Assembly: GCF_002368415.1 (NCBI RefSeq)
Contig: NZ_AP018290.1
Location: 7,741,717-7,805,716, forward strand
DNA length: 64,000 nucleotides
Reading direction: 5' to 3'
Origin: Calothrix sp. NIES-4105
GTDB lineage: Bacteria > Cyanobacteriota > Cyanobacteriia > Cyanobacteriales > Nostocaceae
A program made the position numbers and the translations under genes. Below are positions 1 through 64,000 of this stretch, one piece after another. Position 1 is the stretch's first letter; each line of letters starts with the position of its first letter. The notes under the pieces are model-generated. The model did no database searches, had not been told where the DNA came from, and worked only from the letters and a program-made list of their open reading frames with translations.

Positions 1-393
1 CCAAGCCCAACCACTACCAAATTGAGTTGCTGCTGCATTCGAGAATTCTTCAGCAAACTTGTCGTAGCTACCGAAATCTTTCTCTATTCTGCTGGCAAGA
101 TCTCCTGAAGGGGCGCCACCACCGGCGGGTTTTAAGGAGTTCCAGAAGAATGTGTGGTTCCACACTTGGGCTGCATTGTTGAAAATGCCTGCTTTGGAGG
201 AATCTTTGAAGGAGATTTGTATTACTTCTTCAAGTGGTTTATCAGCTAAATCAGTTCCTTCAACCAATTTGTTGAGATTATCTACATAAGCCTTGTGATG
301 CTTGCCATAGTGATATTCAAATGTTTCGGCTTTCATACCGTATGGCTCAAGTGCATCCATCGCGAAGGGAAGTGGTTGTTGTTGAAATGGCAT
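1..393 (-). CDS. sodB: Superoxide dismutase [Fe], 5' part only
   Basis: Converts superoxide to peroxide and oxygen in the cytosol. The first 131 codons are present and the gene runs off the left edge of the window. The translation starts [20 protein letters not shown] and carries the iron/manganese SOD N-terminal hairpin, with a metal-ligand histidine in the EYHYGKHH segment (His28) and the second in VWNHTFFW (His80), followed by the FGSGWAW stretch. The QPLPF start and FWNSLKP segment favour the iron-type SodB over MnSOD. The metal specificity residues lie outside the window, so iron is inferred from family resemblance. No neighbour is close enough to suggest an operon. Confidence 0.93.
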
Positions 394-754
394 TTTGTGA
401 AATCCTCTCTTTACGGTTTCTAGCTTAGGGTTTCTAGACTAATCTTGAATACGGACATGGCGAATCGGTTGCTAATCGGACTCGACATGCTTGTGATAAA
501 ACTTAATATTTTGATTCTACAAGCTTTTGTGCAACCAGGTCATTTTTTGCCTTTTACACAACTAAACTCACACAAAAACTGATTTTTTGAATGCCTCTGT
601 GGCATGAGAAACCGAAGATTAATTATTAAGTAATTGTTATTTCAATTTGGTTTATATATTTTAAATACTTATGTTAAAATTTGGTTATATCAGGGTTAAT
701 GATAGCACAGGCGAGAGGCCTATGCTACAAAGGTACTAAAATTAATGACGCGCG
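394..754. other. Intergenic region upstream of sodB
   Basis: AT-rich 361-base gap between the sodB start and the 3' end of the TerB-like gene. It should hold the sodB promoter. I see no convincing operator, RNA gene or coding frame. Confidence 0.5.
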
Positions 755-1822
755 TTATGTTAATTCTGAACCGTTGGTAAATTCGATGTCGGTAAATTCG
801 ATAGTGTCGATGAAGGCTAGTACATTGGCTTTCATTGTCTCGGCTTCGGTATTGATGGAGTCGGGAATTTTATCATTTAAGAAACTTCGTTGACTTGTAA
901 CGATGTATATAAAGTTTTGTTGTTGAAACGCGATGATACCGCGATATGCATCGAGTCTCTGAGGATGACCGTTGTTTTCCTGCTTGGATATTGTTGAACC
1001 ACCAGGCATGTTTACTAAAGCAAAATAGGCGCCTTGCATTTCCAAGTCCAAAAATTCAGTATATTCTACAGAAGCGGAAGGTAAATTGGCTACTATCGCT
1101 TGTGGAATATATTTGTCTAATAAAACTGATTCAAAATATTGTTCCCTTCCTGCGATGTTAATTTCGTCTCGCTGAGATGGAGGAATAAGGTAGTAGTCAA
1201 TTCTTAGTAAAGTTCCGTAGTCGTCAGAAAAACCTACCATTCCTTCTGAAGAATGAATTTTTCCGCCAGCATCAGGAGTTACGGGGATAGAAACAGTAAA
1301 ATTACCTTCTGGAGAAGAGTAAGTATCTTCGTCAAGCTCAGTTGTTTCATCATCTAAAATATCTTCGTCAAGTTCCTCAAACGCAGTTAACACTTCTTCT
1401 ATTACTTCGTTTGCTTCTTCCTCTTCGACTTCTAGTACAGATTGTAATTGTTTGAGCAAAGGCATTTTCGCTTTAGGAATAGCAATGTCATCCTCGGACA
1501 CTAAAACGCTAACTCCTGCTGCAAACCCATCTAGAACTAGTTCATCAGTAAGGAACTCGTTCGCAGCGTTAAATAAAGCACCTAATCCATCAGTCTCCGC
1601 AATTGCTATTAATTTACTGATGATTTCTGAAAGTGCATTGTCGTCATATCCCTCAAACACCTCAAAACCCCAAAGGGTATCAATAAGCATTTCGATATCT
1701 ACATTTTCAAGCGTTAAGTCTGCTGCTGTCGTCACAACGGCAATAGCTGCAACTGCTTCTTCTGGACTTAAAACCTGTTCAGATAAATCATCCGAGTGAA
1801 AAATTTCATCGTACTTACCCAT
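755..1822 (-). CDS. TerB-like N-terminal domain protein, acidic, unknown function
   Basis: A 355-residue acidic protein. Residues about 17-150 form an alpha-helical segment resembling the tellurite-resistance TerB-like fold. An acidic linker rich in Glu and Asp follows at about 130-165. Residues 168-350 form a mainly beta domain beginning SSPEGNFTVSIPV, with a pattern seen in secreted PsbP/DcrB-like domains, although there is no signal peptide here. Function is not known and the TerB resemblance does not by itself imply tellurite resistance. The gene is divergent from argG with 112 bases between the starts, so the two may share a promoter region. The assignment rests on reading the translation, without a database search. 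Confidence 0.75.
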   Translation of the reverse strand: MGKYDEIFHSDDLSEQVLSPEEAVAAIAVVTTAADLTLENVDIEMLIDTLWGFEVFEGYDDNALSEIISKLIAIAETDGLGALFNAANEFLTDELVLDGFAAGVSVLVSEDDIAIPKAKMPLLKQLQSVLEVEEEEANEVIEEVLTAFEELDEDILDDETTELDEDTYSSPEGNFTVSIPVTPDAGGKIHSSEGMVGFSDDYGTLLRIDYYLIPPSQRDEINIAGREQYFESVLLDKYIPQAIVANLPSASVEYTEFLDLEMQGAYFALVNMPGGSTISKQENNGHPQRLDAYRGIIAFQQQNFIYIVTSQRSFLNDKIPDSINTEAETMKANVLAFIDTIEFTDIEFTNGSELT

Positions 1823-1934
1823 ATTTACCCCCTTTTTGTCAGCTATCCACTATCTATTCTTCACTATCTGCATCCCCGATTGGCTAATTCATTAGATAAT
1901 ATGGATTCGGTATTTCTGCCAATTGGAGAAACGA

Positions 1935-3134
1935 ATGGGTCGCGCGAAGAAGGTTATTTTGGCATATTCAGGTGGGGTAGATACTTCGGTATGTATTCCC
2001 TACCTCAAGCAAGAATGGGGTGTAGAAGAGGTAATAACTCTCGCTGCTGACTTAGGACAGGGTGATGAATTAGAGCCAATTCGCGAAAAAGCATTAAAAT
2101 CGGGTGCTAGCGAATCACTAGTTATGGATGTAAAAGATAGTTTTATTAAAGACTATGCTTTTGGTGCAATTCAAGCAAATGCTTTATATGAGAATCGTTA
2201 TCCTCTAGGAACTGCTCTTGCGCGTCCGCTAATTGCAAAAATATTAGTTGAAGCTGCTGAGAAATATGGTGCAGACGCTATTGCACATGGGTGTACGGGT
2301 AAAGGTAACGACCAAGTGCGTTTTGATGTTTCAACTGCTGCTTTAAACCCTAACTTAAAAATTTTGGCACCAGCGCGCGAGTGGGGAATGAGTCGGGAAG
2401 AGACGATAGCTTACGGGGAGCGTTGTGGCATTCCGGCACCAGTCAAAAAATCTTCCCCTTATAGTATTGACAAAAACTTGCTTGGTCGGAGTATTGAAGC
2501 GGGTGTATTAGAAGACCCAGCAATGGAACCTCCCGAAGAAATCTATGAAATGACCAAGGCAATAGCCGATACTCCTAACGAACCAGAATATATTGAAATT
2601 GGATTTGTAAGGGGTATTCCAACAAGCATCAACGGTACACCTAAGAACCCGGTAGAGTTAATCGAAGCGCTTAATATAACTGCTGGCAACCACGGTATTG
2701 GGCGGATTGATATGATTGAAAACCGTCTTGTTGGAATTAAATCGCGCGAAATTTATGAATCTCCAGCAATGGTAGTTTTAATCAATGCTCACCGCGATTT
2801 AGAAAGTTTGACTTTAACTGCTGATGTTACCCAATACAAAAGGGGAATTGAGCAAACCTACACGCAAATAGTTTATAACGGCTTATGGTACAGCCCATTA
2901 AAAGCTGCACTTGATGCTTTTATTCAAAAAACTCAAGAGCGCGTATCTGGAACAGTCCGCTTAAAGCTATTTAAAGGCAACGCTACAATTGTTGGGCGCC
3001 GCTCTGAAAATACTTTATATACTCCAGACTTAGCAACATACGGCGCCCTTGACCAGTTTGACCATAAAGCTGCTGAAGGCTTTATTTATGTTTGGGGATT
3101 ACCAACGCGCGTTTGGTCACAAACAGGACAGTAA
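1935..3134 (+). CDS. argG: Argininosuccinate synthase
   Basis: Joins citrulline and aspartate with ATP to form argininosuccinate, the penultimate step of arginine synthesis, in the cytosol. The 399-residue protein has the N-type ATP-pyrophosphatase loop SGGVDTS at residues 12-18 and the family signatures [13 protein letters not shown] and [13 protein letters not shown]. Length matches the family. I chose the ATG at 1935, preceded by GGAGAAA, over an in-frame TTG at 1923, because the family starts right before the [10 protein letters not shown] strand. The gene stands alone and is followed by a repeat-filled gap. Confidence 0.97.
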
Positions 3135-3149
3135 AAGTTAGGGGTTAGT

Positions 3150-3256
3150 TTGCAACGGATGAAAACGGATGTAACGGATGAGTCATTCATCACAAACGAA
3201 TTTCTGCTTTACAAAATTACTCTTCGCCGTTACATCAGTTAATTATCCGTTGCTAA
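3150..3256. repeat. AACGGATG-type dispersed repeat
   Basis: Directly downstream of argG, short direct copies of AACGGATG (CAACGGATG, AACGGATG, TAACGGATG) face an inverted set (CCGTTACATC, ATCCGTTGC) about 70 bases later, so the block can fold on itself. Related blocks occur near 42412 and 46639. Probably a small non-coding palindromic repeat. Confidence 0.7.
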
Positions 3257-3274
3257 TCTTCCTATCCACCAAAA

Positions 3275-3750
3275 CCATTGACTATTTTCCTAGAGGATAT
3301 ACATATATCTAACTTATCCTCGCTTGAATGAGGGGCGCCATTGACTATTTTCCTAGAGGATATACATATATTTAACTTATCTTCTAGGAATTTCGGTGCC
3401 ATTTGCTATTTTCCTAGAGGATATACATATATTCAACTTATCCTCTAGGAATTTCGGTGCCATTGACTATTTTCCTAGAGGATATACATATATTCAACTT
3501 ATCCTCTAGGAATTTCGGTGCCATTGACTATTTTCCTAGAGGATATACATATATTTAACTTATCCTCTAGGAATTTCGGTGCCATTGACTATTTTCCTAG
3601 AGGATATACATATATTTAACTTATCCTCTAGGAATTTCGGTGCCATTGACTATTTTCCTAGAGGATACATATATTTAACTTATCCTCTAGGAATTTCGGT
3701 GCCATTGACTATTTTCCTAGAGGATATACATATATTCAACTTATCCTCGA
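3275..3750. repeat. Eight tandem copies of a 61-bp hairpin repeat
   Basis: The phrase GACTATTTTCCTAGAGGATA recurs at about 3280, 3343, 3404, 3465, 3526, 3587, 3648 and 3707. Spacing is 63, then 61 several times, then 59, the short one lacking a TA pair. Each full unit contains a perfect 13-bp inverted repeat, TTCCTAGAGGATA facing TATCCTCTAGGAA, around a loop of about 14 bases; the first copy is degenerate in its right arm. The last copy stops at the DedA stop codon. Units are nearly identical and have no unique spacers, so this is not CRISPR. It could act as a bidirectional terminator between the convergent argG and DedA genes, or be a recently expanded palindromic element. Confidence 0.95.
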
Positions 3751-3752
3751 CC

Positions 3753-4382
3753 TTACTCTCCACTACCAATTTTTTCTTGTCGAGATTCAAGCCATAAAGG
3801 AATAAATATAACTGCAGCTAAAATTAACAAAGCTAAAATTGCAAACTGACTAACCCAAGCAACAAGTTGTTCAAGCGAGACAACCTTACCAGCAAAATAA
3901 GCTAGCGTCACCATTACACTGCCCCAAATACTTGCTCCTGCAATATTGACTAGAAAGAATTGACCAAACGGCATCCCAACAATACCAGCGAGCGGTGCCG
4001 AGAAAATTCGCAGCAAAGCAAAAAATCTGCCGAAAAATACCGTTTTGACGCTGTTTTCACTAAATTTATCTTTAATACTTAAAATTCGGACTTCAGAAAT
4101 CCGCAGCAGTTGACCAAATTTTAATAACAACGACCAACCACCAACACGCCCAATCCAGTAGCCGCAAATCCCACCAATCGTGGCACCTGCAACTGCATCA
4201 ACTAGTACGAGCCAGTATTTTAGCTCATTACTACCAGCCAAGAAACCTCCAACTAACGTTACAGTTTCCCCTGGAATTGGGATACCTAAGTTTTCTAATA
4301 AAATACCCACAAAAATTGCCAAATACCCGTACTGGTGGGCAATTGCCTGAATATTTTCCAGCGAGACGAATTCTAACGACAT
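3753..4382 (-). CDS. DedA family membrane protein
   Basis: A 209-residue integral membrane protein of the DedA/VTT (SNARE-associated) family; bacterial members are implicated in lipid-carrier flipping and membrane homeostasis. The family signature is seen as ENLGIPIPGETVTLVGGFLAG near residues 30-50 and as GRFFALLRIFSAPLAGIVGMPFGQF near 117-142. These contain the conserved acidic residue, the proline-rich re-entrant turn and the FxxxxR segment. Four to five hydrophobic stretches are present, including a C-terminal helix. The stop codon lies immediately beside the tandem hairpin array, and the gene is convergent with argG. The substrate of this member is unknown. Confidence 0.9.
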   Translation of the reverse strand: MSLEFVSLENIQAIAHQYGYLAIFVGILLENLGIPIPGETVTLVGGFLAGSNELKYWLVLVDAVAGATIGGICGYWIGRVGGWSLLLKFGQLLRISEVRILSIKDKFSENSVKTVFFGRFFALLRIFSAPLAGIVGMPFGQFFLVNIAGASIWGSVMVTLAYFAGKVVSLEQLVAWVSQFAILALLILAAVIFIPLWLESRQEKIGSGE

Positions 4383-5010
4383 CTGCTACCGTTTTCTTTA
4401 CATTTTTTTACCTTTCCTATATCTTGACTGTTTTTGACATATAGTGTCAAACTTTGCCCCCAAGAAGAAATTTACGTACTTAATGTAAATATATATATAT
4501 TTTATACATGCGTATATACATATTGCTGATTGTTATTATTGGAAATTGTGATATTTGCTCTTTTGAAAAATTAAAGTATTTATTAACTCATGGCCAGCAG
4601 TAGTTTTACTGATATAGAAGATGTAATGGCAAAAACGCCAAACAGGAATAAGATTAATTTTTTTATAAGTATAAATTCTTTTACGTAACACTAAGTTTCT
4701 ACTGTAATTTAGTCAAAATTAAGGGTTTTACGTAAAGATTTAATGATTATTTTATAAAATCTTTACAAAAATACTTATAAATTATAAAAAGTTTGTAAAA
4801 GATATGAAAGCTACCGAATTTATGATTAACTTATGCGTATATTGAAATAGTTCATACAATTTATACGGCATGAATACTGATATTCTTCGACTAAACCAAA
4901 TTGCAACACAACTCAAAGTTTCTGAGTAGTGTAGTAATTTAGGGTTACGAGGAAATAAATATTTGTGTCATTTTTGTGTTTTTGCTAATTTCTACTACCT
5001 AATTAAATCC
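4383..5010. other. AT-rich intergenic region
   Basis: About 630 bases between the divergent DedA and STAS genes, very AT-rich, with runs such as ATATATATAT near 4490. It probably carries both promoters. I see no RNA gene, strong hairpin or convincing small reading frame. Confidence 0.5.
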
Positions 5011-5391
5011 ATGACTATCTTATCCACATCCCAAGTCGTTCTGTTTCAACCCAGTGAACGTATTGATTCACAAACAGGTATTGACTTTCAAGAAAAAATG
5101 AGTCAAATTATCCCAAATGCGAATCAGCTTTGGGTAATAGACTTAGCGAAAGTAAATTTTATGGACAGTACTGGATTAGTTCCACTTGTAAATGGTTTAA
5201 AAGCCGCGCGTCAGAATGGTTGTCGTCTGGTTCTTTGCAATGTACAAACTCCTGTTAGGTTGGTTTTGGAGCTTACCCAACTTGACTCAGTGTTTGAAAT
5301 TTATAACTCTTACGAAGATGCAGTTCTGACTGCGAGTGACAGTAGCGATGCTTCACCTGAAAAGGCGACTGCTTTAACTGGCACATTCTAG
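5011..5391 (+). CDS. STAS-domain anti-sigma-factor antagonist-like protein
   Basis: A 126-residue single STAS domain protein of the SpoIIAA type, which acts in partner-switching by binding an anti-sigma or kinase partner when unphosphorylated. The conserved phosphorylatable serine is in MDSTGLVPLV (Ser53), preceded by the strand LWVIDLAKVNF. A Ser- and Asp-rich tail follows the domain. I start at the ATG at 5011, which places the first beta strand correctly; an upstream TTG at 4963 would add 16 unlikely residues. No cognate kinase or phosphatase lies beside it, so its partner is unknown. Confidence 0.88.
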   Translation: MTILSTSQVVLFQPSERIDSQTGIDFQEKMSQIIPNANQLWVIDLAKVNFMDSTGLVPLVNGLKAARQNGCRLVLCNVQTPVRLVLELTQLDSVFEIYNSYEDAVLTASDSSDASPEKATALTGTF

Positions 5392-5698
5392 AAATCAAAT
5401 CTGTTTATTTCTTGTAGTCCCTGAAAGAAGCAAAGTTTAATTTAATTTTACAAAGATTTTGTTTCTAAATAAGTATTAAGTGATACTTACACACTTACAA
5501 AGGTTCAATGCAAACGGCGCCGTAGTATGGTGGTTGCAACTAGCAAACAACCATAACTTACGGCTCATTTGAGTAAATATGTACGTGAATATAAATAACA
5601 AATCACCAAATTCTGAATTTAACTTCAGTTTTTATTTGCTTGTGTAATTCGCACGCTTATCGATCTTTATTTATATATCTAGTTCAACAAGATTTAGT
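5392..5698. other. Intergenic region between convergent genes
   Basis: 307 bases between the STAS gene and the coiled-coil gene on the other strand. It contains one GGCGCC palindrome. Nothing else is recognised. Confidence 0.5.
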
Positions 5699-6256
5699 TT
5701 AAGCATTGGGAACAGTAGACATATTACCGTCCTGCGACAAACGAGGAAAGTTTGGTAAATCGATACCACTATGTGTTGCTGTACGGGTTTTAAGAGCCAG
5801 ACGGTAACTAACGCTTTGTAGTTCTGCCTGCAACTGACGGTTTTCGCGTTGCAGCGTAGCAACTTTCTCACGTACTGGCGCCATCCGTTCTTCAAATTTA
5901 CGACGATAAATTTGCGGCAGTTCTTGGACTACTTGCTCTAACATACGACTACGGTCTGTCAGTTCTTGAACTGTTTGACGCAGTTGATAAATTTCTGTAT
6001 CGCGCGACGTTATTTGGTCTTGATAAAATGTGACTTGTTGCTCAACTGCCTGTAACTGTTCACGCAGTGCTACAAGTTGACTTTGATGACGCTCTGAAAC
6101 TTCCGGATCAGGCATAAAGTTTGTATTGCCTTTTACCAGCCGAAACAATTCTTGCGAAAGTTGTTGTACAAGCTGGTCACGAAGCTGCAACTCTTGGCGC
6201 AGTTTCGATGCTTCCGTAGAGAGAGCTTGAATTGTTGAGTTATCAGTTTGGCTCAC
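5699..6256 (-). CDS. Coiled-coil protein, unknown function
   Basis: A 185-residue soluble protein, mostly predicted coiled coil. Long heptad-like stretches rich in Gln, Glu and Leu run from about residue 10 to 155, for example LQLRDQLVQQLSQELFRLV and LREQLQAVEQQVTFYQDQI. The C-terminal 30 residues are Pro/Ser/Asn-rich and probably disordered. There is no signal peptide or catalytic motif. The gene lies downstream of rpsF on the same strand, behind the strong rpsF terminator, so it is probably transcribed separately. I do not recognise a specific family. Confidence 0.8.
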   Translation of the reverse strand: MSQTDNSTIQALSTEASKLRQELQLRDQLVQQLSQELFRLVKGNTNFMPDPEVSERHQSQLVALREQLQAVEQQVTFYQDQITSRDTEIYQLRQTVQELTDRSRMLEQVVQELPQIYRRKFEERMAPVREKVATLQRENRQLQAELQSVSYRLALKTRTATHSGIDLPNFPRLSQDGNMSTVPNA

Positions 6257-6377
6257 AGTATAAATATGCTCCCATTACAAAGACTTTACCACCCTTAAGA
6301 TATAACTGCATCATCCTGGTGACGGCAAGTAAAGATTAATGTAGCATATGTATAAAGTACTGGGTACTAAGTGCGAT

Positions 6378-6424
6378 ACAAAACAACAAGAGACGCAATT
6401 CAATTGCGTCTCTTGTTGTTTTGT
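6378..6424 (-). terminator. Perfect 23-bp inverted repeat after rpsF
   Basis: Arms at 6378-6400 and 6402-6424 are exact reverse complements around a single C, with core AGACGCAATT facing AATTGCGTCT. The outer TTGTTGTTTTGT gives a U-rich end on either strand. It abuts the rpsF stop codon and is most simply an intrinsic terminator. The AGACGC core links it to two other palindromes in the window, at 53581 and 57708. Confidence 0.85.
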
Positions 6425-6757
6425 TTATGCGGCGGCTTCTTCTGTAGTTTCTGTGACTGGCTCTGATTTCACTTCTTGCTTGATAGTCAGATAACGAATT
6501 ACTTCTTCGCTCAAACGCATCGCACGTTCAAGAGGTGCAATTGCTTTTCCACCTTTACTGTAGTTCATTTGTACATAAACTCCATCTCGGTGTTTGCCAA
6601 TTTCATATGCAAGGCGCCGCTTGCCGCGATTTTGGATTTCGATGTCTTCTGCACCTTGTTCTTTGAGTATATTTTCGTACTTACTAATGTTTTGCTCTAC
6701 TTGTTCGTCTCCGAGGTCAGGACGAAGAATATACATTGTTTCGTAAACGGTCTGCAT
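6425..6757 (-). CDS. rpsF: 30S ribosomal protein S6
   Basis: Small-subunit ribosomal protein that binds 16S rRNA together with S18. The 110-residue product begins [20 protein letters not shown] and contains the S6 signatures [22 protein letters not shown] and [16 protein letters not shown], followed by an acidic Glu/Thr-rich tail. The reading frame is open 37 codons further upstream, but the ATG at 6757, preceded by AAAGGATT, fits both family length and ribosome-binding-site spacing. rpsR and rplI, neighbours in many bacteria, are absent, as is usual in cyanobacteria. A strong terminator follows the stop codon. Confidence 0.96.
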
Positions 6758-7037
6758 GATTAAATAGTAATCCTTTTGGACAAAGTGGCTGTACTGTGAA
6801 TTGCATCTAACTCTGACGCAGCGAATGCGTGCGTCTAAGAGCGTAATCAGAAAAACAGTAAACAGCAAGGAATTACCATCATATCAGCTTTTACTTCAGT
6901 TTTTTGAGTTTTTGAATATAGTGCGTGGTAATCTTACAAAGAGTTAGCATTCGGAGGCAAGCTTTCCTTGAAATAAACGAGAAGCGAACTGCTGTTTGCC
7001 TTTATAAACTCACGGGTGAGAAGCAAGGATATTAGTT

Positions 7038-7814
7038 ATGGCACAGCGCTACGTGCGAGTTCAAAATCACGAAGGGCAGATTTTCTACGGATTGCTCCAG
7101 TTATCCCTTGATGTGGTCATACTCGATGCACCACCTTGGATGCAAGGACAACCCACAGATTTAACATTGGCGCCAGAAAGTTACCAAATTCTTGCTCCTT
7201 GTGCGCCTTCTAAAATTGTAGCGGTTGGTAAAAATTACGCGGATCATGCAGAAGAAATGGGTACTCCTGTGCCAGCAGAACCGCTAATATTTATGAAGCC
7301 ACCAACTACAATAATCGCTTCCTCTGGACAAATCATGTACCCTCCTCAATCACAGCGTGTAGATTATGAGGGTGAGTTGGCATTGGTAATTGGCGCCCAC
7401 GCAGTTAATTGTACGCAGAACGAAGCGACTGATAAAATTTGGGGTTACACAATTGCTAATGATGTCACCGCGCGAGATTTGCAGTCTAAAGATGGACAAT
7501 GGACGCGGGCAAAAGGTTTTGACAGTTTCTGTCCGATTGGTCCTTGGATTGTACGCGAAATCAATCCTGGCGCCCGCTTACAAACTTTTTTAAATGACGA
7601 TGCTAAACCAGTACAATCAGCGTGCATTGACCAAATGGTGTTTCCACCAGATTATTTAGTGTCATATATAAGTCAAGTTATGACGCTATTACCTGGGGAT
7701 GTTGTATTGACAGGTACACCGTTTGGAGTGGGACAACTAAAATTAGGTGACCGTATTCGCGTTGAAATTGAAGGAATTGGGCGTTTAGAAAATACAGTAG
7801 TCGCGCGCTCTTGA
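7038..7814 (+). CDS. Fumarylacetoacetate hydrolase family protein
   Basis: A 258-residue protein of the FAH superfamily, which hydrolyses or decarboxylates C-C bonds in beta-dicarbonyl acids using a divalent metal. The metal-binding set is visible as YEGELALVIG (Glu111, Glu113) and NDVTARD (Asp142), and VGKNYADHAEEMG is the usual entry strand. The N-terminal 55 residues form the small FAH N-domain. The exact substrate cannot be told; oxaloacetate decarboxylase and acylpyruvase activities both occur in this subgroup. It is followed after 29 bases by a convergent Tic20 gene. Confidence 0.9.
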   Translation: MAQRYVRVQNHEGQIFYGLLQLSLDVVILDAPPWMQGQPTDLTLAPESYQILAPCAPSKIVAVGKNYADHAEEMGTPVPAEPLIFMKPPTTIIASSGQIMYPPQSQRVDYEGELALVIGAHAVNCTQNEATDKIWGYTIANDVTARDLQSKDGQWTRAKGFDSFCPIGPWIVREINPGARLQTFLNDDAKPVQSACIDQMVFPPDYLVSYISQVMTLLPGDVVLTGTPFGVGQLKLGDRIRVEIEGIGRLENTVVARS

Positions 7815-7843
7815 TCACTTATGTAAAAGTAAGCGCGTCACTA

Positions 7844-8344
7844 CTAACGAACTTGCATATAAACTGCATCTGAGATTGCTGGAATTTCTGCATAACGTCC
7901 TAACAGAGATTGCACAATCGAATACACAGATGCAGCCAAAATACCTAGAAAAATAGTTGTTGCTAGCGTTTGAGTAGCTAATCCATTAGCTGGTACAAGA
8001 CCTAACTGCCGAATTATCGTCAGTAATATACTGCATAAAATAATTACAATATCTAGAAGAATTGCCTGCATTGTATTGAAACGAATAAAATGAGGCAATC
8101 TTTCATTTCGCACTACTAGCATGAGTAAGGCAAATAATATAATTAGCCCGCCAAATCCAAATAAACCTTGATCGATTATATCGTAAACCTCTTTAAGCAC
8201 AAACAGTGGTGCTAATACTACTGCAAGAACCGGAAAAATTGATAGTAAGTATTCACCAAAAGCTACTACCTCAATTAAAGGAAGCAAATAAGGTAAACAA
8301 GCAAAAATACGGTCTTTTACGGTTGTTGAGCCACGCCAACTCAT
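7844..8344 (-). CDS. Tic20 family membrane protein
   Basis: A 166-residue membrane protein with about four hydrophobic helices and the cyanobacterial Tic20-family hallmarks: RIFACLPYLLPLIEVV near the N-terminus and LPHFIRFNTMQAILLDIVI in the middle. The chloroplast homologue is a channel component of the inner-envelope protein translocon. The role of bacterial homologues is not established. The gene stands alone and is convergent with the FAH gene. Confidence 0.88.
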   Translation of the reverse strand: MSWRGSTTVKDRIFACLPYLLPLIEVVAFGEYLLSIFPVLAVVLAPLFVLKEVYDIIDQGLFGFGGLIILFALLMLVVRNERLPHFIRFNTMQAILLDIVIILCSILLTIIRQLGLVPANGLATQTLATTIFLGILAASVYSIVQSLLGRYAEIPAISDAVYMQVR

Positions 8345-8710
8345 GCCATGTTCTCCTATATCTAATAGTAAACTTATGTATATCTAGCATAACGCAGTAC
8401 TCTCGCTTGTTGGGTTCATTTAACCTCCACCCAACCTACCATCTGGCTGTATAAATTAAATCTTAGTATAAAAATTGATATAATTCTTTATTATGTCGCA
8501 AAATATGGTAAAATAATGGGTCGCACTTAGATAACGCGCGCAGTTAGTATTTACCAGCGTAAACCACCAACATGGAGACGTGTTTTTTTGTTAGTATTCA
8601 AAAAAACCATGCTTGTAATACGATTGCTTTTTACTCGGCAATTGTAAGTAATTGTAAAGGATAGTTCACACAGGTAGTTAAAACAATAGTAAATCTAAAA
8701 GCAAAATTTA
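8345..8710. other. Intergenic region between Tic20 and rsfS
   Basis: 366 bases between divergent genes. A weak hairpin, AACAT-GGAGAC-GTGTT followed by a T run near 8570-8590, could be a terminator for a short transcript, but there is no independent support. Otherwise nothing is recognised. Confidence 0.4.
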
Positions 8711-9148
8711 ATGTCGGATTATTCTCAAGAAAACTTCCCATTACAGTCTGTAGCAGTGACAAATAGTCCGTTTGAAGCCACTCAACTCGATAGTGATGAT
8801 GCTAGTACAAAGCTAGCTCGTTCAGCAGCAGAAGCAGCATCTGAACGTAAAGCAGGAGATGTTGTGCTACTTAGAGTAGCGGATGTTTCCTATATTGCTG
8901 ACTATTTTGTGTTGGCAACTGGCTTTTCGCGAGTTCAGGTTCGAGCAGTTGCAGATGCTATCGAAGAAAAAATTAAGCAGGATTTTCACCGCGCTCCCCT
9001 ACGGATAGAAGGGAAAGCAGAAGGAAATTGGGTGTTGTATGACTATGGTGATGTCATCGTTCACGTTATGATGCCAAAAGAACGCGAATTTTATAATTTG
9101 GAAGCTTTTTGGGGTCATGCGGAACGTATCGAGTTTAATGATAGGTGA
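8711..9148 (+). CDS. rsfS: Ribosome silencing factor RsfS (Iojap family)
   Basis: Binds ribosomal protein L14 on the 50S subunit and blocks subunit joining when nutrients are short. The 145-residue protein has a 30-residue variable N-terminus and then the Iojap/RsfS domain: [18 protein letters not shown], then [21 protein letters not shown], then [16 protein letters not shown] and [16 protein letters not shown]. These are the family's most conserved stretches. A CGLD27-family gene begins 25 bases downstream and an asparaginase follows, so the three may be co-transcribed. Confidence 0.95.
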
Positions 9149-9173
9149 AGCATTGCCCGAAGCGGAGTGAGCC

Positions 9174-9671
9174 ATGAATAAGTCTTCAGTTTCATGTCCA
9201 GTTCCTACCGAACAACAACCCGTCAACGAGTATGAGCAGTTGAAATCGGCTTGGTTGTTCCGTGATTGTACTGCCTCTGTACTTTCGTACACAATTAGAA
9301 TCGCTTGGATTTATGGTTTGTCTCTGCTAATTGCAGGGCCTATGTCTGCTGCTAGTTTTCCTCCTCATAAATTCTTTGCTCAGTTTAGTCTCTCTTGTGC
9401 TGCCGGAGCGAGTATTGGTGTTGTTCTTGTTTTAGTGCGTTTGTATCTAGGATGGTCATACGTGTGCGACCGTCTTAAAAGCCCTGTAATATTTTATGAA
9501 GAGTCGGGGTGGTATGACGGTCAAACTTGGGCAAAACCGGAGGAGGTACTGACGCGCGACCGTTTGATAGTCACGTATCAAATTCAACCGATTTTGCGGC
9601 GCCTGCAACTAACGTTTGCAGTTATGTTGGTGTTGTACATTGCTGGTACTATAGTTTGGCAGGTGATATAA
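9174..9671 (+). CDS. CGLD27 family (DUF1230) membrane protein
   Basis: A 165-residue protein of the green-lineage and cyanobacterial CGLD27/DUF1230 family, known from algae, plants and cyanobacteria and without a settled biochemical role. The family pattern is visible: CPVPTEQQPVNEYEQL, SWLFRD-like LKSAWLFRDC, two hydrophobic helices near 40-60 and 75-95, YLGWSYVCDRL, ESGWYDGQTWAKP and LTRDRLIVTYQIQPIL, then a C-terminal helix. It lies between rsfS and the asparaginase gene on the same strand with short gaps. Confidence 0.88.
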   Translation: MNKSSVSCPVPTEQQPVNEYEQLKSAWLFRDCTASVLSYTIRIAWIYGLSLLIAGPMSAASFPPHKFFAQFSLSCAAGASIGVVLVLVRLYLGWSYVCDRLKSPVIFYEESGWYDGQTWAKPEEVLTRDRLIVTYQIQPILRRLQLTFAVMLVLYIAGTIVWQVI

Positions 9672-9696
9672 AAGTCGAAGAGCATTCATAGCAGCA

Positions 9697-10644
9697 ATGG
9701 CAAAAAGAACTCAAGCCGCAGCATTGGAAGTTAGGTTGCTGCGTGAAGGTATTATTGAATCTCGACACACGGTTCAAGCTGTGGTGTCGGATGAGCGAGG
9801 ACGAGTTTTATCAGTTGCAGGCAATGCTGAAACTGCTACATTTGTTCGCTCGGCACTTAAACCTTTTCAAGCACTTTGTGTTACGACTACGGGGACTCTC
9901 GAACGTTATGACTTAAGTGATAAGGATTTGGCTATTATTACTAGTTCGCACAAAGGCAGTATTGAGCAAGTGCGACAAGTTTTTAATATTCTCTGGCGAG
10001 CGGATATTGACCCTGATGCACTGCAATGCCCTGTTCCTCTTGGTAAAAAAAGTCGCTTAGAATACAATTGCTCTGGTAAACATGCTGGAATGCTCGCAGT
10101 TTGTCAGCAGCGGCATTTTCCTTTGAGCAGTTATTTAGAACGTAAACATCCTGTTCAGCAGCTTGTAATTGGTAAAGTAGCGGAATTGCTACGTATGCCA
10201 GCGGATGAGTTTATTAGCGTTCATGATGACTGTGGAGTTCCAACATATTTATTGCAGCTAGCGCAAATGGCACATTTGTACGCCAAACTCGCTCTTCGCA
10301 GCAATCTGGATATGGAGAGAATTGTGCGCGCGATGACGCATCATCCGGTTATGGTCGCTGGAGATGGTGAGTTTGACACTGAATTAATGCGCTTGGCGCC
10401 GGGAGAACTGGTTAGTAAATCAGGAGCAGAAGGTGTACAGTGCATTGGCAGACTCGGCGAAGGCATGGGACTTGCAATTAAGGTTATAGATGGAGCAAAA
10501 CGAGCAAGAAACGCGACTGCAATTCATTTACTGCAACAAATGGGTTGGATTTCTCCTTCCACCGCACAAGCTCTGGCAGAAAAATTTATGAACCTCGGTC
10601 AGTATAAGCGTTTGGAAGTTATTGGAGAATTATCGTTTTTGTAG
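9697..10644 (+). CDS. L-asparaginase II family protein (Rhizobium etli type)
   Basis: Hydrolyses asparagine to aspartate and ammonia; this family is unrelated to the E. coli type I/II enzymes. The 315-residue product carries the family motifs in order: RSALKPFQAL (51-60), SSHKG (83-87), YNCSGKHAGML (123-133) and HDDCGVPTY (176-184). The conserved cysteines, serines and lysines of the R. etli-type active site are present. Length is normal and there is no signal peptide, so it should be cytoplasmic. It is the last gene of a probable rsfS-CGLD27-asparaginase run and is followed after 42 bases by a tRNA. Confidence 0.92.
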   Translation: MAKRTQAAALEVRLLREGIIESRHTVQAVVSDERGRVLSVAGNAETATFVRSALKPFQALCVTTTGTLERYDLSDKDLAIITSSHKGSIEQVRQVFNILWRADIDPDALQCPVPLGKKSRLEYNCSGKHAGMLAVCQQRHFPLSSYLERKHPVQQLVIGKVAELLRMPADEFISVHDDCGVPTYLLQLAQMAHLYAKLALRSNLDMERIVRAMTHHPVMVAGDGEFDTELMRLAPGELVSKSGAEGVQCIGRLGEGMGLAIKVIDGAKRARNATAIHLLQQMGWISPSTAQALAEKFMNLGQYKRLEVIGELSFL

Positions 10645-10686
10645 TTGCCAAATCAGAAGTTTTGAGTATATACTATAAAAAGACGA

Positions 10687-10763
<77 letters not shown>

Positions 10764-10765
10764 AT

Positions 10766-10818
10766 AAAAAAACTCTGTAGGTTATTATAACTTAAGTTAT
10801 AACTACAGAGTTTTTTTA
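10766..10818 (+). terminator. Intrinsic terminator after tRNA-fMet
   Basis: AAAACTCTGTAG pairs with CTACAGAGTTTT around an AT-rich inner segment that can itself pair (TTATAAC/GTTATAA). A run of seven T residues ends it. It is placed right after the tRNA. Confidence 0.88.
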
Positions 10819-10906
10819 TGTCTATATTGTTCTCACCGTCTAAAATCGCTGGACTAAAAGGCAATTGTAGACTTATTATTATTGATTGTGATAAATCGAC
10901 AAAAAA

Positions 10907-11269
10907 ATGAACGCTCAAGAAATTATCCGCTCCATTGAAGCGGAGCAGCTAAAATCGGACTTGCCCGATATCTATGTCGGCGATACAGTCAAAGTTGGTG
11001 TAAAAATCAGAGAAGGCGATAAATTTCGCGTTCAGCCTTACGAAGGTGTAGTAATAGCCAAGCGTAATGGCGGCATTAACGAAACTATTACTGTCCGTCG
11101 TGTATTCCAAGGCGTTGGTGTTGAACGGGTTTTCTTGCTTCATTCTCCCCGCATTGACAACATTAAGATTATTCGTCGTGGTAAAGTTCGTCGTGCAAAA
11201 CTTTACTATCTACGTGACCGTGTTGGTAAGGCAACCCGTATTAAACAGCGGTTTGACCGCTCATTGTAA
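10907..11269 (+). CDS. rplS: 50S ribosomal protein L19
   Basis: Large-subunit protein at the 30S-50S interface. The 120-residue product has the L19 signatures [35 protein letters not shown] and the basic C-terminal block [21 protein letters not shown]. The ATG at 10907 gives the standard length. It opens the ribosomal cluster and is followed by tRNA-Trp, an order common in cyanobacteria. Confidence 0.97.
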
Positions 11270-11413
11270 CAACTTGATTTGGAGCAAAATGGAAAGTGGA
11301 GTGCGGAAGCAGCCGCTTCTATGCTCCCTTAACAAAATTTTTAGAAAATATTTGCCAAGTTGCGTTATAATGATTTAAGTTCAGCCTTTGGGACTGAATT
11401 CAAGACATTACAA

Positions 11414-11486
11414 GCGCTCTTAGTTCAGTTGGTAGAACGCAGGTCTCCAAAACCTGATGTCGGGGGTTCAAGTCCTCCAGGGCGCG
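11414..11486 (+). tRNA. trnW: tRNA-Trp (CCA anticodon)
   Basis: A 73-base cloverleaf: acceptor GCGCTCT pairs with AGGGCGC using one G-T pair, the D-arm has TAGTTCAGTTGGTAGA, anticodon CCA sits in CAGGTCTCCAAAACCTG, and the T-arm is GGGGG-TTCAAGT-CCTCC with a wobble. The 3' CCA is not encoded. It lies between rplS and secE. Confidence 0.96.
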
Positions 11487-11704
11487 CTAAGGTATAGCGA
11501 TTGCAACCCGAAAGATTTCAAAAACCTTGTAGTATCAACGGCAAGACTAGAATATTTCGGGTACAATTTTGGTAACTATTATTTGCAGTTCTTGCTTCAA
11601 GTTGTTGAGATGAGGAGCTAGGGCTGTAATTGTTGATTGAATGTATTCATCTCAATGATTAATCTAATTAGAATAAGGAAGATAGCTCCAAGCGAGGTGA
11701 AACC

Positions 11705-11932
11705 ATGAACAAGAAAAAAGAAGGCGACGTAATAGCAGAAACTTCAAGTGGGTTCAGCGTTAATAAATTTGTTGAAGGCACAAAAGAAGAGTTCGAGAAA
11801 GTAGTCTGGCCTAGTCGCAAGCAAGTGATAAGTGAGTCAGCGGCTGTATTGTTAATGGTGACGCTTTCAGCATCGTTGATTTTTTTAGTTGATAAACTCT
11901 TTACGTGGGGCGCCCAACAGGTATTCGGATGA
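11705..11932 (+). CDS. secE: Preprotein translocase subunit SecE
   Basis: The small clamp subunit of the SecYEG channel. The 75-residue protein has the single-helix form usual in cyanobacteria and chloroplasts: a charged amphipathic segment FVEGTKEEFEKVVWPSRKQV with the conserved WPS motif (residues 39-41), then one transmembrane helix at about 46-66. GAGGTGAAACC precedes the ATG. Its TGA stop overlaps the nusG ATG (ATGA), showing translational coupling with nusG. Confidence 0.96.
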   Translation: MNKKKEGDVIAETSSGFSVNKFVEGTKEEFEKVVWPSRKQVISESAAVLLMVTLSASLIFLVDKLFTWGAQQVFG

Positions 11933-12570
11933 CTTCTTTCACAGATGAAGGTCACAACGAACAAACTTTGCACTCTGAGTTCGGGGGGCAAGCGGAAGCT
12001 TCCTCACAAGTTTCTCGCTGGTACGCAGTGCAGGTAGCATCGGGTTGTGAAAAACGTGTTAAAACAAACTTGGAGCAGCGGATTCAAACATTTGATGTAG
12101 CTGATAAAATACTTCAGGTAGAAATACCACACACACCCACCATCAAAATCCGTAAAGATGGTAGTCGCCATCCAAGCGAAGAAAAAGTCTTCCCAGGTTA
12201 TGTACTGGTGAGGATGATCATGAATGATGATGTCTGGCAGGTAGTACGCAACACCACCCATGTAATAAACTTCGTGGGGGCAGAGCAAAAACGCGGAACT
12301 GGTAGAAGTCGCGGTCACGTAAAACCTGTACCGCTAAGTAATTCTGAAGTCGAGCGAATCTTTAAGCAAGCTACTGAACAACAGGAAGTCGTCAAAATTG
12401 ATATGGCGACGGGTGATAAGATAACTGTGCTTTCTGGTCCATTTAAAGATTTTGAGGGTGAGGTAATTGAAGTTAGTCCAGAACGGAGTAAACTTAAAGC
12501 CTTACTATCAATATTTGGACGAGATACACCGGTCGAACTAGAATTCAATCAGGTCAAGAAACAGAGCTAA
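11929..12570 (+). CDS. nusG: Transcription termination/antitermination factor NusG
   Basis: Binds RNA polymerase and couples it to Rho or the ribosome. The 213-residue product has an N-terminal NGN domain beginning WYAVQVASGCEKRVKTNLEQ and containing EEKVFPGYVLVRM, and a C-terminal KOW domain MATGDKITVLSGPFKDFEGEV. About 30 extra N-terminal residues precede the NGN core, as in other cyanobacterial NusG proteins. The ATG at 11929 overlaps the secE stop by four bases; a GTG at 11905 is also in frame but less likely. rplK follows after six bases. Confidence 0.96.
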   Translation: MTSFTDEGHNEQTLHSEFGGQAEASSQVSRWYAVQVASGCEKRVKTNLEQRIQTFDVADKILQVEIPHTPTIKIRKDGSRHPSEEKVFPGYVLVRMIMNDDVWQVVRNTTHVINFVGAEQKRGTGRSRGHVKPVPLSNSEVERIFKQATEQQEVVKIDMATGDKITVLSGPFKDFEGEVIEVSPERSKLKALLSIFGRDTPVELEFNQVKKQS

Positions 12571-12576
12571 AAGAAA

Positions 12577-13002
12577 ATGGCGAAGAAAATTGTAGCGGTG
12601 ATCAAGTTGGCATTAACTGCGGGAAAAGCCAACCCGGCGCCGCCAGTAGGGCCTGCATTAGGTCAACACGGTGTTAATATCATGATGTTCTGCAAGGAAT
12701 ACAACGCCAAAACAGCAGACCAAGCTGGAATGGTAATCCCTGTAGAAATATCAGTATTTGAAGACCGGAGTTTTACATTTATCCTCAAAACTCCTCCAGC
12801 TTCAGTACTAATCAAAAAAGCGGCAAAAATCGAAACAGGCTCAAATGAACCAAACAAAAAGAAAGTTGGTTCAATTACAAAAGACCAGTTACGTGAAATA
12901 GCCCAAACAAAACTACCCGACCTTAACGCCAACGATATTGATGCAGCAATGAACATCATCGCTGGGACTGCAAGAAACATGGGTGTCACAGTTACAGAGT
13001 AG
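12577..13002 (+). CDS. rplK: 50S ribosomal protein L11
   Basis: Part of the GTPase-associated centre of the 50S subunit. The 141-residue product shows the full L11 pattern: the N-terminal [20 protein letters not shown], the middle [17 protein letters not shown] and the C-terminal [20 protein letters not shown] with [10 protein letters not shown]. Length is standard. It is six bases from nusG and so in the same transcript; the repeat-containing gap to rplA is 113 bases. Confidence 0.98.
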
Positions 13003-13061
13003 GGGCGGGTTCACCTAAATTTTTGATAATTTTCCAGGATATAGATAAACCCACCCTCACA
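13003..13061. repeat. GGGCGGGTT hairpin repeat between rplK and rplA
   Basis: GGGGCGGGTTCACC near 13004 faces GATAAACCCACCC near 13043, so the RNA can form an imperfect stem. It belongs to the dispersed family also seen at 14121, 53679, 56280 and the 59588 array. Here it sits inside the ribosomal operon. Confidence 0.8.
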
Positions 13062-13115
13062 GTAAATTTTTATCGGGGGAGAGGTAAAACTTCGTTGACC
13101 CCAGGAGAGTAGAAA

Positions 13116-13829
13116 ATGGCAAAGAAAGTATCACGTCGAATGCAGGATCTACTTGCGAAAGTAGAAGATAAAGATTATGCACCGCTAGATGCGCTCGCTT
13201 TACTTAAGGAAACCGCAACAGCAAAATTTCCTGAAGCAGCAGAAGCTCATATCCGTTTAGGAATTGACCCAAAATATAGTGACCAGCAGTTGCGTACAAC
13301 TGTCGCGTTGCCCAAGGGAACAGGTAATGAAGTTCGGGTAGCGGTCATCGCGCGAGGCGAAAAAGTAACAGAAGCGACTAATGCAGGCGCCGATATAGTT
13401 GGTTCAGAAGAACTAATAGACGAAATCCAGAAAGGAATGATGGATTTTGACAAATTGATTGCAACACCCGATGTAATGCCGCAAGTAGCTAAACTTGGTA
13501 AATTGTTAGGTCCGCGCGGCTTGATGCCTTCACCAAAAGGTGGTACTGTTACATTTGATTTAGTCAGTGCAATTTCCGAATTCAAAGCAGGTAAATTAGA
13601 ATTCCGAGCAGACAGAACTGGTATTGTTCATGTTATGTTTGGTAAGGTGACATTCACGCCTGATGATTTATTAGTTAACTTGAAGGCGTTGCAAGAAACT
13701 ATCGACCGTAACCGTCCCAGCGGCGCCAAAGGTCGTTACTGGCGGAGTATGTATGTTGCTTCAACAATGGGACCTAGTATCCGTATTGACATCAACGCAC
13801 TCCGCGATTTAAAAATGAACGAAGCCTAA
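13116..13829 (+). CDS. rplA: 50S ribosomal protein L1
   Basis: Forms the L1 stalk near the E site and in many bacteria represses its own operon by binding mRNA. The 237-residue product includes [20 protein letters not shown], the central [20 protein letters not shown] signature and the terminal [20 protein letters not shown]. Length is standard. CCAGGAGAGTAG just upstream provides a ribosome site for the ATG at 13116. Confidence 0.98.
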
Positions 13830-13847
13830 AAATAGTGTTGAGTAGAA

Positions 13848-13908
13848 AGTGCTGAGTGCTGAGTATTAACTCACCTCTTACTTCTCAGCACTCAGCACTC
13901 AGCACTCA
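13848..13908. repeat. CTCAGCA/TGCTGAG inverted repeat
   Basis: AGTGCTGAGTGCTGAG at 13848-13863 pairs with CTCAGCACTCAGCACT at 13884 onward; the right arm carries an extra 7-bp copy. It is placed just after rplA, so it may stop or stabilise the upstream message. It is built from a 7-bp tandem unit of the kind common in filamentous cyanobacteria. Confidence 0.75.
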
Positions 13909-13922
13909 CAACTAAATAAAGT

Positions 13923-14103
13923 AGCCAGAGACAGCAGGTGCTTTATGCTTAATATCCTGCCGAGGTTTACGTCTTAGTATTTACAGCTGACTTTCACAGC
14001 TAGAAAAGTGTGAATGTAGTTGTACTAGATGTAATGCGATTATAAAAAATCGACCTTGATAAAAAACCCTGGCTATGAAGTTAGCTGGGGTTTATTGTTT
14101 TTA
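13923..14103 (+). promoter_or_regulatory. L10-type ribosomal leader with attenuator
   Basis: The segment AGACAGCAGGTGC, followed by TTAATATCCTGCCGAGGT, is the conserved core of bacterial L10 leaders, the mRNA site bound by the L10-(L12)4 complex. It ends in an intrinsic terminator: AAACCCTGGCTA at 14064-14075 pairs with TAGCTGGGGTTT at 14082-14093, followed by a T-rich tract. This fits autogenous control of rplJ-rplL by transcription attenuation. The core motif is visible in the sequence; the control mechanism is inferred from the known leader class. Confidence 0.88.
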
Positions 14104-14120
14104 GCGCACAAATCCCTGTA

Positions 14121-14178
14121 AGGGCGGGTTCACAACTATTTTCTATTTATTTTTAGATATTTGTAAACCCGTCCCAAC
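14121..14178. repeat. GGGCGGGTT hairpin repeat upstream of rplJ
   Basis: AAGGGCGGGTTCACAA faces TTTGTAAACCCGTCCC about 35 bases later. It is a member of the same family as at 13003 and lies between the L10-leader terminator and the rplJ ribosome site. Confidence 0.8.
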
Positions 14179-14212
14179 GTAAATCTAAAATCCTCCAAGG
14201 AGGTGAAGCAAA

Positions 14213-14779
14213 ATGGGAAGAACGGTTGAGAATAAAAAAGAGATTGTTACTGAACTCAAACAGACTTTGGGAGAGTCAAGTTTGGCAATAGTCATTGATT
14301 ATCAAGGACTAACAGTTGCTGAAATCACTGACTTACGGCGCAAATTACGTCCAAGTGGCACGATTTGCAAAGTAACAAAAAATACTCTAATGGGCATTGC
14401 CATTCAAGATGATGAAAAATGGCAACCACTATCAGAATTGCTCAAGGGTTCTAATGCCTTTTTGCTGGTAAAAGAAGATTTTTCATCAGCGATTAAAGCA
14501 TATCAAGACTTTCAAAAAGCCACCAAAGATAAAACAAAGCTTCGCGGTGGCGTAATGGAAGGCAAGCTGCTTCAAGAAGCAGATGTCAAAGCATTGGGAG
14601 ATTTACCTTCCAAGGAACAGCTCCTAGCGCAAATTGCAGGCGCCATCAACGCAGTGGCAACGAAGATTGCCGTGAGTATCAACGAAGTACCTGCTTCGTT
14701 GGGACGTGCTTTGCAAGCTTACGCTGATAAAGACAAAGAAGGTGCCACAGAAGGCGCCGCTGAAACTGCTGCTGAATAA
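14213..14779 (+). CDS. rplJ: 50S ribosomal protein L10
   Basis: Base of the L7/L12 stalk; the free L10-L12 complex also binds the leader upstream. The 188-residue product starts MGRTVENKKEIVTELKQTLG and contains VIDYQGLTVAEITDLRRKLR and KVTKNTLMGIAI. The C-terminal helix that docks L12 dimers is followed by an Ala/Glu-rich tail. CCAAGGAGGTGAAGC precedes the ATG, a strong ribosome site. rplL follows 38 bases downstream. Confidence 0.97.
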   Translation: MGRTVENKKEIVTELKQTLGESSLAIVIDYQGLTVAEITDLRRKLRPSGTICKVTKNTLMGIAIQDDEKWQPLSELLKGSNAFLLVKEDFSSAIKAYQDFQKATKDKTKLRGGVMEGKLLQEADVKALGDLPSKEQLLAQIAGAINAVATKIAVSINEVPASLGRALQAYADKDKEGATEGAAETAAE

Positions 14780-14817
14780 GCAATCATACGATTTTACAAT
14801 TACTAGGAGACTAAAAA

Positions 14818-15207
14818 ATGTCCGCTACAACCGATGAAATTTTAGAGAAATTGAAAGGTCTTACACTTCTCGAAGCATCTGAACTCGTTAAGCAAATTGA
14901 AGATGCTTTCGGAGTTAGCGCTGCCGCACCTGCTGTTGGCATGATGATGCCTACAGGTGGTCCGGCTGCTCCTGCTGAACCTGTTGAAGAGAAGACCGAA
15001 TTCGACGCAGTTCTTGACTCTGTACCTGCTGATAAGAAGATTGCAATTCTCAAGATTGTTCGTGAATTAACCGGTTTAGGTTTGAAAGAAGCTAAAGACT
15101 TGGTAGAAGCGGCGCCGAAGCCAATATTTGAAGCTGTTGCCAAAGATAAAGCAGAAGATGCTAAGAAGCGCATTGAAGAAGCTGGTGGTAAAGTTACCGT
15201 TAAGTAA
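14818..15207 (+). CDS. rplL: 50S ribosomal protein L7/L12
   Basis: The flexible stalk protein that recruits translation factors. The 129-residue product has the N-terminal dimerisation helices ([20 protein letters not shown]), a Pro/Ala-rich hinge at about 37-58, and the C-terminal domain with [23 protein letters not shown] and a terminal GGKVTVK. ACTAGGAGACT precedes the ATG. It is last in the cluster and is followed by an intrinsic terminator. Confidence 0.98.
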
Positions 15208-15277
15208 TTTTACTGGCGCCTTACTGTTGAGCGAAATCTGTGGATTTATGCTTCACCCTCAAAAGTGAAGCCATACC

Positions 15278-15308
15278 AAGCCTGTTATCAACAGGCTTTT
15301 TTTATTAT
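15278..15308 (+). terminator. Intrinsic terminator after rplL
   Basis: AAGCCTGTT-ATC-AACAGGCTT followed by TTTTTATT. A second, smaller hairpin, GCTTCAC...GTGAAGC, lies just upstream near 15250-15271. Confidence 0.92.
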
Positions 15309-15310
15309 CT

Positions 15311-15338
15311 TGTGGAACGGCTGTCCCCAGCCGTTCTT
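15311..15338. repeat. GAACGGCTG small palindrome
   Basis: TTGTGGAACGGCTG-TCCC-CAGCCGTTC is a perfect 9-bp stem with a short loop. A sister copy with compensating changes (GAACAGCTT/AAGCTGTTC) lies at 42464-42490, which argues that the stem is what is conserved. Confidence 0.75.
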
Positions 15339-15524
15339 TTCTTTAGGTAAAAACAGGTTTTTATGCTTTGACAAACAAAAATTTAAGCTAATTAAATCTA
15401 TTCAAGACTTTTGAATAAGTCTTTTTTTAATTGCAAATGGTTTCATTTGGCGCCCATAATACACCTGTAATAAATAATTTATCCCCCCTAGCCCTTAATA
15501 AGGGGGGGGACAAGAAGGGGGGGA

Positions 15525-18500
15525 TCAATCTAAGTTGCCATAAATTTTGAACGCTGCCCAGTAGTAGGGATGGTTATAAAGTTTCTGGTTGGCTGCTATG
15601 CTATTAAGTTGTCGTAGTTGTTCTGCGATAGGCGCCTGTATTCTAGTTCCTCCAAGGGGCGATTTTCGTAATAAATCTTCGTACCATTTCTTTAAGTCAC
15701 CTGCGGTTAATTCTTTTAACCATGCTGTTGCTTCGTTTAGAGCTGTTGCGGCAGATTTTCCTTGTTTTAGCTGTCGGTAAAATTCGGTCATTACGAGTGC
15801 ATTTGCGTTATCAACCATCCATTGTGATGTTACTACATGGTTGACTCCTGCTCTCATTAATCCGTTGACTATACCTACATATTCTGTGGTTATTGTCTGG
15901 TCTGTCGTTATTGCTGTTTCACCTGAAAGGGTAATTAAAGAATAATTACTAAGTATTTGAGAATTTATTTCTTCAAGCGAAAGCTTTTCTTCTTCTGCTA
16001 GTAGCAGTTGTGATTTGAAGTTATTTTGGTCGTCGCTAGTGTAACCTGCGAAATGCAGGATGCTATGATTACTCAATGAATTTAATACTTCTTGTTTTGT
16101 CGCTTTTGCTGCCTGAATACGTTTGACTTGATCAAATAGATTACTAATATTTTCAGTTTCTATTTTTACTGACTCTACTAATGGATATGCCTTAGTAGTT
16201 GGTGCTTCTATGCTTAATAATGATTTTTTATCAATAGGTTGCAAAGTTTGATTCTGAAGTGCTAACCCCTGTTCTACAGTATTTAGGTATGTAATTGTTT
16301 TTATGCTCTTGAGTGAGAAAAGTGCATGAAGCGGATATTTAAATAGGTCGCGATGAGGGATTAATATTAACTTCGTAATGCCTTCAAGTTCTTGTTCAAT
16401 GGCGCCAATACTTAAAATATTACGAAGTTTAAGCAGTCTGGCTTCCATATCGCGTAGCCAAGAATAATTATGTTCAACAACGTTACGTGTTTGATATTGT
16501 TGTTTCCACTCACTTGCCCAGTCTTGAAATGCTGTTAAATTTCCAATTACTTCGGGTACAGGTAGTTCGTTCATTTCACCAATGTTCAACATTGGTGTAA
16601 ATACAAGTATTGGTTCTGGATGGTTAATTTTGATAATAAAGCTTCTTAACCCAGAAGGACTTATGTGCCAATATATAATTGCTGTTGTTGAATTTACTAA
16701 ATTTTGAATTGATTTGTAGCTCGGAGAATAGAAGTTATCAACAAAACCAAACTGTAACCAATTTAAACAGGCGTTTTTACCAAATTCGGCAAGTTCTAAT
16801 GCATGAACTAGTTCACCACATTGTACGGCAATATCTACAGCAAGTTGTCCAAAACCCGCAAATTTTAATGCTAAATCTTTTTTACTGTTAGAGTCGCGCT
16901 TCTCGTCATTTAATGCATTTGATAATAAAGTCGTAGCGTAAGTTTGAAATTGCTGTGCTTGCAGCGTATCACCAAACCCTAATAAGACTACTATAATATT
17001 TTGTATAATTTCTAAGTGCGTCTCTAAAAATTGGTCACTATTAACAGCTGATAAAGCTTGATTATAAGCATAAATGGCTTGTGACCAATCATCTGATATG
17101 TAGGTGTAGCGCTTACCTCTTTCGTAGTAAGCATTACCAAGGGCTATGTGTAATTTACCCCAAACTTCTGGTTGATTGTCTTTATTGATGTAGTTAACTG
17201 CTACTGCATAAGTCGCTAATTTACCTTCATCACCACGTGCGTTTAAGGCAGGGTTTTGATTTGCGATTGTACTATGTGAGCTTAAATAATAGTTAAAATC
17301 TGTAGACTTTTCAGCAGCTTCAGCGCGCGCTATCCATGCTTCGGTGCTGTCGCTTTGTAGTTGAATAGCGTAATCGAAGGATAAAATTGCATCTTCAAAT
17401 TTACTGTCAGCAGTTAGTAGCAAACCTCGATTATACCAAGCAGCATACAAATTGGGTTCTCTATCTAATGCTTGGTCATAACATATTATTGCTTGTTCTT
17501 TTGAACCAAGTTGTTCCCAGGCAATAGCTTTATTGAACCAAGCTAAATATATATTCGGGTTAATATCAAGAGCTTTGTCCCATGATGCTATTGCTTCACG
17601 CCATTCTCCAAGACTTGCTTGAAGTACACCTCGGTCGATCCAAATTTCATAAAATTCAGGATTGAGCGCTAAAGCATTATCGTAAGATTCCACAGCATCC
17701 TCATGTCGATTACATTTATCTAGTGCAACTCCACGGAGATACCAAAGCTCATATGAGCCTGGTTGCGATTTTAGTGCTTTTTGATATGATACTACTGCCT
17801 CTTCCCATTGCTCTAACTGTGCCATTGCTAATCCACGTTGATACCAGGCGCCTGAATGTTGCGCCTGTATTTCAATAGCTTCATCAAACGAGGTAATGGC
17901 TTCGGAATATTGTTTGTTTTGCGACAGTGCAATTCCGCGATAGTACCAACTTTCTGCGTCTAATGGTTCGAGTTGTGTCGCACGATCATAGCAGCTAATT
18001 GCTTCATCTATTCGCCATAGTTTTAATAATGCTAATCCTTTACCTGCCCATGCATCACCATAATCTGAGTTGATACCAATTGCTTTATCAAATGAAGCAA
18101 TCGCTTCTGAATATCGCTCAAGCTCTCCTAAACTGGCTGCTCGGTTAAACCAAGCTTTATAATAATCTGGTTTGATCGCAATCGCATTTTCATATGAGGC
18201 AATGGCTCCTTGCAAATTTTTCAAATGAAATAGTGCTAAACCTCTATTAAACCAATACTCGTATGCGTCAGGCGCTAAACCAATTGCTTGGTCATACGAA
18301 AAAACAGCCGCCGATAGATTTCCTGCTTTGGTTTGCGCTAAAGCTTGATAAAACCATGCTTGTGCTTCTAATTGCTTAGACGCTTGGTTTGGAATATCAA
18401 TAATAATTTGCGAGGTATTGTCCTGAGACAGTAACCCTGATGCAAGCTGTTCAACTAAATTTGCGCTTTGTTGTAACCTCACCCAAAGCTCATCAAGCGT

Positions 18501-19943
18501 TACTGCGACGGTCCCAGACACATCAACAAGTGTCGAGTTCCTATTTTCTTGCTGCGTGGGTACGACATTCTGACGCTCAACAGGCATTATTGGAGAATCT
18601 AAATCGATTTCTTCTTCGACTACTGGTTCAGTTACTGGTTCAGCTAATTGTGAGTGTAATATTTGTGACGTTACAGGTTCAAGCGACGCTTCAGGTGCTA
18701 CAAACTCAATATAATTCTCGTCTATAATTCTCGCCCACTCCTCTCCTGTTGTTAATTCTTCAACTGGCTCTGTAAATGTAGGTTCTTCAACAGTAATTTC
18801 TTCAACAGTAATTTCTTCAACCGTGGGCAAAGGCGCCATAATTTCAGCTTCTGTCTCTGTATCGGCGCCCCATAAATTTTCTCCTAGCTCATTAATTAAA
18901 TATTGTCCAGGAGTATTTAATAAAACTTCATCAATATTTTGATCTGAGGTCTGTTCCTCTTCTAATTCATTAACTAAATTAGCTTCATATCTGACAGGTT
19001 GTACTGGCGCCGCCGGCTCAGACTCCCAAAATTCTTCGTTATAGTGGCTTAATAAATCATCTTGCTCAAAGGTATCAATAAATTCTTCTATATTTTCTAC
19101 ATTATTAATGGCATCGGTAGAAATTGCTTCTTCGTTGCTCATTGCTTCATTAGTACTATATTGCGGTCTGGGAAGTGGTTCTTGTATTCCCCACAAATCT
19201 TCGCCAAATTGACGCAATAAGTCTTGTCCAGGAGTATCCTGAAAAACAGTATCAACATCTTCGTTTACTGATGTTATAGCTGTATTGTCAATTAAATCTG
19301 AATAATAAATTGAATGTTGAGAAGTAGACTGCTCAATTGTGTGTAAATCTTCATTATATATATCGAGCAAATCTTGCCCCGATACTTCAGGTGGTAATTC
19401 AAAATCAACTGATGAACTAACAAAATCTAAATTTTGAGATTCTGTATCGGACGAATTTATTGCAGTTTCGTAATCCGGATTGGGGACGATTATCTCAATA
19501 GCAACATCCGTAACTTCGTCGTCGCGAATATCTTGCCATGAAACACCAGTATTGCGAGCAAGCAGTCGCATTCCTATGTCGTGAGCAAAGTCTCCGACAC
19601 TTCCAATTTGTAACTCTCCTAGCTGCACTAATCGAAACGCTAGCTCTTCATTTGGTGCAGGTGAAGCAAGTAATCGCTCGCCAAAAATTTGCAACCACTC
19701 TAACCAGCGTTGTTCGCTAATACGATTGGACATTCGTTCTAAGTATTTGATCGCCCAAGTCTGTCCGCGCGCTTGACACACACCTTCTAACAATTGGGTA
19801 AACAAGTACTCCAAATCCGCATTAGTCAACATCGGTGGCGCTTGCACCACGGTATGTTGCGTTGCTAATGTCCTTGAACGTTTCTTCTTGCCAAACAGTT
19901 GTTGGAAAAACTTTCTAAGCAATTTTACTAACCGCCTGAGCAT
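15525..19943 (-). CDS. Large TPR and CHAT-domain protein with degenerate CHAT active site
   Basis: A 1472-residue protein. Residues 1-25 are basic and amphipathic and may bind membrane. Residues about 38-130 form a helical domain shared with the neighbouring 20216-20881 gene. A long acidic linker (about 160-490) follows and contains four copies of a short motif like DLLxxxxEDLW. About ten 34-residue TPRs span about 525-870, and a helical region leads to a C-terminal CHAT caspase-like domain ending HPYYWAAFKIYG. The usual CHAT histidine (HxxxHG) reads HFAGYT (Tyr1301), and the LSACET cysteine motif reads LSGET near 1340, so both catalytic residues appear lost. It probably acts as a scaffold rather than a protease. 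The role is unknown. Confidence 0.88.
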   Translation of the reverse strand: MLRRLVKLLRKFFQQLFGKKKRSRTLATQHTVVQAPPMLTNADLEYLFTQLLEGVCQARGQTWAIKYLERMSNRISEQRWLEWLQIFGERLLASPAPNEELAFRLVQLGELQIGSVGDFAHDIGMRLLARNTGVSWQDIRDDEVTDVAIEIIVPNPDYETAINSSDTESQNLDFVSSSVDFELPPEVSGQDLLDIYNEDLHTIEQSTSQHSIYYSDLIDNTAITSVNEDVDTVFQDTPGQDLLRQFGEDLWGIQEPLPRPQYSTNEAMSNEEAISTDAINNVENIEEFIDTFEQDDLLSHYNEEFWESEPAAPVQPVRYEANLVNELEEEQTSDQNIDEVLLNTPGQYLINELGENLWGADTETEAEIMAPLPTVEEITVEEITVEEPTFTEPVEELTTGEEWARIIDENYIEFVAPEASLEPVTSQILHSQLAEPVTEPVVEEEIDLDSPIMPVERQNVVPTQQENRNSTLVDVSGTVAVTLDELWVRLQQSANLVEQLASGLLSQDNTSQIIIDIPNQASKQLEAQAWFYQALAQTKAGNLSAAVFSYDQAIGLAPDAYEYWFNRGLALFHLKNLQGAIASYENAIAIKPDYYKAWFNRAASLGELERYSEAIASFDKAIGINSDYGDAWAGKGLALLKLWRIDEAISCYDRATQLEPLDAESWYYRGIALSQNKQYSEAITSFDEAIEIQAQHSGAWYQRGLAMAQLEQWEEAVVSYQKALKSQPGSYELWYLRGVALDKCNRHEDAVESYDNALALNPEFYEIWIDRGVLQASLGEWREAIASWDKALDINPNIYLAWFNKAIAWEQLGSKEQAIICYDQALDREPNLYAAWYNRGLLLTADSKFEDAILSFDYAIQLQSDSTEAWIARAEAAEKSTDFNYYLSSHSTIANQNPALNARGDEGKLATYAVAVNYINKDNQPEVWGKLHIALGNAYYERGKRYTYISDDWSQAIYAYNQALSAVNSDQFLETHLEIIQNIIVVLLGFGDTLQAQQFQTYATTLLSNALNDEKRDSNSKKDLALKFAGFGQLAVDIAVQCGELVHALELAEFGKNACLNWLQFGFVDNFYSPSYKSIQNLVNSTTAIIYWHISPSGLRSFIIKINHPEPILVFTPMLNIGEMNELPVPEVIGNLTAFQDWASEWKQQYQTRNVVEHNYSWLRDMEARLLKLRNILSIGAIEQELEGITKLILIPHRDLFKYPLHALFSLKSIKTITYLNTVEQGLALQNQTLQPIDKKSLLSIEAPTTKAYPLVESVKIETENISNLFDQVKRIQAAKATKQEVLNSLSNHSILHFAGYTSDDQNNFKSQLLLAEEEKLSLEEINSQILSNYSLITLSGETAITTDQTITTEYVGIVNGLMRAGVNHVVTSQWMVDNANALVMTEFYRQLKQGKSAATALNEATAWLKELTAGDLKKWYEDLLRKSPLGGTRIQAPIAEQLRQLNSIAANQKLYNHPYYWAAFKIYGNLD

Positions 19944-20215
19944 CTACCTTTATACTCTAGATATCTCTCATTGATTGTAGCGATTCTCAAATTATTGAGT
20001 ACCGCTATGTGGAAAGCGCGCTTACAAATATTTAGATTCAATATGTAATCAAAATACATATGTCAACACGCGCAATCGTTTTCTTGAGAAACAAAAGATA
20101 CAATAGCACTCATTCGATTTATACGCTATATTTCTGCTACCAAGAATTAATTAACTTTAATGAAACTTTTTTCTCTACCCCCTTGCCAAATTTTATTCTT
20201 TTTAGTACAATTGCA

Positions 20216-20881
20216 CTAAGAGTCTGGGGCGGCTTCTTGAGATTCAGCTTGGAACTGCTCAACTAATGCTTGGATGATTATATCTGGGTCATCACTCTCA
20301 ATCCCAACTTGTTGGGCAACGGAGGCACGCAGGTTAGCATCAGTCAGCATTATTTCGTAGAGTTGTTCAAGGGTAATGGTTTGAAATTCGCCTTCTGCCG
20401 TCATTTCTGACTGTTGAGGTGTAGTTTCTTGCGAGTGGTCAGGCATTAAGTCTGTACTGTCAGGTCCACTGTATTCCCAAACTGGTTCGGTATTATTGCG
20501 AGTTAGCAGCTGCATCCCGATATCATAAGCGGTGTCGCCGACTTCACCGACCTCCAACTCACCTAGTTGAACGAGTCGTGCAGCTAACTCATTATTCGGC
20601 GCCGACGATGCCAGCAGCTTATCGCCAAACTTATGTAACCATTCTAGCCAACGTTCAGTAGAAACACGGTGTTCGATGTTATGCAGCCATTTCAGTGCCC
20701 AAGCTTGACCGCGCGCTTGGTTAACTCCTTCCAAAAGCTCGGTAAACAAGAATTCCAAATCTGTATCGTTGAGAGGAGGAGCAGGTTTTTTCTCAACATA
20801 GACGCTCGACTGCTTTGCTGTGTTACCACCAAACAAAGCTTGAAAAAACTTTTTGAACCACTGAATAAGCCGTTTGAACAT
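20216..20881 (-). CDS. Paralogue of the N-terminal domain of the TPR-CHAT protein
   Basis: A 221-residue protein whose first 130 residues closely match the start of the 1472-residue neighbour: the same basic KKFFQALFG leader, LEFLFTELLEGVNQARGQAWALKWL, then RWLEWLHKFGDKLLAS and ELAARLVQLGELEVGEVGDTAYDIGMQLL. The rest is an acidic Gln/Glu-rich region without TPRs or a CHAT domain. It lies 273 bases upstream of the large gene on the same strand, so the pair likely arose by tandem duplication of one domain and may work in one assembly. No function can be assigned. Confidence 0.85.
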   Translation of the reverse strand: MFKRLIQWFKKFFQALFGGNTAKQSSVYVEKKPAPPLNDTDLEFLFTELLEGVNQARGQAWALKWLHNIEHRVSTERWLEWLHKFGDKLLASSAPNNELAARLVQLGELEVGEVGDTAYDIGMQLLTRNNTEPVWEYSGPDSTDLMPDHSQETTPQQSEMTAEGEFQTITLEQLYEIMLTDANLRASVAQQVGIESDDPDIIIQALVEQFQAESQEAAPDS

Positions 20882-21160
20882 CTACATGCACCTTTATTCT
20901 CTGGTGTGTACTTTAAGATTGTAGCGACGGGGCTGCAATTATAGGGTGTATCAATTCAATAAAATCTACAGGCTAAATTTGATCTAGTTTGAGTAATTTA
21001 TATATTATTTAAATTTTCTTTAAATTTTATGAAAATAGAAAAATGTTCTCTTTGTTGAGATTTGGTATCCGCCTGTGCTTAAAATATATATTCCTAGATA
21101 GTCCCACCGTGGGCACTTGTGTAATTCTCAACGCTATGTGGCATTAAAATCACTACTACC

Positions 21161-23827
21161 ATGTCTTACGAACCTTTACACCACAAGTACCGCCCAAGAA
21201 GCTTTGCCGAGTTGGTGGGGCAATCCGCTATAGCGACAACTCTTACTAACGCGATTAACACTTCGAGAATTGCGCCGGCGTATTTGTTTACTGGCCCGCG
21301 CGGCACTGGTAAAACATCAAGCGCGCGTATTCTCGCCAAATCCTTAAATTGCCTAAGTAGTCCACAACCAACAGCTACACCGTGTGGAATGTGTGACGTT
21401 TGTCTAGGAATTTCCAAAGGTTACACCGTTGATGTGATTGAAATAGACGCAGCAAGTAACACGGGTGTTGAGAACGTCCGCGACATCATTGAGAAAGCGC
21501 AGTTTGCCCCCGTTCAGTGTCGATACAAGGTTTATGTCATTGACGAGTGCTTGACTGGAGATTCTTTAGTATTAACAAGTAAGGGATTAGTCAGAATAGA
21601 CAATCCTAAAATAAAAGGTCATACAGTCCTAAGTTATAACGATTTCACTAGAAACTGGGAGTATAAAACAGTTGTTCGTTGGTTCGACCAAGGTACACGT
21701 CAAACTTTGGTTATCAAAACAACTAATCGTGAAATTCGATGCACGGGTAATCATTTAATTAGGACTGAGCTTGGGTGGATACGAGCAAGAGACGTAAAAG
21801 AAGGAATGAAGATACTGTCTCCTGCGAATGCGGTTGTGGCGCCTTCATTTACTTCTATATCTATATGGGAGCAAAAAGCACTATCCAATGGTTGGCAGAC
21901 CCTAGAAAATACTCAATTCCCTCAATGGACTACAAGTTTAGAACGTGTTGAATCAGTAACAGTAGGTAAACTTGAGCGTGTTTATGATATTGAGGTCGAA
22001 GACAATCATAATTTTGTTGCGAATGGGCTGAGTGTCCATAATTGCCACATGCTCAGTACGCAGGCGTTCAACGCGCTACTCAAGACACTAGAGGAACCAC
22101 CTAAGCACATCGTATTTATACTCGCTACTACTGACCCACAAAGAGTACTACCTACAATTATTTCGCGGTGCCAAAGATTTGATTTCCGTAGGATTGATTT
22201 AGATGCAATGGTATCTCATTTAACTGATATAGCGATAAAAGAAAATATAAATATTACAACCGAAGCGATTACTTTAGTGGCACAGTTGTCACAAGGTGGA
22301 CTGCGCGATGCAGAGAGTTTACTTGACCAGTTGAGTTTACTGCCTGACCAAGTTAATCCGTCGAACGTTTGGGATTTAGTAGGTACTGTTAGCGAGCATG
22401 ATTTGTATTGGTTGTTTAAAGCTATCGCTACTGATGATGCCGAAGCTTTAATTGATACTACCCGTAAAATCTTAGATAGAGGACGCGAGCCGCTAACTAT
22501 CTTACAAAACCTGGCTGGGTTTTATCGAGATTTGTTGATTGCCAAAACAGCTCCCAACCGTAATGATTTGGTAGCTTGTACTCAAGAAACTTGGCTGAAT
22601 ATGGTTGAATTAGTCAACCACATCGATATTTATGGAATTTTAGCAGGGCAACAGCACTTACGAAACGCTGAAGTTCAACTTAAAAATACTACTAACCCAC
22701 GTTTATGGTTAGAAGTTACGCTTCTTGGTTTACTTCCGTCTGCACACAAGCTTGTTGCACCAAGCACCAATATGGCGCCCCCTGAACGGATACAACTTAC
22801 TAGCCAACCACATAACAATAACTCACCGACTAACGGTAAGGCGCCATTCCTATCGACGAATAATCATACTGCACCAAAATCACAACCTGCTAACCAACAG
22901 CCAGTAACAGATAATCCTACGGCGCCAGCTACTAATAACCAACCAATAACACATAATCCGACGGCGCCAGCTACTAATAACCAACCAGTAACACATAATC
23001 CGACGGCGCCAGCTACTAATAACCAACCAGTAAATAACAATCAAAATAACGACTTGGCAGAAACTTGGCTTTCTGTGCTGTCTCATCTTGAACCAATATC
23101 GAGACGCGAAATGCTGCGTCAGATGTGTAATGTGATTGAAATTCGCTCAACAGTTGCTCGACTCAGTGTTAAACAAGCTTGGCATAAACGAGTTCAAGAA
23201 GACTTGCCGATTATTCGACGAGCTTTTCAAGCAACTTTTAATCGTGAAATTACTGTCAGTATAGAAGTTTCCAGTTCTGCATCAAATCGTACCAAAGAAT
23301 CCGGTAACACTTCTACTACTGAGGAACCTCCCCCGACTGTAAATGTTGAACCTCAGACACAAAAACCTGTGAAAGTTACATCAAGCAATGGTAACTTAAC
23401 TCCTCAGAATGAAAATAATTTTAAAAATACAACATCATATTTAAGTAAAGAAAATTCACAAAATAATTCAGTACAGAATCCAGTACAAAATGGTTCTGGG
23501 AGTGTAAATACGCCACCAAAATATACACATGAAGATAACCAGGTACAACAACAGCCTGCAAACGAAACACTACCTAAATCTGATGTGTCTAATTTATCTT
23601 CTAATCTGATTGCGTCTCTTGCGCCTGATGTAGTCGAAATTTCAGCGACACAGGAACAAGCTGTTGCAATATCAAGTGTGGATGTTGAGAAAGTTTGGTA
23701 CGCAGCCGAACGTTTAGCACAATTCTTTGATGGGCAAATAATCGGGTATAACGAAGATGCAGCAGAATTTGGAGACTCTGCTGCACCGTCTGATTTAATG
23801 GATGTGGTTGAAGGTGATGATGAATAA
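21161..23827 (+). CDS. dnaX: DNA polymerase III gamma/tau subunit with in-frame mini-intein
   Basis: Clamp-loader ATPase of the replicase. The 888-residue translation contains the P-loop GPRGTGKT (45-52), the zinc-binding cysteines C64, C75, C78 and C81, and a 165-residue intein at 130-294. The intein interrupts the Walker B motif between VIDE and CHMLS. After excision the host protein would be 723 residues. Downstream are the sensor regions (ATTDPQRVLPTIISRCQRFDF) and the collar. A long Asn/Pro/Thr-rich linker with three 14-residue repeats follows, then a C-terminal domain. The upstream region has no clear ribosome site. The extein coding sequence is uninterrupted apart from the intein. Confidence 0.95.
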   Translation: MSYEPLHHKYRPRSFAELVGQSAIATTLTNAINTSRIAPAYLFTGPRGTGKTSSARILAKSLNCLSSPQPTATPCGMCDVCLGISKGYTVDVIEIDAASNTGVENVRDIIEKAQFAPVQCRYKVYVIDECLTGDSLVLTSKGLVRIDNPKIKGHTVLSYNDFTRNWEYKTVVRWFDQGTRQTLVIKTTNREIRCTGNHLIRTELGWIRARDVKEGMKILSPANAVVAPSFTSISIWEQKALSNGWQTLENTQFPQWTTSLERVESVTVGKLERVYDIEVEDNHNFVANGLSVHNCHMLSTQAFNALLKTLEEPPKHIVFILATTDPQRVLPTIISRCQRFDFRRIDLDAMVSHLTDIAIKENINITTEAITLVAQLSQGGLRDAESLLDQLSLLPDQVNPSNVWDLVGTVSEHDLYWLFKAIATDDAEALIDTTRKILDRGREPLTILQNLAGFYRDLLIAKTAPNRNDLVACTQETWLNMVELVNHIDIYGILAGQQHLRNAEVQLKNTTNPRLWLEVTLLGLLPSAHKLVAPSTNMAPPERIQLTSQPHNNNSPTNGKAPFLSTNNHTAPKSQPANQQPVTDNPTAPATNNQPITHNPTAPATNNQPVTHNPTAPATNNQPVNNNQNNDLAETWLSVLSHLEPISRREMLRQMCNVIEIRSTVARLSVKQAWHKRVQEDLPIIRRAFQATFNREITVSIEVSSSASNRTKESGNTSTTEEPPPTVNVEPQTQKPVKVTSSNGNLTPQNENNFKNTTSYLSKENSQNNSVQNPVQNGSGSVNTPPKYTHEDNQVQQQPANETLPKSDVSNLSSNLIASLAPDVVEISATQEQAVAISSVDVEKVWYAAERLAQFFDGQIIGYNEDAAEFGDSAAPSDLMDVVEGDDE
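21548..22042 (+). other. DnaX mini-intein (165 residues)
   Basis: Starts at Cys (CLTGDSLVLTSKGLV, block A), has block B around CTGNHLIRTELGWIRA, block F as RVYDIEVEDNHNFV and block G as NGLSVHN, followed by the +1 Cys of the extein. All nucleophiles needed for standard splicing are present: Cys1, the block B Thr and His, the terminal His-Asn, and Cys+1. There is no LAGLIDADG or other endonuclease segment between blocks B and F, so it cannot home by itself. DnaX is a known intein host in cyanobacteria. Confidence 0.95.
22913..23035 (+). repeat. Three 42-bp in-frame repeats in the dnaX linker
   Basis: Units begin at 22913, 22955 and 22997 and each encodes NPTAPATNNQP plus three residues. Each includes one GGCGCC. 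The DNA is nearly identical between units, so the expansion is recent. Confidence 0.9.
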
Positions 23828-23861
23828 AACTAGAAACCCGGTTTCTTTGTCGATAGGTTTC

Positions 23862-25271
23862 TTAAGTATTCACCTTGCCTTGATGTATTGTTTTTACCCA
23901 TTTCAACCTTTTAGGTCGTACAGACATACGCGCGGTAGCACTACTGACTACGATTAACCAGTGGAGCATGTATATGGTGCCACGAAGGGTTTGAAGCAAG
24001 ATTAACAAATACGCGGAGACTCTAAATTTTTTATCTTTACGTATTCGCGATAATCCAACGAACATTCCTGTCATCGACATGCTTACCGCAATGCCCGTAA
24101 CTGGAGCTAGCATCGGTGGACGATGGCGAATTAATGCCATTAACAAGTCTGGTATTGCTGCTGTTGGCACAATATACTGTGTCAAAAGAAATACCAACAT
24201 ATCCAACCTTTTGCGGGCGCCAAGGCGATTCCGAAAAAGTAAATCCCAATAATCTAGATACCTTTGGTATCCACCTTCTGCCCATCGGTTACGTTGATGC
24301 CAAAGTGCAGTAGCATTTGTCACACCTTCTTCTTTTATCGACGGGTCAAATACGCACTCAATATCCCATTTTTCAAGATGCAGTCGTAAAGTTAAATCTA
24401 AATCGTCAGTAATAGTTTCTTCATTCCAACCACCACAACAATTTAAAGCTTGACGACGAACAAACTGCCCGTTTCCTCGCAGTTCCCCAATTCCACCAAT
24501 AGCAGATCGATGCGACTGCAAGAAAGTGTCAAGCGCCATTTCAGCTGCTTGTCCGGCAGTCCAGAAATTCTCCTTGGCGTTAGCTATCGCTTTTCTTACT
24601 TGCACAGCACCAACTTGTTCACGTTGGAACATAGGTATTACATGGACAAGTAAATCGGGGGCGACTTGAGCATCGGCATCGAAAACGGCGATAATTTCAC
24701 CTTTTGTGAGAGGCAAAACTTCGTTAAGGGCGCCAGATTTTCCACCAGTTGCATTTTCCGAGCGTCGCAGAACTTTTAAATTGCTATATTCGGACGCTAC
24801 CTTAGATAACACTCTTGAGGTGTTATCGCTACTCGCGTCGTCAACAATCCAAACTTCGTAATTGTCTTGAGGATATTTCAAGCTACAAAGATTTTTGGCA
24901 AGGTTGGCAATAACAACTTCTTCATTCTTTGCTGCAACTAGTAAGGACACAAAAGGTAACTTACCTTCAATTACTTCTGGGTATTGTCGTGGTCGGGCAA
25001 AAACTACTACAAGAGCATGAAGCCCTACGATGGTAGATAATCCCAATACAAACAATGTCCCCCAAGAAATTAAATGCAGGGCAACAGTGCTACTCCAAAC
25101 TATAGTCAGGACTATAGCGGCTTTGCGTCTTCGATTTTGAAATCGTGATGGAAGCGACAGGGTATTATTTGTCTCTTCCACGGAGTCCTCGTCTACTGTT
25201 AATTCAATAGACAAGGTCAGCGGGTCAAACTCGCTATTATAATTGTCTTCGGGCCAGGAATTCGCTGGCAT
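23862..25271 (-). CDS. mgdA: Family 2 glycosyltransferase, probable monoglucosyldiacylglycerol synthase
   Basis: Transfers glucose from UDP-glucose to diacylglycerol, the first step of galactolipid synthesis in cyanobacteria, if the MgdA call is right. The 469-residue protein starts MPANSWPEDN, as I recall for the Synechocystis enzyme. It has a membrane helix pair at about 52-90, then the GT-A core: VAAKNEEVVIANLAKNL, VFDADAQ (DxD), ELRGNGQFVRR, ETITDDLDLTLRL and QRNRWAEGGYQRYLDYW (QxxRW). C-terminal membrane helices follow, ending ARMSVRPKRLKWVKT. The membrane-anchored processive GT2 fold is certain; lipid glucosylation is inferred from resemblance. It is convergent with dnaX. Confidence 0.85.
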   Translation of the reverse strand: MPANSWPEDNYNSEFDPLTLSIELTVDEDSVEETNNTLSLPSRFQNRRRKAAIVLTIVWSSTVALHLISWGTLFVLGLSTIVGLHALVVVFARPRQYPEVIEGKLPFVSLLVAAKNEEVVIANLAKNLCSLKYPQDNYEVWIVDDASSDNTSRVLSKVASEYSNLKVLRRSENATGGKSGALNEVLPLTKGEIIAVFDADAQVAPDLLVHVIPMFQREQVGAVQVRKAIANAKENFWTAGQAAEMALDTFLQSHRSAIGGIGELRGNGQFVRRQALNCCGGWNEETITDDLDLTLRLHLEKWDIECVFDPSIKEEGVTNATALWHQRNRWAEGGYQRYLDYWDLLFRNRLGARKRLDMLVFLLTQYIVPTAAIPDLLMALIRHRPPMLAPVTGIAVSMSMTGMFVGLSRIRKDKKFRVSAYLLILLQTLRGTIYMLHWLIVVSSATARMSVRPKRLKWVKTIHQGKVNT

Positions 25272-25402
25272 AGGTCACTTGATTCAACCACCAGTATTTT
25301 TTTTTACTAACTAACTATAAAGAAGCAAGGGAATCAGCAACACTAAGAAAGTGTGTTCGTAAATATCTCTGAACAGAGAAATTACGAATTGCGGATTCCG
25401 CC

Positions 25403-25594
25403 CTAGTGTTCTACCCAGACCGAGGGCGCCGAGTGAACATGAGCTTCGATAAAAGCAAGCGCAGCCTTATTGTACCCGACATTTTCATATTCTTTCTTCG
25501 TTGCTTTAATTACCGGCGCCTCACGCATTACGCTTATGTGTGAATAATGAGGCTTTTTTGGGAACATTAAAACTAGCAATGTATAACAAGTCAA
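25403..25594 (-). CDS. Possible small protein, unknown
   Basis: A 63-codon frame whose second half (REAPVIKATKKEYENVGYNK, then AALAFIEAHVHS) has coding-like codon use. An internal ATG at residue 23 could be the true start. There is no clear ribosome site and no recognised family. It is divergent from the EbsA-like gene. It could be a real small gene, a fragment or chance. Confidence 0.3.
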   Translation of the reverse strand: MTCYTLLVLMFPKKPHYSHISVMREAPVIKATKKEYENVGYNKAALAFIEAHVHSAPSVWVEH

Positions 25595-25619
25595 CTTACT
25601 ATCAAAGGAAGATTAAGTT

Positions 25620-25997
25620 ATGTCAATTGATAAGCTTCAAGCTGCGACACAACAGCAAGCTAGCGTCTACATGCCTTACATACAGGGAACTAAGCGTAAT
25701 TTTTTACCTTATGCTATTAGCCTTTACCAAAAAGGAAGTTTGGAGGGAGAGCGTAAAATTGAGGGAGGTTCAGGTGTACCCTTTGTGGCGACCTGGAATG
25801 TTGCAAGCTTACCCTCAGACTTAACGCGCTGTCGAATGCAGTTTGATGGGAATGCGGAACTCAGCTACGAAATAATGACAGCCAGTTTTGAGTTCGTTAG
25901 TTATTTGATTGAATTGTTAGAAACTTACAAGCGTACCCGCACAACTGATTTTTCCCAGCCTTTTTACCGCAAGCTACTTCGTCTTGATGATAATTGA
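25620..25997 (+). CDS. ebsA: EbsA-like type IV pilus-associated protein
   Basis: A 125-residue cyanobacterial protein that I match from memory to EbsA, a component linked to the type IV pilus assembly apparatus and biofilm self-suppression in Synechococcus. Recognisable stretches are VYMPYIQGTKRNFLPYAISLY, QKGSLEGERKIEGG, LTRCRMQFDGNAELSYEI and FYRKLLRLDD. It has no signal peptide or membrane helix. GGAAGATTAAGTT precedes the ATG. A BioD/DRTGG-type protein lies 272 bases downstream on the same strand. The family is clearly conserved; the EbsA name is moderately sure. Confidence 0.7.
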   Translation: MSIDKLQAATQQQASVYMPYIQGTKRNFLPYAISLYQKGSLEGERKIEGGSGVPFVATWNVASLPSDLTRCRMQFDGNAELSYEIMTASFEFVSYLIELLETYKRTRTTDFSQPFYRKLLRLDDN

Positions 25998-26269
25998 GAA
26001 TCGAGGTGTTAAGAATATCAATCTAATTTTTGAATAAACAAGGGATTTTGGCAGTTTCTTCCTCTGACTGTAATGTGTTCAAACAGCCAATAACAACTCA
26101 CTAGCTGTAGTTCGACCTAAAATTAATAAGCACCTAGCTCAATATAACATTTTTTTAAATGCTTATTTTGTGTTTTTTGTCAAGTCTTTTTTCAGCTTTC
26201 TAGGTGTGCTGTTATTGTCGTCAAAATTAACCGCGCTCAAACGTTACGGAATCACATTAGGAGTGCCGA

Positions 26270-27364
26270 ATGCCGAAATCCCCGAAATACCTGCTAGTAG
26301 GTTCGACTGAAGCTTATAGTGGTAAATCAACAACTGTTTTAGGGTTGTCCCATCAGCTCAATCAAAAAGGGCTTGATATTGCTTACGGTAAACCTTTGGG
26401 CACCTGTTTGAGTGAATCTGAAGGCAGTTTGGTAGAGGAAGACGTTGAGTTTATTGGCTCTAGTCTAAATTTACCTGCTAACAGGAAGGCGCCGACGTTA
26501 CTTGCCTTAGACGAGTTAGCTATAAAAAAACGTCTGCTTGGTGAAGATAAATTAAATTACAAACAGTCTTTCGTTGAACAATACTCTCAGTTGCCAGCTC
26601 TCGACTTAGTATTGCTCGAAGGAGGGGGTAATTTGGATGAAGGCTGTTTGTTTGATATGTCTTTGCTTTCTATGGCGGAGGCTGTTGATGCAAAAATACT
26701 ATTAGTCTGTCGCTATAGTTCATTGCTTATAGTGGAGTCGCTCAAGAGTGCCAAAGAGCGGATTGCCCAGCGCTTGATTGGTGTTGTAATCAATGATATT
26801 CCCTTATCCCAATTTGAATTAGTAGACACAACAGTTCGTCCATACTTAGAATCTCTCTCAATTGCTGTGTTAGGTCTTTTACCTAAAAATGCTTTATTAC
26901 GCAGTGTTAGCGTTAAAGAACTGGTCAAGCAATTGAACGCTCAAGTTCTATGTGGAAATGGTCGCTTAGATTTAATGATGGTTGAGAGTTTAGCAATTGG
27001 GGCAATGAACGTCAATTCAGCCGTGAAGTATTTCCGCAAGCGCAACAATATGGCCGTTGTTACAGGGGGAGATCGTGTAGAAATTCAACAAGCTGCGCTG
27101 GAAACTTCAACGCAATGCCTCATTCTAACAGGACAACTGCCACCTCCGGCTTTCATTCTCAATCGCGCGGAAGAACTTGAGATACCAATTTTGTCAGTCG
27201 ATTTAGATACGTTAACGACAGTAGAAATTGTTGACAGGACTTTTGGTCAAGTGCGCGTCCACGAACCGATGAAAGTTGAGTGTATTCGTCACCTAATGGC
27301 TAAACATTTTGATGCTGACCGCTTATTGTCATCGCTTGGTTTAACTCCAGCATCGGTACCATAG
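26270..27364 (+). CDS. BioD/CobQ-like P-loop protein with DRTGG domain
   Basis: A 364-residue cytoplasmic protein often annotated as phosphotransacetylase-family. Residues 1-200 form a dethiobiotin-synthetase-like P-loop fold: STEAYSGKSTTVLGLSHQL is the Walker A region and VLLEGGGNL the following strand. Residues about 210-320 form a DRTGG domain (MMVESLAIGAMNVNSAVKYF, then NMAVVTGGDRVEIQQAALE). This resembles the N-terminal regulatory half of long Pta enzymes, without the acetyltransferase domain, so it is not itself expected to make acetyl phosphate. Its role is unknown. AGGAGTGCCG precedes the ATG. Confidence 0.85.
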   Translation: MPKSPKYLLVGSTEAYSGKSTTVLGLSHQLNQKGLDIAYGKPLGTCLSESEGSLVEEDVEFIGSSLNLPANRKAPTLLALDELAIKKRLLGEDKLNYKQSFVEQYSQLPALDLVLLEGGGNLDEGCLFDMSLLSMAEAVDAKILLVCRYSSLLIVESLKSAKERIAQRLIGVVINDIPLSQFELVDTTVRPYLESLSIAVLGLLPKNALLRSVSVKELVKQLNAQVLCGNGRLDLMMVESLAIGAMNVNSAVKYFRKRNNMAVVTGGDRVEIQQAALETSTQCLILTGQLPPPAFILNRAEELEIPILSVDLDTLTTVEIVDRTFGQVRVHEPMKVECIRHLMAKHFDADRLLSSLGLTPASVP

Positions 27365-27407
27365 AAGAACAGGGTAGGGGAAAAGGAAAAACCTTCCCCC
27401 CCTGCCA

Positions 27408-27593
27408 TTACTGTATTTCTAGAGCGAAATTTTGAGAATAATAAATTGATTTAAGCGTTGATTCTTCTGCTATCGGGCAAAAACGGTCACTTGCCATTAT
27501 CTGTAACGATTTTGGAATCATTACACATAACGAGAAAGCAAGTACTAAAGCTATACTAAGTCTGTAATCAATATTCATCACACCGCACACCAA
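27408..27593 (-). CDS. Possible small membrane or exported protein
   Basis: A 61-codon frame; starting at the internal ATG (MNIDYRLSIALVLAFSLCVM) gives 56 residues with one hydrophobic helix resembling a signal peptide, then a short tail. No ribosome site and no family recognised. It lies in the 341-base gap after the DRTGG gene and is otherwise unexplained. Confidence 0.28.
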   Translation of the reverse strand: MVCGVMNIDYRLSIALVLAFSLCVMIPKSLQIMASDRFCPIAEESTLKSIYYSQNFALEIQ

Positions 27594-27705
27594 TGTAGTA
27601 GGGATATAAATATTATCGAATTATATATAATTTTTCTCAGGCTTGAACTGTAAATCAATGTGACTATAGTCATGATTTTTGTTGATGATTTATTTATACA
27701 GGCGC

Positions 27706-29376
27706 CTACTCATTTAACACTTTGAGTAATTCATACTCGTTGTAAGGTTTGTGTAAAAATGCTTTTGCTCCAAATTTAAACGCGAGGTGGCGATATTTGT
27801 CTCCTGTATGTGATGTCAAGAGAATAATTGGTATATGTTTGAACGTAGGTTGTGCTTTGACGCGCGCTAAAAAACCAAAACCACTCAATTTAGGCATATC
27901 AATATCACAAATTACTGCTTTAATTAATACCCCACTTTTAATTTTTTCAATTCCTTTTAAACCGTCGCTTGCTTCCTCGACTTGATAACCTGCTTTTTCC
28001 AGTGTACGTGCGAGAGAGACGCGAATGCTTGTTGAGTCATCTACGACTAAAATTGTTTTATTGTCGTTTTTAGTTCTATCATTTTTAGTTGTATTATTTT
28101 TGATGTTACTTTGAATCGGTTCTAAAGTTCGTTGTGAGACACAGTGAAAGATATTTTGTTTCAAATCATTAAAACTACTTAGTAATTTATCCCAGTTGAC
28201 AATTGGCACAACTTGACCACTGCCGATAATCGTACAGTTACTAAATCCTGTGGGTAAAGATATATTTCCTTCAACTTGACGAATAACCGCTTCTTCGCTC
28301 CAACATTTATTAAATTGAATAGCTATTGCTTGGTTTTTGTAATCAACTATCAATACATTTGGCGCCAACTTAGTAGTTTTAACAGCCACATCTTGATGTA
28401 CTTCTGATTTATAATTAAAATGCAGGTAATCGTCTAAGTTAATTAATGGTATATTCGTATTTTGGTATTGTATATATTTTTGACCTGCTTGTAATAAAAC
28501 ATATTCTTCTGTCAGAGGTAGAACTTCGCGAACGCTTGAAGTTGGACATGCTAATAATATTGAGTTCAATTCGATAAATAAGACTTGAGATATTAATATA
28601 TTAAAGGGAATTGTGATTAATTGCGTACCCTTTGCTAATTGGGTGAATTTCATATCTCCACCAATATGATTAAGATGATGACGCAAAAAATCTATATTAA
28701 CACCTCGACCACATCCATCATCATTAACTATAATTGCAATATTATTTTGAGTAGCTGTGACACTTATTTCAATCAAACCTTGTTCCGGTTTATCTAAGTT
28801 AATTCGAGTTTGTCGGTCTTCAATACTATGGTAAAAAATATTGCGTAATATATGTAGTAATGGTTCTTCCAGTGTATCTATGATGCTACGTTCAACAAGC
28901 GTTTCGGCGCCAGTGATTTGAAGTTGAACTGGTTTATTATACTCAATAGTTAAGTCATGCAGCGCGCGCTTTAAGCGTTCAAAAATATCAGTGAGTGGAC
29001 ACATTTCTGTTCTTAATAGCGAATGCTGTAAATGCTGCGCTGTCCGATTTAATGTAGAGTTTGTTTGGTCTACGTCAGTAAGTTTAAAGCTAATATTAGT
29101 AATTATTTCTTGTAGTTGTAGAATATGTGGTTTCAACTGCGTTTTACTAATTGTGTTTGAAGCTATGTTTAAATCAGAGTACTCTAAATCAAGATTACTC
29201 GCACATTGTTTTAAATTTCCGACTAGTTCATTTAAGTGTTCTAGCTTGAGTTTAAGGTTTTGACGTTGAATTGTTAATTCACTCGTGAGGTCGTTGATTA
29301 CATTTGTACTGTTGTGGTTACTCGTTTCAATCTTGAGTTTAATTTCCTGTTTGTGATTATTCATATTTTTCTCCAA
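27706..29376 (-). CDS. CheA-like protein lacking Hpt, with CheW and receiver domains
   Basis: A 556-residue protein at the end of a Pix-type operon. Residues 40-130 match the CheA dimerisation segment (HLQHSLLRTEMCPLTDIFERL). Residues 130-250 hold a shortened kinase core: the N-box is LEEPLLHILRNIFYHSIED, but the sequence jumps from NDDGCGRG to NIDFLRHHLNHIGG, dropping the ATP-lid region. Residues about 255-410 are CheW-like. Residues 440-555 are a receiver domain with TILVVDDS, the phospho-acceptor CDIDMP, LLTS and KPY intact. No N-terminal Hpt domain is present. It therefore looks like a scaffold or receiver rather than an active kinase. Confidence 0.88.
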   Translation of the reverse strand: MEKNMNNHKQEIKLKIETSNHNSTNVINDLTSELTIQRQNLKLKLEHLNELVGNLKQCASNLDLEYSDLNIASNTISKTQLKPHILQLQEIITNISFKLTDVDQTNSTLNRTAQHLQHSLLRTEMCPLTDIFERLKRALHDLTIEYNKPVQLQITGAETLVERSIIDTLEEPLLHILRNIFYHSIEDRQTRINLDKPEQGLIEISVTATQNNIAIIVNDDGCGRGVNIDFLRHHLNHIGGDMKFTQLAKGTQLITIPFNILISQVLFIELNSILLACPTSSVREVLPLTEEYVLLQAGQKYIQYQNTNIPLINLDDYLHFNYKSEVHQDVAVKTTKLAPNVLIVDYKNQAIAIQFNKCWSEEAVIRQVEGNISLPTGFSNCTIIGSGQVVPIVNWDKLLSSFNDLKQNIFHCVSQRTLEPIQSNIKNNTTKNDRTKNDNKTILVVDDSTSIRVSLARTLEKAGYQVEEASDGLKGIEKIKSGVLIKAVICDIDMPKLSGFGFLARVKAQPTFKHIPIILLTSHTGDKYRHLAFKFGAKAFLHKPYNEYELLKVLNE

Positions 29377-29423
29377 CTTGATACACCTTTACGTCAGCAA
29401 TATGTCCTAAGAAACCGGGTTTC

Positions 29424-31670
29424 TCAATATTCGCTTGTATCTAGTTTTGATAATTTTTTTAATGCGGTTGCAACTTGTTTAGATGCTTGAATTTGTGATG
29501 CTGTGGCGCCATAAATCGAATTTACGTTTGTTTCGATTTGACTACACTTATCAGTTATTTCGCTTAAATTAGCTTTAGCAGTAATTAACGAGTAAGTATC
29601 TTCATTTACTTGCTGACTTTGTAATTCTACGGTGGTAATAACTTCTGTAGTTTCAGATTCAATCTTATGAGCTATCGTTTCGATTTGCAAAGCTAAAGTC
29701 GTACATTGATTTGCTAGGGCCGCAACTTCTTCTGCTACTATGCCAAACCCTTGGTTAGTATCTGAAGTTCGCGCAGCTTCGATACCAGCATTAATTGTGA
29801 CGAAGTTAGTTTGCGTAGCGATTTGATTGATTAGTGCGGCAAGGGAAGCAATAGAGTGTGAATCATCTTGTAAATGCTTGATTTTACTAACTGTTTTGTC
29901 GATTGTACTGATGTTAGTTGCAATATTCTCAACGCTTGTATCTATTATTGAGTTCATACTTAATGCTGCTTTATTTACACATCTTACAGCTTGTGCAGCA
30001 AGACGCGCGTTTTTTGCGACAGTTTTAATTTCGTTTCGTGTGTTGTTTACTGTAGCGATTTTATTGATTTGCTCTAACAATGACATTAACTGTACTTGAG
30101 AAAGCTCTTTTTGCTGACGCTGCTCCTCAAACAATTCTTCTGCACTAACTCGCGCTTGTTCAGTGACTGATAATAAGTGTATACGTTCTAATGCTAAACC
30201 AACTAGACGCGCAAATTGCTCGAATAAATCAATTTCTGACTGCTGCCAGTTGCGCGTGTGCGAACACTGATGTGCAATAAGTAAACCAAGTAGCTCATCA
30301 CCAACTGTAATTGGCGCCACTAAATTTGCTTTGACATCAAAAGTTTCTAATTGTTGCAGGTAACAGTTACTTAAACCTGCTTGATATACATTATTGATTG
30401 CTAGAATTCCTGTTTGCCTATATTTATGTGCATAGTCTGCTAAACAAGGTTCTATAATCTCTACACCCATTGCACAAGGGAAACCCGCGACTACAGACTC
30501 AGCTAAAAAAACTCCTTGCCACTTTTCATCAAATTTATAAATAACAACACGGTCTGCTTTTATTGCTTGGCGTATATCCTGTACTGCTAAATTGTAAATA
30601 TTCTTTGCTTTCCACGAACTAGATAAATGCACAGCTAACTTTTTAAGCGACTGGGAATCTTCAAACAAGCGTATTCTTTCTAAGCTTAACCCAAATTGTA
30701 ATGCTAACTGCTGGATAAAATTTACTTCCTGCGGTTGCCAGACATGATATGTACTACAGTAATGAATAATCAAGTAGCCAAAAAACACGTTTTCTTTGTA
30801 AATAGGCACAGTCAGTTTGGACTTTACCTGTAGCTGTTCTAATAAAAGCAACTGTTCCGCATCAAAATTGGATTCATAAATATTATTGATAGGTAGTACT
30901 TGATTATTTTTCAATACCTCTGTCGGCTCAAGGTTAACGTACTGCGAAGTAATAATTGTATCTGATATACTTAGTAAACCTGGTACTAGCGATTCTGCTA
31001 ATACTTGACTATCATCTTGTAATCCATACTGGTATATTGCAACACGGTCAGCATTGAATATTTGTCTAAGTTTAGCAACTGTTGTATTGAGTAAAGCTTC
31101 AGTGTTTGTTGATTGGCGAATCGAAATTAGTGTATTAGTAAATAAACGCAGTTGTTGAGTTTCTTGCTTTTGGTGTCGTAGCAATCCTTCGAGTTTTTCC
31201 GCCATTTCATTAATATTGACACCTAAAGAAGTTATTTCATCTTTTCCTTGTAAGGGTATCCTTGTTTGTAGATTACCACGTCCTAATTTCTTTAAAGCAT
31301 CGTTAGCTGAGATGATTCTTAAAATCATGCGATGACATAAAATGGTTGCGGTTCCCCCACTTAGCAACGTAGTAATAATTGTTGCAATACCTAATTTCCA
31401 AAGTAATTTATTGACATCACCTTGACTACTTTGTCCGGTTTCTATTTCAGAGTATCGTGATTGGTTTACAAATGAATATGAAATGGCGCCGACAGCTAGT
31501 ACTGGTATTGTACTAATTGTAATTGCGAACAAAAGTGCTTTTGTGCGTAAGCCAATTTTATCTAAAAATGACTTACTGTGAGAATTCAACACACCTGTTG
31601 AATCAACATTCCGATTTGTTTGATTATAGTTTGATTCTTTTTTATGTTCAATTGTAATTTTATCTAACAT
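29424..31670 (-). CDS. Methyl-accepting chemotaxis protein with two GAF domains (PixJ-like)
   Basis: A 748-residue transmembrane receptor. Two helices lie near residues 45-70 and 90-113, HAMP at about 112-165, GAF1 at about 180-340, GAF2 at about 345-500, and a signalling coiled coil at 530-748 with hairpin tip FGIVAEEVAALANQC. GAF2 is of the phytochrome-related PixJ type (ADRVVIYKFDEKWQGVFLAE, VKANLVAPI, GLLIAHQCSHTRNW). It has a cysteine where bilin attaches, as AGLSNCYLQQLE, and a second in EPCL. GAF1 lacks the cysteine. Its 5' end overlaps the upstream PATAN-REC gene by 11 bases. It may sense light; chromophore binding is inference. Confidence 0.9.
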   Translation of the reverse strand: MLDKITIEHKKESNYNQTNRNVDSTGVLNSHSKSFLDKIGLRTKALLFAITISTIPVLAVGAISYSFVNQSRYSEIETGQSSQGDVNKLLWKLGIATIITTLLSGGTATILCHRMILRIISANDALKKLGRGNLQTRIPLQGKDEITSLGVNINEMAEKLEGLLRHQKQETQQLRLFTNTLISIRQSTNTEALLNTTVAKLRQIFNADRVAIYQYGLQDDSQVLAESLVPGLLSISDTIITSQYVNLEPTEVLKNNQVLPINNIYESNFDAEQLLLLEQLQVKSKLTVPIYKENVFFGYLIIHYCSTYHVWQPQEVNFIQQLALQFGLSLERIRLFEDSQSLKKLAVHLSSSWKAKNIYNLAVQDIRQAIKADRVVIYKFDEKWQGVFLAESVVAGFPCAMGVEIIEPCLADYAHKYRQTGILAINNVYQAGLSNCYLQQLETFDVKANLVAPITVGDELLGLLIAHQCSHTRNWQQSEIDLFEQFARLVGLALERIHLLSVTEQARVSAEELFEEQRQQKELSQVQLMSLLEQINKIATVNNTRNEIKTVAKNARLAAQAVRCVNKAALSMNSIIDTSVENIATNISTIDKTVSKIKHLQDDSHSIASLAALINQIATQTNFVTINAGIEAARTSDTNQGFGIVAEEVAALANQCTTLALQIETIAHKIESETTEVITTVELQSQQVNEDTYSLITAKANLSEITDKCSQIETNVNSIYGATASQIQASKQVATALKKLSKLDTSEY

Positions 31671-32994
31671 AATTCAAACAACCTATTTGTTGAAACACTG
31701 TTTTGATTAATTCAGCTTTAGTAAAAGGTTTAGTTAAATATCCTGAAGCTTTGACTAATTTCGCACGCGCTTTATCGATAAATCCAGTTCTACCAGTCAC
31801 CATAATTACAGGTGTATGGCGAAATTCTTGATGCTTACGTAGTAAAGAGCAAAGCTCATAACCGTCTAAATTTGGCATCGAGATATCGAGTAAAATAATA
31901 TCAGGTTTGGCACGAAGGATTTGCATTAATGCCTTGAGTGAATCCGTCACACCTACAACTTGAAATAACTCTTCGTCTAAAAAGCCTTGCATTGCTTTTA
32001 TTATCGTTGGACTGTCATCAATGCACATGACTTTGTAAAGCTTCGGAGCGTTCGACTTAATTTCTTTAACAGGCGCATTTACTTGTGTTTTTACTTGTGC
32101 TTTTACTTGTGTATCTACATTAGTGTTAGTACCTTTCGGAGGTACCTTGACTTGTAGGACGGTGTTATTATGTTTTACAGGCGCCAATGGTGTATCAATG
32201 TAATTATTAACTGGTTTATTTTGTACTTTTGGTTCGATGTACTGATTAATTTCTTTTTGAGGTTGACTGTAAGATAGTTTCTGAGCTAATTGCGGTTTAT
32301 TAAGACTAGCTGGTTGCTCATTTAAATCTGTGAACAAGTAATTACTAGTGTGATAAGCTGGATTAATATAGTCACCATTTTTTTGCGCGCGCTGCTGATT
32401 ATTTAGAGCAATAGTTGAAACATCAATGTGGATATACTTGGGTAAATCATTCAGACAACTATTTGGTAAAAACTCATATATACCATCCCGCAGCTTCAGG
32501 AATGAGTCCATGACTTCGTTTGCTAATTCTTCAATCAGTTGTTTAACTTGCGCTACATCTAGATATTCCTGTTCAACTAACCGACATATCGCTAAATAGC
32601 TCGAATAACCAGTATCATCATGATTACTATCAAAAATTACTTTTAATTGGTTACGTACTTGGTTGTTTAAATTTAGAAATTCGGGATTTAACTGCTGGAT
32701 TTTTTTGTAGAAAAGATTCCACATTTCATTCAATTGGCAGGCATAAATTAATTTGCCTTGTTCAAAATATATTGACCACTGCTGTGAAATGCTAAAAACC
32801 TGTAATTTACCGCTTACATAATCTTGCGAAATTTTTTGCAAAAATGATAAATGCTCAAGAGGCTGAAAAAATTTATGCCTACCGAGATTAACTGTATTCT
32901 GATCCTGATTCAATGTGAGATTATTCATGTCTATAAAAGTTAAAAATTTCAAGGTGGATAAAATAACGCATTCTCCAAATGAAGATTGCATCAT
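31660..32994 (-). CDS. PATAN-domain response regulator (PatA/PixG-like)
   Basis: A 444-residue protein with the PatA/PixG architecture: N-terminal PATAN region (about 30-200, with KISQDYVSGKLQVFS and WSIYFEQGKLIYACQ), a Gln/Lys/Thr-rich linker with VNAPVKE-like repeats (about 220-310), and a C-terminal receiver domain. The receiver has VMCIDDSPTI, the phospho-acceptor IILLDISMPNLDG, MVTGRTG and LTKPF, all intact. It heads a three-gene operon with the MCP and CheA-like genes and overlaps the MCP gene by 11 bases. A second possible start is the ATG at 32928 (MNNLTLNQ); neither has a strong ribosome site. A light- or chemo-signalling output role is likely. Confidence 0.88.
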   Translation of the reverse strand: MMQSSFGECVILSTLKFLTFIDMNNLTLNQDQNTVNLGRHKFFQPLEHLSFLQKISQDYVSGKLQVFSISQQWSIYFEQGKLIYACQLNEMWNLFYKKIQQLNPEFLNLNNQVRNQLKVIFDSNHDDTGYSSYLAICRLVEQEYLDVAQVKQLIEELANEVMDSFLKLRDGIYEFLPNSCLNDLPKYIHIDVSTIALNNQQRAQKNGDYINPAYHTSNYLFTDLNEQPASLNKPQLAQKLSYSQPQKEINQYIEPKVQNKPVNNYIDTPLAPVKHNNTVLQVKVPPKGTNTNVDTQVKAQVKTQVNAPVKEIKSNAPKLYKVMCIDDSPTIIKAMQGFLDEELFQVVGVTDSLKALMQILRAKPDIILLDISMPNLDGYELCSLLRKHQEFRHTPVIMVTGRTGFIDKARAKLVKASGYLTKPFTKAELIKTVFQQIGCLNYVR

Positions 32995-33589
32995 TTGCTA
33001 CAATTTTCTCTAGAAACTCAGCCAGATTATAACGCTATAAAATTTTTTGATTTAAGAATTTAAATTTGAGATTGAATGCAACAGGTTGTTTTGGTTATTT
33101 AATTTACCATAATCGAGTTTACTATAAAATTGCTTTAAATGAATCAATACGCACTATTTTTTCTGCCAAATTGCCTAAAAATTTTATACTCGTGTTAACA
33201 CCCAAAGTATATTGGTTAAGATTTTAGCAATGTAACAATCGTTGTATGTATTTTTACTTGGCAAAATGTTTACTTTAGTATCATTATAATTTTTTTAAAA
33301 ACAAAGGAATTTTTAATTAACAGGTATTTAAAATTATGAACTGCTTATATTATATACGTGTTGAAAAATTATTAAGAATATAAACTTGACTAAAATTTAG
33401 TATTTAATATCTCATCTTTAGGAACGTAGAGCGTTATATATCTGATACTTGAATCAATACTGAAAAAGTACGCGCGAAACTTGAGATACCCCAACTTGAA
33501 AGCGTGGAAGAGTGGAATTGTGGTCATTTTGGCGTATGTCGTGCCAAAATGTTGCAGTTATATTTCACACTTTGTAACGAGAAGCACAG
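32995..33589. other. AT-rich intergenic region with a hairpin near the LptA-like start
   Basis: About 595 bases between divergent genes. A perfect 9-bp inverted repeat, CATTTTGGC at 33525-33533 and GCCAAAATG at 33543-33551, lies about 40 bases before the LptA-like start and could be an operator or leader hairpin. No coding frame or RNA gene is seen in the rest. Confidence 0.5.
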
Positions 33590-34054
33590 ATGTTTGAAAA
33601 ACATAGCTTGTTGATTAATTTTGCATGGCTTAGGCGGTTGCATTTATCGTTTTTACTGCCTGGAGTTTTGATTTATGTAGTTTTACTTAATACGACTATT
33701 AGCAGTATTTATGCTCAAACACCAGTAACAGAGGCGCCGACGACTGGTACAGTTCAAACACCAGTTCAAACACCAGTGGGAGTGGCGCCAACAACTAATT
33801 TATTAGTACAGCCAGCAGCAATGCTTTTTGATGTGATTACCTGGTCTGGGGATGTAGAGTTTAGATACGAGCAGCAAAAAATTACTGCCACTGCCGAAAA
33901 AGCAGAGTATTATAAATCAGAGCAAAAAGTAGTTTTGACGGGTTCGGTCAAGATTATGCAAGCAGGGCAATCACAAGAAGCGGAAACAGCAACTTTTTTC
34001 GTCACCAACGAGTTTAAGATGACGGCAGATAAAGTGATTATGCCCAATCAGTAA
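33590..34054 (+). CDS. LptA/OstA-like periplasmic protein
   Basis: A 154-residue exported protein with one OstA/LptA-type beta-jellyroll. In other bacteria LptA forms the periplasmic bridge carrying lipopolysaccharide to the outer membrane. An N-terminal signal anchor spans about 15-43, ending ISSIYAQTP. A Pro/Thr-rich stretch with VQTPVQTPV follows, then VITWSGDVEFRYEQQKITAT, AEKAEYYKSEQKVVLTGSVK and a final TADKVIM, the alternating-strand pattern of the family. It is short, with one domain. The lptB and other transport genes are not in the window. It is convergent with the YajQ gene, 2 bases apart. Confidence 0.82.
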   Translation: MFEKHSLLINFAWLRRLHLSFLLPGVLIYVVLLNTTISSIYAQTPVTEAPTTGTVQTPVQTPVGVAPTTNLLVQPAAMLFDVITWSGDVEFRYEQQKITATAEKAEYYKSEQKVVLTGSVKIMQAGQSQEAETATFFVTNEFKMTADKVIMPNQ

Positions 34055-34056
34055 AT

Positions 34057-34548
34057 CTATCTATAATTTGTAAACTGTAAAGCTACTGGATAATCTTCTT
34101 GTTTAAGTCGAGTAATTACGGCTTGTAAATCATCTTTATTTTTAGCACTGACGCGAACAGCATCACCTTGAATTGATGCTTGTACTTTTTTGAACTCGTC
34201 ACGAATTAACTTAGATATTTGCTTTGCAATGTCTTGACTTATACCTTTTTTGAGGGTTACTTCGTGACGAACCCGGTTGCCGCTTGCTGATTCAATTTTG
34301 CCAAACTCAAAGATTTTCTGTGATAGATTACGCTTTGCAGCTTTTTCCCGCAGGATACTTTGTACTGTATCGAGAGTAAATTCGCTGTCGGTATTGATGG
34401 TTATATTTTCATCACCCAACTCAACAGTAGTATTAGTGTCTTTGAGGTCGTACCGACTTTTGACATCTCGTACAACTTGGTCTACGGCATTGACTAACTC
34501 TTGTCGGTCAAAATCACTGACAATATCAAATGAATATGTTGAAGCCAT
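34057..34548 (-). CDS. YajQ family cyclic-di-GMP/nucleotide-binding protein
   Basis: A 163-residue YajQ-family protein. The family signature is complete: [20 protein letters not shown], then [16 protein letters not shown], then [19 protein letters not shown] and IKDSKKKVQAS-like [16 protein letters not shown]. Some YajQ members bind cyclic di-GMP and act as transcriptional co-regulators, and others have been linked to translation; which applies here is unknown. Length is standard. It ends two bases from the convergent LptA-like gene. Confidence 0.95.
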
Positions 34549-34657
34549 AACGATTTTGGATTTGTCTTCGACAATGAATAGATTTTAGATTTTAGATTTA
34601 GGGCAGGGGCAGGGCATATACATACATAGATACTATATTTTCCTTTACCCCTTAGCC

Positions 34658-35056
34658 TTACCCACTAACTTGAATGAGACTCTGGACAAACAAAGTTAAT
34701 GAACAGAGTCCACCCACAGCAAACATTAAGGAGCGCAAAATGGGTATATTCAAAATATAGAAAATAGAGTAGAGCAATCGCGCGATCACAAAAGTAATTG
34801 CTGCGACTGCTGAAGTCTGTGAATTAACACTAGTTACATAAGCCATTAAAGCTGCTGCTGAAAACACCATAAACGTTTCAAACGAATTTTGGTGTGCCCA
34901 GGTTGCTCGTTGCGCGTAAGGCGGTAATTTATCAAACATTGCGCGAGGAGCAGCCATATCGTAACCTACGCGAAAACGACCATAGCTGACTACTAGAAAT
35001 GGAGCGTAAATCAGCAAGAAGCTAGCGAAAATCGAGTATAAAAAAATGGCTTCCAC
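34658..35056 (-). CDS. MAPEG family membrane protein
   Basis: A 132-residue four-helix membrane protein of the MAPEG family (eicosanoid and glutathione metabolism), in the subgroup common in bacteria. Visible hallmarks are the first helix SIFASFLLIYAPFLVVSYGR, the motif RATWAHQNSFETFMVFSAAA in the second helix, and VIARLLYSIFYILNIPILRS in the third. The NxxE-type pattern (HQNSFETF) matches the conserved glutathione-binding motif of the family. Substrate is not predictable. Confidence 0.9.
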   Translation of the reverse strand: MEAIFLYSIFASFLLIYAPFLVVSYGRFRVGYDMAAPRAMFDKLPPYAQRATWAHQNSFETFMVFSAAALMAYVTSVNSQTSAVAAITFVIARLLYSIFYILNIPILRSLMFAVGGLCSLTLFVQSLIQVSG

Positions 35057-35190
35057 GGCTAACTGTAAAATGTTAATTGTGAATTATGATGCATTGGTTC
35101 AATCTAAAGTCATCAGTCGAAAGTCTATAATCTAGAGTTTTAACTATTAACTCTTGACTCTTGACTTATTGACTGCCGACTTTTAGTAAG

Positions 35191-35697
35191 TTAATCAAAG
35201 TAGAATAAAGTCACCACCTTCCTCTGTTCTTCAGCTTCTCTACATGTTTGTAACAGGGTGCGACTATCGTGAAACGCAAAACAGATTAGCTGCTGGCAAC
35301 GGGAGACTATCTCCTTATTGCACAGATAGCTAGCTTCTGCCAGCGCCAAACTATCATTAGTTGGATTTTCCACAAGATGCATTACCTGTTCAAGTTGTTG
35401 ACGCGACTCTAGCGGCTGACGGTCTAGACTTTGGGGTAAAATAACCGTTAAAAAATTAGGGTCAGCACGCATTGCTCCCCGAATTGCAGCAGAATTGGTG
35501 CCGGTTGCACCCGAAGTGATAATGCGGTTGCCTGATAAAACCAAGGCATAAGTCATCATCTCGATCAGATTCTGGTGCGTAATGGGGACGTGACGCGAAC
35601 CCAGCAGTGCAATTCGTTTAGAACCTGTCTGCTGGATAGTCGCCAGCTCTTGCGCTAACGTATCGATATTATTAATTAGGTCTGTTGACTGGCTCAA
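35191..35697 (-). CDS. SLOG/DprA-like protein
   Basis: A 168-residue protein with a Rossmann-like SLOG core of the kind found in DprA: KRIALLGSRHVPITHQNLIE, RIITSGATGTNSAAIRGAM, a proline/glutamine-rich turn and LICFAFHDSRTLLQTCREA. The GSR and SGAxGTN motifs match the nucleotide- or DNA-binding face of DprA. It lacks the DprA N-terminal SAM and C-terminal winged domains and is about half the length. It is often labelled as DNA recombination-mediator protein A in cyanobacteria. Whether it binds DNA or a nucleotide ligand is unknown. Confidence 0.8.
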   Translation of the reverse strand: MSQSTDLINNIDTLAQELATIQQTGSKRIALLGSRHVPITHQNLIEMMTYALVLSGNRIITSGATGTNSAAIRGAMRADPNFLTVILPQSLDRQPLESRQQLEQVMHLVENPTNDSLALAEASYLCNKEIVSRCQQLICFAFHDSRTLLQTCREAEEQRKVVTLFYFD

Positions 35698-36033
35698 AGA
35701 CGGATGCTTCGCACTTCTTAAACAACCAAGATATTTTACCAGAGATAACGACTTTACTCGATCAAGCTTACTTAATACTTAAGATTCCTCAACATTCTCG
35801 TCTTTACTTATAACCACTTCGCGCTTACCAGCCTTGTGATGATTTTACTGTGCAACAAGGCGCCGAATATTACCCGATAATACGGTTCCGTAGCATAAAC
35901 TTATAGCCTGTGCTATTAAACGTTTGATTCCGTAACATTAGATACAAGTAATAAAACTGTAGAAGTTAACGGTATTCTGGCGCCTGCTTTAAAAAGTATT
36001 GATACTGATATATAAATCTTTCTAAAACTATTT
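35698..36033. other. Intergenic region
   Basis: 336 bases between the SLOG gene and the S8 protease, both on the minus strand. Two GGCGCC sites. Nothing else recognised. Confidence 0.5.
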
Positions 36034-37785
36034 CTAATTTATTTTATTTTTTAACACATCGGAGGCGCCGATGTTAAGTAACCGTGCGCGTAAGTTATTT
36101 AAATCATCAGATGGTTTATCTTGTTCTGCTCTAAAGCTAGCTGCTCCAGGTTTCGGAGTTTGTATGGTTTGAGCAAGCTGGTTATAAAGTTCTGGGTTTG
36201 CTGCGAAGTGAAAAGCTAGTTCTTGACCTACTTCTTTTAACCGTTTAGGTAATTGGCTTGGTGTTGTTTGTAATAATTGGGCTAAGGAAATTTTCAGCAT
36301 CGTGTTATCTAGATCAGCAGATTCTTCTGGCTGGTCATCTACTAGCTGTTGCTCAAACAGATGGTTAAAAGTATTTATATTGTTATCTATTGGTGAGTGT
36401 TGTTGTAGTGCAAATGCTGGCGCCATCACTGATTGATTTACGTTATTAGGTAATGGTGCTGAGAGTACTTTCTCGGCATTTACAAGTCCTTCACCAAATC
36501 TATTGGGTTTCCATGTTGGAAACTTTTCACAGCTATCGCGCAATATTTGATTAAATATAAACGGGATTTTTTCGGCGCCGTATCGCTGAACAAGTTGGTC
36601 GCGTCCATGATACGAAAGCCATAATGCCGCTACACCCGCGATAAATGGCGCAGAAAATGAAGTGCCATTACCTTGGTTAATGTCATATTCTAATCCGGTA
36701 TTGGTCTTGTTGGTTTTTGCGTACCAAACACCAGCACCAGGCGCCGTCACGTCTACTTGTCTTCCGCGCGATGAACCTACCCATACTTCGCGTTGCACAT
36801 TACAACCTGTAACGGCAATTACTTCCTCATAAGCAGCAGGCCAAACTACAAAGGGAACTGCTGTGCCAGATGCTGCAACAATGATTACACCTCGCTTTTG
36901 AGCATAAATTATTGCACTTCGCAAACGCTGACTAGGAAGAGCTGTTCCTAAACTAATTGAAATTACGTGAAAACCGTTATCTGCTGCGTATTCAATCGCA
37001 TTGGATATAGTAATTATACTAATTAGTACAACTGATAGAGAGACTCGCAAGGGAACTAACTTGGCGCCTGGCGCCACCCCGGTAATAGCTTTACCATTTG
37101 GGTAATTTGCTTGCTGACCAACAGTGCTAACAATCATGCTAGCTGTTGATGTGCCATGACCAGGATTGTTAATTATTTCATTCGGAGATGTTTCAAGCTC
37201 GTCTTCTGGGTCTTTGTCTTGTTTAAGAAAATCGAAGCCTTTATTTAAAAGTAGATTTGAGATAATTTCTGGATGTGGTGTATAACCAGTATCGGGATGC
37301 CCAATAATAATTCCATTCCCCGGTAACTTATTGGGGTCGGGGAAAAAGCGCTGCCATGTTTCAAATACGCGAAGTTGCTTCAAAGGCCAATCAACATCGC
37401 TGTCATCATTATTTATATTTGGTTGATTTTGATTATCAAGTCCTGTAAGCTGTCGTCCTATCAGTTGATTAACATCCTGATTAAAATCTTGATTTGAGTC
37501 TATAGGCATCGCTACTGGAACAGCGAACATAGGTTCTGCATACACAACTCCCGGTTGAGAACGCAAATAATAAGCTTTGTCCCAAGCTTCTTTTGATGAT
37601 AAAGAAATCTGACTCGTGACTTCAAACTCAGTGTTATTATCACCAATGAGTTTTACGACCCAATCTGAACCAAGTACTTTTGTAACAATTTCCCGACATC
37701 TATCGGACTGCCCAGGCATAACCATTTGCAGGAAAAAGCCTTCAAATACAGGAGTATTATTTGAGTTTCTTGGTTGTGCGTACAT
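36034..37785 (-). CDS. S8 family subtilisin-like serine protease
   Basis: A 583-residue protease-like protein. An N-terminal region (about 15-140) resembles a propeptide, including VYAEPMFAVPVAM. The catalytic triad is present: Asp165 in IIIGHPDTGYTPHPE, His210 in NPGHGTSTASMI and Ser376 in GNGTSFSAPFIAGVAALW. The usual oxyanion-hole Asn position reads AASGTAVPFVVWPA (Thr in place of Asn). The C-terminal 150 residues are Gln/Asn-rich with predicted helices and are not part of the protease fold. There is no clear signal peptide, so it may act in the cytoplasm or be exported by another route. It stands alone. Confidence 0.88.
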   Translation of the reverse strand: MYAQPRNSNNTPVFEGFFLQMVMPGQSDRCREIVTKVLGSDWVVKLIGDNNTEFEVTSQISLSSKEAWDKAYYLRSQPGVVYAEPMFAVPVAMPIDSNQDFNQDVNQLIGRQLTGLDNQNQPNINNDDSDVDWPLKQLRVFETWQRFFPDPNKLPGNGIIIGHPDTGYTPHPEIISNLLLNKGFDFLKQDKDPEDELETSPNEIINNPGHGTSTASMIVSTVGQQANYPNGKAITGVAPGAKLVPLRVSLSVVLISIITISNAIEYAADNGFHVISISLGTALPSQRLRSAIIYAQKRGVIIVAASGTAVPFVVWPAAYEEVIAVTGCNVQREVWVGSSRGRQVDVTAPGAGVWYAKTNKTNTGLEYDINQGNGTSFSAPFIAGVAALWLSYHGRDQLVQRYGAEKIPFIFNQILRDSCEKFPTWKPNRFGEGLVNAEKVLSAPLPNNVNQSVMAPAFALQQHSPIDNNINTFNHLFEQQLVDDQPEESADLDNTMLKISLAQLLQTTPSQLPKRLKEVGQELAFHFAANPELYNQLAQTIQTPKPGAASFRAEQDKPSDDLNNLRARLLNIGASDVLKNKIN

Positions 37786-38014
37786 ATGCTTTCAGTCTAA
37801 TAAGGAGTGCTTTGTCTAATATATATACACACACAGGGTTGTGGATTTACAAAAAATCTATCGAAAGATGCATTTTAACGAGAGTTAGGCATCATATAAG
37901 CACGGTGCCCTCTGATGATTATGTATACAAAAGAGCTTGAGTTAACAGTGTGTTGTTACATACTTGTAATAAAATCTACCTGTTTTACAGCGTTCAATTA
38001 ACTAGGGGTTCTAT

Positions 38015-38632
38015 ATGAATACATTTTTGTCAAGTCTGGCAGTTATTCTCTCGACTTTAGCTTTGATATGCAGCGGTTTTGCAGCTTACCAAGTTTACAC
38101 GTTTCAGCAAACACTGAGTTCTAAAGCAGTAAGTAATACTACTATCGCAACTCCTAGCACTCCAACGAGCGTACCAAGTCCAATAGAAACCACGGTATCT
38201 TCACCCCAAACGACGACACCATCTTCTAATACAACTACTCAAAATATCAACAGGGGTGAATTTGTTCAACCAGCTTTTGGTAATAAAGGCAGAGTAGAAT
38301 TACTTTCTGTAAAGCGAATTAAAGACCCTGAAACGGGAAACCGTGACGTTGTAGACGTGCAAATGCGAATTCGTCGCATTGCAGGAGATAATTTAGTTCA
38401 AAATACTGACGTTATCACAGTTAGTAGTACAACCGCGCGCAACCCTGACACCAGCGAAACTTATAAGGGGGTTAATGTAAATCGATCAACTGGCGCCGTT
38501 TCTTTATCCCAACTGCGTCCTAATTCTTCTGCTGACGCTTACGTTTGGTTGCGCGTACCAGATGGTATTAATAATTTAGATATATTCGTTCCAGATACAG
38601 CAGCATTTAAGAATGTGCCAATTGCTAATTAA
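38015..38632 (+). CDS. Membrane-anchored protein with Thr/Ser/Pro linker and beta domain
   Basis: A 205-residue protein: an N-terminal hydrophobic helix (SLAVILSTLALICSGFAAYQV, about 6-28), a Ser/Thr/Pro-rich linker (about 40-80), then a globular beta domain from GEFVQPAFGNKGRVELLSVKR to the end. The pattern resembles exported Ig-like domains of the DUF4352 type, but I am not sure. It is probably anchored in the plasma membrane facing the periplasm. No neighbour suggests a function. AGGGGTTCTAT precedes the ATG. Confidence 0.75.
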   Translation: MNTFLSSLAVILSTLALICSGFAAYQVYTFQQTLSSKAVSNTTIATPSTPTSVPSPIETTVSSPQTTTPSSNTTTQNINRGEFVQPAFGNKGRVELLSVKRIKDPETGNRDVVDVQMRIRRIAGDNLVQNTDVITVSSTTARNPDTSETYKGVNVNRSTGAVSLSQLRPNSSADAYVWLRVPDGINNLDIFVPDTAAFKNVPIAN

Positions 38633-38792
38633 AGCGAAAAAGCTTTCATGCTCGTCCATTCAAGGGTAATTGCGTCTGTGCTAAAATTTATTTGTAATAT
38701 GGGCGATAAACTGCTGTGTTTTTATCACAATTGCCCAACTTAATATACATATAATTACGTAACTAAAACTATTACCCTTGAGGATAAAGCAA

Positions 38793-39029
38793 TTGAGTAA
38801 CTTAGATAAAGTTTTAGATGCAGCTATGGAGCTTCCTTTAGAGCAACAAGAAATGTTGATGCAAATTCTCAAAAACCGAATTGCTGAAAGTCGGCGTTCG
38901 GAAATTGCCAGAGATGCAGCAACTTCTATCGCTGAATTTCAAGCAGGTAAGCTTAAAGTTCAGACTGCTGCCGAAGCAATTCAAGAATTACGAGAGTATC
39001 TCAAAAATCCAAGTGAAGCTGATGTATAA
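38793..39029 (+). CDS. Antitoxin of a RelE-type toxin-antitoxin pair
   Basis: A 78-residue helical protein (SNLDKVLDAAMELPLEQQEM, then RRSEIARDAATSIAEFQAGK, then AAEAIQELREYLKN) of a small family commonly found beside RelE/YafQ-type toxins in cyanobacteria. I choose the TTG at 38793, preceded by GAGGATAAAGCAA; there is no in-frame ATG that keeps the conserved start. Its stop overlaps the toxin ATG by 8 bases, typical of toxin-antitoxin coupling. The toxin downstream is frameshifted. Confidence 0.75.
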   Translation: MSNLDKVLDAAMELPLEQQEMLMQILKNRIAESRRSEIARDAATSIAEFQAGKLKVQTAAEAIQELREYLKNPSEADV

Positions 39030-39307
39030 AATAGTTATTAGTAGCAAGTTTAAAAAGGCTTTCCGAAAATTTGCGCTTTCGTAATCATGACTTACAAGTC
39101 AAGATTGAGGCAACTATTGCTGCTATGGAAAACGACATATCGGCACCAAACTTGGGTACTCATAAGTTAGAAGGAAAGTTGTCAGGGTTGCTGTCATGCT
39201 CTTGTGGGTATGATTGCCGCATTGTGTTCTCGCTTACAACTGATGACGAGAGTGGCGAACAAGTTGTCTTTTTATTAGACGTTGGCACTCATGAAGATGT
39301 TTATTAA
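39022..39307 (+). pseudogene. RelE/YafQ-like toxin, frameshifted
   Basis: Reading from the ATG at 39022 gives MYKIVISSKFKKAFRKFALS and a stop. The next frame, from about 39071, continues NHDLQVKIEATIAAMENDIS with KLEGKLSGLLSCSCGYDCRI and ends LLDVGTHEDVY, the expected C-terminal half of a RelE-superfamily mRNA interferase. Removing one T from the CTTTCG run near 39076-39081 would restore one frame of about 94 residues. The toxin is therefore probably inactive, or read only by frameshifting. Confidence 0.8.
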
Positions 39308-39576
39308 CTTAATATATAGCTATGTGCCTTTGTGGAAAAAAGATATTACCACAGAGACAGTAGAGACACGATTAATCCCTACGGGAAAACCTCCGATTTA
39401 CGTGTCTGTACAGGGGTAAGAGATTATAAAGAGATTTTGATTTAGGCTTATGTAAATAATAAGAGTGGAAAGTATTTAATAATGTGCTTATTTTTAATTA
39501 AATTGTTGAATAATTTAAAATAAAATTAGACTTTTTATTTAAATGGTAGAGTAAATGCGATTAGGAATAAAGTATT

Positions 39577-40143
39577 ATGACTATAACTACCTATAAATGG
39601 ACAATTCAACGTTATCACCAAGCAATAGAAGCAGGTATCTTTGATGACCAGCACGTTGAACTATTGCGTGGCGACCTCATCGTTATGCCTCCAGAACGAG
39701 AACCCCATGCCTACTATAATACTGAAGCTGCCGACTATCTTCGGTCACTACTTGGAGAACGGGTAAAAATCCGCGATGCTAAACCTATAATTCTCCCCGA
39801 CGACTCTGAACCCGCTCCTGATATAGCTATTGTTAGACCTTTAGGTGAAATATACTTAGAGCATCATCCTTATCCCGAAGATATTTTTTGGATTATCGAA
39901 ATTTCTAACGCTACCCTCAATAAAGACTTAGGTGATAAAAAAGATGTTTATGCTCTTGCTGGTATTCCTGAGTATTGGGTTGCCGACCTCAAAAATACTC
40001 AGTTGAAAGTATTTCGAGATATACAAAATAACCGATACACAACTGAACTTACACTAACAAAAGGCGCCGTTATTCCCTTAGCATTTCCTGATGTATCAGT
40101 TCTAGTCAAACGCATTATTGGTGTACCAAAAATTAATAATTAA
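39577..40143 (+). CDS. Uma2 family (DUF820) endonuclease-like protein
   Basis: A 188-residue protein of the Uma2/DUF820 family, abundant in cyanobacteria, with a PD-(D/E)XK nuclease-like fold. Core motifs are visible: VELLRGDLIVMPPEREPHAY, ILPDDSEPAPDIAIV (the conserved PDxxxV acidic strand) and IFWIIEISNATLNKDLGDKK (ExxxxT/S..K). The pattern YALAGIPEYWVADL is a strong family signature. Biological role of the family is unknown. It ends at a strong hairpin terminator. Confidence 0.9.
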   Translation: MTITTYKWTIQRYHQAIEAGIFDDQHVELLRGDLIVMPPEREPHAYYNTEAADYLRSLLGERVKIRDAKPIILPDDSEPAPDIAIVRPLGEIYLEHHPYPEDIFWIIEISNATLNKDLGDKKDVYALAGIPEYWVADLKNTQLKVFRDIQNNRYTTELTLTKGAVIPLAFPDVSVLVKRIIGVPKINN

Positions 40144-40172
40144 CAACTAACGTTATCATGACACCAATAAAA

Positions 40173-40194
40173 AAAGCCTGCGAAGGCAGGCTTT
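40173..40194 (+). terminator. Intrinsic terminator after the Uma2 gene
   Basis: AAAGCCTGC-GAAG-GCAGGCTTT, a perfect 9-bp stem 30 bases after the Uma2 stop; the T run is short, so termination strength is uncertain. Confidence 0.75.
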
Positions 40195-40216
40195 GCTCGT
40201 ATAGCGAATACCATTT

Positions 40217-40345
40217 ATGGTATCGAATCATGGTATCGAATTATGGTATCGAATTATGGTATCGAATTATGGTATCGAATTATGGTATCGAATCATGGTA
40301 TCGAATTATGGTATCGAATTATGGTATCGAATTATGGTATCAATC
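40217..40345. repeat. Ten tandem copies of a 13-bp unit
   Basis: ATGGTATCGAATT repeats every 13 bases from 40217 to about 40345, with single T/C changes in two copies. The 13-bp period keeps rotating the reading frame, so short frames through it (YGIELWYRIMVS) are artefacts. It is followed by the palindrome GGTGGGCAATGCCCACC at 40360-40376. Located between the convergent Uma2 and ilvB genes. Confidence 0.93.
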
Positions 40346-40355
40346 CATAATCTTG

Positions 40356-40380
40356 GTACGGTGGGCAATGCCCACCATAC
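40356..40380. repeat. GGTGGGC/GCCCACC palindrome
   Basis: GTACGGTGGGCAATGCCCACC forms a 7-bp GC-rich stem with a 3-base loop, 17 bases before the ilvB stop. It may serve as the ilvB terminator on the minus strand. Confidence 0.65.
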
Positions 40381-40396
40381 GAAATACGTAAAATTG

Positions 40397-42295
40397 TTAC
40401 AACTTCGTACCGCACTCAGGACAGAAATTATTGTCAGGTATATTCTTTGCTCCGCAGTTGCTACAAAATACGGGTTGAATATCTACCTTCGGCGCCGCTT
40501 TTGGTAAACCAACCATTTGCGCGTTGCTCTTTCCTGGTCCTACCATTGGATAGCAGTTCTCGTCTTTAGTAACGCGAACGTCCATAACAACAGGGCCATC
40601 ATGGGCGAGCATTTCAGCAATAGCATCTTTTAATTCTTCAGACTTGTTTACTACCATGCCTTTAATGCCATATGCTTTGCACAGCAGTATAATATCCGGC
40701 ATTCCGACTTCCATATTTGAGGAAGAGTAGCGCTCACCATAGAATGCTTGCTGCCATTGACGCACCATTCCTTGCCAACCGTTATTTAAAATAATGGTCT
40801 TGACAGCTAAGTTATATTGTGATAATGTACCAAGCTCTTGTAAACACATTTGGAAGCTGGCATCACCACTAATACAAATAACATCTTCGTTTGGGAAAGC
40901 TGCTTTGGCGCCCATTGCTGCAGGTACACCAAAACCCATTGTTCCTAAACCAGCACTGGAAATCCAACGACGGGGGCCATTTTTAAGAAATTGCGCTGCC
41001 CACATTTGATGCTGTCCAACGTCGGTTGTGTAGAACGCATCGGGTGCTTGACTCGCAACCTCGATAATTACAGATTGTGGTGAAATGCTATCTGGGTATT
41101 GAGGTGCTGCTAAAGGATAATCTTCCTTCCACCTATTTATCAAGTTCAACCATTCTTGGGTTTGGTTGGGGGTGTTAGTAATTCCTGATTCCTTACAGCG
41201 TCTGAGTAATTCTTTTAAAACGGTGCGAACATCACCGACGATGGGGACTTCGGGAACGCGGTTTTTACCAACTTCTGCAGGGTCGATATCTATATGGATG
41301 ACTTTCGCGCGTGATGCAAACTCATCAAGCTTACCAGTTACCCGGTCATCGAAACGGGCGCCGACGCAAATCAATAAATCACAATCTGTAACAGCAAAGT
41401 TAGCATAGGCTGTACCGTGCATTCCCAGCATACCCAATGCTAAAGGGTGATGCTCGTCGAAGGCGCCAATACCCATCAATGTAGTAGTAACGGGAATATT
41501 GAATAACTCAGCTAGCTGTTTTACTTCTTCGTGCGAACTCGATGATATTGCACCACCACCTATATATAGTAGAGGGCGCCGACTTTCACGAATCAGATTT
41601 AATGCAGCACTAATTTGACGAGGATTACCTTTGACTGTTGGACGATAACCCGGTAAATTGACATCACCTGGGTCTACAGGAGTGTAATCAAATTCTTCTA
41701 ACGCTACATCCTTGGGAACGTCAATTAGTACAGGCCCAGGTCTACCTGTGCTAGCAATATAAAAAGCTTCCGCGACAATGCGCGCGATATCAGCAGTATC
41801 ACGAATTATATACGAGTGCTTAACTATAGGCAGCGTAATTCCATAGATATCGGTTTCCTGAAACGCATCAGTACCAATTGCCGCACGTGATACCTGTCCT
41901 GTGACAATTACCATCGGTATGGAATCCATGTACGCCGTTGCAATACCCGTCACCAGGTTTGTGGCACCTGGACCCGAAGTACCAAAACACACTCCTACTT
42001 TACCAGTAGCACGAGCATAACCATCCGCTGCATGAGCGGCGCCTTGTTCGTGTCTAACTAAAATGTGCTTAATATTACTCCCAGCCGCTTCGACTTTGTA
42101 CAAATCGTCGTAAAGTGGTAGGATTGCACCGCCGGGATAACCAAAAATATAATCAACACCGTGGCGTTGTAAACTGTCAAGAAGTGCATAACCGCCGGAT
42201 ACACGTTGCGGCTTCGCTACTTTAGAAATCTTAACAACGCTTGACTGTGACTGTTCGAGAGACTGGGGATGGCTGATTGGGTAACGCGCGCGCAC
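40397..42295 (-). CDS. ilvB: Acetolactate synthase large subunit with C-terminal zinc ribbon
   Basis: Thiamine-diphosphate enzyme for the first common step of branched-chain amino-acid synthesis, making acetolactate from pyruvate. The 632-residue product has a 30-residue Ser/Gln-rich N-terminus, the PYR domain ([20 protein letters not shown] with the activating Glu), the central FAD/nucleotide domain, and the Pyr-phosphate domain with [15 protein letters not shown] and [13 protein letters not shown]. An extra segment at 609-632, CSNCGAKN...FCPECG, is a four-cysteine zinc ribbon not found in the core family. The small subunit ilvN is not in the window. Confidence 0.95.
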
Positions 42296-42718
42296 TGATT
42301 AAACCTCACGCAATGGCTAATATAGTTTTATTTTTTGTATTTAACTTATCATTTTAGTGTAATTTAACCCATAAGTCAGTCCTATTTGTCAGGAGTTGGT
42401 GGCAATTGGGCAACGGATGAACACGGATGTAACGGATAGTAACCGCTTCTTATAGCTAGCTTCTTGTGGAACAGCTTTCCCAAGCTGTTCATTAAATATT
42501 CAACATAATGATATATTTATACTTACCACAGAGGTTATTAGCGCACAAAGGAATAATTATAGAAATATAACCTTAGTATTAAATTATTGAACGGGTATCC
42601 TTACCCTTTCGAGTTATATAACTTAACCAACACTTAACTCTTACGCCAAATCTAATAAAAAATTGCGCTAGAATTGGTGGAATAGAGCCATAATTTCTTA
42701 CGCTTAAATCGAATCCTA
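42296..42718. other. Intergenic region with two dispersed repeats
   Basis: 423 bases. It holds an AACGGATG-type repeat at 42412-42440 (half copy, compare 3150) and the GAACAGCTT palindrome at 42464-42490 (compare 15311). No coding frame seen. Confidence 0.6.
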
Positions 42719-42958
42719 ATGCTGACAGTTGATGCGAACAACACATCGATAACCATAAATCAACTACTTAACCAAGTTGAAAATGGTGAAGAAGTAGTTA
42801 TTATCCGTGATGGTCAACCCATTGCTCGGTTGTCCCCAATGGCAAGTACACCTCGTCGTCCATTAACATCCAAAGCAGCATTAAGAGCTGCTCAACCTCA
42901 AACATCTACTAGCAGCATAGAAATTCTCCAAAGCCTACGCGAAGAGGCAAGATATTGA
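42719..42958 (+). CDS. Phd/YefM-family antitoxin
   Basis: A 79-residue type II antitoxin: the Phd/YefM fold is recognised from ITINQLLNQVENGEEVVIIR and DGQPIARLSPM, the usual N-terminal DNA-binding half, followed by a variable tail that would wrap the toxin. Its TGA stop overlaps the TTG start of the PIN toxin gene as TTGA. It is expected to repress the operon through the Phd domain; no operator is obvious. Confidence 0.88.
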   Translation: MLTVDANNTSITINQLLNQVENGEEVVIIRDGQPIARLSPMASTPRRPLTSKAALRAAQPQTSTSSIEILQSLREEARY

Positions 42959-43389
42959 TTTACTTAGACACAAGCTTTTTGGCACCCTTATATATCCAGG
43001 AAGCAACTAGTACATCAGTAGAAACAATCGTACTTGAAATCCCTGCTCAAGAGTTAGCTATTAGCGATTGGACAATTTTAGAGTTCGCTAGTCTCGTGTC
43101 TCGTCGTATTCGCATGAAAGAGTCAAGTTTGGAATTGATGGAAGCAGTGATGCGCTCCTTGAAGGAAGATGTTACCGAAGCTTACACAGTTTTCACGGTG
43201 ACAAACGTTGATTTTACTCTTGCAACCGAATATATACAGCAATGGGAAACTGGATTGAGACCAGGAGATGCCTTACATCTCGCCATTGTCAGCAATCGTA
43301 GTTTCAAAAATATTCTCTCACTTGATCGCGGACTTATTAATGCTGCTAAACAATTAGGTATTCCCTGTGATTCTGGTGGAATTTTGTAG
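42955..43389 (+). CDS. PIN-domain toxin (VapC-like)
   Basis: A 144-residue PIN-domain ribonuclease, the toxin of a YefM/VapC-type pair. The acidic active site is visible: Asp5 in IYLDTSFLAPL, a Glu in DWTILEFASLVSRR, Asp104 region in RPGDALHLAIVSNR, and a Asp in LSLDRGLINAA. The start codon is TTG, coupled to the antitoxin stop by a 4-base overlap. There are no frameshifts, so this pair, unlike the RelE-type pair upstream, looks intact. Confidence 0.9.
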   Translation: MIYLDTSFLAPLYIQEATSTSVETIVLEIPAQELAISDWTILEFASLVSRRIRMKESSLELMEAVMRSLKEDVTEAYTVFTVTNVDFTLATEYIQQWETGLRPGDALHLAIVSNRSFKNILSLDRGLINAAKQLGIPCDSGGIL

Positions 43390-43459
43390 ATTAAATTATA
43401 AAACGGGTAAGGATTAGAGTTCTACAAGATGGATTTTTCTCTATAAGATAAATTTGTTT

Positions 43460-44698
43460 TCAATTTGGTTTTACCGCGCGCCAACTCCAAATACCAATTG
43501 CAGCGACAATAATACTCATTCCTAATAACACAGATTGTAATCCATATGCGTTAGCAAGTCGAGTTGTAATAAGTAACGGCGCCGATAATGCTATATTGAC
43601 TGCGTGGTTTTGAAAGCCAAACACTTTACCGTGCATAGATGGTGGAGTTTGCTGTTGAATTGTGGTTTGCATTGGTATGTTCACAAAGGCACCACCCATA
43701 CCAAGGAATACGCATAAAATTAATGAAGAAGGTAAATTTGGAACGAAAATTAATAGCGCTAGTACTAAAGCCATTATCATGAATCCAATCAATGGTAATG
43801 ATTTGGAATCTAGCCGAGAACCATTAGTTGCCACAAATGCGGCGCCTATAACCATGCCAATACCTGTAGATGCTACAAAAAAGGTGTATTGTGTACTATA
43901 AAATCCCAATTTTGTTGCTAATCGTATCGCAAGCTCAATTAATGCGGCAAATACACTATACAAAACTACTATCTGCAATATTGAGTTCCACACTAATCTG
44001 TTTTTTTTCAGATAGCGTAACCCCGCAACAAATTCTTTTAAAGGATTGAATGCTGCTTTTTGCTCGTCTGTGTGTTTTGCTTCTTTATAGTTGATTGGTA
44101 ATAAAGCTATCGCTGATAATATATATAACGCTCCAACTATAAATTCTTGACCAAAGTCATTGTTAATACTTCGCGCGACACGTAGTACTTAGTCTCCTAT
44201 CGCGTTACCAATAATCAAAGTCCCCATCATGGTCATGCTAAATAAAGCATTCGCTGTCAGTAAAGACTCATGTCGCACGAGAAGGGGGATAGTTGCTTGC
44301 TCTGCGGGGGCAAAGAACTGTGTGACGGTAGAAATAATAAAAGTAATTAATAGTAAAACTGCAAACTCGCGCGGTAAAAACGGAGTCAACAAAGTTAAAA
44401 TTCCACGTAGTGCATCCGAACCTACCATGATTACCTTTTTCGGAACACGGTCTACTATAACTCCTCCTAGTGAACCAAATAAAATCGCTGGTATTGTAAA
44501 CGCCATATATAGATAAAAGCGTCCAGTTTCATCGATTTGATTTGCCGTCAAGTATTTGCTCAACAAGCCAATTTGCAACACTAAAAGTATTTTATCTGCT
44601 AGCTGGGAGAATAATTGCCCAATCCACAGCAGCATAAATCTACGATTTTTCAGTACGGCGCCAAAGCTATTGTGATGATCGGTCGGTCTGGTTTGCAT
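43460..44698 (-). pseudogene. MFS transporter interrupted by one in-frame stop codon
   Basis: Reads as one 412-codon major-facilitator transporter from MQTRPTDHHNSFGAVLKNRR to the C-terminus, except for a TAA at 44189-44191. Before it is NALFSMTMMGTLIIGNAIGD; after it, in the same frame, come VLRVARSINNDFGQEFIVG and ALYILSAIALLPINYKEAK, and then the last six helices. All other residues are conserved, so a single nonsense mutation is the simplest explanation, probably from a Tyr codon. The two frames could also be separate translated pieces. The gene overlaps the upstream alpha/beta-hydrolase-like gene by 32 bases. Confidence 0.85.
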
Positions 44699-45245
44699 TA
44701 TATATATTTAGGAGCTTCTGTATAAATTCAATCGCACTTAGTCGCACCGAAGAATTAATTGTTGATACCGACCAACCTTGTACAGCTTGGGGATTTTCCC
44801 ACATTTGTAAATGGTCTACTCCTGGGTCAGCGTAAAAGTTGTTTTCACCCCCACCTAATAATAACGAACTCCAGTGGGTAAAATAGTCGTGACTAATTCG
44901 ATGAATTGGGAAATTACCAAACAAAGGTACTCCCCATCCATCTATAGCAATAAATGCTTTGACGTGACCAGATTGTAACTGCCACAAATGTGCTGCCGCA
45001 ATTGCTCCAACTACACCAGCACTGAAACCAATAAATATAACTGCGGTTTCCTCACTTTTTAACTTACTACGCAAAAACTCTAAAATATGAAGTCCTGATA
45101 AAGGCAAAATACCATCTGTTGGCAATGTCAGTATATTTACGTAATTAGAGTTGTTAGGAATATTTGTAATTTTTTCGTATAAACACGTAAGAAATTTGTC
45201 TGTCAAGGCTGGATTATGTACTCCAGGGCAGATAATGATAGCCAT
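44667..45245 (-). CDS. Alpha/beta-hydrolase-like protein, unknown substrate
   Basis: A 192-residue protein with the nucleophile elbow GFSAG in AVIFIGFSAGVVGAIAAAHL, a downstream His near VDHLQMW and the AIDGWGVPLFG segment, consistent with a small alpha/beta hydrolase or lipase-like fold. There is no signal peptide. Its 3' end overlaps the start of the broken MFS gene by 32 bases, so they formed one operon. Substrate unknown. Confidence 0.75.
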   Translation of the reverse strand: MAIIICPGVHNPALTDKFLTCLYEKITNIPNNSNYVNILTLPTDGILPLSGLHILEFLRSKLKSEETAVIFIGFSAGVVGAIAAAHLWQLQSGHVKAFIAIDGWGVPLFGNFPIHRISHDYFTHWSSLLLGGGENNFYADPGVDHLQMWENPQAVQGWSVSTINSSVRLSAIEFIQKLLNIYNANQTDRSSQ

Positions 45246-45420
45246 TGTGTAAATAATTTTTATAATTATTAACTGTACATTAATGTTACAACTTTGCTCC
45301 GGAAACCGAGATACCGAGAATAAAATAGTGGTGCGGCGCCTGATTAACGTTAATTAATACATGTAAAAATGCAATATATCGTAAGTATATCTATAGAAAT
45401 ATTACTAAAGGTAAATAAAA

Positions 45421-45444
45421 TATGCTATCCCCGTGGATAGCATA
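45421..45444. promoter_or_regulatory. Perfect hairpin upstream of the ferrochelatase-like gene
   Basis: TATGCTATCC-CCGT-GGATAGCATA, a 10-bp stem 73 bases before the GTG start. It could be a leader element or a terminator of upstream transcription. Confidence 0.55.
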
Positions 45445-45516
45445 CTATTGTATGAGTAAAGAAAAGAATACGGGTATCCCCAAATTCTTGACATAGGTCG
45501 CATTGAGGAAACGATA

Positions 45517-46635
45517 GTGGTTGCAACACCCGAAAAGTTACAGCATACGCATGAGCATCTGCCCAAAGAACAGCGAGTAGCTGTATTACTGATGGGTTAT
45601 GGAGAAGTTGAAAGCTACGAAGATTTCGCGAATTATAATGAACAAGCTTTAAATTTACTAACGGCAAAATTTGCACCCGTCCCAACTTGGGTTTATCCAC
45701 CTTTAGCTAAACTCTTAGCTATGTTTGACCTACATGAGTGGGGACACCAGCACCATAATTTTATTTCGCCTCACAACGCAATTTTTGAACAACAGCGCGC
45801 AGGTATTGAAAAGCACTTACAATCTCATTGGGGTAGTGGAGTACAAGTATTTAAAGCGTTTAACTTTTGCGCCCCTTTCTTGCCCGATCAAGTTTTAGCA
45901 GAAATCAAAAGTCAAGGGTTTGATAAAATTCTAATCTACCCTTTACTTGTTGTTGATTCAATTTTTACAAGTGGTATTGCAATTGAGCAAGTAAATAAAG
46001 CTTTTGCTCAACTAGCAGATAATGATTCACATTGGGTAAAAGGTTTGCGATATATTCCTTCGTTCTACAACGAACCTGAATATATTGATTTGATGGCGCG
46101 CTTAGTTGAAGATAAAATTAACTCTGATTTAAGTGCAGCTTATTTACCTTCGGAAATTGGCATTGTGTTGATGAACCACGGTTGTCCTCATAAAGCCAAG
46201 GGTTTTACTTCTGGAATTACCGAAAGTCAAGCGCTGTATGATTTAGTTCGCGATAAGTTAATCAACCGTTATCCATTAGTATCTGTTGGTTGGCTTAATC
46301 ACGATACTCCATTGATTGAATGGACACAACCCAGCGCTGACCAAGCTGCTAAAAACTTGATTCAACTCGGCGCCAAAGCTATAGTATTTATGCCTATCGG
46401 TTTTGCAACCGAAAACCACGAAACGCTATTAGATGTTCACCATATCATCCACGCATTGGAGAAAAAGCATAAGAATGTGAATTATATTCAAATGCCTTGT
46501 GTGAATGATGATGATAATTTCTTAGCAATGGTCGCGCGGTGGGCTTCGGAACATATTGCCGAGTTAGTATCAAACGAAGCTGTTGCTGTGAACCCTCAAC
46601 TCGCAGTACATCACCATCACCATCACCATCATTAG
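45517..46635 (+). CDS. Ferrochelatase-like protein with natural octahistidine tail
   Basis: A 372-residue protein resembling ferrochelatase, which inserts ferrous iron into protoporphyrin. Family stretches: VAVLLMGYGEVESYEDFANY, VPTWVYPPLAKLLAMFDLHE, LMNHGCPHKAKGF (the catalytic-histidine region) and FMPIGFATENHETLLDV (the PIGF...ETL signature of the active-site Glu). It differs from the usual cyanobacterial HemH, which ends in a chlorophyll-binding-like helix: here the C-terminus ends in eight consecutive histidines and the N-terminus has HTHEHLP. The start is GTG, preceded by GAGGAAACG. Activity as ferrochelatase is inferred; a role in metal handling or another tetrapyrrole is possible. Confidence 0.85.
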   Translation: MVATPEKLQHTHEHLPKEQRVAVLLMGYGEVESYEDFANYNEQALNLLTAKFAPVPTWVYPPLAKLLAMFDLHEWGHQHHNFISPHNAIFEQQRAGIEKHLQSHWGSGVQVFKAFNFCAPFLPDQVLAEIKSQGFDKILIYPLLVVDSIFTSGIAIEQVNKAFAQLADNDSHWVKGLRYIPSFYNEPEYIDLMARLVEDKINSDLSAAYLPSEIGIVLMNHGCPHKAKGFTSGITESQALYDLVRDKLINRYPLVSVGWLNHDTPLIEWTQPSADQAAKNLIQLGAKAIVFMPIGFATENHETLLDVHHIIHALEKKHKNVNYIQMPCVNDDDNFLAMVARWASEHIAELVSNEAVAVNPQLAVHHHHHHHH

Positions 46636-47084
46636 CAACAGATGACTCTAGGATGTAACGGATGAGTGATTTTAAACAACTATTCTTTGTTTGTAACGAA
46701 TAACTTATCCGTTACATCCGTTATATCCGTTGCCAGCTAATTCTACATATCGGTTATATAAGTACATTGTTTTATGGGTTGAGGATTTGCTGCTCGTGTT
46801 TATGTTACTAAAATCTGGTAAAAACTATTAATATCTACTAGTACGCCATTATACATAAGAAATTATCTAAAACCTACATTTCAGCGTTTGCATGTAATAA
46901 ATATAACGATTTAACTAGTTTTTACTAGACAATCTTAATTTCAATAAGCCAAACTAGAAACATTTTTAAAATTAAATATTTCAGATAATTAATAAATATT
47001 AAAATCACAAAGATGTTTAAGAAAATAAACATTATATGTTAAAATATAAATTAAATAAACAACTGTAGGTCGAGCAGTTATAAC
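46636..47084. other. Intergenic region before the TnpB-like gene
   Basis: 449 bases; the first 100 hold the repeat above, the remainder is very AT-rich. It may hold the left end of a mobile element, but no terminal hairpin can be fixed. Confidence 0.4.
46639..46732. repeat. AACGGATG-type inverted repeat
   Basis: GGATGTAACGGATGAGT near 46651 faces ACTTATCCGTTACATCC about 40 bases later, an almost perfect 17-bp stem, downstream of the ferrochelatase-like gene. Same family as 3150-3256 and 42412. Confidence 0.75.
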
Positions 47085-48476
47085 ATGGGAAAGTCGTTGT
47101 TAAGTGAGTTAACACATCGTTCTTATTCAAAAGCCAAAAATTCTGACGGCACACGTACTCCACAGTTAAGAATTGGGGTAGAAGCGCGCATTGATTATCA
47201 TCCATTCCTATCTGATTGGGGTGATAGATATCAATCAATGATGCGTACAGCATTAAATGCATTACAAAACGGGCAATCAGAGAATGATATTGAAAAGACT
47301 TTTCAAGGAAAATTTGATATTGATTGGGCATGGGCAGATTCAATTGCAACCGATGCAAAGGGTACATTCGACCAATTAACAGAAGCGCGCGCTTTGAGAA
47401 TAAAGGCACTAGATGACGATGTAAAAGCAGGTTGGAAGTCAGTTGCATCAACAATTGAATTGATGGAACAACAATTAGCAAACCCAACACAGAAAAATAT
47501 GAAAGGGTTTGCAAAACGATTAATGGGTTTAGAATCAAAAATTAGTAGACTTGAACGCAAGCAAGTAGAGAAAGAAGAATTAGAAAAAGCGAAAAGGCTA
47601 CACATATGTTTTGGTGGCGCCAAATTATTCAATGCTCAATATCATTTAGAATCAAATGGTTATTCGTCTCATGATGAATGGCATGTAGACTGGGAGAAAA
47701 AACGTGGTGGAAACTTCTACAGTGTTGGGAAAGGTTCTGTTTCAGGCAACAATCCTGTAGCCAAAATATTTTATATATCAGATGATATATTTAGTGTAAC
47801 ATTTACTGTTCCAAGATATTTACGTGGTGATTATGGGGATACAGTACGTCTTGAGTTTGAAGTTTCAGGGCAACGTAAGCATAATTTACTTTATGCGTTA
47901 GAATTTGGAAAACCAGTTACAGTTCAATGTTTTCGACGTGAACATAAAGACGACCAATGGTATATTCATCTTACAACTTATGTTCAAGATGTGCCGACTA
48001 TTTCTAGTATAAATAATGGTTGTATTGGAATTGATTTAAATGCAGAAACTATTGATGTAATTTATATCAAACGTGATGGGAATCCAGAAAGATCTCGTAA
48101 TGCTATAAGTTTTCCTATTCCAATAGGTACAACTGGGCAGAAAGAAGCAAAACTTAGGGATATTGTATGTGAAATTGTTAAATTGGCAGAGATTTATCAA
48201 TGTCCGATTGCTTGCGAAAACCTTGATTTCTCTACAAAGAAGAATCAGTTGAGGCATAGTGGCAACGAAGAATATAATCGGATGTTGACAGGTTTTATTT
48301 ATGATAAATTTCGTTCTTATCTTGTTGTCAGGGCAGAAAAATATGGAATCTTGATATTATTTAAATCACGATTCATGACTAGTGTAATTGGTCTAGTCAA
48401 ATATATGCAGAAATACGGCTTGAATAGCGGTAGTTCTGCTGCAATGGTAATCGCACGTCGTGCAAAAATTATATAG
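47085..48476 (+). CDS. TnpB-related protein, C-terminally truncated
   Basis: A 463-residue RuvC-like nuclease protein of the IS200/IS605-associated TnpB-related group. Catalytic residues are visible: Asp317 in GIDLNAETIDVIYI and Glu378 in IACENLDFSTKK. The C-terminal part reads TSVIGLVKYMQKYGLNSGSS and then AAMVIARRAKII followed by a stop; full-length relatives usually go on past ARRALG..., so the tail and the third acidic residue appear missing. There is no zinc-ribbon CxxC pair. Long N-terminal helices are present. No tnpA transposase lies nearby, so it would be non-autonomous or domesticated. Confidence 0.8.
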   Translation: MGKSLLSELTHRSYSKAKNSDGTRTPQLRIGVEARIDYHPFLSDWGDRYQSMMRTALNALQNGQSENDIEKTFQGKFDIDWAWADSIATDAKGTFDQLTEARALRIKALDDDVKAGWKSVASTIELMEQQLANPTQKNMKGFAKRLMGLESKISRLERKQVEKEELEKAKRLHICFGGAKLFNAQYHLESNGYSSHDEWHVDWEKKRGGNFYSVGKGSVSGNNPVAKIFYISDDIFSVTFTVPRYLRGDYGDTVRLEFEVSGQRKHNLLYALEFGKPVTVQCFRREHKDDQWYIHLTTYVQDVPTISSINNGCIGIDLNAETIDVIYIKRDGNPERSRNAISFPIPIGTTGQKEAKLRDIVCEIVKLAEIYQCPIACENLDFSTKKNQLRHSGNEEYNRMLTGFIYDKFRSYLVVRAEKYGILILFKSRFMTSVIGLVKYMQKYGLNSGSSAAMVIARRAKII

Positions 48477-49317
48477 CAGTCCGCTTATCATTAGTGAAAA
48501 AATAGGCTGATAAAATTTACCACAGAGTCACAGAGTACACAGAGTAAGAGGGAACAGAGGTTTTTACAACTCAAGCGCAAAATGCTATAGATGAGCATTC
48601 TTACTTCCGAAGTCTTTATAAAAATGCAATAAATATGACAGATTTTGGTATTGATTTAATAGTAATCTATACCGTATACTAAATTACACTATCAAGAAAC
48701 TCATTTATATTTACATCAATAGCAGTAAAGTATACTATTTGAAATCGCAGAGCTATAAAATCTTGTAATTCAGCCGACTTTTATATATTGATTTATTATT
48801 GGTCTGCTCTTACACTTATACATCCCTCTCTTTTGTCTTATATTTTTTTTCAAAAATAAAACCGGATTTTTCTAATTAAGGTATGTATTGACTCTTAGGT
48901 ACAATCAGTGGTTAAATGCTGTTTTTGTACATAAATGAGGGGAGAGTACCTTCTCATGACTTGCGAAAAATAAAATTATTATAAATTACATCTACTTCAA
49001 AGACGGGTGAAATAAAAAAATTACCGTTTTTTACCCAATGTGTGTATTTATGAACGAGGAATGTAAAAATATACTTTACTAGTATGTGTTCTGATTCAAT
49101 ACTCAGCGCAGCGTATGCATGTACACATACATTTAAGTTTTTGACTTGCCGATGTTTCATATATAACGTTAAAAACGTTGTATTGCATACGAAAGCATAC
49201 CTTGAATAAGGTAGACTGTCTATTTATAACTGTAACATTTCTAGTAAAATGGCAATATAGCTATATTTATATATTTCTGCTTAGTTAATGTAAATTTATA
49301 TATTATAATATCTACAA
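48477..49317. other. Long AT-rich intergenic region
   Basis: 841 bases with no convincing gene. Features noted: a short CACAGAG direct repeat near 48521-48545, a hairpin AACGTTAAAAACGTT near 49164 and GCATACGAAAGCATAC near 49184. It follows the truncated TnpB-like gene and may be remnant mobile DNA. Confidence 0.5.
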
Positions 49318-50640
49318 ATGACTCCAGAATCTCAACCAAAACTTGTAAATATACTTGAACTGACTAATGGTCAGTTTCAAGACCTAGACGCGCGGATACG
49401 CTACTTGTTCAAGTTAGCTACTGCTCATGAAAATATGTTTGAGTTTGCCGAAGCACTACAGTATCATGAGCAGATTTTACAACTTGCTATAGAGTCGGAC
49501 GATAAAAGCCAGCAAGAAGTTTCGCTATACCACATTGGAGATTGTTATCGTCAATTAAGTCAATTTAATAAATCAATTGATTATTTTTCACGTCTTATAG
49601 AAATTACACGCTCAACAGGAAATCGTATATTACAGATTGCAGGATTTTGGGGAAAGGGTACAAGTTACCAAAATTTAGGACAATATCCATCATCTATAGA
49701 GTGCTTCAAGCTTGAGCTAGCTATTGCTTGCGAAATGAACCAACCTAACTGGGAGAAAAGCGCGCTTTCGTCATTAGCTAACACTTATCAGTTTTTGGGA
49801 GATTTTCAACTATCTTTAGAATACGAACAAAAAGCCTTATCAATAGCACGTGAGTTAAATGATAGTAAAGCTATTGGTGATTCGCTAGTTAACCTTGGTA
49901 GTGTTTATTTACAACTGCGTGCTTGGGAAATGGCGATCGGTTTCTGTACTGAAGCACACGCGATAGCTCATGAGAATAATAATAAAGATTTAATGATGGT
50001 TAGTCTTCATAGCTTGGGACAAGCTTATAAAGGGCAAAGCTTGTATGTTCAGGCAAAGGATTTCTTTACTAAAGCACTATCTGTTTCATGTTCAATTGGT
50101 GAAAAACGTGTCCGAAGCGCTATTTTGCAAGGATTAAGCGATGTTTGCAGTCAAACGAGTCAATTTGAGCAAGCAATCAAATATAATTTAGAATCTTTAG
50201 ATATTAGTCGCTCAATCGGGAATCGATATGGTGAAGCTGCTGCTTTGTCTAGAATTGCAATTACATACCAGCATCTCGGCAATATAAATAAAGCTTTAAC
50301 TTATTATCACCAGTCATTAACTATTTTACAAGAAATCGGCACCATCGCTAGTCAGCAGCAGTTGTTCTTTAACATCGGCAGTATATATTATCGCGAACGT
50401 ATGTACGCAGAAGCTATAGGTTTTCTACACACTGCGTTAGTTTTGGCACAAGAACTTAAAATTCATGCTGAACAAGCAAAAGTCGAGTTTGTACTTGGCG
50501 CCGTTTTTCAAAAACTTGGTCAAAATAGCGATGCAGTTCATCATTACCGTCAAGCATATCAGATTTACCAACGCTTAGGAGACGAAACCCAAGCTTTTCA
50601 TCTGTTACAAACTATCCGTAAGTTGGGAAGAGAACCATAA
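49318..50640 (+). CDS. Tetratricopeptide-repeat protein
   Basis: A 440-residue protein made almost entirely of TPR units of about 40 residues from residue 30 to 430 (for example AIKYNLESLDISRSIGNRYG with EAAALSRIAITYQHLGNINK, in the TPR_12 style). There is no signal peptide, membrane helix or catalytic domain. It lies upstream of the kinase gene on the same strand, separated by a terminator and 425 bases. Likely a soluble scaffold or sensor; partner unknown. Confidence 0.85.
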   Translation: MTPESQPKLVNILELTNGQFQDLDARIRYLFKLATAHENMFEFAEALQYHEQILQLAIESDDKSQQEVSLYHIGDCYRQLSQFNKSIDYFSRLIEITRSTGNRILQIAGFWGKGTSYQNLGQYPSSIECFKLELAIACEMNQPNWEKSALSSLANTYQFLGDFQLSLEYEQKALSIARELNDSKAIGDSLVNLGSVYLQLRAWEMAIGFCTEAHAIAHENNNKDLMMVSLHSLGQAYKGQSLYVQAKDFFTKALSVSCSIGEKRVRSAILQGLSDVCSQTSQFEQAIKYNLESLDISRSIGNRYGEAAALSRIAITYQHLGNINKALTYYHQSLTILQEIGTIASQQQLFFNIGSIYYRERMYAEAIGFLHTALVLAQELKIHAEQAKVEFVLGAVFQKLGQNSDAVHHYRQAYQIYQRLGDETQAFHLLQTIRKLGREP

Positions 50641-50726
50641 ACTTTATAGTTATTAACAAATTATTAAACTTGTCGCTTATTAGGGGATGTATTTATAAGC
50701 GTGTCTACAATTAGAAACATGAAAAT

Positions 50727-50768
50727 GTGGGACAGCTACCGTAAACGCTGTCCCACAAGTTTTTTTGG
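50727..50768 (+). terminator. Intrinsic terminator after the TPR gene
   Basis: GTGGGACAGC and GCTGTCCCAC form a perfect 10-bp stem with a 10-base loop, followed by AAGTTTTTTT. Confidence 0.92.
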
Positions 50769-51065
50769 TAATTATTAGTAGTTCTTATCTGTATTGTATT
50801 TTACTATTTTTTAGAGACTAATATTATCTTTTTATACAAATAATACTTTCAAATTTTAACTGATGCTGCTACAGTTTAAATCAAGCTTAATTAAGTAATA
50901 GGTGATACGAGTTTTATGATATTGTTAAGATATGTAAAAACTGCCAAACTGGCAACAGCGAGTGGTTAGATTTGTTATTGATTGACTAATTAGGGATTTA
51001 GATTAATGTATCTACAAAAATTAACCAGTAAACTACAGTAATATATACCACTGAACGTTACTTAC
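50769..51065. other. Intergenic region before the kinase gene
   Basis: AT-rich, about 297 bases, presumably the kinase promoter region. Nothing specific recognised. Confidence 0.45.
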
Positions 51066-52862
51066 ATGATAGGTCAGTTACTCGCAGGGCATTACAAGGT
51101 TCTTAAAGTGTTGGGTGAGGGAGGATTTGGGCAGACCTACATCGTTGAGGATATTCACCTACCTGGTCATCCGCAGTGTGTCCTCAAGCATCTCAAACCT
51201 ACATGTACCGACCCGCAAGCTTTAGAAACATCAAGAAGGCTATTTCAACGTGAGGCCTCTTGCCTTCAACAATTGGGAAATTACGACCAAATACCCCGAC
51301 TGTTAGCTTATTTTGAGGAAAATCAAGAATTTTATCTTGTCCTACAGTTAATTGTTGGACATACTCTTACTCATGAATTAATTCCTGGGCAGAGGTGGAC
51401 TGAGGGGCAAGTTATCTCGATGCTTCAGGAGGTATTAAAAATTCTTGAAGTTGTTCACGAGCAAGGTGTGATACATCGCGATATCAAACCTGATAATATT
51501 ATTCGTCGCAATGAAGATCAAAAACTAGTTTTGATTGATTTTGGCGCCATTAAGCAAGTCCGCTCTTTGACTTCTGCTTCACATCAGCAGCGAGTAACTG
51601 TTACTGTAGGTACTCCTGGCTATATGCCTTCCGAGCAAATTCGGCGTCTACCGCGTCCGAGTAGCGATATTTATGCTTTAGGCATGATGGGGATTCAAGC
51701 ATTAACAGGAGTTAATCCTCGGTCTTTACAAGATGACCCAAACACAGGGGAAACTCTATGGCAACACTTAGTACCTGTAACACCCGGTTTGGCTACTGTG
51801 TTAGAGAAAATGACGCGCTACCACTTTAAAGACCGTTACCAAACAGCGAAAGAAGTAAGTGATGCACTAACTGAGTTGCTTACCCAAGTTTCGGCGCCAA
51901 CAGTCACTCCAATGGCTCCACCCCCATCTGTACAAGCAGATTATTTGCAAGAGTTAACGCTTTCGTGGCATGAAAACGGAGAACTTAGAAGTTGCACTAT
52001 TGAAGAAAACCCGTCTAGCAAAAACCAAAGTCGAATTAAGATTGGACGTGACCCACAAGTATGTGATGTTGTTATACCTGATATTTCTGTATCTGGGTTA
52101 CACGCTGAAATATTTTTCGACACAGCAAAGCAAAAATTTTACTTACGGAATTTACGCCAGCAAAATCCCCCTATTGTCGATGGAAAATTGCTTTTAGCAG
52201 GTGAAATGCCTTTAACTAATTTTAGTAGTATACGCTTAGGTAGGCAGCAGCTAAAAGTCAGCGCTATTACTAAAAAACAAGTTCCAATCGATTATTCTTT
52301 AATCAGTCAAAGTAGTAATCAACCTGATTTGGTTAGAGCAGACAATATAGATATCTCAAATTCAAATACCAATATTTCTTATACACCTGAGATATCCCAG
52401 AAACCAGTATCAGAACCCGTTACAAAAACAGCACCACCACAAAAACTGATTTACACAGCAGCCAAACGAGTTTCCCCATCTGCACCACCAGTTATTTCAT
52501 CAATACCAAAACGAAAACCCTTGATATTAGGGATGAGCATGGCTGCTGTTATTAGCACTGTCGGTGGTTTGGTTTGTCTTCGGGCTGGTAGTACAGGCAA
52601 AAATTATTCTGAGCAAAGTTTTATTTCACAGCAGCCAAAGCTTTGTCGTGTAATTGCTCCCACGGGAGGTAATTTCGTTGCCAAGCTTCGTCCTGAACCA
52701 CAAACTGAAGTCGGCGCCATCAAACAACTAAACCCTGGCGAAAAGGTTTTGTTTATGCAAGTCAAAGGCGACTTTGTTCAGGTCAGATTGGCTGATGGTA
52801 CTCAAGGGTGGATATTTAGCGACCAAATGCAGCGTTGTGACACGTTGCATGGAAAAAGTTAA
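51066..52862 (+). CDS. Serine/threonine protein kinase with FHA and SH3-like domains
   Basis: A 598-residue Hanks-type kinase. The catalytic domain covers about 8-275, with the glycine loop GEGGFGQTY (17-25), Lys41, catalytic HRDIKPDN (Asp139) and metal-binding DFG (Asp158), and GTPGYMPSEQ in the activation segment. An FHA domain follows at about 300-405 (IKIGRDPQVCDVVIPDISVS, GLHAEIFF), which would bind phosphothreonine. A linker, a transmembrane helix (about 490-512, LILGMSMAAVISTVGGLVCL) and a C-terminal SH3b domain (about 528-592, FVAKLRPEPQTEVGAIKQL) complete it. The SH3b domain would lie in the periplasm and may sense cell wall. Intact catalytic residues. Confidence 0.92.
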   Translation: MIGQLLAGHYKVLKVLGEGGFGQTYIVEDIHLPGHPQCVLKHLKPTCTDPQALETSRRLFQREASCLQQLGNYDQIPRLLAYFEENQEFYLVLQLIVGHTLTHELIPGQRWTEGQVISMLQEVLKILEVVHEQGVIHRDIKPDNIIRRNEDQKLVLIDFGAIKQVRSLTSASHQQRVTVTVGTPGYMPSEQIRRLPRPSSDIYALGMMGIQALTGVNPRSLQDDPNTGETLWQHLVPVTPGLATVLEKMTRYHFKDRYQTAKEVSDALTELLTQVSAPTVTPMAPPPSVQADYLQELTLSWHENGELRSCTIEENPSSKNQSRIKIGRDPQVCDVVIPDISVSGLHAEIFFDTAKQKFYLRNLRQQNPPIVDGKLLLAGEMPLTNFSSIRLGRQQLKVSAITKKQVPIDYSLISQSSNQPDLVRADNIDISNSNTNISYTPEISQKPVSEPVTKTAPPQKLIYTAAKRVSPSAPPVISSIPKRKPLILGMSMAAVISTVGGLVCLRAGSTGKNYSEQSFISQQPKLCRVIAPTGGNFVAKLRPEPQTEVGAIKQLNPGEKVLFMQVKGDFVQVRLADGTQGWIFSDQMQRCDTLHGKS

Positions 52863-52894
52863 ATTTCCTGCTTTCGTAATTGTCCGTTTTCGAG

Positions 52895-52922
52895 TGTGAT
52901 AGTATCGCTTTATACTATCACA
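52895..52922 (+). terminator. Hairpin after the kinase gene
   Basis: TGTGATAGTAT and ATACTATCACA form a perfect 11-bp stem with a 6-base loop, 32 bases past the stop. The T run is lacking, so termination is only likely. Confidence 0.7.
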
Positions 52923-53261
52923 TTCCAAACTATATATCTATATATTCATAATTATAGTCAACTATCCGAAGTGTGATTTTATATAAAAGTTTGATATTAG
53001 TATAATTTATACTTGAAAATTTGACGATAAATAAAATTTAAATTAATTGTGATGCTTATAATACAACTAAAATAGCCAAGATTTGAGTAGCTTTAGTTCG
53101 GAGATGATAAAATAATGTCTATTTATAGTTTTTTATCCTTATATATACATTTTTTGATTGAATAATGGATAATAGATTAGCAGTTCCGAAATGACACGGA
53201 TAGCCAATGTAGCTTATAGTATCTTATAGTAGGCAAGCGGTTGCATAATGGAGATTGGGTA
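52923..53261. other. AT-rich intergenic region
   Basis: About 340 bases of AT-rich DNA before the Nif11-like gene; contains the direct repeat TAGCTTATAGTATCTTATAGTA near 53209. No gene or RNA seen. Confidence 0.45.
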
Positions 53262-53492
53262 ATGCACTTAGAACAGGTTAACGCTTTTTATGACTTTGTA
53301 GCTTCCGACCAAGAAGTTTACGAGCAGTACTATAACGGTTGCTGTATTCGTGGTGTTTTCGGGGTTTGGAATTGGGACAAGAAGAAGATCGTTGATTTTG
53401 CAGCAACGCTTGGGTTTGACTTTACCGAAAGCGAGCTTGATTATGTTTTGTTTGAAAGTGGTGCTGGTACCGTTCAGCATCTGTCTGCTTAG
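53262..53492 (+). CDS. Nif11-like small protein
   Basis: A 76-residue protein resembling the Nif11 domain (LEQVNAFYDFVASDQEVYEQ, then a helix and LGFDFTESELDYVLFES). Nif11 domains occur as stand-alone proteins near nitrogen-fixation genes and as leader peptides of ribosomally made natural products. An unusual segment, YNGCCIRGVFGVWNWDKKKI, sits in the middle. GGAGATTGGGTA precedes the chosen ATG at 53262. No maturase or nif gene is nearby, so neither role is supported by context. Confidence 0.65.
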   Translation: MHLEQVNAFYDFVASDQEVYEQYYNGCCIRGVFGVWNWDKKKIVDFAATLGFDFTESELDYVLFESGAGTVQHLSA

Positions 53493-53580
53493 TACGATTA
53501 AATGGCGCTGCTCACGCTTTACAATTATAAAACGTTATAATAACGCACGCTTTTACAAATAAAAGATATATTCTAGATTC

Positions 53581-53612
53581 TAGTAGAGATGTTACATGTA
53601 ACGTCTCTACTA
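53581..53612. repeat. GTAGAGACG-type palindrome
   Basis: TAGTAGAGATGTTAC faces GTAACGTCTCTACTA, a 15-bp stem with one wobble and a tiny loop. Same family as the palindrome at 57708 and related to the rpsF terminator at 6378. Confidence 0.75.
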
Positions 53613-53678
53613 TATTGTTGGCGCCCAAAACCCTGTAATGGAATGGTGGGTTTATAAATGTCCTGTCCTATATATTGT

Positions 53679-53739
53679 AAGGGCGGGTTTACAGATATCT
53701 TAATACTAGTGGTAGATATCTCGTGAACCCGCCCCTACG
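53679..53739. repeat. GGGCGGGTT hairpin repeat
   Basis: AAGGGCGGGTTTACAGATATC faces its reverse complement GATATCTCGTGAACCCGCCC with near-perfect pairing, 50 bases before the permease start. Member of the dispersed family at 13003, 14121, 56280 and 59588. Confidence 0.82.
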
Positions 53740-53787
53740 ATATCCTCGTAAACGTGCCTATACCAAAATCTCAAATCCAAAATCGTA

Positions 53788-54426
53788 ATGGGCGACTTTT
53801 TTCTTATCAAATATGGTTCAGAAATATTACAGCGCGCTTTAGAGCATTTAGTCTTAGTTGGAATTTCAATTGGGGTAGCAACACTAATTGGTATTCCCTT
53901 GGGTATTTTGATTACTCGTAAAGCGATATTACGGCAGCCAATTTTGGGTGTAGCAAATATACTACAAACGATTCCTAGCTTGGCACTGTTTGGCTTACTT
54001 ATTCCTGTACCTATAATCGGTGGTATTGGCGCCACTCCTGCAATTGTCGCGTTAACATTGTATTCTTTTTTACCTATAATTAGAAATACTTACACGGGAA
54101 TAACTGGGGTTGACAGCGCTGTGCGTGAAGCTGGACGTGGTATGGGGATGAGCGACTGGGAATTGCTAATGCAAGTCGAATTACCGTTAGCAATGAATGT
54201 TATTTTAGCTGGAGTACGGGTGGCGACAGTTATTGCGATTGGAATTGCTACAATTGCAGCAGCAATTGGTGCAGGTGGTTTAGGAGTATTTATATTTCGT
54301 GGAATTGCTGTTGTTAATAACCAGTTAATATTAGCAGGCGCCGTCCCCGCAGCAGTAATTGCCTTTATTGCTGATTTTGGAATTGGTTTGCTAGAAAAGC
54401 GGTTAAGCATTTATTCCAAGCGGTAA
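53788..54426 (+). CDS. Osmoprotectant ABC transporter permease (OpuCB/ProW-like)
   Basis: Inner-membrane permease of a glycine-betaine/choline-type uptake system. The 212-residue protein has about five helices and the ABC-permease EAA loop: SAVREAGRGMGMSDWELLMQVELPLAM, with IVALTLYSFLPIIRNTYTGI before it and AAIGAGGLGVFIFRGI after it. Length matches OpuCB. The substrate-binding protein gene lies 950 bases downstream, with a decayed kinase remnant between. No ATPase gene is in the window, so the ATP-binding subunit would have to be encoded elsewhere or be upstream of the missing segment. Confidence 0.9.
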   Translation: MGDFFLIKYGSEILQRALEHLVLVGISIGVATLIGIPLGILITRKAILRQPILGVANILQTIPSLALFGLLIPVPIIGGIGATPAIVALTLYSFLPIIRNTYTGITGVDSAVREAGRGMGMSDWELLMQVELPLAMNVILAGVRVATVIAIGIATIAAAIGAGGLGVFIFRGIAVVNNQLILAGAVPAAVIAFIADFGIGLLEKRLSIYSKR

Positions 54427-54444
54427 TACATAAGATAAAAATGG

Positions 54445-55267
54445 CATAATAATAACTACTATCTTCAAGGATGTGGGTCAAGTTTACGGTTCGGGTGTGC
54501 GTTTGCAACACGTATTTTGCAATTTGTTATCAAACGCTATCAAGTTTATCCCCCAAGGTGGTAACGTTGAAGTGAGGCTTGAGCGTATTGGCACAGAAGC
54601 AAAAATCCAGGTTAGCGATACTGTCCAAGGTATTGGCGGCTCCAAAACTACCATACGTTTTCGACACATTCCGTTAAGCGCGGATAATGTGATAACACGT
54701 TTTGAAGGTGGATTGGGATTGGGTCTTGCAATTGTTAAGCAGCGATTGTAGAACTTCACGGTGGAACTGTCGAAGCTTATAGTGCAGGAGAAAAACAAAG
54801 GCGCCACGTTTACAGTAAAACTTCCATTAATACCCCTTACCCAAGAAATGAACCAAATTCCTCCAAATACCTCAGATGTATCTAATTTACAAGGCAGAAG
54901 AATTTTAGTCGTCGATGACGATCAAGATTCGCAGGAATTGCTTGCTTTCATGTTGGAACAAGAAGGTGCAGAAATACAAACAGTATCAAATGCAGCAGAA
55001 GCATTAAATCTAATTACTCAATGGCAACCAGATATATTATTAAGTGATATTGGGATGCCGCAAATAGACGGTTACACACTCATCCGTCAAATTAGAAATT
55101 TACCAAAAGAGCAGGGTGGTCAAGTTCCAGCTATTGCCTTAACAGCTTATGCAGCAGAAGCAGACAGAGAAACAGCTTTATCTTCAGGATTTCAACAGCA
55201 CATTGCAAAACCTGTTGACCCCGTTGAATGCATCGGCGCCATCATTCAACTACTTCAAAAAACCTAA
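54445..55267 (+). pseudogene. Decayed hybrid histidine kinase; receiver domain still open
   Basis: The 5' part holds a kinase ATP-binding domain remnant: LQHVFCNLLSNAIKFIPQGG is the N-box and GGLGLGLAIVKQ the G2 box. Between them the expected LPYVFDTFR occurs in the +1 frame (about 54651), and after the G2 box the expected VELHGGTVEAYSAGE is in another frame, while NKGATFTVKLP follows in a third. That implies several frameshifts. The start of the kinase (HisKA, sensor) is missing. The last 130 residues, from RRILVVDDDQDSQELLAFML with LLSDIGMPQIDGYT and IAKPVDP, are a complete receiver domain in an open frame (54761-55267) and could still be translated. Confidence 0.85.
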
Positions 55268-55369
55268 TTTACATATGTAGGTTGGCTTTCGCTACGCGGA
55301 ACCCAACTATATATAAAAAAATCTTTAAAAAAATTAATTTATATAAATAATACTGAATTGGGTTTATAA

Positions 55370-56281
55370 ATGAATTGGAAGTTTAAAAACTTTTTATTTA
55401 TTAGTGTTTTAACTTGCTGTTTAATTTTTACCCTAGCTAGTTGTAACCTAAGTCAAAACAGTAGTGGCACCAGAGATATTATAATCGCCTCAAAAGATTT
55501 TACCGAGCAAGATATACTCGGTGAGTTACTCGCACAACAAATTGAAGCGAAAACTAATTTAAAAGTCGAACGCAAACCTCGTTTAGGTGGTTCATTTGTT
55601 TGCCATCAAGCGCTAACAGCAGGCAAAATTGATGGTTATATTGAATATACTGGTACTGCTTTTACAAGTATTCTTAAACAACCAGTCATTAATGACCCAA
55701 AAGAAGTTTATCGGCGCCTCAAGCAAGGGTATGCTGAAAAATTCAATCTCGAAGTCATGGACTCATTAGGATTTGAGAATACTTTTGCAATGATTATACG
55801 CGGTGAAGATGCCAGGAAATATAATATTAAAACATTATCAGAAGCAGCAAAATATACACCTCTTCTTCGTGGTGGATTTGGGTATGAATTTGCAGAACGT
55901 GAAGACGGATTCCCTGGTTTATCTAAAACCTATAATTTACAGTTTCGAGAAAGACCAAGCATAATGAGCTTAGATTTAATTTACCGCGCGTTAACTCAGA
56001 AACTAGTAGACTTCATAGCAGGAAACTCAACAGACGGACAAATATCCCGTCTAGGTTTAGTAGTGCTTCAAGACGATAAAAAATACTTTCCACCCTACGA
56101 AGCAGTACCCATAATTCGCCAAGAAACATTAAAAAAACACCCAGAATTAAAAACAGCCATATCACAACTAAGCGGAAAAATCACAGCATCAGAAATGCGA
56201 CAATTAAACAATTTAGTCGAAGGAGAATTACGCGACATCAAAGACGTAGTAACCGAATTCCGCAAAACGAAAAACCTGTAG
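55370..56281 (+). CDS. Osmoprotectant ABC transporter substrate-binding lipoprotein (OpuCC/OsmF-like)
   Basis: A 303-residue binding protein for quaternary-ammonium compounds (glycine betaine, choline or similar). It has a lipoprotein signal: hydrophobic FLFISVLTCCLIFTLASC with the lipobox LASC, cysteine at about residue 25. The mature part shows the OpuAC family pattern: IIIASKDFTEQDILGELLAQ, GKIDGYIEYTGTAFTSIL, PSIMSLDLIYRALTQKLVDF with HPELKTAISQLSGKITASEM. It follows the permease gene, with the kinase remnant between them. Confidence 0.9.
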   Translation: MNWKFKNFLFISVLTCCLIFTLASCNLSQNSSGTRDIIIASKDFTEQDILGELLAQQIEAKTNLKVERKPRLGGSFVCHQALTAGKIDGYIEYTGTAFTSILKQPVINDPKEVYRRLKQGYAEKFNLEVMDSLGFENTFAMIIRGEDARKYNIKTLSEAAKYTPLLRGGFGYEFAEREDGFPGLSKTYNLQFRERPSIMSLDLIYRALTQKLVDFIAGNSTDGQISRLGLVVLQDDKKYFPPYEAVPIIRQETLKKHPELKTAISQLSGKITASEMRQLNNLVEGELRDIKDVVTEFRKTKNL

Positions 56282-56384
56282 GGGCGGGTTAACCAGCCAA
56301 CATCAATAATAACGAAAAATCCTGTAAACCCGCCCCATCCCATCAACATCAACCATAACGAAAAATCTAGTAAACCCGCCCCAC
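56280..56384. repeat. GGGCGGGTT repeats, one full and one half copy
   Basis: GGGGCGGGTTAACC (56281) faces GTAAACCCGCCCC (56324); a second right arm, AGTAAACCCGCCCC, follows at about 56370 with the same flank AACGAAAAATC. This suggests local duplication. Located right after the binding-protein stop. Confidence 0.78.
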
Positions 56385-56523
56385 CCCATCAACATCAAAT
56401 CAAAAGCAAAATAAAAAATACGTCCTAATCATCAAATAGTCCAATCCTCTCTGTGTTCTCTGCGCCTAATAAGGTAAAAAATATATCACAGTACATCTGA
56501 GACAGATGTGCTACACCAATCTA

Positions 56524-57120
56524 CTATTTTGCCCAACGCCAATTATATTGGTTCCAATCATAGACACCACTGATGTGATACTCGGCGCCATTCTGAAAGC
56601 GAATAATACAACTACCAGATATATTTTCTGCGTCTATTTCATCAACATAAATCACAGTACATGTAAACCATTCGCGTTCGCATGGGCCATTATCTTGTAC
56701 CCATTCCCAAAGCGCGTTGCAAACCTCGATATTATCGCCTACTTTTAACGACGGCGCCTCTGCAACTTCAAGTATCTCGAAATGATGAGGTTGTAAGCGA
56801 TTTAACCATTGTACCCCGTAACGCTGGCGAAGAAAATGTACGTCTCCTGAATCTTGTCCGTGTAACCAATCATTAAGCAGTAAAACTTTCCAAGATATAT
56901 TTTGAGCCGAATTTGCTTTGATAAAGCTTAATAATGCTTGTAATTCTTCTGGGGATAATTCTTTTAGGGGGTTATCGTCAAAACCGTCCTCCGGAGATTC
57001 CTCATTCGCAAGAGCTACTTGGAGTAAAATTTGCTTTTGCTCGTAACTAAGCCCAACACCACTAGCATCACAGCGGCTGAAAGCTTCAATAAGGGCTAAC
57101 TCTATCTCCGAAGGTGTCAT
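56524..57120 (-). CDS. Conserved hypothetical protein
   Basis: A 198-residue soluble protein. The N-terminal half is helical (MTPSEIELALIEAFSRCDAS, then LSPEELQALLSFIKANSAQN), and the C-terminal half contains a beta-rich segment with VGDNIEVCNALWEWVQDNGP and REWFTCTVIYVDEIDAENIS, suggesting a small barrel of SH3/Tudor type (IIRFQNGAEYHISGVYDW). I recognise no family name. It is divergent from the exported protein that follows. Function unknown. Confidence 0.75.
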   Translation of the reverse strand: MTPSEIELALIEAFSRCDASGVGLSYEQKQILLQVALANEESPEDGFDDNPLKELSPEELQALLSFIKANSAQNISWKVLLLNDWLHGQDSGDVHFLRQRYGVQWLNRLQPHHFEILEVAEAPSLKVGDNIEVCNALWEWVQDNGPCEREWFTCTVIYVDEIDAENISGSCIIRFQNGAEYHISGVYDWNQYNWRWAK

Positions 57121-57262
57121 AACGCACGTAGTAACTGGAAGCTTAATCTTACTAAATATTACAAAACTGCAACAGTAGTAGCCAACACTAAAGGAGTAGA
57201 TTTATGAACCTCCCTTTAAAGGTAAAATTTGCCTATGGTTGGATTTATTTATGGTGCCCTTT

Positions 57263-57697
57263 ATGCTCAAGCGCGCGTTCACCGCTATTTTAGTTACTTG
57301 TGTATTTACAGTCCTATCGTGGTTCTCTAGTCCCTACGCTTTTGCACTAACACAAATACGCCTATTTGATGTTGATTACCATAAGTGTCCTCCCGAAATT
57401 GGAGAGGGTTCTGTAACAAGTGGTGGTAGTAGTATGGCAGCAAACTGCTTTTTAGTCACAGGCAAGGCTGAAAACGCTACAAACAAATATGTCTATGATG
57501 CGGATATTTTTGGACGTATTTACGATGCCGACAATGACCCAGTAATGCAAAACAGAACTCGTCTTGGTTCTATTCCAGAAGTTCCACCCGGTATTAGCGA
57601 TTTTTCCCTTAGAATTACAGTCGCTGCTAATCAACCCGAACCGCTAAAACTCAAACAGTTTAAAGCTGCTGGGTTCGGCGCCCAGGTACGAAAATAA
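57263..57697 (+). CDS. Exported conserved hypothetical protein
   Basis: A protein of about 144 residues with a cleavable signal peptide (LKRAFTAILVTCVFTVLSWF, then cleavage after AFA). The mature part starts LTQIRLFDVDYHKCPPEIGE, with two cysteines that could pair (CPP and NCFLV), then YVYDADIFGRIYDADNDPVM and a final beta-rich segment. Reading frames allow starts at 57239 (TTG), 57251 or 57263 (ATG); the last places the basic n-region directly before the hydrophobic core. A better ribosome site upstream (AAGGAG) serves a 29-codon frame at 57204 in another phase. Periplasmic, function unknown. Confidence 0.72.
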   Translation: MLKRAFTAILVTCVFTVLSWFSSPYAFALTQIRLFDVDYHKCPPEIGEGSVTSGGSSMAANCFLVTGKAENATNKYVYDADIFGRIYDADNDPVMQNRTRLGSIPEVPPGISDFSLRITVAANQPEPLKLKQFKAAGFGAQVRK

Positions 57698-57707
57698 AAT
57701 TCTTTGT

Positions 57708-57735
57708 GTAGAAACGCATTTAAATGCGTCTCTAC
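57708..57735. repeat. GTAGA(A/G)ACGCATTT palindrome
   Basis: GTAGAAACGCATTT faces AAATGCGTCTCTAC, a 14-bp stem with one mismatch and essentially no loop, 11 bases after the stop of the exported protein. It could act as a terminator. Same palindrome family as 53581 and 6378. Confidence 0.75.
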
Positions 57736-57844
57736 TTTGAATCCGCCTCTACAACAGATAATTAAATGTAAACTAGATGCAACTTGCGTGTAATTTGAGT
57801 GTAAATGGTATAACACACATCTTACTGTACTTAGAATACGTATA

Positions 57845-58135
57845 CTAAAAAGCTCCGGCAGCGGCACTAGCAGCCAAGCTACCGACTAAACCACCGATAA
57901 CATTAAGCGCTAAGAAGGCTAAAATCGGCGAAAAATCCATTCCACCAAGCGGAGGAATAATCGAACGGAACAAATTTAAGTATGGGTCAGTAACTTGACT
58001 CAACGCTGCAAAAGGCTGGTTATACCAATTCACAGTTGGGAACCAAGTTAAAAGAACTCTAAACAGCAGTAAGTAGCTATATATCTGGATAAACACTGAT
58101 AGTGTTTGGGTGAGCAATGCGATTGAAGAACTCAT
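57845..58135 (-). CDS. YggT family membrane protein
   Basis: A 96-residue membrane protein of the YggT/YlmG family, involved in cell shape or thylakoid nucleoid distribution in plastids and cyanobacteria. Recognisable: the N-terminal helix LLTQTLSVFIQIYSYLLLFR, the conserved VLLTWFPTVNWYNQPFAALS followed by DPYLNLFRSIIPPLGGMDFS, and a C-terminal helix AFLALNVIGGLVGSLAA. Length is standard. The YtxH-like gene starts on the same strand about 98 bases away, upstream of it in transcription order. Confidence 0.93.
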   Translation of the reverse strand: MSSSIALLTQTLSVFIQIYSYLLLFRVLLTWFPTVNWYNQPFAALSQVTDPYLNLFRSIIPPLGGMDFSPILAFLALNVIGGLVGSLAASAAAGAF

Positions 58136-58233
58136 GTCTAGTTCGTTTTCCTGTGATAGTCAACAGATAATCCTGTAATCGATTGTAAACGACTCAATAG
58201 GTATTAGTCATTTATCTATTGGCTACACCTTCA

Positions 58234-58563
58234 CTATACCCTTTCCTGAGTTTCCCCTGTATTTGAGGCGCCCGGAACATTACTCAACTGCTGCCTAACT
58301 TCATCGATAGTGGCATTGAGTTGAGCGATTTTATCTTCAAGCGAACGTCTGGCAGTTTCCATGCTCTCAGTATCGCTTAATTTAATTTGCTGACGGCGCA
58401 CGGCATGTTTTTTCTTTGCCTCTTCGTTTGGTGCAAGTTGCTGAACTTCTTCGGGCATTTCGTCGCGTCGTGACACAAAGAGCGCGCCTAAAACACCACC
58501 AACAACACTACCAACAATTGCCCCAGCGAAAAACCCACCAGCAAAACCATCACGTTGACTCAT
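58234..58563 (-). CDS. YtxH-like small membrane protein
   Basis: A 109-residue protein: a glycine-rich N-terminal helix (GFAGGFFAGAIVGSVVGGVLG) of the glycine-zipper type, then a basic RRDE segment, then a C-terminal coiled coil (MQTAR-like ETARRSLEDKIAQLNATIDE). It probably sits in the membrane with the coiled coil in the cytoplasm. It may be co-transcribed with the YggT gene downstream. Function unknown. Confidence 0.82.
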   Translation of the reverse strand: MSQRDGFAGGFFAGAIVGSVVGGVLGALFVSRRDEMPEEVQQLAPNEEAKKKHAVRRQQIKLSDTESMETARRSLEDKIAQLNATIDEVRQQLSNVPGASNTGETQERV

Positions 58564-58647
58564 AATTCTTACCGCCGTAACATTACACTGCGACTAATCA
58601 TTCGTTAATAAACTAGATAGCCACAACAGCCCTAGCTGCATGGTAGC

Positions 58648-59298
58648 TTATGTCCCAAAGATGCGGTCGCCTGCATCTCCTAAACCTGGAACAATAAATC
58701 CTTTGTCGTTTAGACCCTCATCAATACAAGCTGTATAAATAATCAAACCAGGATATGCAGAACTTAATTTTTGTAAAGCAGGCGGAGCAGCTACTACACT
58801 AACTATTCGGGTATTAGATGGGTCTACACCCCGATGTGTTAATTCTGCCATTGCCGCCATAATTGACCCACCTGTAGCCAACATCGGGTCGGTAATTAAT
58901 ACTCGCGTTTGAGGATTAATTTTTTCTGGCAATTTATTCAAATAACACAAAGGTTCGAGTGTTGCTTCATCACGTACCAAACCAAGGTGATAAATAGATG
59001 CAAGCGGTAGCAAAGTTTGCGCTCCTTCTAGTAGCCCTAAACCCGCTCGCAAAATTGGAACTACTGCCACTGGAATTTCAGGATCTATAAAAGTTGCAGG
59101 TGATGTAGAAAGCGGAGTTTGCACTGTTGCTTCCAGCGTCGGCAACCATTCGCGCGCTGCTTCGTAAGTCAACCAACGACCTAGTTCGGTCATGGCACTC
59201 CGAAATAACACTGAAGGTGTCGAAGCATCGCGAGCTACAGCTAACCAATGCTTGATTAATGGATGGGGTGGGACATAAACACGTAATTGTGACGTCAT
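58648..59298 (-). CDS. upp: Uracil phosphoribosyltransferase
   Basis: Converts uracil and phosphoribosyl pyrophosphate to UMP, a salvage enzyme. The 216-residue product has the family order: YVPPHPLIKHWLAVARD at the start, VPILRAGLGLLEGAQTLLP, then LPEKINPQTRVLITDPMLAT with GGSIMAAM, the PRPP-binding loop, and GDAGDRIFGT at the C-terminus. Length is slightly more than the common 208 residues. It heads a run with the YtxH-like and YggT genes on the same strand, but gaps of 85 to 98 bases make an operon uncertain. Confidence 0.97.
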   Translation of the reverse strand: MTSQLRVYVPPHPLIKHWLAVARDASTPSVLFRSAMTELGRWLTYEAAREWLPTLEATVQTPLSTSPATFIDPEIPVAVVPILRAGLGLLEGAQTLLPLASIYHLGLVRDEATLEPLCYLNKLPEKINPQTRVLITDPMLATGGSIMAAMAELTHRGVDPSNTRIVSVVAAPPALQKLSSAYPGLIIYTACIDEGLNDKGFIVPGLGDAGDRIFGT

Positions 59299-59587
59299 AG
59301 CTCGAAAAAAGCGCGCTTCCTTATTGTATTAAGACAGAGTATAAAGCTGATTGAAACACATGATACTCCAGAGACGCATGTTCCTGACAGCAAAAAAATA
59401 ACACATCAGGGCTTATTGAAAAATTATTTCATTATCTATTGACATTTTTTCTCAATCAAAGCTATATTGTCTTTCAAGTGTTCTCCTCTCTTTAAGGAAC
59501 GGCAAACGGGATTAGTCAGCGTTCGTGCAGGCTTGTCCCTCTTTTTTTAGTTGAAAGTGCGCTCGTGCGCTCGTGCTGAGGAGTGGA
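59299..59587. other. Intergenic region upstream of upp
   Basis: About 290 bases between upp and the repeat array; contains GTGCGCTCGTGCGCTCGTGC near 59557, a 9-bp direct repeat. Otherwise nothing is recognised. Confidence 0.45.
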
Positions 59588-60015
59588 GGGGCGGGTTTAC
59601 CTATACGCTGGTAAGTAATGGGAAATTTTGGTGAACCCGCCCGTACAGGAGCTGAGGAGGGGCGGGTTTACCTATATGCTGGTAAGTAATAGAAATTTTG
59701 GTGAACCCGCCCGTATAGGAGTTATGAGTGGAGGGGCGGGTTTACCTATACGCTGGTAAGTAATAAAAATTTTGGTGAACCCGCCCGTATAGGAGCTGAG
59801 GAGGGGCGGGTTTACATATACGCTGGTAAGTAATAAAAATTTTGGTGAACCCGCCCGTATAGGAGTTATGAGTGGAGGGGCGGGTTTACCTATATGCTGG
59901 TAAGTAATAAAAATTTTGGTGAACCCGCCCGTACAGGAGTTATGAGTGGAGGGGCGGGTTTACCTATATGCTGGTAAGTAATAAAAATTTTGGTGAACCC
60001 GCCCGTACAGAAGTT
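59588..60015. repeat. Six tandem copies of a 70-74-bp hairpin repeat
   Basis: GGGGCGGGTTTAC begins at 59588, 59659, 59733, 59803, 59877 and 59951, with spacing 71, 74, 70, 74 and 74. Each copy continues CTATA(C/T)GCTGGTAAGTAATA and then TTTTGGTGAACCCGCCCGTA, whose arms pair (GGGCGGGTTTACC with GGTGAACCCGCCC). Short variable spacers GAGCTGAGGA or GAGTTATGAGTGGA separate the units. This is the tandem form of the dispersed GGGCGGGTT family. It ends 46 bases before the crtH start and so lies in its upstream region. Confidence 0.95.
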
Positions 60016-60060
60016 ATGAGTTAATAATTAATAGTTTTTCAAAGTATTTAAGAGTCTTGT

Positions 60061-61560
60061 ATGTCATATGTTCCTTTTGATGTCATCATTATTGGTTCTG
60101 GTATCGGCGCCTTGGTAACTGCGACTCAATTAGCTGTAAAAGGTGCATCAGTGCTTGTTCTGGAACGCTACATTATACCAGGTGGAAGTGCTGGCTATTT
60201 TGAACGTGAGGGATATAGGTTTGATGTTGGCGCCTCAATGATTTTTGGTTTTGGACAACAAGGTACTACTAATTTACTGACCCGCGCGCTTGATGCAGTT
60301 AATGTCAGCGTTGAAACTATTCCTGATCAAGTACAAATTCACTATCATTTACCAAATAACTTAGACCTCAAAGTAGATAGAGATTATCAGACATTTTTAG
60401 AAAATATTACGGCGTATTTCCCTCACGAACGTTTGGGAATTCGCCACTTTTATGATGAGTGTTGGAAAGTATTTAATTATCTCAATAGCATGGATTTGCT
60501 TTCTTTGGAAGAACCTCGCTACTTACTACGAACGTTTTTGCAGCATCCAAGGTCATGTCTGGGTTTAGCGAGGTATTTACCTGTAAATGCTGGAGATATC
60601 GCGCGCAAATATATTAAAGACCCAGAATTACTAAGATTTATTGATATGGAATGCTATTGCTGGTCGGTTGTACCAGCTTCGATGACACCAATGATTAATG
60701 CTGGAATGGTTTTCTCTGACCGACATTATGGTGGAGTCAATTATCCCAAAGGTGGTGTAGGACAAATTGCCCTCAAGCTTGTCGAAGGTTTAGAAAAAGC
60801 AGGAGGAAAAATTCTCTATCGAGCGCGCGTTACAAAAATTTTGCTTGAAAATAGACGTGCTGTTGGTGTCAAACTTGCTTCAGGCGATATTTATCGTGCT
60901 GGTACAATTGTCTCAAACGCGACTCGTTGGGATACGTTCGGTAAACTGCTTACTCACGAAGAAACACCAATAAATGAAAAAAAATGGCAACAAAGATATC
61001 AAAAATCTCCAAGTTTTTTAAGTTTACACATGGGAGTAAAAGCCGATATTTTGGCGAATAATACAGAATGCCATCATATTTTGCTTGAAAATTGGGAAAA
61101 AATGGCCGATGCTGAAGGCACAATCTTTGTTTCGATTCCTACATTACTTGACCCAGATTTGGCGCCGCCCGGTTATCATATTATTCACGCTTTTACACCA
61201 CACTGGTTTAGTGATTGGGATAAATTACACAAGACTGAGTATGACGCGCGTAAAGAAGCTGTAGCAGGTAGAATAATTGCAAGGTTGAATTCAATTTTTC
61301 CGGGACTTGATACTGGGTTAGATTATTTAGAAGTAGGAACACCTAGGACTCATCGCCGTTTTTTAGGTCGCACGGAGGGTACGTATGGTCCAATTCCACG
61401 GCGTAAATTGCTAGGATTGTTAGGGATGCCATTTAATCGTACAGCAGTACCCGGACTTTATTGTGTAGGAGATAGCACTTTTCCAGGTCAAGGTTTGAAC
61501 GCAGTTGCTTTTTCTGGATTTGCCTGCGCCCATCGTATTGGTGTAGATTTAGGATTATAA
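60061..61560 (+). CDS. crtH: Carotenoid cis-trans isomerase (CrtISO)
   Basis: Isomerises poly-cis lycopene to all-trans lycopene in cyanobacterial carotenoid synthesis, at the membrane. The 499-residue protein has the FAD dinucleotide fold [20 protein letters not shown] (residues 7-26) and the second nucleotide-binding strand [20 protein letters not shown]. It also has [10 protein letters not shown] and [20 protein letters not shown], and the C-terminal FAD signature [20 protein letters not shown]. It differs from bacterial CrtI desaturases by the CrtH-specific [19 protein letters not shown]. Expression could be affected by the hairpin array just upstream. Intact. Confidence 0.92.
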
Positions 61561-61811
61561 TCATGTGTAGTAATTCTGTCGTACTAAATTCTTTAAAAAA
61601 ATACTAATTAAGATAGATGACAATTATGGATTTAAGTTACTCATCTCTTTACAGATGTTACTATTTTAATGTTATAGTGTAGATGATGCTTAAATCTAAG
61701 CAGATTTACGGTGTTTAGTGTGTTCCCTATTTTCTAAGTGTCAAGGCAATCATAGCTAGCTAGTTTGCTAGTTACCGCAAACAACAGTTAATTATGCAAG
61801 GGCACAACTTT

Positions 61812-61839
61812 CACCGCTTTGTTTAATAAACTAGCGGTG
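61812..61839. terminator. Hairpin between convergent crtH and purT
   Basis: CACCGCTTTGTTTAA and TAAACTAGCGGTG form a 7-bp GC-rich stem plus a partial inner GTTTA/TAAAC stem. It may stop both genes. The T run is short, so this is a moderate call. Confidence 0.55.
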
Positions 61840-61846
61840 TTTAATG

Positions 61847-63022
61847 TTATGCACTGATTATTTTAACAGTACTTGCGGCTTTTGTTGCTTTTGCGCGCGC
61901 ATCTTGAACCGAAGCAGCTTTAGCTAAAGCAACTCCCATTCTACGATAAGGATGTGCTGTTGGTTTACCGAAAAGCTTAATATCAACGTCTTTTTGTGCC
62001 AAAGCTTCGGCGACTCCTTCAAAGCTAACGGACTCTGACTTTTCTGATGCTAAAATCACAGCGCTAGCAGAAGCTCCGAGTTGTTCTATATTTGGAATAG
62101 GTAGACCAAGAACCGCGCGCAGGTGCAATTCAAACTCATTCAGGTTTTGTGAAATCAACGTCACCATACCTGTATCATGGGGACGAGGCGACAGTTCAGA
62201 AAAAATAACTTCATCTTTGGTGATGAAAAACTCAACTCCAAAGATGCCGGCGCCACCAAGAGAGTCAGTAACTTTTTTAGCTATTTCTTGCGCTGCTTTT
62301 ACTTTATCTTCAGAAATATCAGCAGGTTGCCACGACTCTTGATAGTCGCCACGTTCTTGACGATGACCAATTGGTACACAATAAATAGTAGGCGCCTGCC
62401 ATTGTTTAATGGTAAGTAAAGTAATTTCGATATCAAAGTTGATATACTCTTCTACAATTATCTTTTGACTATCACCGCGCGAACCAGCAATAGCGTAATT
62501 CCAAGCATTCTCAACATCACTAAAATCATTAACAACCGATTGTCCCTTACCTGAAGATGACATTACAGGTTTAACGACATTAGGAAACCCAATTATATCA
62601 GATACAGCGATCAATTCCTCTAAAGTTGAAGCGTAAGCATATTTTGCAGTTCTTACACCTAACTTTGTATGAGCAAGCTCACGAATTCTATCACGATTCA
62701 TTGTGTAATTTGTCGCTGCCGCTGTCGGAATAACCGTAATTCCACGCTGTTCAAATTCAAGTAATTTCTCAGTTCTAATCGCCTCAATTTCTGGAATAAT
62801 AAAATCAGGTTTGTGCTTATTAACAACCGCTTCCAAATCATCCGCACTCAGCATCGATATAACTTCACACGCATTAGCAACTTGCATCGCAGGCGCCGAC
62901 TCGTAGCGGTCAACAGCTATTATATAGTTACCAAGTCTTTGTGCAGCAATCACAAACTCTTTACCCAGTTCTCCCGAACCAAGTAACATCAATCTTTTAG
63001 GCAACTTAATCGAAGTATTCAT
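61847..63022 (-). CDS. purT: Formate-dependent GAR transformylase PurT
   Basis: Makes formyl-glycinamide ribonucleotide from formate and ATP in purine synthesis, an ATP-grasp enzyme. The 391-residue product begins with KLPKRLMLLGSGELGKEFVI (N-terminal Rossmann-type domain) and has the ATP-grasp core: FPNVVKPVMSSSGKGQSVVN, KIIVEEYINFDIEITLLTIK, GIFGVEFFITKDEVIFSELS with PRPHDTGMVTLISQ. Length is standard. It ends 286 bases from the convergent crtH gene and starts 220 bases from the macrodomain gene on the same strand. Confidence 0.96.
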   Translation of the reverse strand: MNTSIKLPKRLMLLGSGELGKEFVIAAQRLGNYIIAVDRYESAPAMQVANACEVISMLSADDLEAVVNKHKPDFIIPEIEAIRTEKLLEFEQRGITVIPTAAATNYTMNRDRIRELAHTKLGVRTAKYAYASTLEELIAVSDIIGFPNVVKPVMSSSGKGQSVVNDFSDVENAWNYAIAGSRGDSQKIIVEEYINFDIEITLLTIKQWQAPTIYCVPIGHRQERGDYQESWQPADISEDKVKAAQEIAKKVTDSLGGAGIFGVEFFITKDEVIFSELSPRPHDTGMVTLISQNLNEFELHLRAVLGLPIPNIEQLGASASAVILASEKSESVSFEGVAEALAQKDVDIKLFGKPTAHPYRRMGVALAKAASVQDARAKATKAASTVKIISA

Positions 63023-63242
63023 TTTTTGCCAACTGCTAATAATCTTTACCAGATAAACATTGAATCAAAAGAGCGCACGTTGCAGCATAAAATATATATG
63101 ATTGTTTACATAAAATAATTCTTGTAGGATGTGCATTATTATAAATGTTGTGGAATGGGCATCGCAAGCCCCGTTCCTATATATTAATAAAAAAAGCAAC
63201 AGCTTAAAAAGTTGATTATTTCGTAGGTTGGCAAAAGCCACC
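63023..63242. other. Intergenic region between macrodomain gene and purT
   Basis: Two short palindromic pieces, GTTGGCAAAAGCCACC near 63224 and ATGGGCATCGCAAGCCC near 63155, suggest further small repeats. No gene seen. Confidence 0.4.
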
Positions 63243-63770
63243 TTACCCTTCACTAACTTGAATTACTTTTAGATAGCAATCATAAGCATCTTCACCAAAT
63301 GTAACAAAAATGACTTGTTGAAGCGAATCATTAGATTCCAGGAATTTACTTGTTTCACTCACAGCAATTTTTGCCGCGCGTTCCATTGGGAAACGATAGG
63401 CGCCTGTACTAATAGCAGGAAACGCAATTGTTTTAATATCGTACTCTGTTGCTAATTCCAAACTACGAACGTAACAACTTGCTAACAGTTCATCTTCATT
63501 ATGGTTCCCACCTTGCCATACTGGACCAACTGTATGAATTATCCACTTTGCTGGTAATTTATATCCTCCAGTAATTTTGGCGTTACCAGTCTTACAACCG
63601 TTGAGTTTACGACACTCTGTGAGTAATTCACTTCCTGCCGCACGGTGGATGGCGCCGTCTACTCCACCACCCCCTAGCAGCGAACTGTTCGCAGCATTGA
63701 CTATTGCATCTACTTGTAGCTGGGTAATATTACTTTGAACAACTTTTATACGCTCTTGATGTGAAATCAT
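63243..63770 (-). CDS. Macrodomain protein (O-acetyl-ADP-ribose deacetylase-like)
   Basis: A 175-residue stand-alone macrodomain that would bind or hydrolyse ADP-ribose derivatives such as O-acetyl-ADP-ribose. The family signature is complete: [35 protein letters not shown], then [20 protein letters not shown] (with VGPVWQGG), then [20 protein letters not shown] and the terminal [17 protein letters not shown]. Asn and Asp of the YmdB-type active site (NAANS, GVDGAIH) are in place. Stand-alone gene at the right end, preceded by an unexplained intergenic segment. Confidence 0.95.
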
Positions 63771-64000
63771 AATATCTACATCTTTTTATAATTTAATTAT
63801 GCATAGCAAGTGCCTTTTATAACACTTAACAACAGCATTAATCAGCATCTTAAAGCGAATAATACGTGTCAGAACAAAATCTGTCACAACCAATTACTAT
63901 TATCAATACAATTATATTATTTTGATACTAACGAGTGCGGTGGAAGTATCCACATCTACCATCTAAACTGAATTGTATACGGTGCTAGTCCCCACAGAAT
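63771..64000. other. Right-edge intergenic segment with small hairpins
   Basis: Contains GTGGA-AGTA-TCCAC (63940-63953) and, further on, GGTGCTAGTCCCCAC near the window end. Spacing of short stems suggests a structured RNA or leader that continues past 64000, but no known class matches. Confidence 0.3.

What the first reader, a model, noticed from the sequence alone, without database searches (positions are those of the whole stretch)
1..64000. GGCGCC (and GCGCGC/CGCGCG) in place of HIP1 as the dominant palindrome
A hand count gives about 90 GGCGCC sites spread evenly in genes, linkers and gaps, against roughly 3-5 expected by chance in AT-rich DNA of this composition. GCGCGC/CGCGCG occurs about 55 times. 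I did not find the common cyanobacterial HIP1 octamer GCGATCGC; the closest is GCGATCGG at 49937. If genome-wide, this lineage has swapped its iterated palindrome, perhaps because of a different solitary methyltransferase or repair bias. The enrichment is seen directly; the cause is inference.
Basis: partly seen in the sequence, partly recalled or inferred. Interest (0 to 1): 0.75.

Follow-up and report, generated by a model that had tools for sequence, protein, structure and literature searches.

The report
GGCGCC replaces HIP1 across Calothrix genus
In one group of cyanobacteria the six-letter word GGCGCC is scattered about every 650 letters through the genome in place of the usual cyanobacterial repeat word; comparison of related genomes suggests that a lone DNA-methylating enzyme marks it, that the mark makes it mutate faster, and that something nevertheless keeps the word in place.

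Summary
The enrichment is real: 93 GGCGCC in the window against about 6 expected, 18,131 in the 12.04 Mb genome (mirror control CCGCGG: 7). HIP1 is near background (125). It is not new in kind: Elhai 2015 reported GGCGCC as an alternate HIP in Calothrix PCC 7103, a member of this genus. What I add: (1) it is genus-wide, 7 of 7 genomes (1,150-1,711/Mb), against at most 402/Mb in 113 other relatives. (2) All seven carry a BsaHI/HindV-type (GRCGYC) C5-methyltransferase without the RE_HindVP endonuclease that accompanies it in 24 of 27 carriers outside the genus, which tend to avoid GRCGYC. (3) In five genomes about 95% alike, sites are lost mainly by C3>T, as deamination of GG[m5C]GCC would do. 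At synonymous positions the lost form sits on single tips and was never fixed in the whole group (0 of 117; other CpG 22%). Fitted loss is 1.8x, restoration about 50x background; C5 and C6 are conserved, flanks are not. So the palindrome seems actively maintained (selection or drive) against decay from its own methylation. Against: at the most distant member, G001, retention equals that of control words. Methylation was not measured. GCGCGC/CGCGCG behaves differently.

The parts
112..63656 (.). 93 GGCGCC sites (first bases): 112, 1028, 2995, 3042, 3334, 5516, 5877, 6613, 7169, 7392, 7569, 9598, 10395, 11909, 12636, 13386, 13722, 14639, 14753, 15111, 15215, 15449, 15631, 16401, 17847, 18832, 18864, 19006, 20598, 21838, 22774, 22840, 22921, 22963, 23005, 24216, 24729, 25425, 25515, 26488, 27701, 28361, 28906, 29505, 30313, 31485, 32180, 33733, 33784, 35859, 35979, 36064, 36419, 36574, 36740, 37063, 37070, 38492, 40063, 40491, 40907, 41357, 41462, 41575, 42038, 43578, 43841, 44657, 45335, 46369, 47616, 50497, 51543, 51893, 52713, 53620, 54028, 54337, 54800, 55235, 55713, 56584, 56753, 57677, 58267, 60106, 60229, 61161, 62249, 62391, 62892, 63399, 63651
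   Evidence: positions, expectations; simulations, 8-kb bins
49933..49940 (+).
1..64000 (.). 58 non-overlapping alternating CG stretches of 6 or more (GCGCGC/CGCGCG): a separate enrichment without the turnover signature of GGCGCC

Best explanation
GGCGCC is the genus's replacement for HIP1: a genome-wide palindromic mark made by a solitary C5-methyltransferase of the BsaHI/HindV (GRCGYC) family (G000 C1:10505801-10506793, minus strand, outside the window), which lies beside a RuBisCO-like gene and has no RE_HindVP endonuclease. Inferred: the enzyme methylates C3 on both strands (GG[m5C]GCC). Shown by substitution pattern: that C goes to T 7 to 11 times as fast as C5 or C6 of the same hexamer. 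Shown: despite this the site is kept at synonymous positions far better than matched bases within the five close genomes and against G000; transitions at C5 and C6 are suppressed as well, while the flanks vary freely. Inferred: purifying selection on the methylated palindrome as a signal, in mutation-selection balance with its own deamination, or a motif-directed drive with the same effect. What the signal does is not shown; strand-marking for mismatch repair, as Elhai proposed, or a bound chromosome-organising or recombination protein would fit.
For: Genus-wide swap: GGCGCC 1,150-1,711/Mb in 7 of 7; HIP1 3.6-22.6/Mb in the 7, at least 36/Mb in each of the 113 others. MTase P0001 in 7 of 7, with a RuBisCO-like gene beside it in 6 of the 7 (G000; L168, L169, L171, L172, L214); RE_HindVP in 0 of 7 against 24 of 27 carriers outside the genus. 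GRCGYC specificity: GACGTC median 0.9/Mb in 27 carriers against 19.4 in 86 non-carriers, p=2e-9; recognition residues R and G/A as described for M.BsaHI, which methylates the central C of GRCGYC (PMC2413257). Deamination: 65 of 110 changes in 156 ancestral sites are C3>T or G4>A. Not sequencing error: central losses at 75 of 324 synonymous against 17 of 468 nonsynonymous opportunities, p=3e-17, synonymous in excess in each of five genomes. Maintenance: given C in G000, ingroup-wide T at 0 of 117 GGcGCC, 298 of 1,355 other CpG, 19 of 86 other GcGC, 682 of 3,672 non-CpG; fitted loss 1.78 (1.49-2.23) and restoration 19.6 (16.4-24.5), other CpG 1 and 0.39; C5/C6 transitions lost at 0.27 and 0.17x, gained at 30 and 25x; GGCGCC ranks first of 736, 760 and 766 contexts at focal positions 3, 5 and 6, the only ones where its C can be focal; flanking synonymous G/C vary 0.32-0.34, in-site 0.20.
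Against: Methylation was not measured. The most distant member, G001, keeps 18 of 35 ingroup-wide GGCGCC sites, no better than four control words (43 of 88), so maintenance is shown only over the shorter distances. The alignment covers two syntenic regions (425 kb of one reference) and five ingroup genomes; the two-state fit assumes a tree guessed from distances, stationarity, clonal descent and fixed differences, and requiring conserved flanks biases mildly towards intact sites. Loss at 0.2x and gain at 27x together do not fit simple fixation under one selection coefficient; segregating alleles or a repair drive must add to it. The C>G fits at C3 and C6 are unbounded and show no suppression. 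The MTase alone is not sufficient: G027, G050 and G067 have it without RE_HindVP, keep HIP1 and show no such GGCGCC rise.
Confidence: 0.68

Rival explanations
1. Elhai's GmeC-dependent mismatch-repair ratchet: new GGmCGCC sites are favoured because repair is aimed at the strand opposite a methylated GC; sites build up to about one per kb as a neutral by-product.
For: MTase, HIP1 loss and density fit (PMC4390886 sections read). If ordinary repair removes about 98% of errors, exempting errors that make the site could give a roughly 50-fold gain (inference).
Against: The model says bias stops once every base is near a site, yet retention is far above matched bases at one site per 650 bp. It gives no special protection to hexamer bases over their flanks, but the hexamer is conserved and the flanks are not. 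Synonymous variation is not lower near sites: within-ORF odds ratio near/far 1.13 (weak test, since few bases lie over 1 kb from a site). A second MTase copy, which Elhai thought possibly critical, is not needed: G001 and G003 have one match each. The swap is a clade trait, not sporadic.
Confidence: 0.2
2. Motif-biased recombination or uptake (as with DNA uptake sequences): fragments that carry GGCGCC are taken up or recombined more often, so lost sites are converted back.
For: Fast return from T to C and short life of lost forms on tips.
Against: No uptake evidence was sought; known uptake words are not palindromes (recalled).
Confidence: 0.12
3. Very-short-patch repair of T:G at a methylated site (Vsr type) enriches GGCGCC at the expense of GGTGCC.
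For: Would link m5C and enrichment.
Against: GGTGCC is 0.9-1.7 of expectation, not depleted; Vsr (PF03852) in 0 of 120 relatives while the control set rings in 5 of 14. It would not protect C5 and C6.
Confidence: 0.02
4. Composition or codon use: GGC-GCC (Gly-Ala) or GC-rich stretches.
For: Sites in called ORFs are over-represented (655 of 745; 79% of the sequence).
Against: 15-26x over a masked Markov model in 7 of 7 genome samples; sites occur in all three frames and between genes; the 113 other relatives have 0-152/Mb apart from G079 with 402/Mb (their G+C was not compared).
Confidence: 0.01

Closest known systems
Alternate HIP (GGCGCC) of Calothrix PCC 7103, Elhai 2015 (PMC4390886)
   Different: Elhai reports one genome plus 19 kb of Calothrix D253 and calls exceptional HIPs sporadic; here 7 of 7 genomes of a genus. 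A deamination and synonymous-site analysis does not appear: the main text has no 'deaminat' and no 'synonymous'.
BsaHI / HindV / HgiDI restriction-modification family (GRCGYC; PMC2413257)
   Same: P0001 family: C5-MTase domain, R and G/A recognition residues; outside the genus a RE_HindVP partner with the SPERRFD motif.
   Different: In the genus no RE_HindVP, and GGCGCC is enriched about 20-fold; the other GRCGYC forms stay rare (GACGTC 4-8/Mb; GACGCC/GGCGTC 0.16-0.46 of expectation).
HIP1 (GCGATCGC) of most cyanobacteria
   Same: Palindrome, about one per kb, associated with solitary methyltransferases (PMC4390886).
   Different: Other word. Selection on HIP1 has been argued (Xu, Lawrence and Durand 2018; recalled, not held).

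Membership tests
Alternate HIP sensu Elhai | GC-rich palindrome over-represented genome-wide, about 1 per kb | tested here: met
   18,131 in 12.04 Mb; 15-26x in 7 of 7 samples
Alternate HIP sensu Elhai | HIP1 at background | tested here: met
Alternate HIP sensu Elhai | MTase able to methylate the word | tested here: met
   P0001 family in 7 of 7; specificity by homology and site avoidance; activity not tested
Alternate HIP sensu Elhai | two GRCGYC MTase copies (named by Elhai as perhaps critical, not as a definition) | tested here: not met
   one match each in G001 and G003 at E<=1e-50
GRCGYC C5-methyltransferase (BsaHI/HindV) | PF00145 domain and recognition residues R and G/A before the TL motif | tested here: met
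GRCGYC C5-methyltransferase (BsaHI/HindV) | genomes with the R-M system avoid GRCGYC | tested here: met
   GACGTC and GGCGCC low in the 27 carriers outside the genus (phylogeny ignored); 33 of 44 non-genus loci hold no GGCGCC (some are too short or AT-rich to expect any)
GRCGYC C5-methyltransferase (BsaHI/HindV) | methylates the central C | tested here: inconclusive
   C3>T hypermutation fits; no methylation data
BsaHI/HindV restriction-modification system | RE_HindVP endonuclease beside the MTase | tested here: not met
   0 of 7 in the genus; 24 of 27 carriers outside it, beside the MTase in 23, full-length without stops in 15
Very-short-patch repair site | Vsr gene and depletion of the T form | tested here: not met
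DNA uptake sequence | motif-dependent uptake | not testable with these tools
   needs transformation assays

The most novel reading that the evidence does not exclude
The genus runs a previously undescribed site-restoring process: GGCGCC lost through deamination of its own methyl mark is put back at about 50 times the background T>C rate by a motif-directed conversion or repair system, so that palindrome and solitary methyltransferase form a self-maintaining genome-wide epigenetic signal. HIP1 in other cyanobacteria would then be the same kind of system with another word.
Probability: 0.2. Interest if true: 0.88.

Novelty: new member of a known kind. Interest (0 to 1): 0.6.

Why it matters
Why cyanobacteria carry thousands of copies of one palindrome is still open. 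A clade that exchanged the word together with a methyltransferase is a natural experiment, and the synonymous-site turnover gives a measurable answer to 'by-product or maintained': here it points to maintenance against decay caused by the methylation itself. The same test can be run on HIP1 genomes, and the solitary methyltransferase is a defined gene to remove.

Tried and rejected
Considered and rejected: composition or codon use as the cause; Vsr-type repair; sequencing error as the cause of tip losses; regular spacing (close to exponential; pooled variance/mean 0.85-0.92). Short-range exclusion is real for GGCGCC (pairs at 6-20 bp 19 against 84 expected, at 20-50 bp 131 against 179), and common words such as GCAGCA or AAGCTT do not show it, but CGCGCG (0 against 6.6) and GCGCGC (0 against 3.4) do, so I no longer use it as an argument for a protein footprint. 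Local protection of neighbouring bases by sites is not seen: synonymous variation falls with distance from sites, probably a gene-constraint effect; within ORFs the near/far odds ratio is 1.13 against 0.91-1.09 for seven control words. A first alignment was replaced by a larger one with the same result. The transversion fits rest on 0-5 variable sites each and are not used as numbers: C>A losses 0-0.16x; C>G 0.14x at C5 but 1.2x and 11.6x, unbounded, at C3 and C6. Not tested: GATC and CGATCG methyltransferases of G000, HIP1 turnover in HIP1-bearing genera, function of the mark.

A statement about focal positions 1, 2 and 4 was removed: GGCGCC has G there and cannot appear.

Rows dropped before counts: alignment columns with fewer than 4 (ML fits: 3) ingroup genomes; sites whose other five bases differ within the ingroup; blocks under 86% ingroup or 72% outgroup identity or under 200 bases (88%, 75% and 300); contexts with under 20 sites. 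G001 was not used in the likelihood fits.

Papers: PMC4390886, abstract, passages and sections 9, 18 (part 1 of 2) and 19; PMC2413257, passages and section 6; PMC8565308, passages (it lists GRCGYC as an m5C motif of Haemophilus influenzae Rd); all others seen only as search listings. Xu et al. 2018 is recalled; look-up by DOI failed. Searches for prior print.
Full report
What was claimed and what is there. The exact numbers are 93, 0, and 38 plus 50 overlapping occurrences or 58 non-overlapping stretches. Expectation for GGCGCC is 3.6 to 5.8; 200 simulated sequences never exceeded 12. The window lies at 7,741,717-7,805,716 of an 11.06 Mb contig in a 12.04 Mb genome of 8 contigs. There GGCGCC occurs 18,131 times, its mirror word CCGCGG 7 times, and HIP1 125 times against 75 for its mirror. 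HIP1 is clustered in places: L226 (C1:377001-387000) has 7 HIP1 and 39 GATC and no GGCGCC in its first 8 kb, in a block of dehydrogenase and reductase genes followed by a transposase. That looks like DNA recently imported from a HIP1-bearing relative (inference).

Known before. Elhai 2015 (PMC4390886; abstract, passages, sections 9, 18 part 1 and 19) described GGCGCC as an alternate HIP in Calothrix PCC 7103, with low HIP1, GATC at 16% of expectation, and two GrCGyC methyltransferases, and proposed a GmeC-dependent mismatch-repair ratchet. A full-text search for GGCGCC with Calothrix found only that paper. Contig lengths show that PCC 7103 is G004 here, Calothrix PCC 7716 is G002, Dulcicalothrix desertica PCC 7102 is G003 and Calothrix FI2-JRJ7 is G005; by position of the match G001 is Calothrix sp. 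C42_A2020_038 and G006 Calothrix HK-06 NIES-2101. The window's own strain is not named.

A clade trait. Among 120 relatives, the 7 genomes of the genus have 1,150-1,711 GGCGCC per Mb; the next are G079 with 402 and G072 with 152 (genome sizes rounded by the tool). HIP1 is 3.6-22.6 per Mb in the 7 and at least 36 in each of the other 113. The genus spans down to about 80% nucleotide identity in the fetched blocks, so the exchange is old and persistent, against Elhai's statement that exceptional HIPs occur sporadically, not in clades, and do not persist.

The enzyme. G000 has 17 PF00145 matches, some of them fragments. One, P0001 (C1:10505801-10506793, minus), has relatives at E<=1e-50 in 34 of 120 genomes: 7 of 7 in the genus and 27 outside. 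Two further copies at about 61% identity lie on contigs C2 and C3, probably plasmids. The endonuclease RE_HindVP (PF09519) is found in 24 of the 120, all of them among the 27 carriers outside the genus, in 23 beside the methyltransferase and in 15 full-length without stops; in the genus in 0 of 7 (its control set of 14 genomes holds none). PMC2413257 notes that some HindVP-type proteins lacking the ExK motif were inactive in vitro. Carriers outside the genus are poor in GACGTC (median 0.9 against 19.4 per Mb in 86 non-carriers, p=2e-9) and in GGCGCC (1.0 against 7.3, p=4e-4; the control word CCGCGG differs at p=0.08). These tests ignore phylogeny. Of 50 loci from a scan of named genomes, the 6 of the genus hold 16-41 GGCGCC in 17-21 kb; of the 44 others 33 hold none. 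Four endonucleases printed carry the SPERRFD motif, and the methyltransferase carries the R and G/A residues that PMC2413257 describes for the GRCGYC family, whose member M.BsaHI methylates the central C. In the genus the gene sits beside a RuBisCO-like gene in six genomes; in HK-06 the neighbours differ. G001 and G003 have a single match, so two copies are not required. G027, G050 and G067 have the methyltransferase without RE_HindVP but keep HIP1 and do not show this enrichment (GGCGCC 277, 3 and 71), so the enzyme alone is not sufficient.

How sites are lost. Five genomes of the genus (G002-G006) are 93-96% identical, G000 is at about 85%, G001 at 80%. In a first alignment 110 changes hit 156 ancestral GGCGCC sites, 65 of them at the central CpG as C3>T or G4>A. 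In the larger alignment 152 sites are missing in exactly one genome and 25 present in exactly one; control words are the other way (AAGCTT 29/39, CAATTG 33/55, TTGCAA 23/53, GCAGCA 31/47). Central losses are synonymous at 75 of 324 opportunities, nonsynonymous at 17 of 468 (p=3e-17) and intergenic at 7 of 58, with synonymous in excess in each of the five genomes, so they are mutations and not base-calling errors. GGTGCC is 0.9-1.7 of expectation while the other one-off neighbours are depleted, except CGCGCC in the small G001 sample (1.22, 11 sites). This is what deamination of GG[m5C]GCC would leave.

How sites are kept. With synonymous C/T positions and conserved flanks, tip loss is 75 of 277 at GGcGCC against 557 of 3,289 at other CpG (p=5e-5), 35 of 208 at other GcGC and 1,471 of 9,574 at non-CpG. 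Yet where G000 has C, the whole ingroup has T at 0 of 117 GGcGCC sites, against 298 of 1,355, 19 of 86 and 682 of 3,672 (p=1e-12 against other CpG). A two-state likelihood fit on a tree of six genomes gives a loss rate of 1.78 (1.49-2.23) and a return rate of 19.6 (16.4-24.5), where other CpG have 1 and 0.39; forcing the background return rate costs 194 log units. Transitions at C5 and C6 are lost at 0.27 and 0.17 of background and return at 30 and 25 times. So C3 is 7 to 11 times as mutable as C5 or C6, and the hexamer as a whole is held in place. In a scan of contexts with at least 20 sites, GGCGCC ranks first at focal positions 3, 5 and 6 (of 736, 760 and 766), the positions where it has C. 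Other high contexts are those whose T form would create GATC (GAcC) or CTGCAG (CcGCAG): avoided words, kept with few tip losses (2 of 52 at GAcCGT), unlike GGcGCC. Synonymous G/C within 10 bases of a site vary 0.32-0.34, those 11-100 bases away 0.31, those inside the site 0.20. G000 keeps 110 of 132 ingroup-wide sites against 140 of 218 for four control words (p=1e-4). Against this, G001 keeps 18 of 35, the same four words 43 of 88: no difference at the largest distance, with few sites. Sites gained after the split from G001 would do this, as would weaker maintenance; G001 also has the lowest density.

Reading. A fixation-only selection model cannot give both 0.2x loss and 27x gain; lost forms must be short-lived, either as unfixed deleterious alleles (mutation-selection balance) or because a directed process restores them. 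Elhai's ratchet could in principle give large gains, but it predicts that bias ends at saturation and that hexamer bases are no better protected than their neighbours; neither is seen. Spacing is near random with a deficit of pairs below 50 bp, shared with CGCGCG and GCGCGC. I therefore favour a maintained methylated signal of unknown reader. GCGCGC/CGCGCG does not share the turnover pattern and remains unexplained.

Limits. Methylation, enzyme activity and function are not measured. Homologous blocks of related genomes are not independent, so the statistics are approximate. ORFs were called mechanically. Only part of each genome was available.

Noticed in passing
L226:2185-6620 (G000 C1:379185-383620): HIP1- and GATC-rich block without GGCGCC, with alcohol dehydrogenase, DJ-1/PfpI and aldo/keto reductase genes and a DDE transposase after it: probably recent import from a HIP1-bearing cyanobacterium.
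   Followed up: partly
window 1-64000: GATC (36 against 157 expected) and GGCC (17 against 112) are strongly depleted; over 264 kb of G000 several other palindromes (e.g. CCGCGG, CCATGG, CGTACG, GTCGAC) are absent: wide restriction-type avoidance.
   Followed up: partly
G000 C1:10060767-10067192 (L005, L019): C5-methyltransferase beside a RE_Bpu10I-type endonuclease, with a truncated second methyltransferase copy (89% identical over 107 aa) about 2 kb further.
   Followed up: no
G079 and G107 (family f9): GGCGCC 2,493 and 1,031 (402 and 145 per Mb) with mirror-control counts of 38 and 21 and no P0001 relative at E<=1e-50: possibly an independent, weaker alternate HIP beside HIP1.
   Followed up: no
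L230 and L231 (G000 contigs C2 and C3, probably plasmids): GGCGCC density differs: 7 in 10 kb of C2, 26 in 10 kb of C3.
   Followed up: no
L181-L185, L187: GRCGYC methyltransferase relatives at 55-59% identity in Candidatus Poribacteria genomes, where GRCGYC words are also scarce: wide horizontal spread of the family.
   Followed up: no
window 10687-10760, 11414-11486, 13907-14105: Two tRNA genes and a ribosomal protein L10 leader (Rfam).
   Followed up: no
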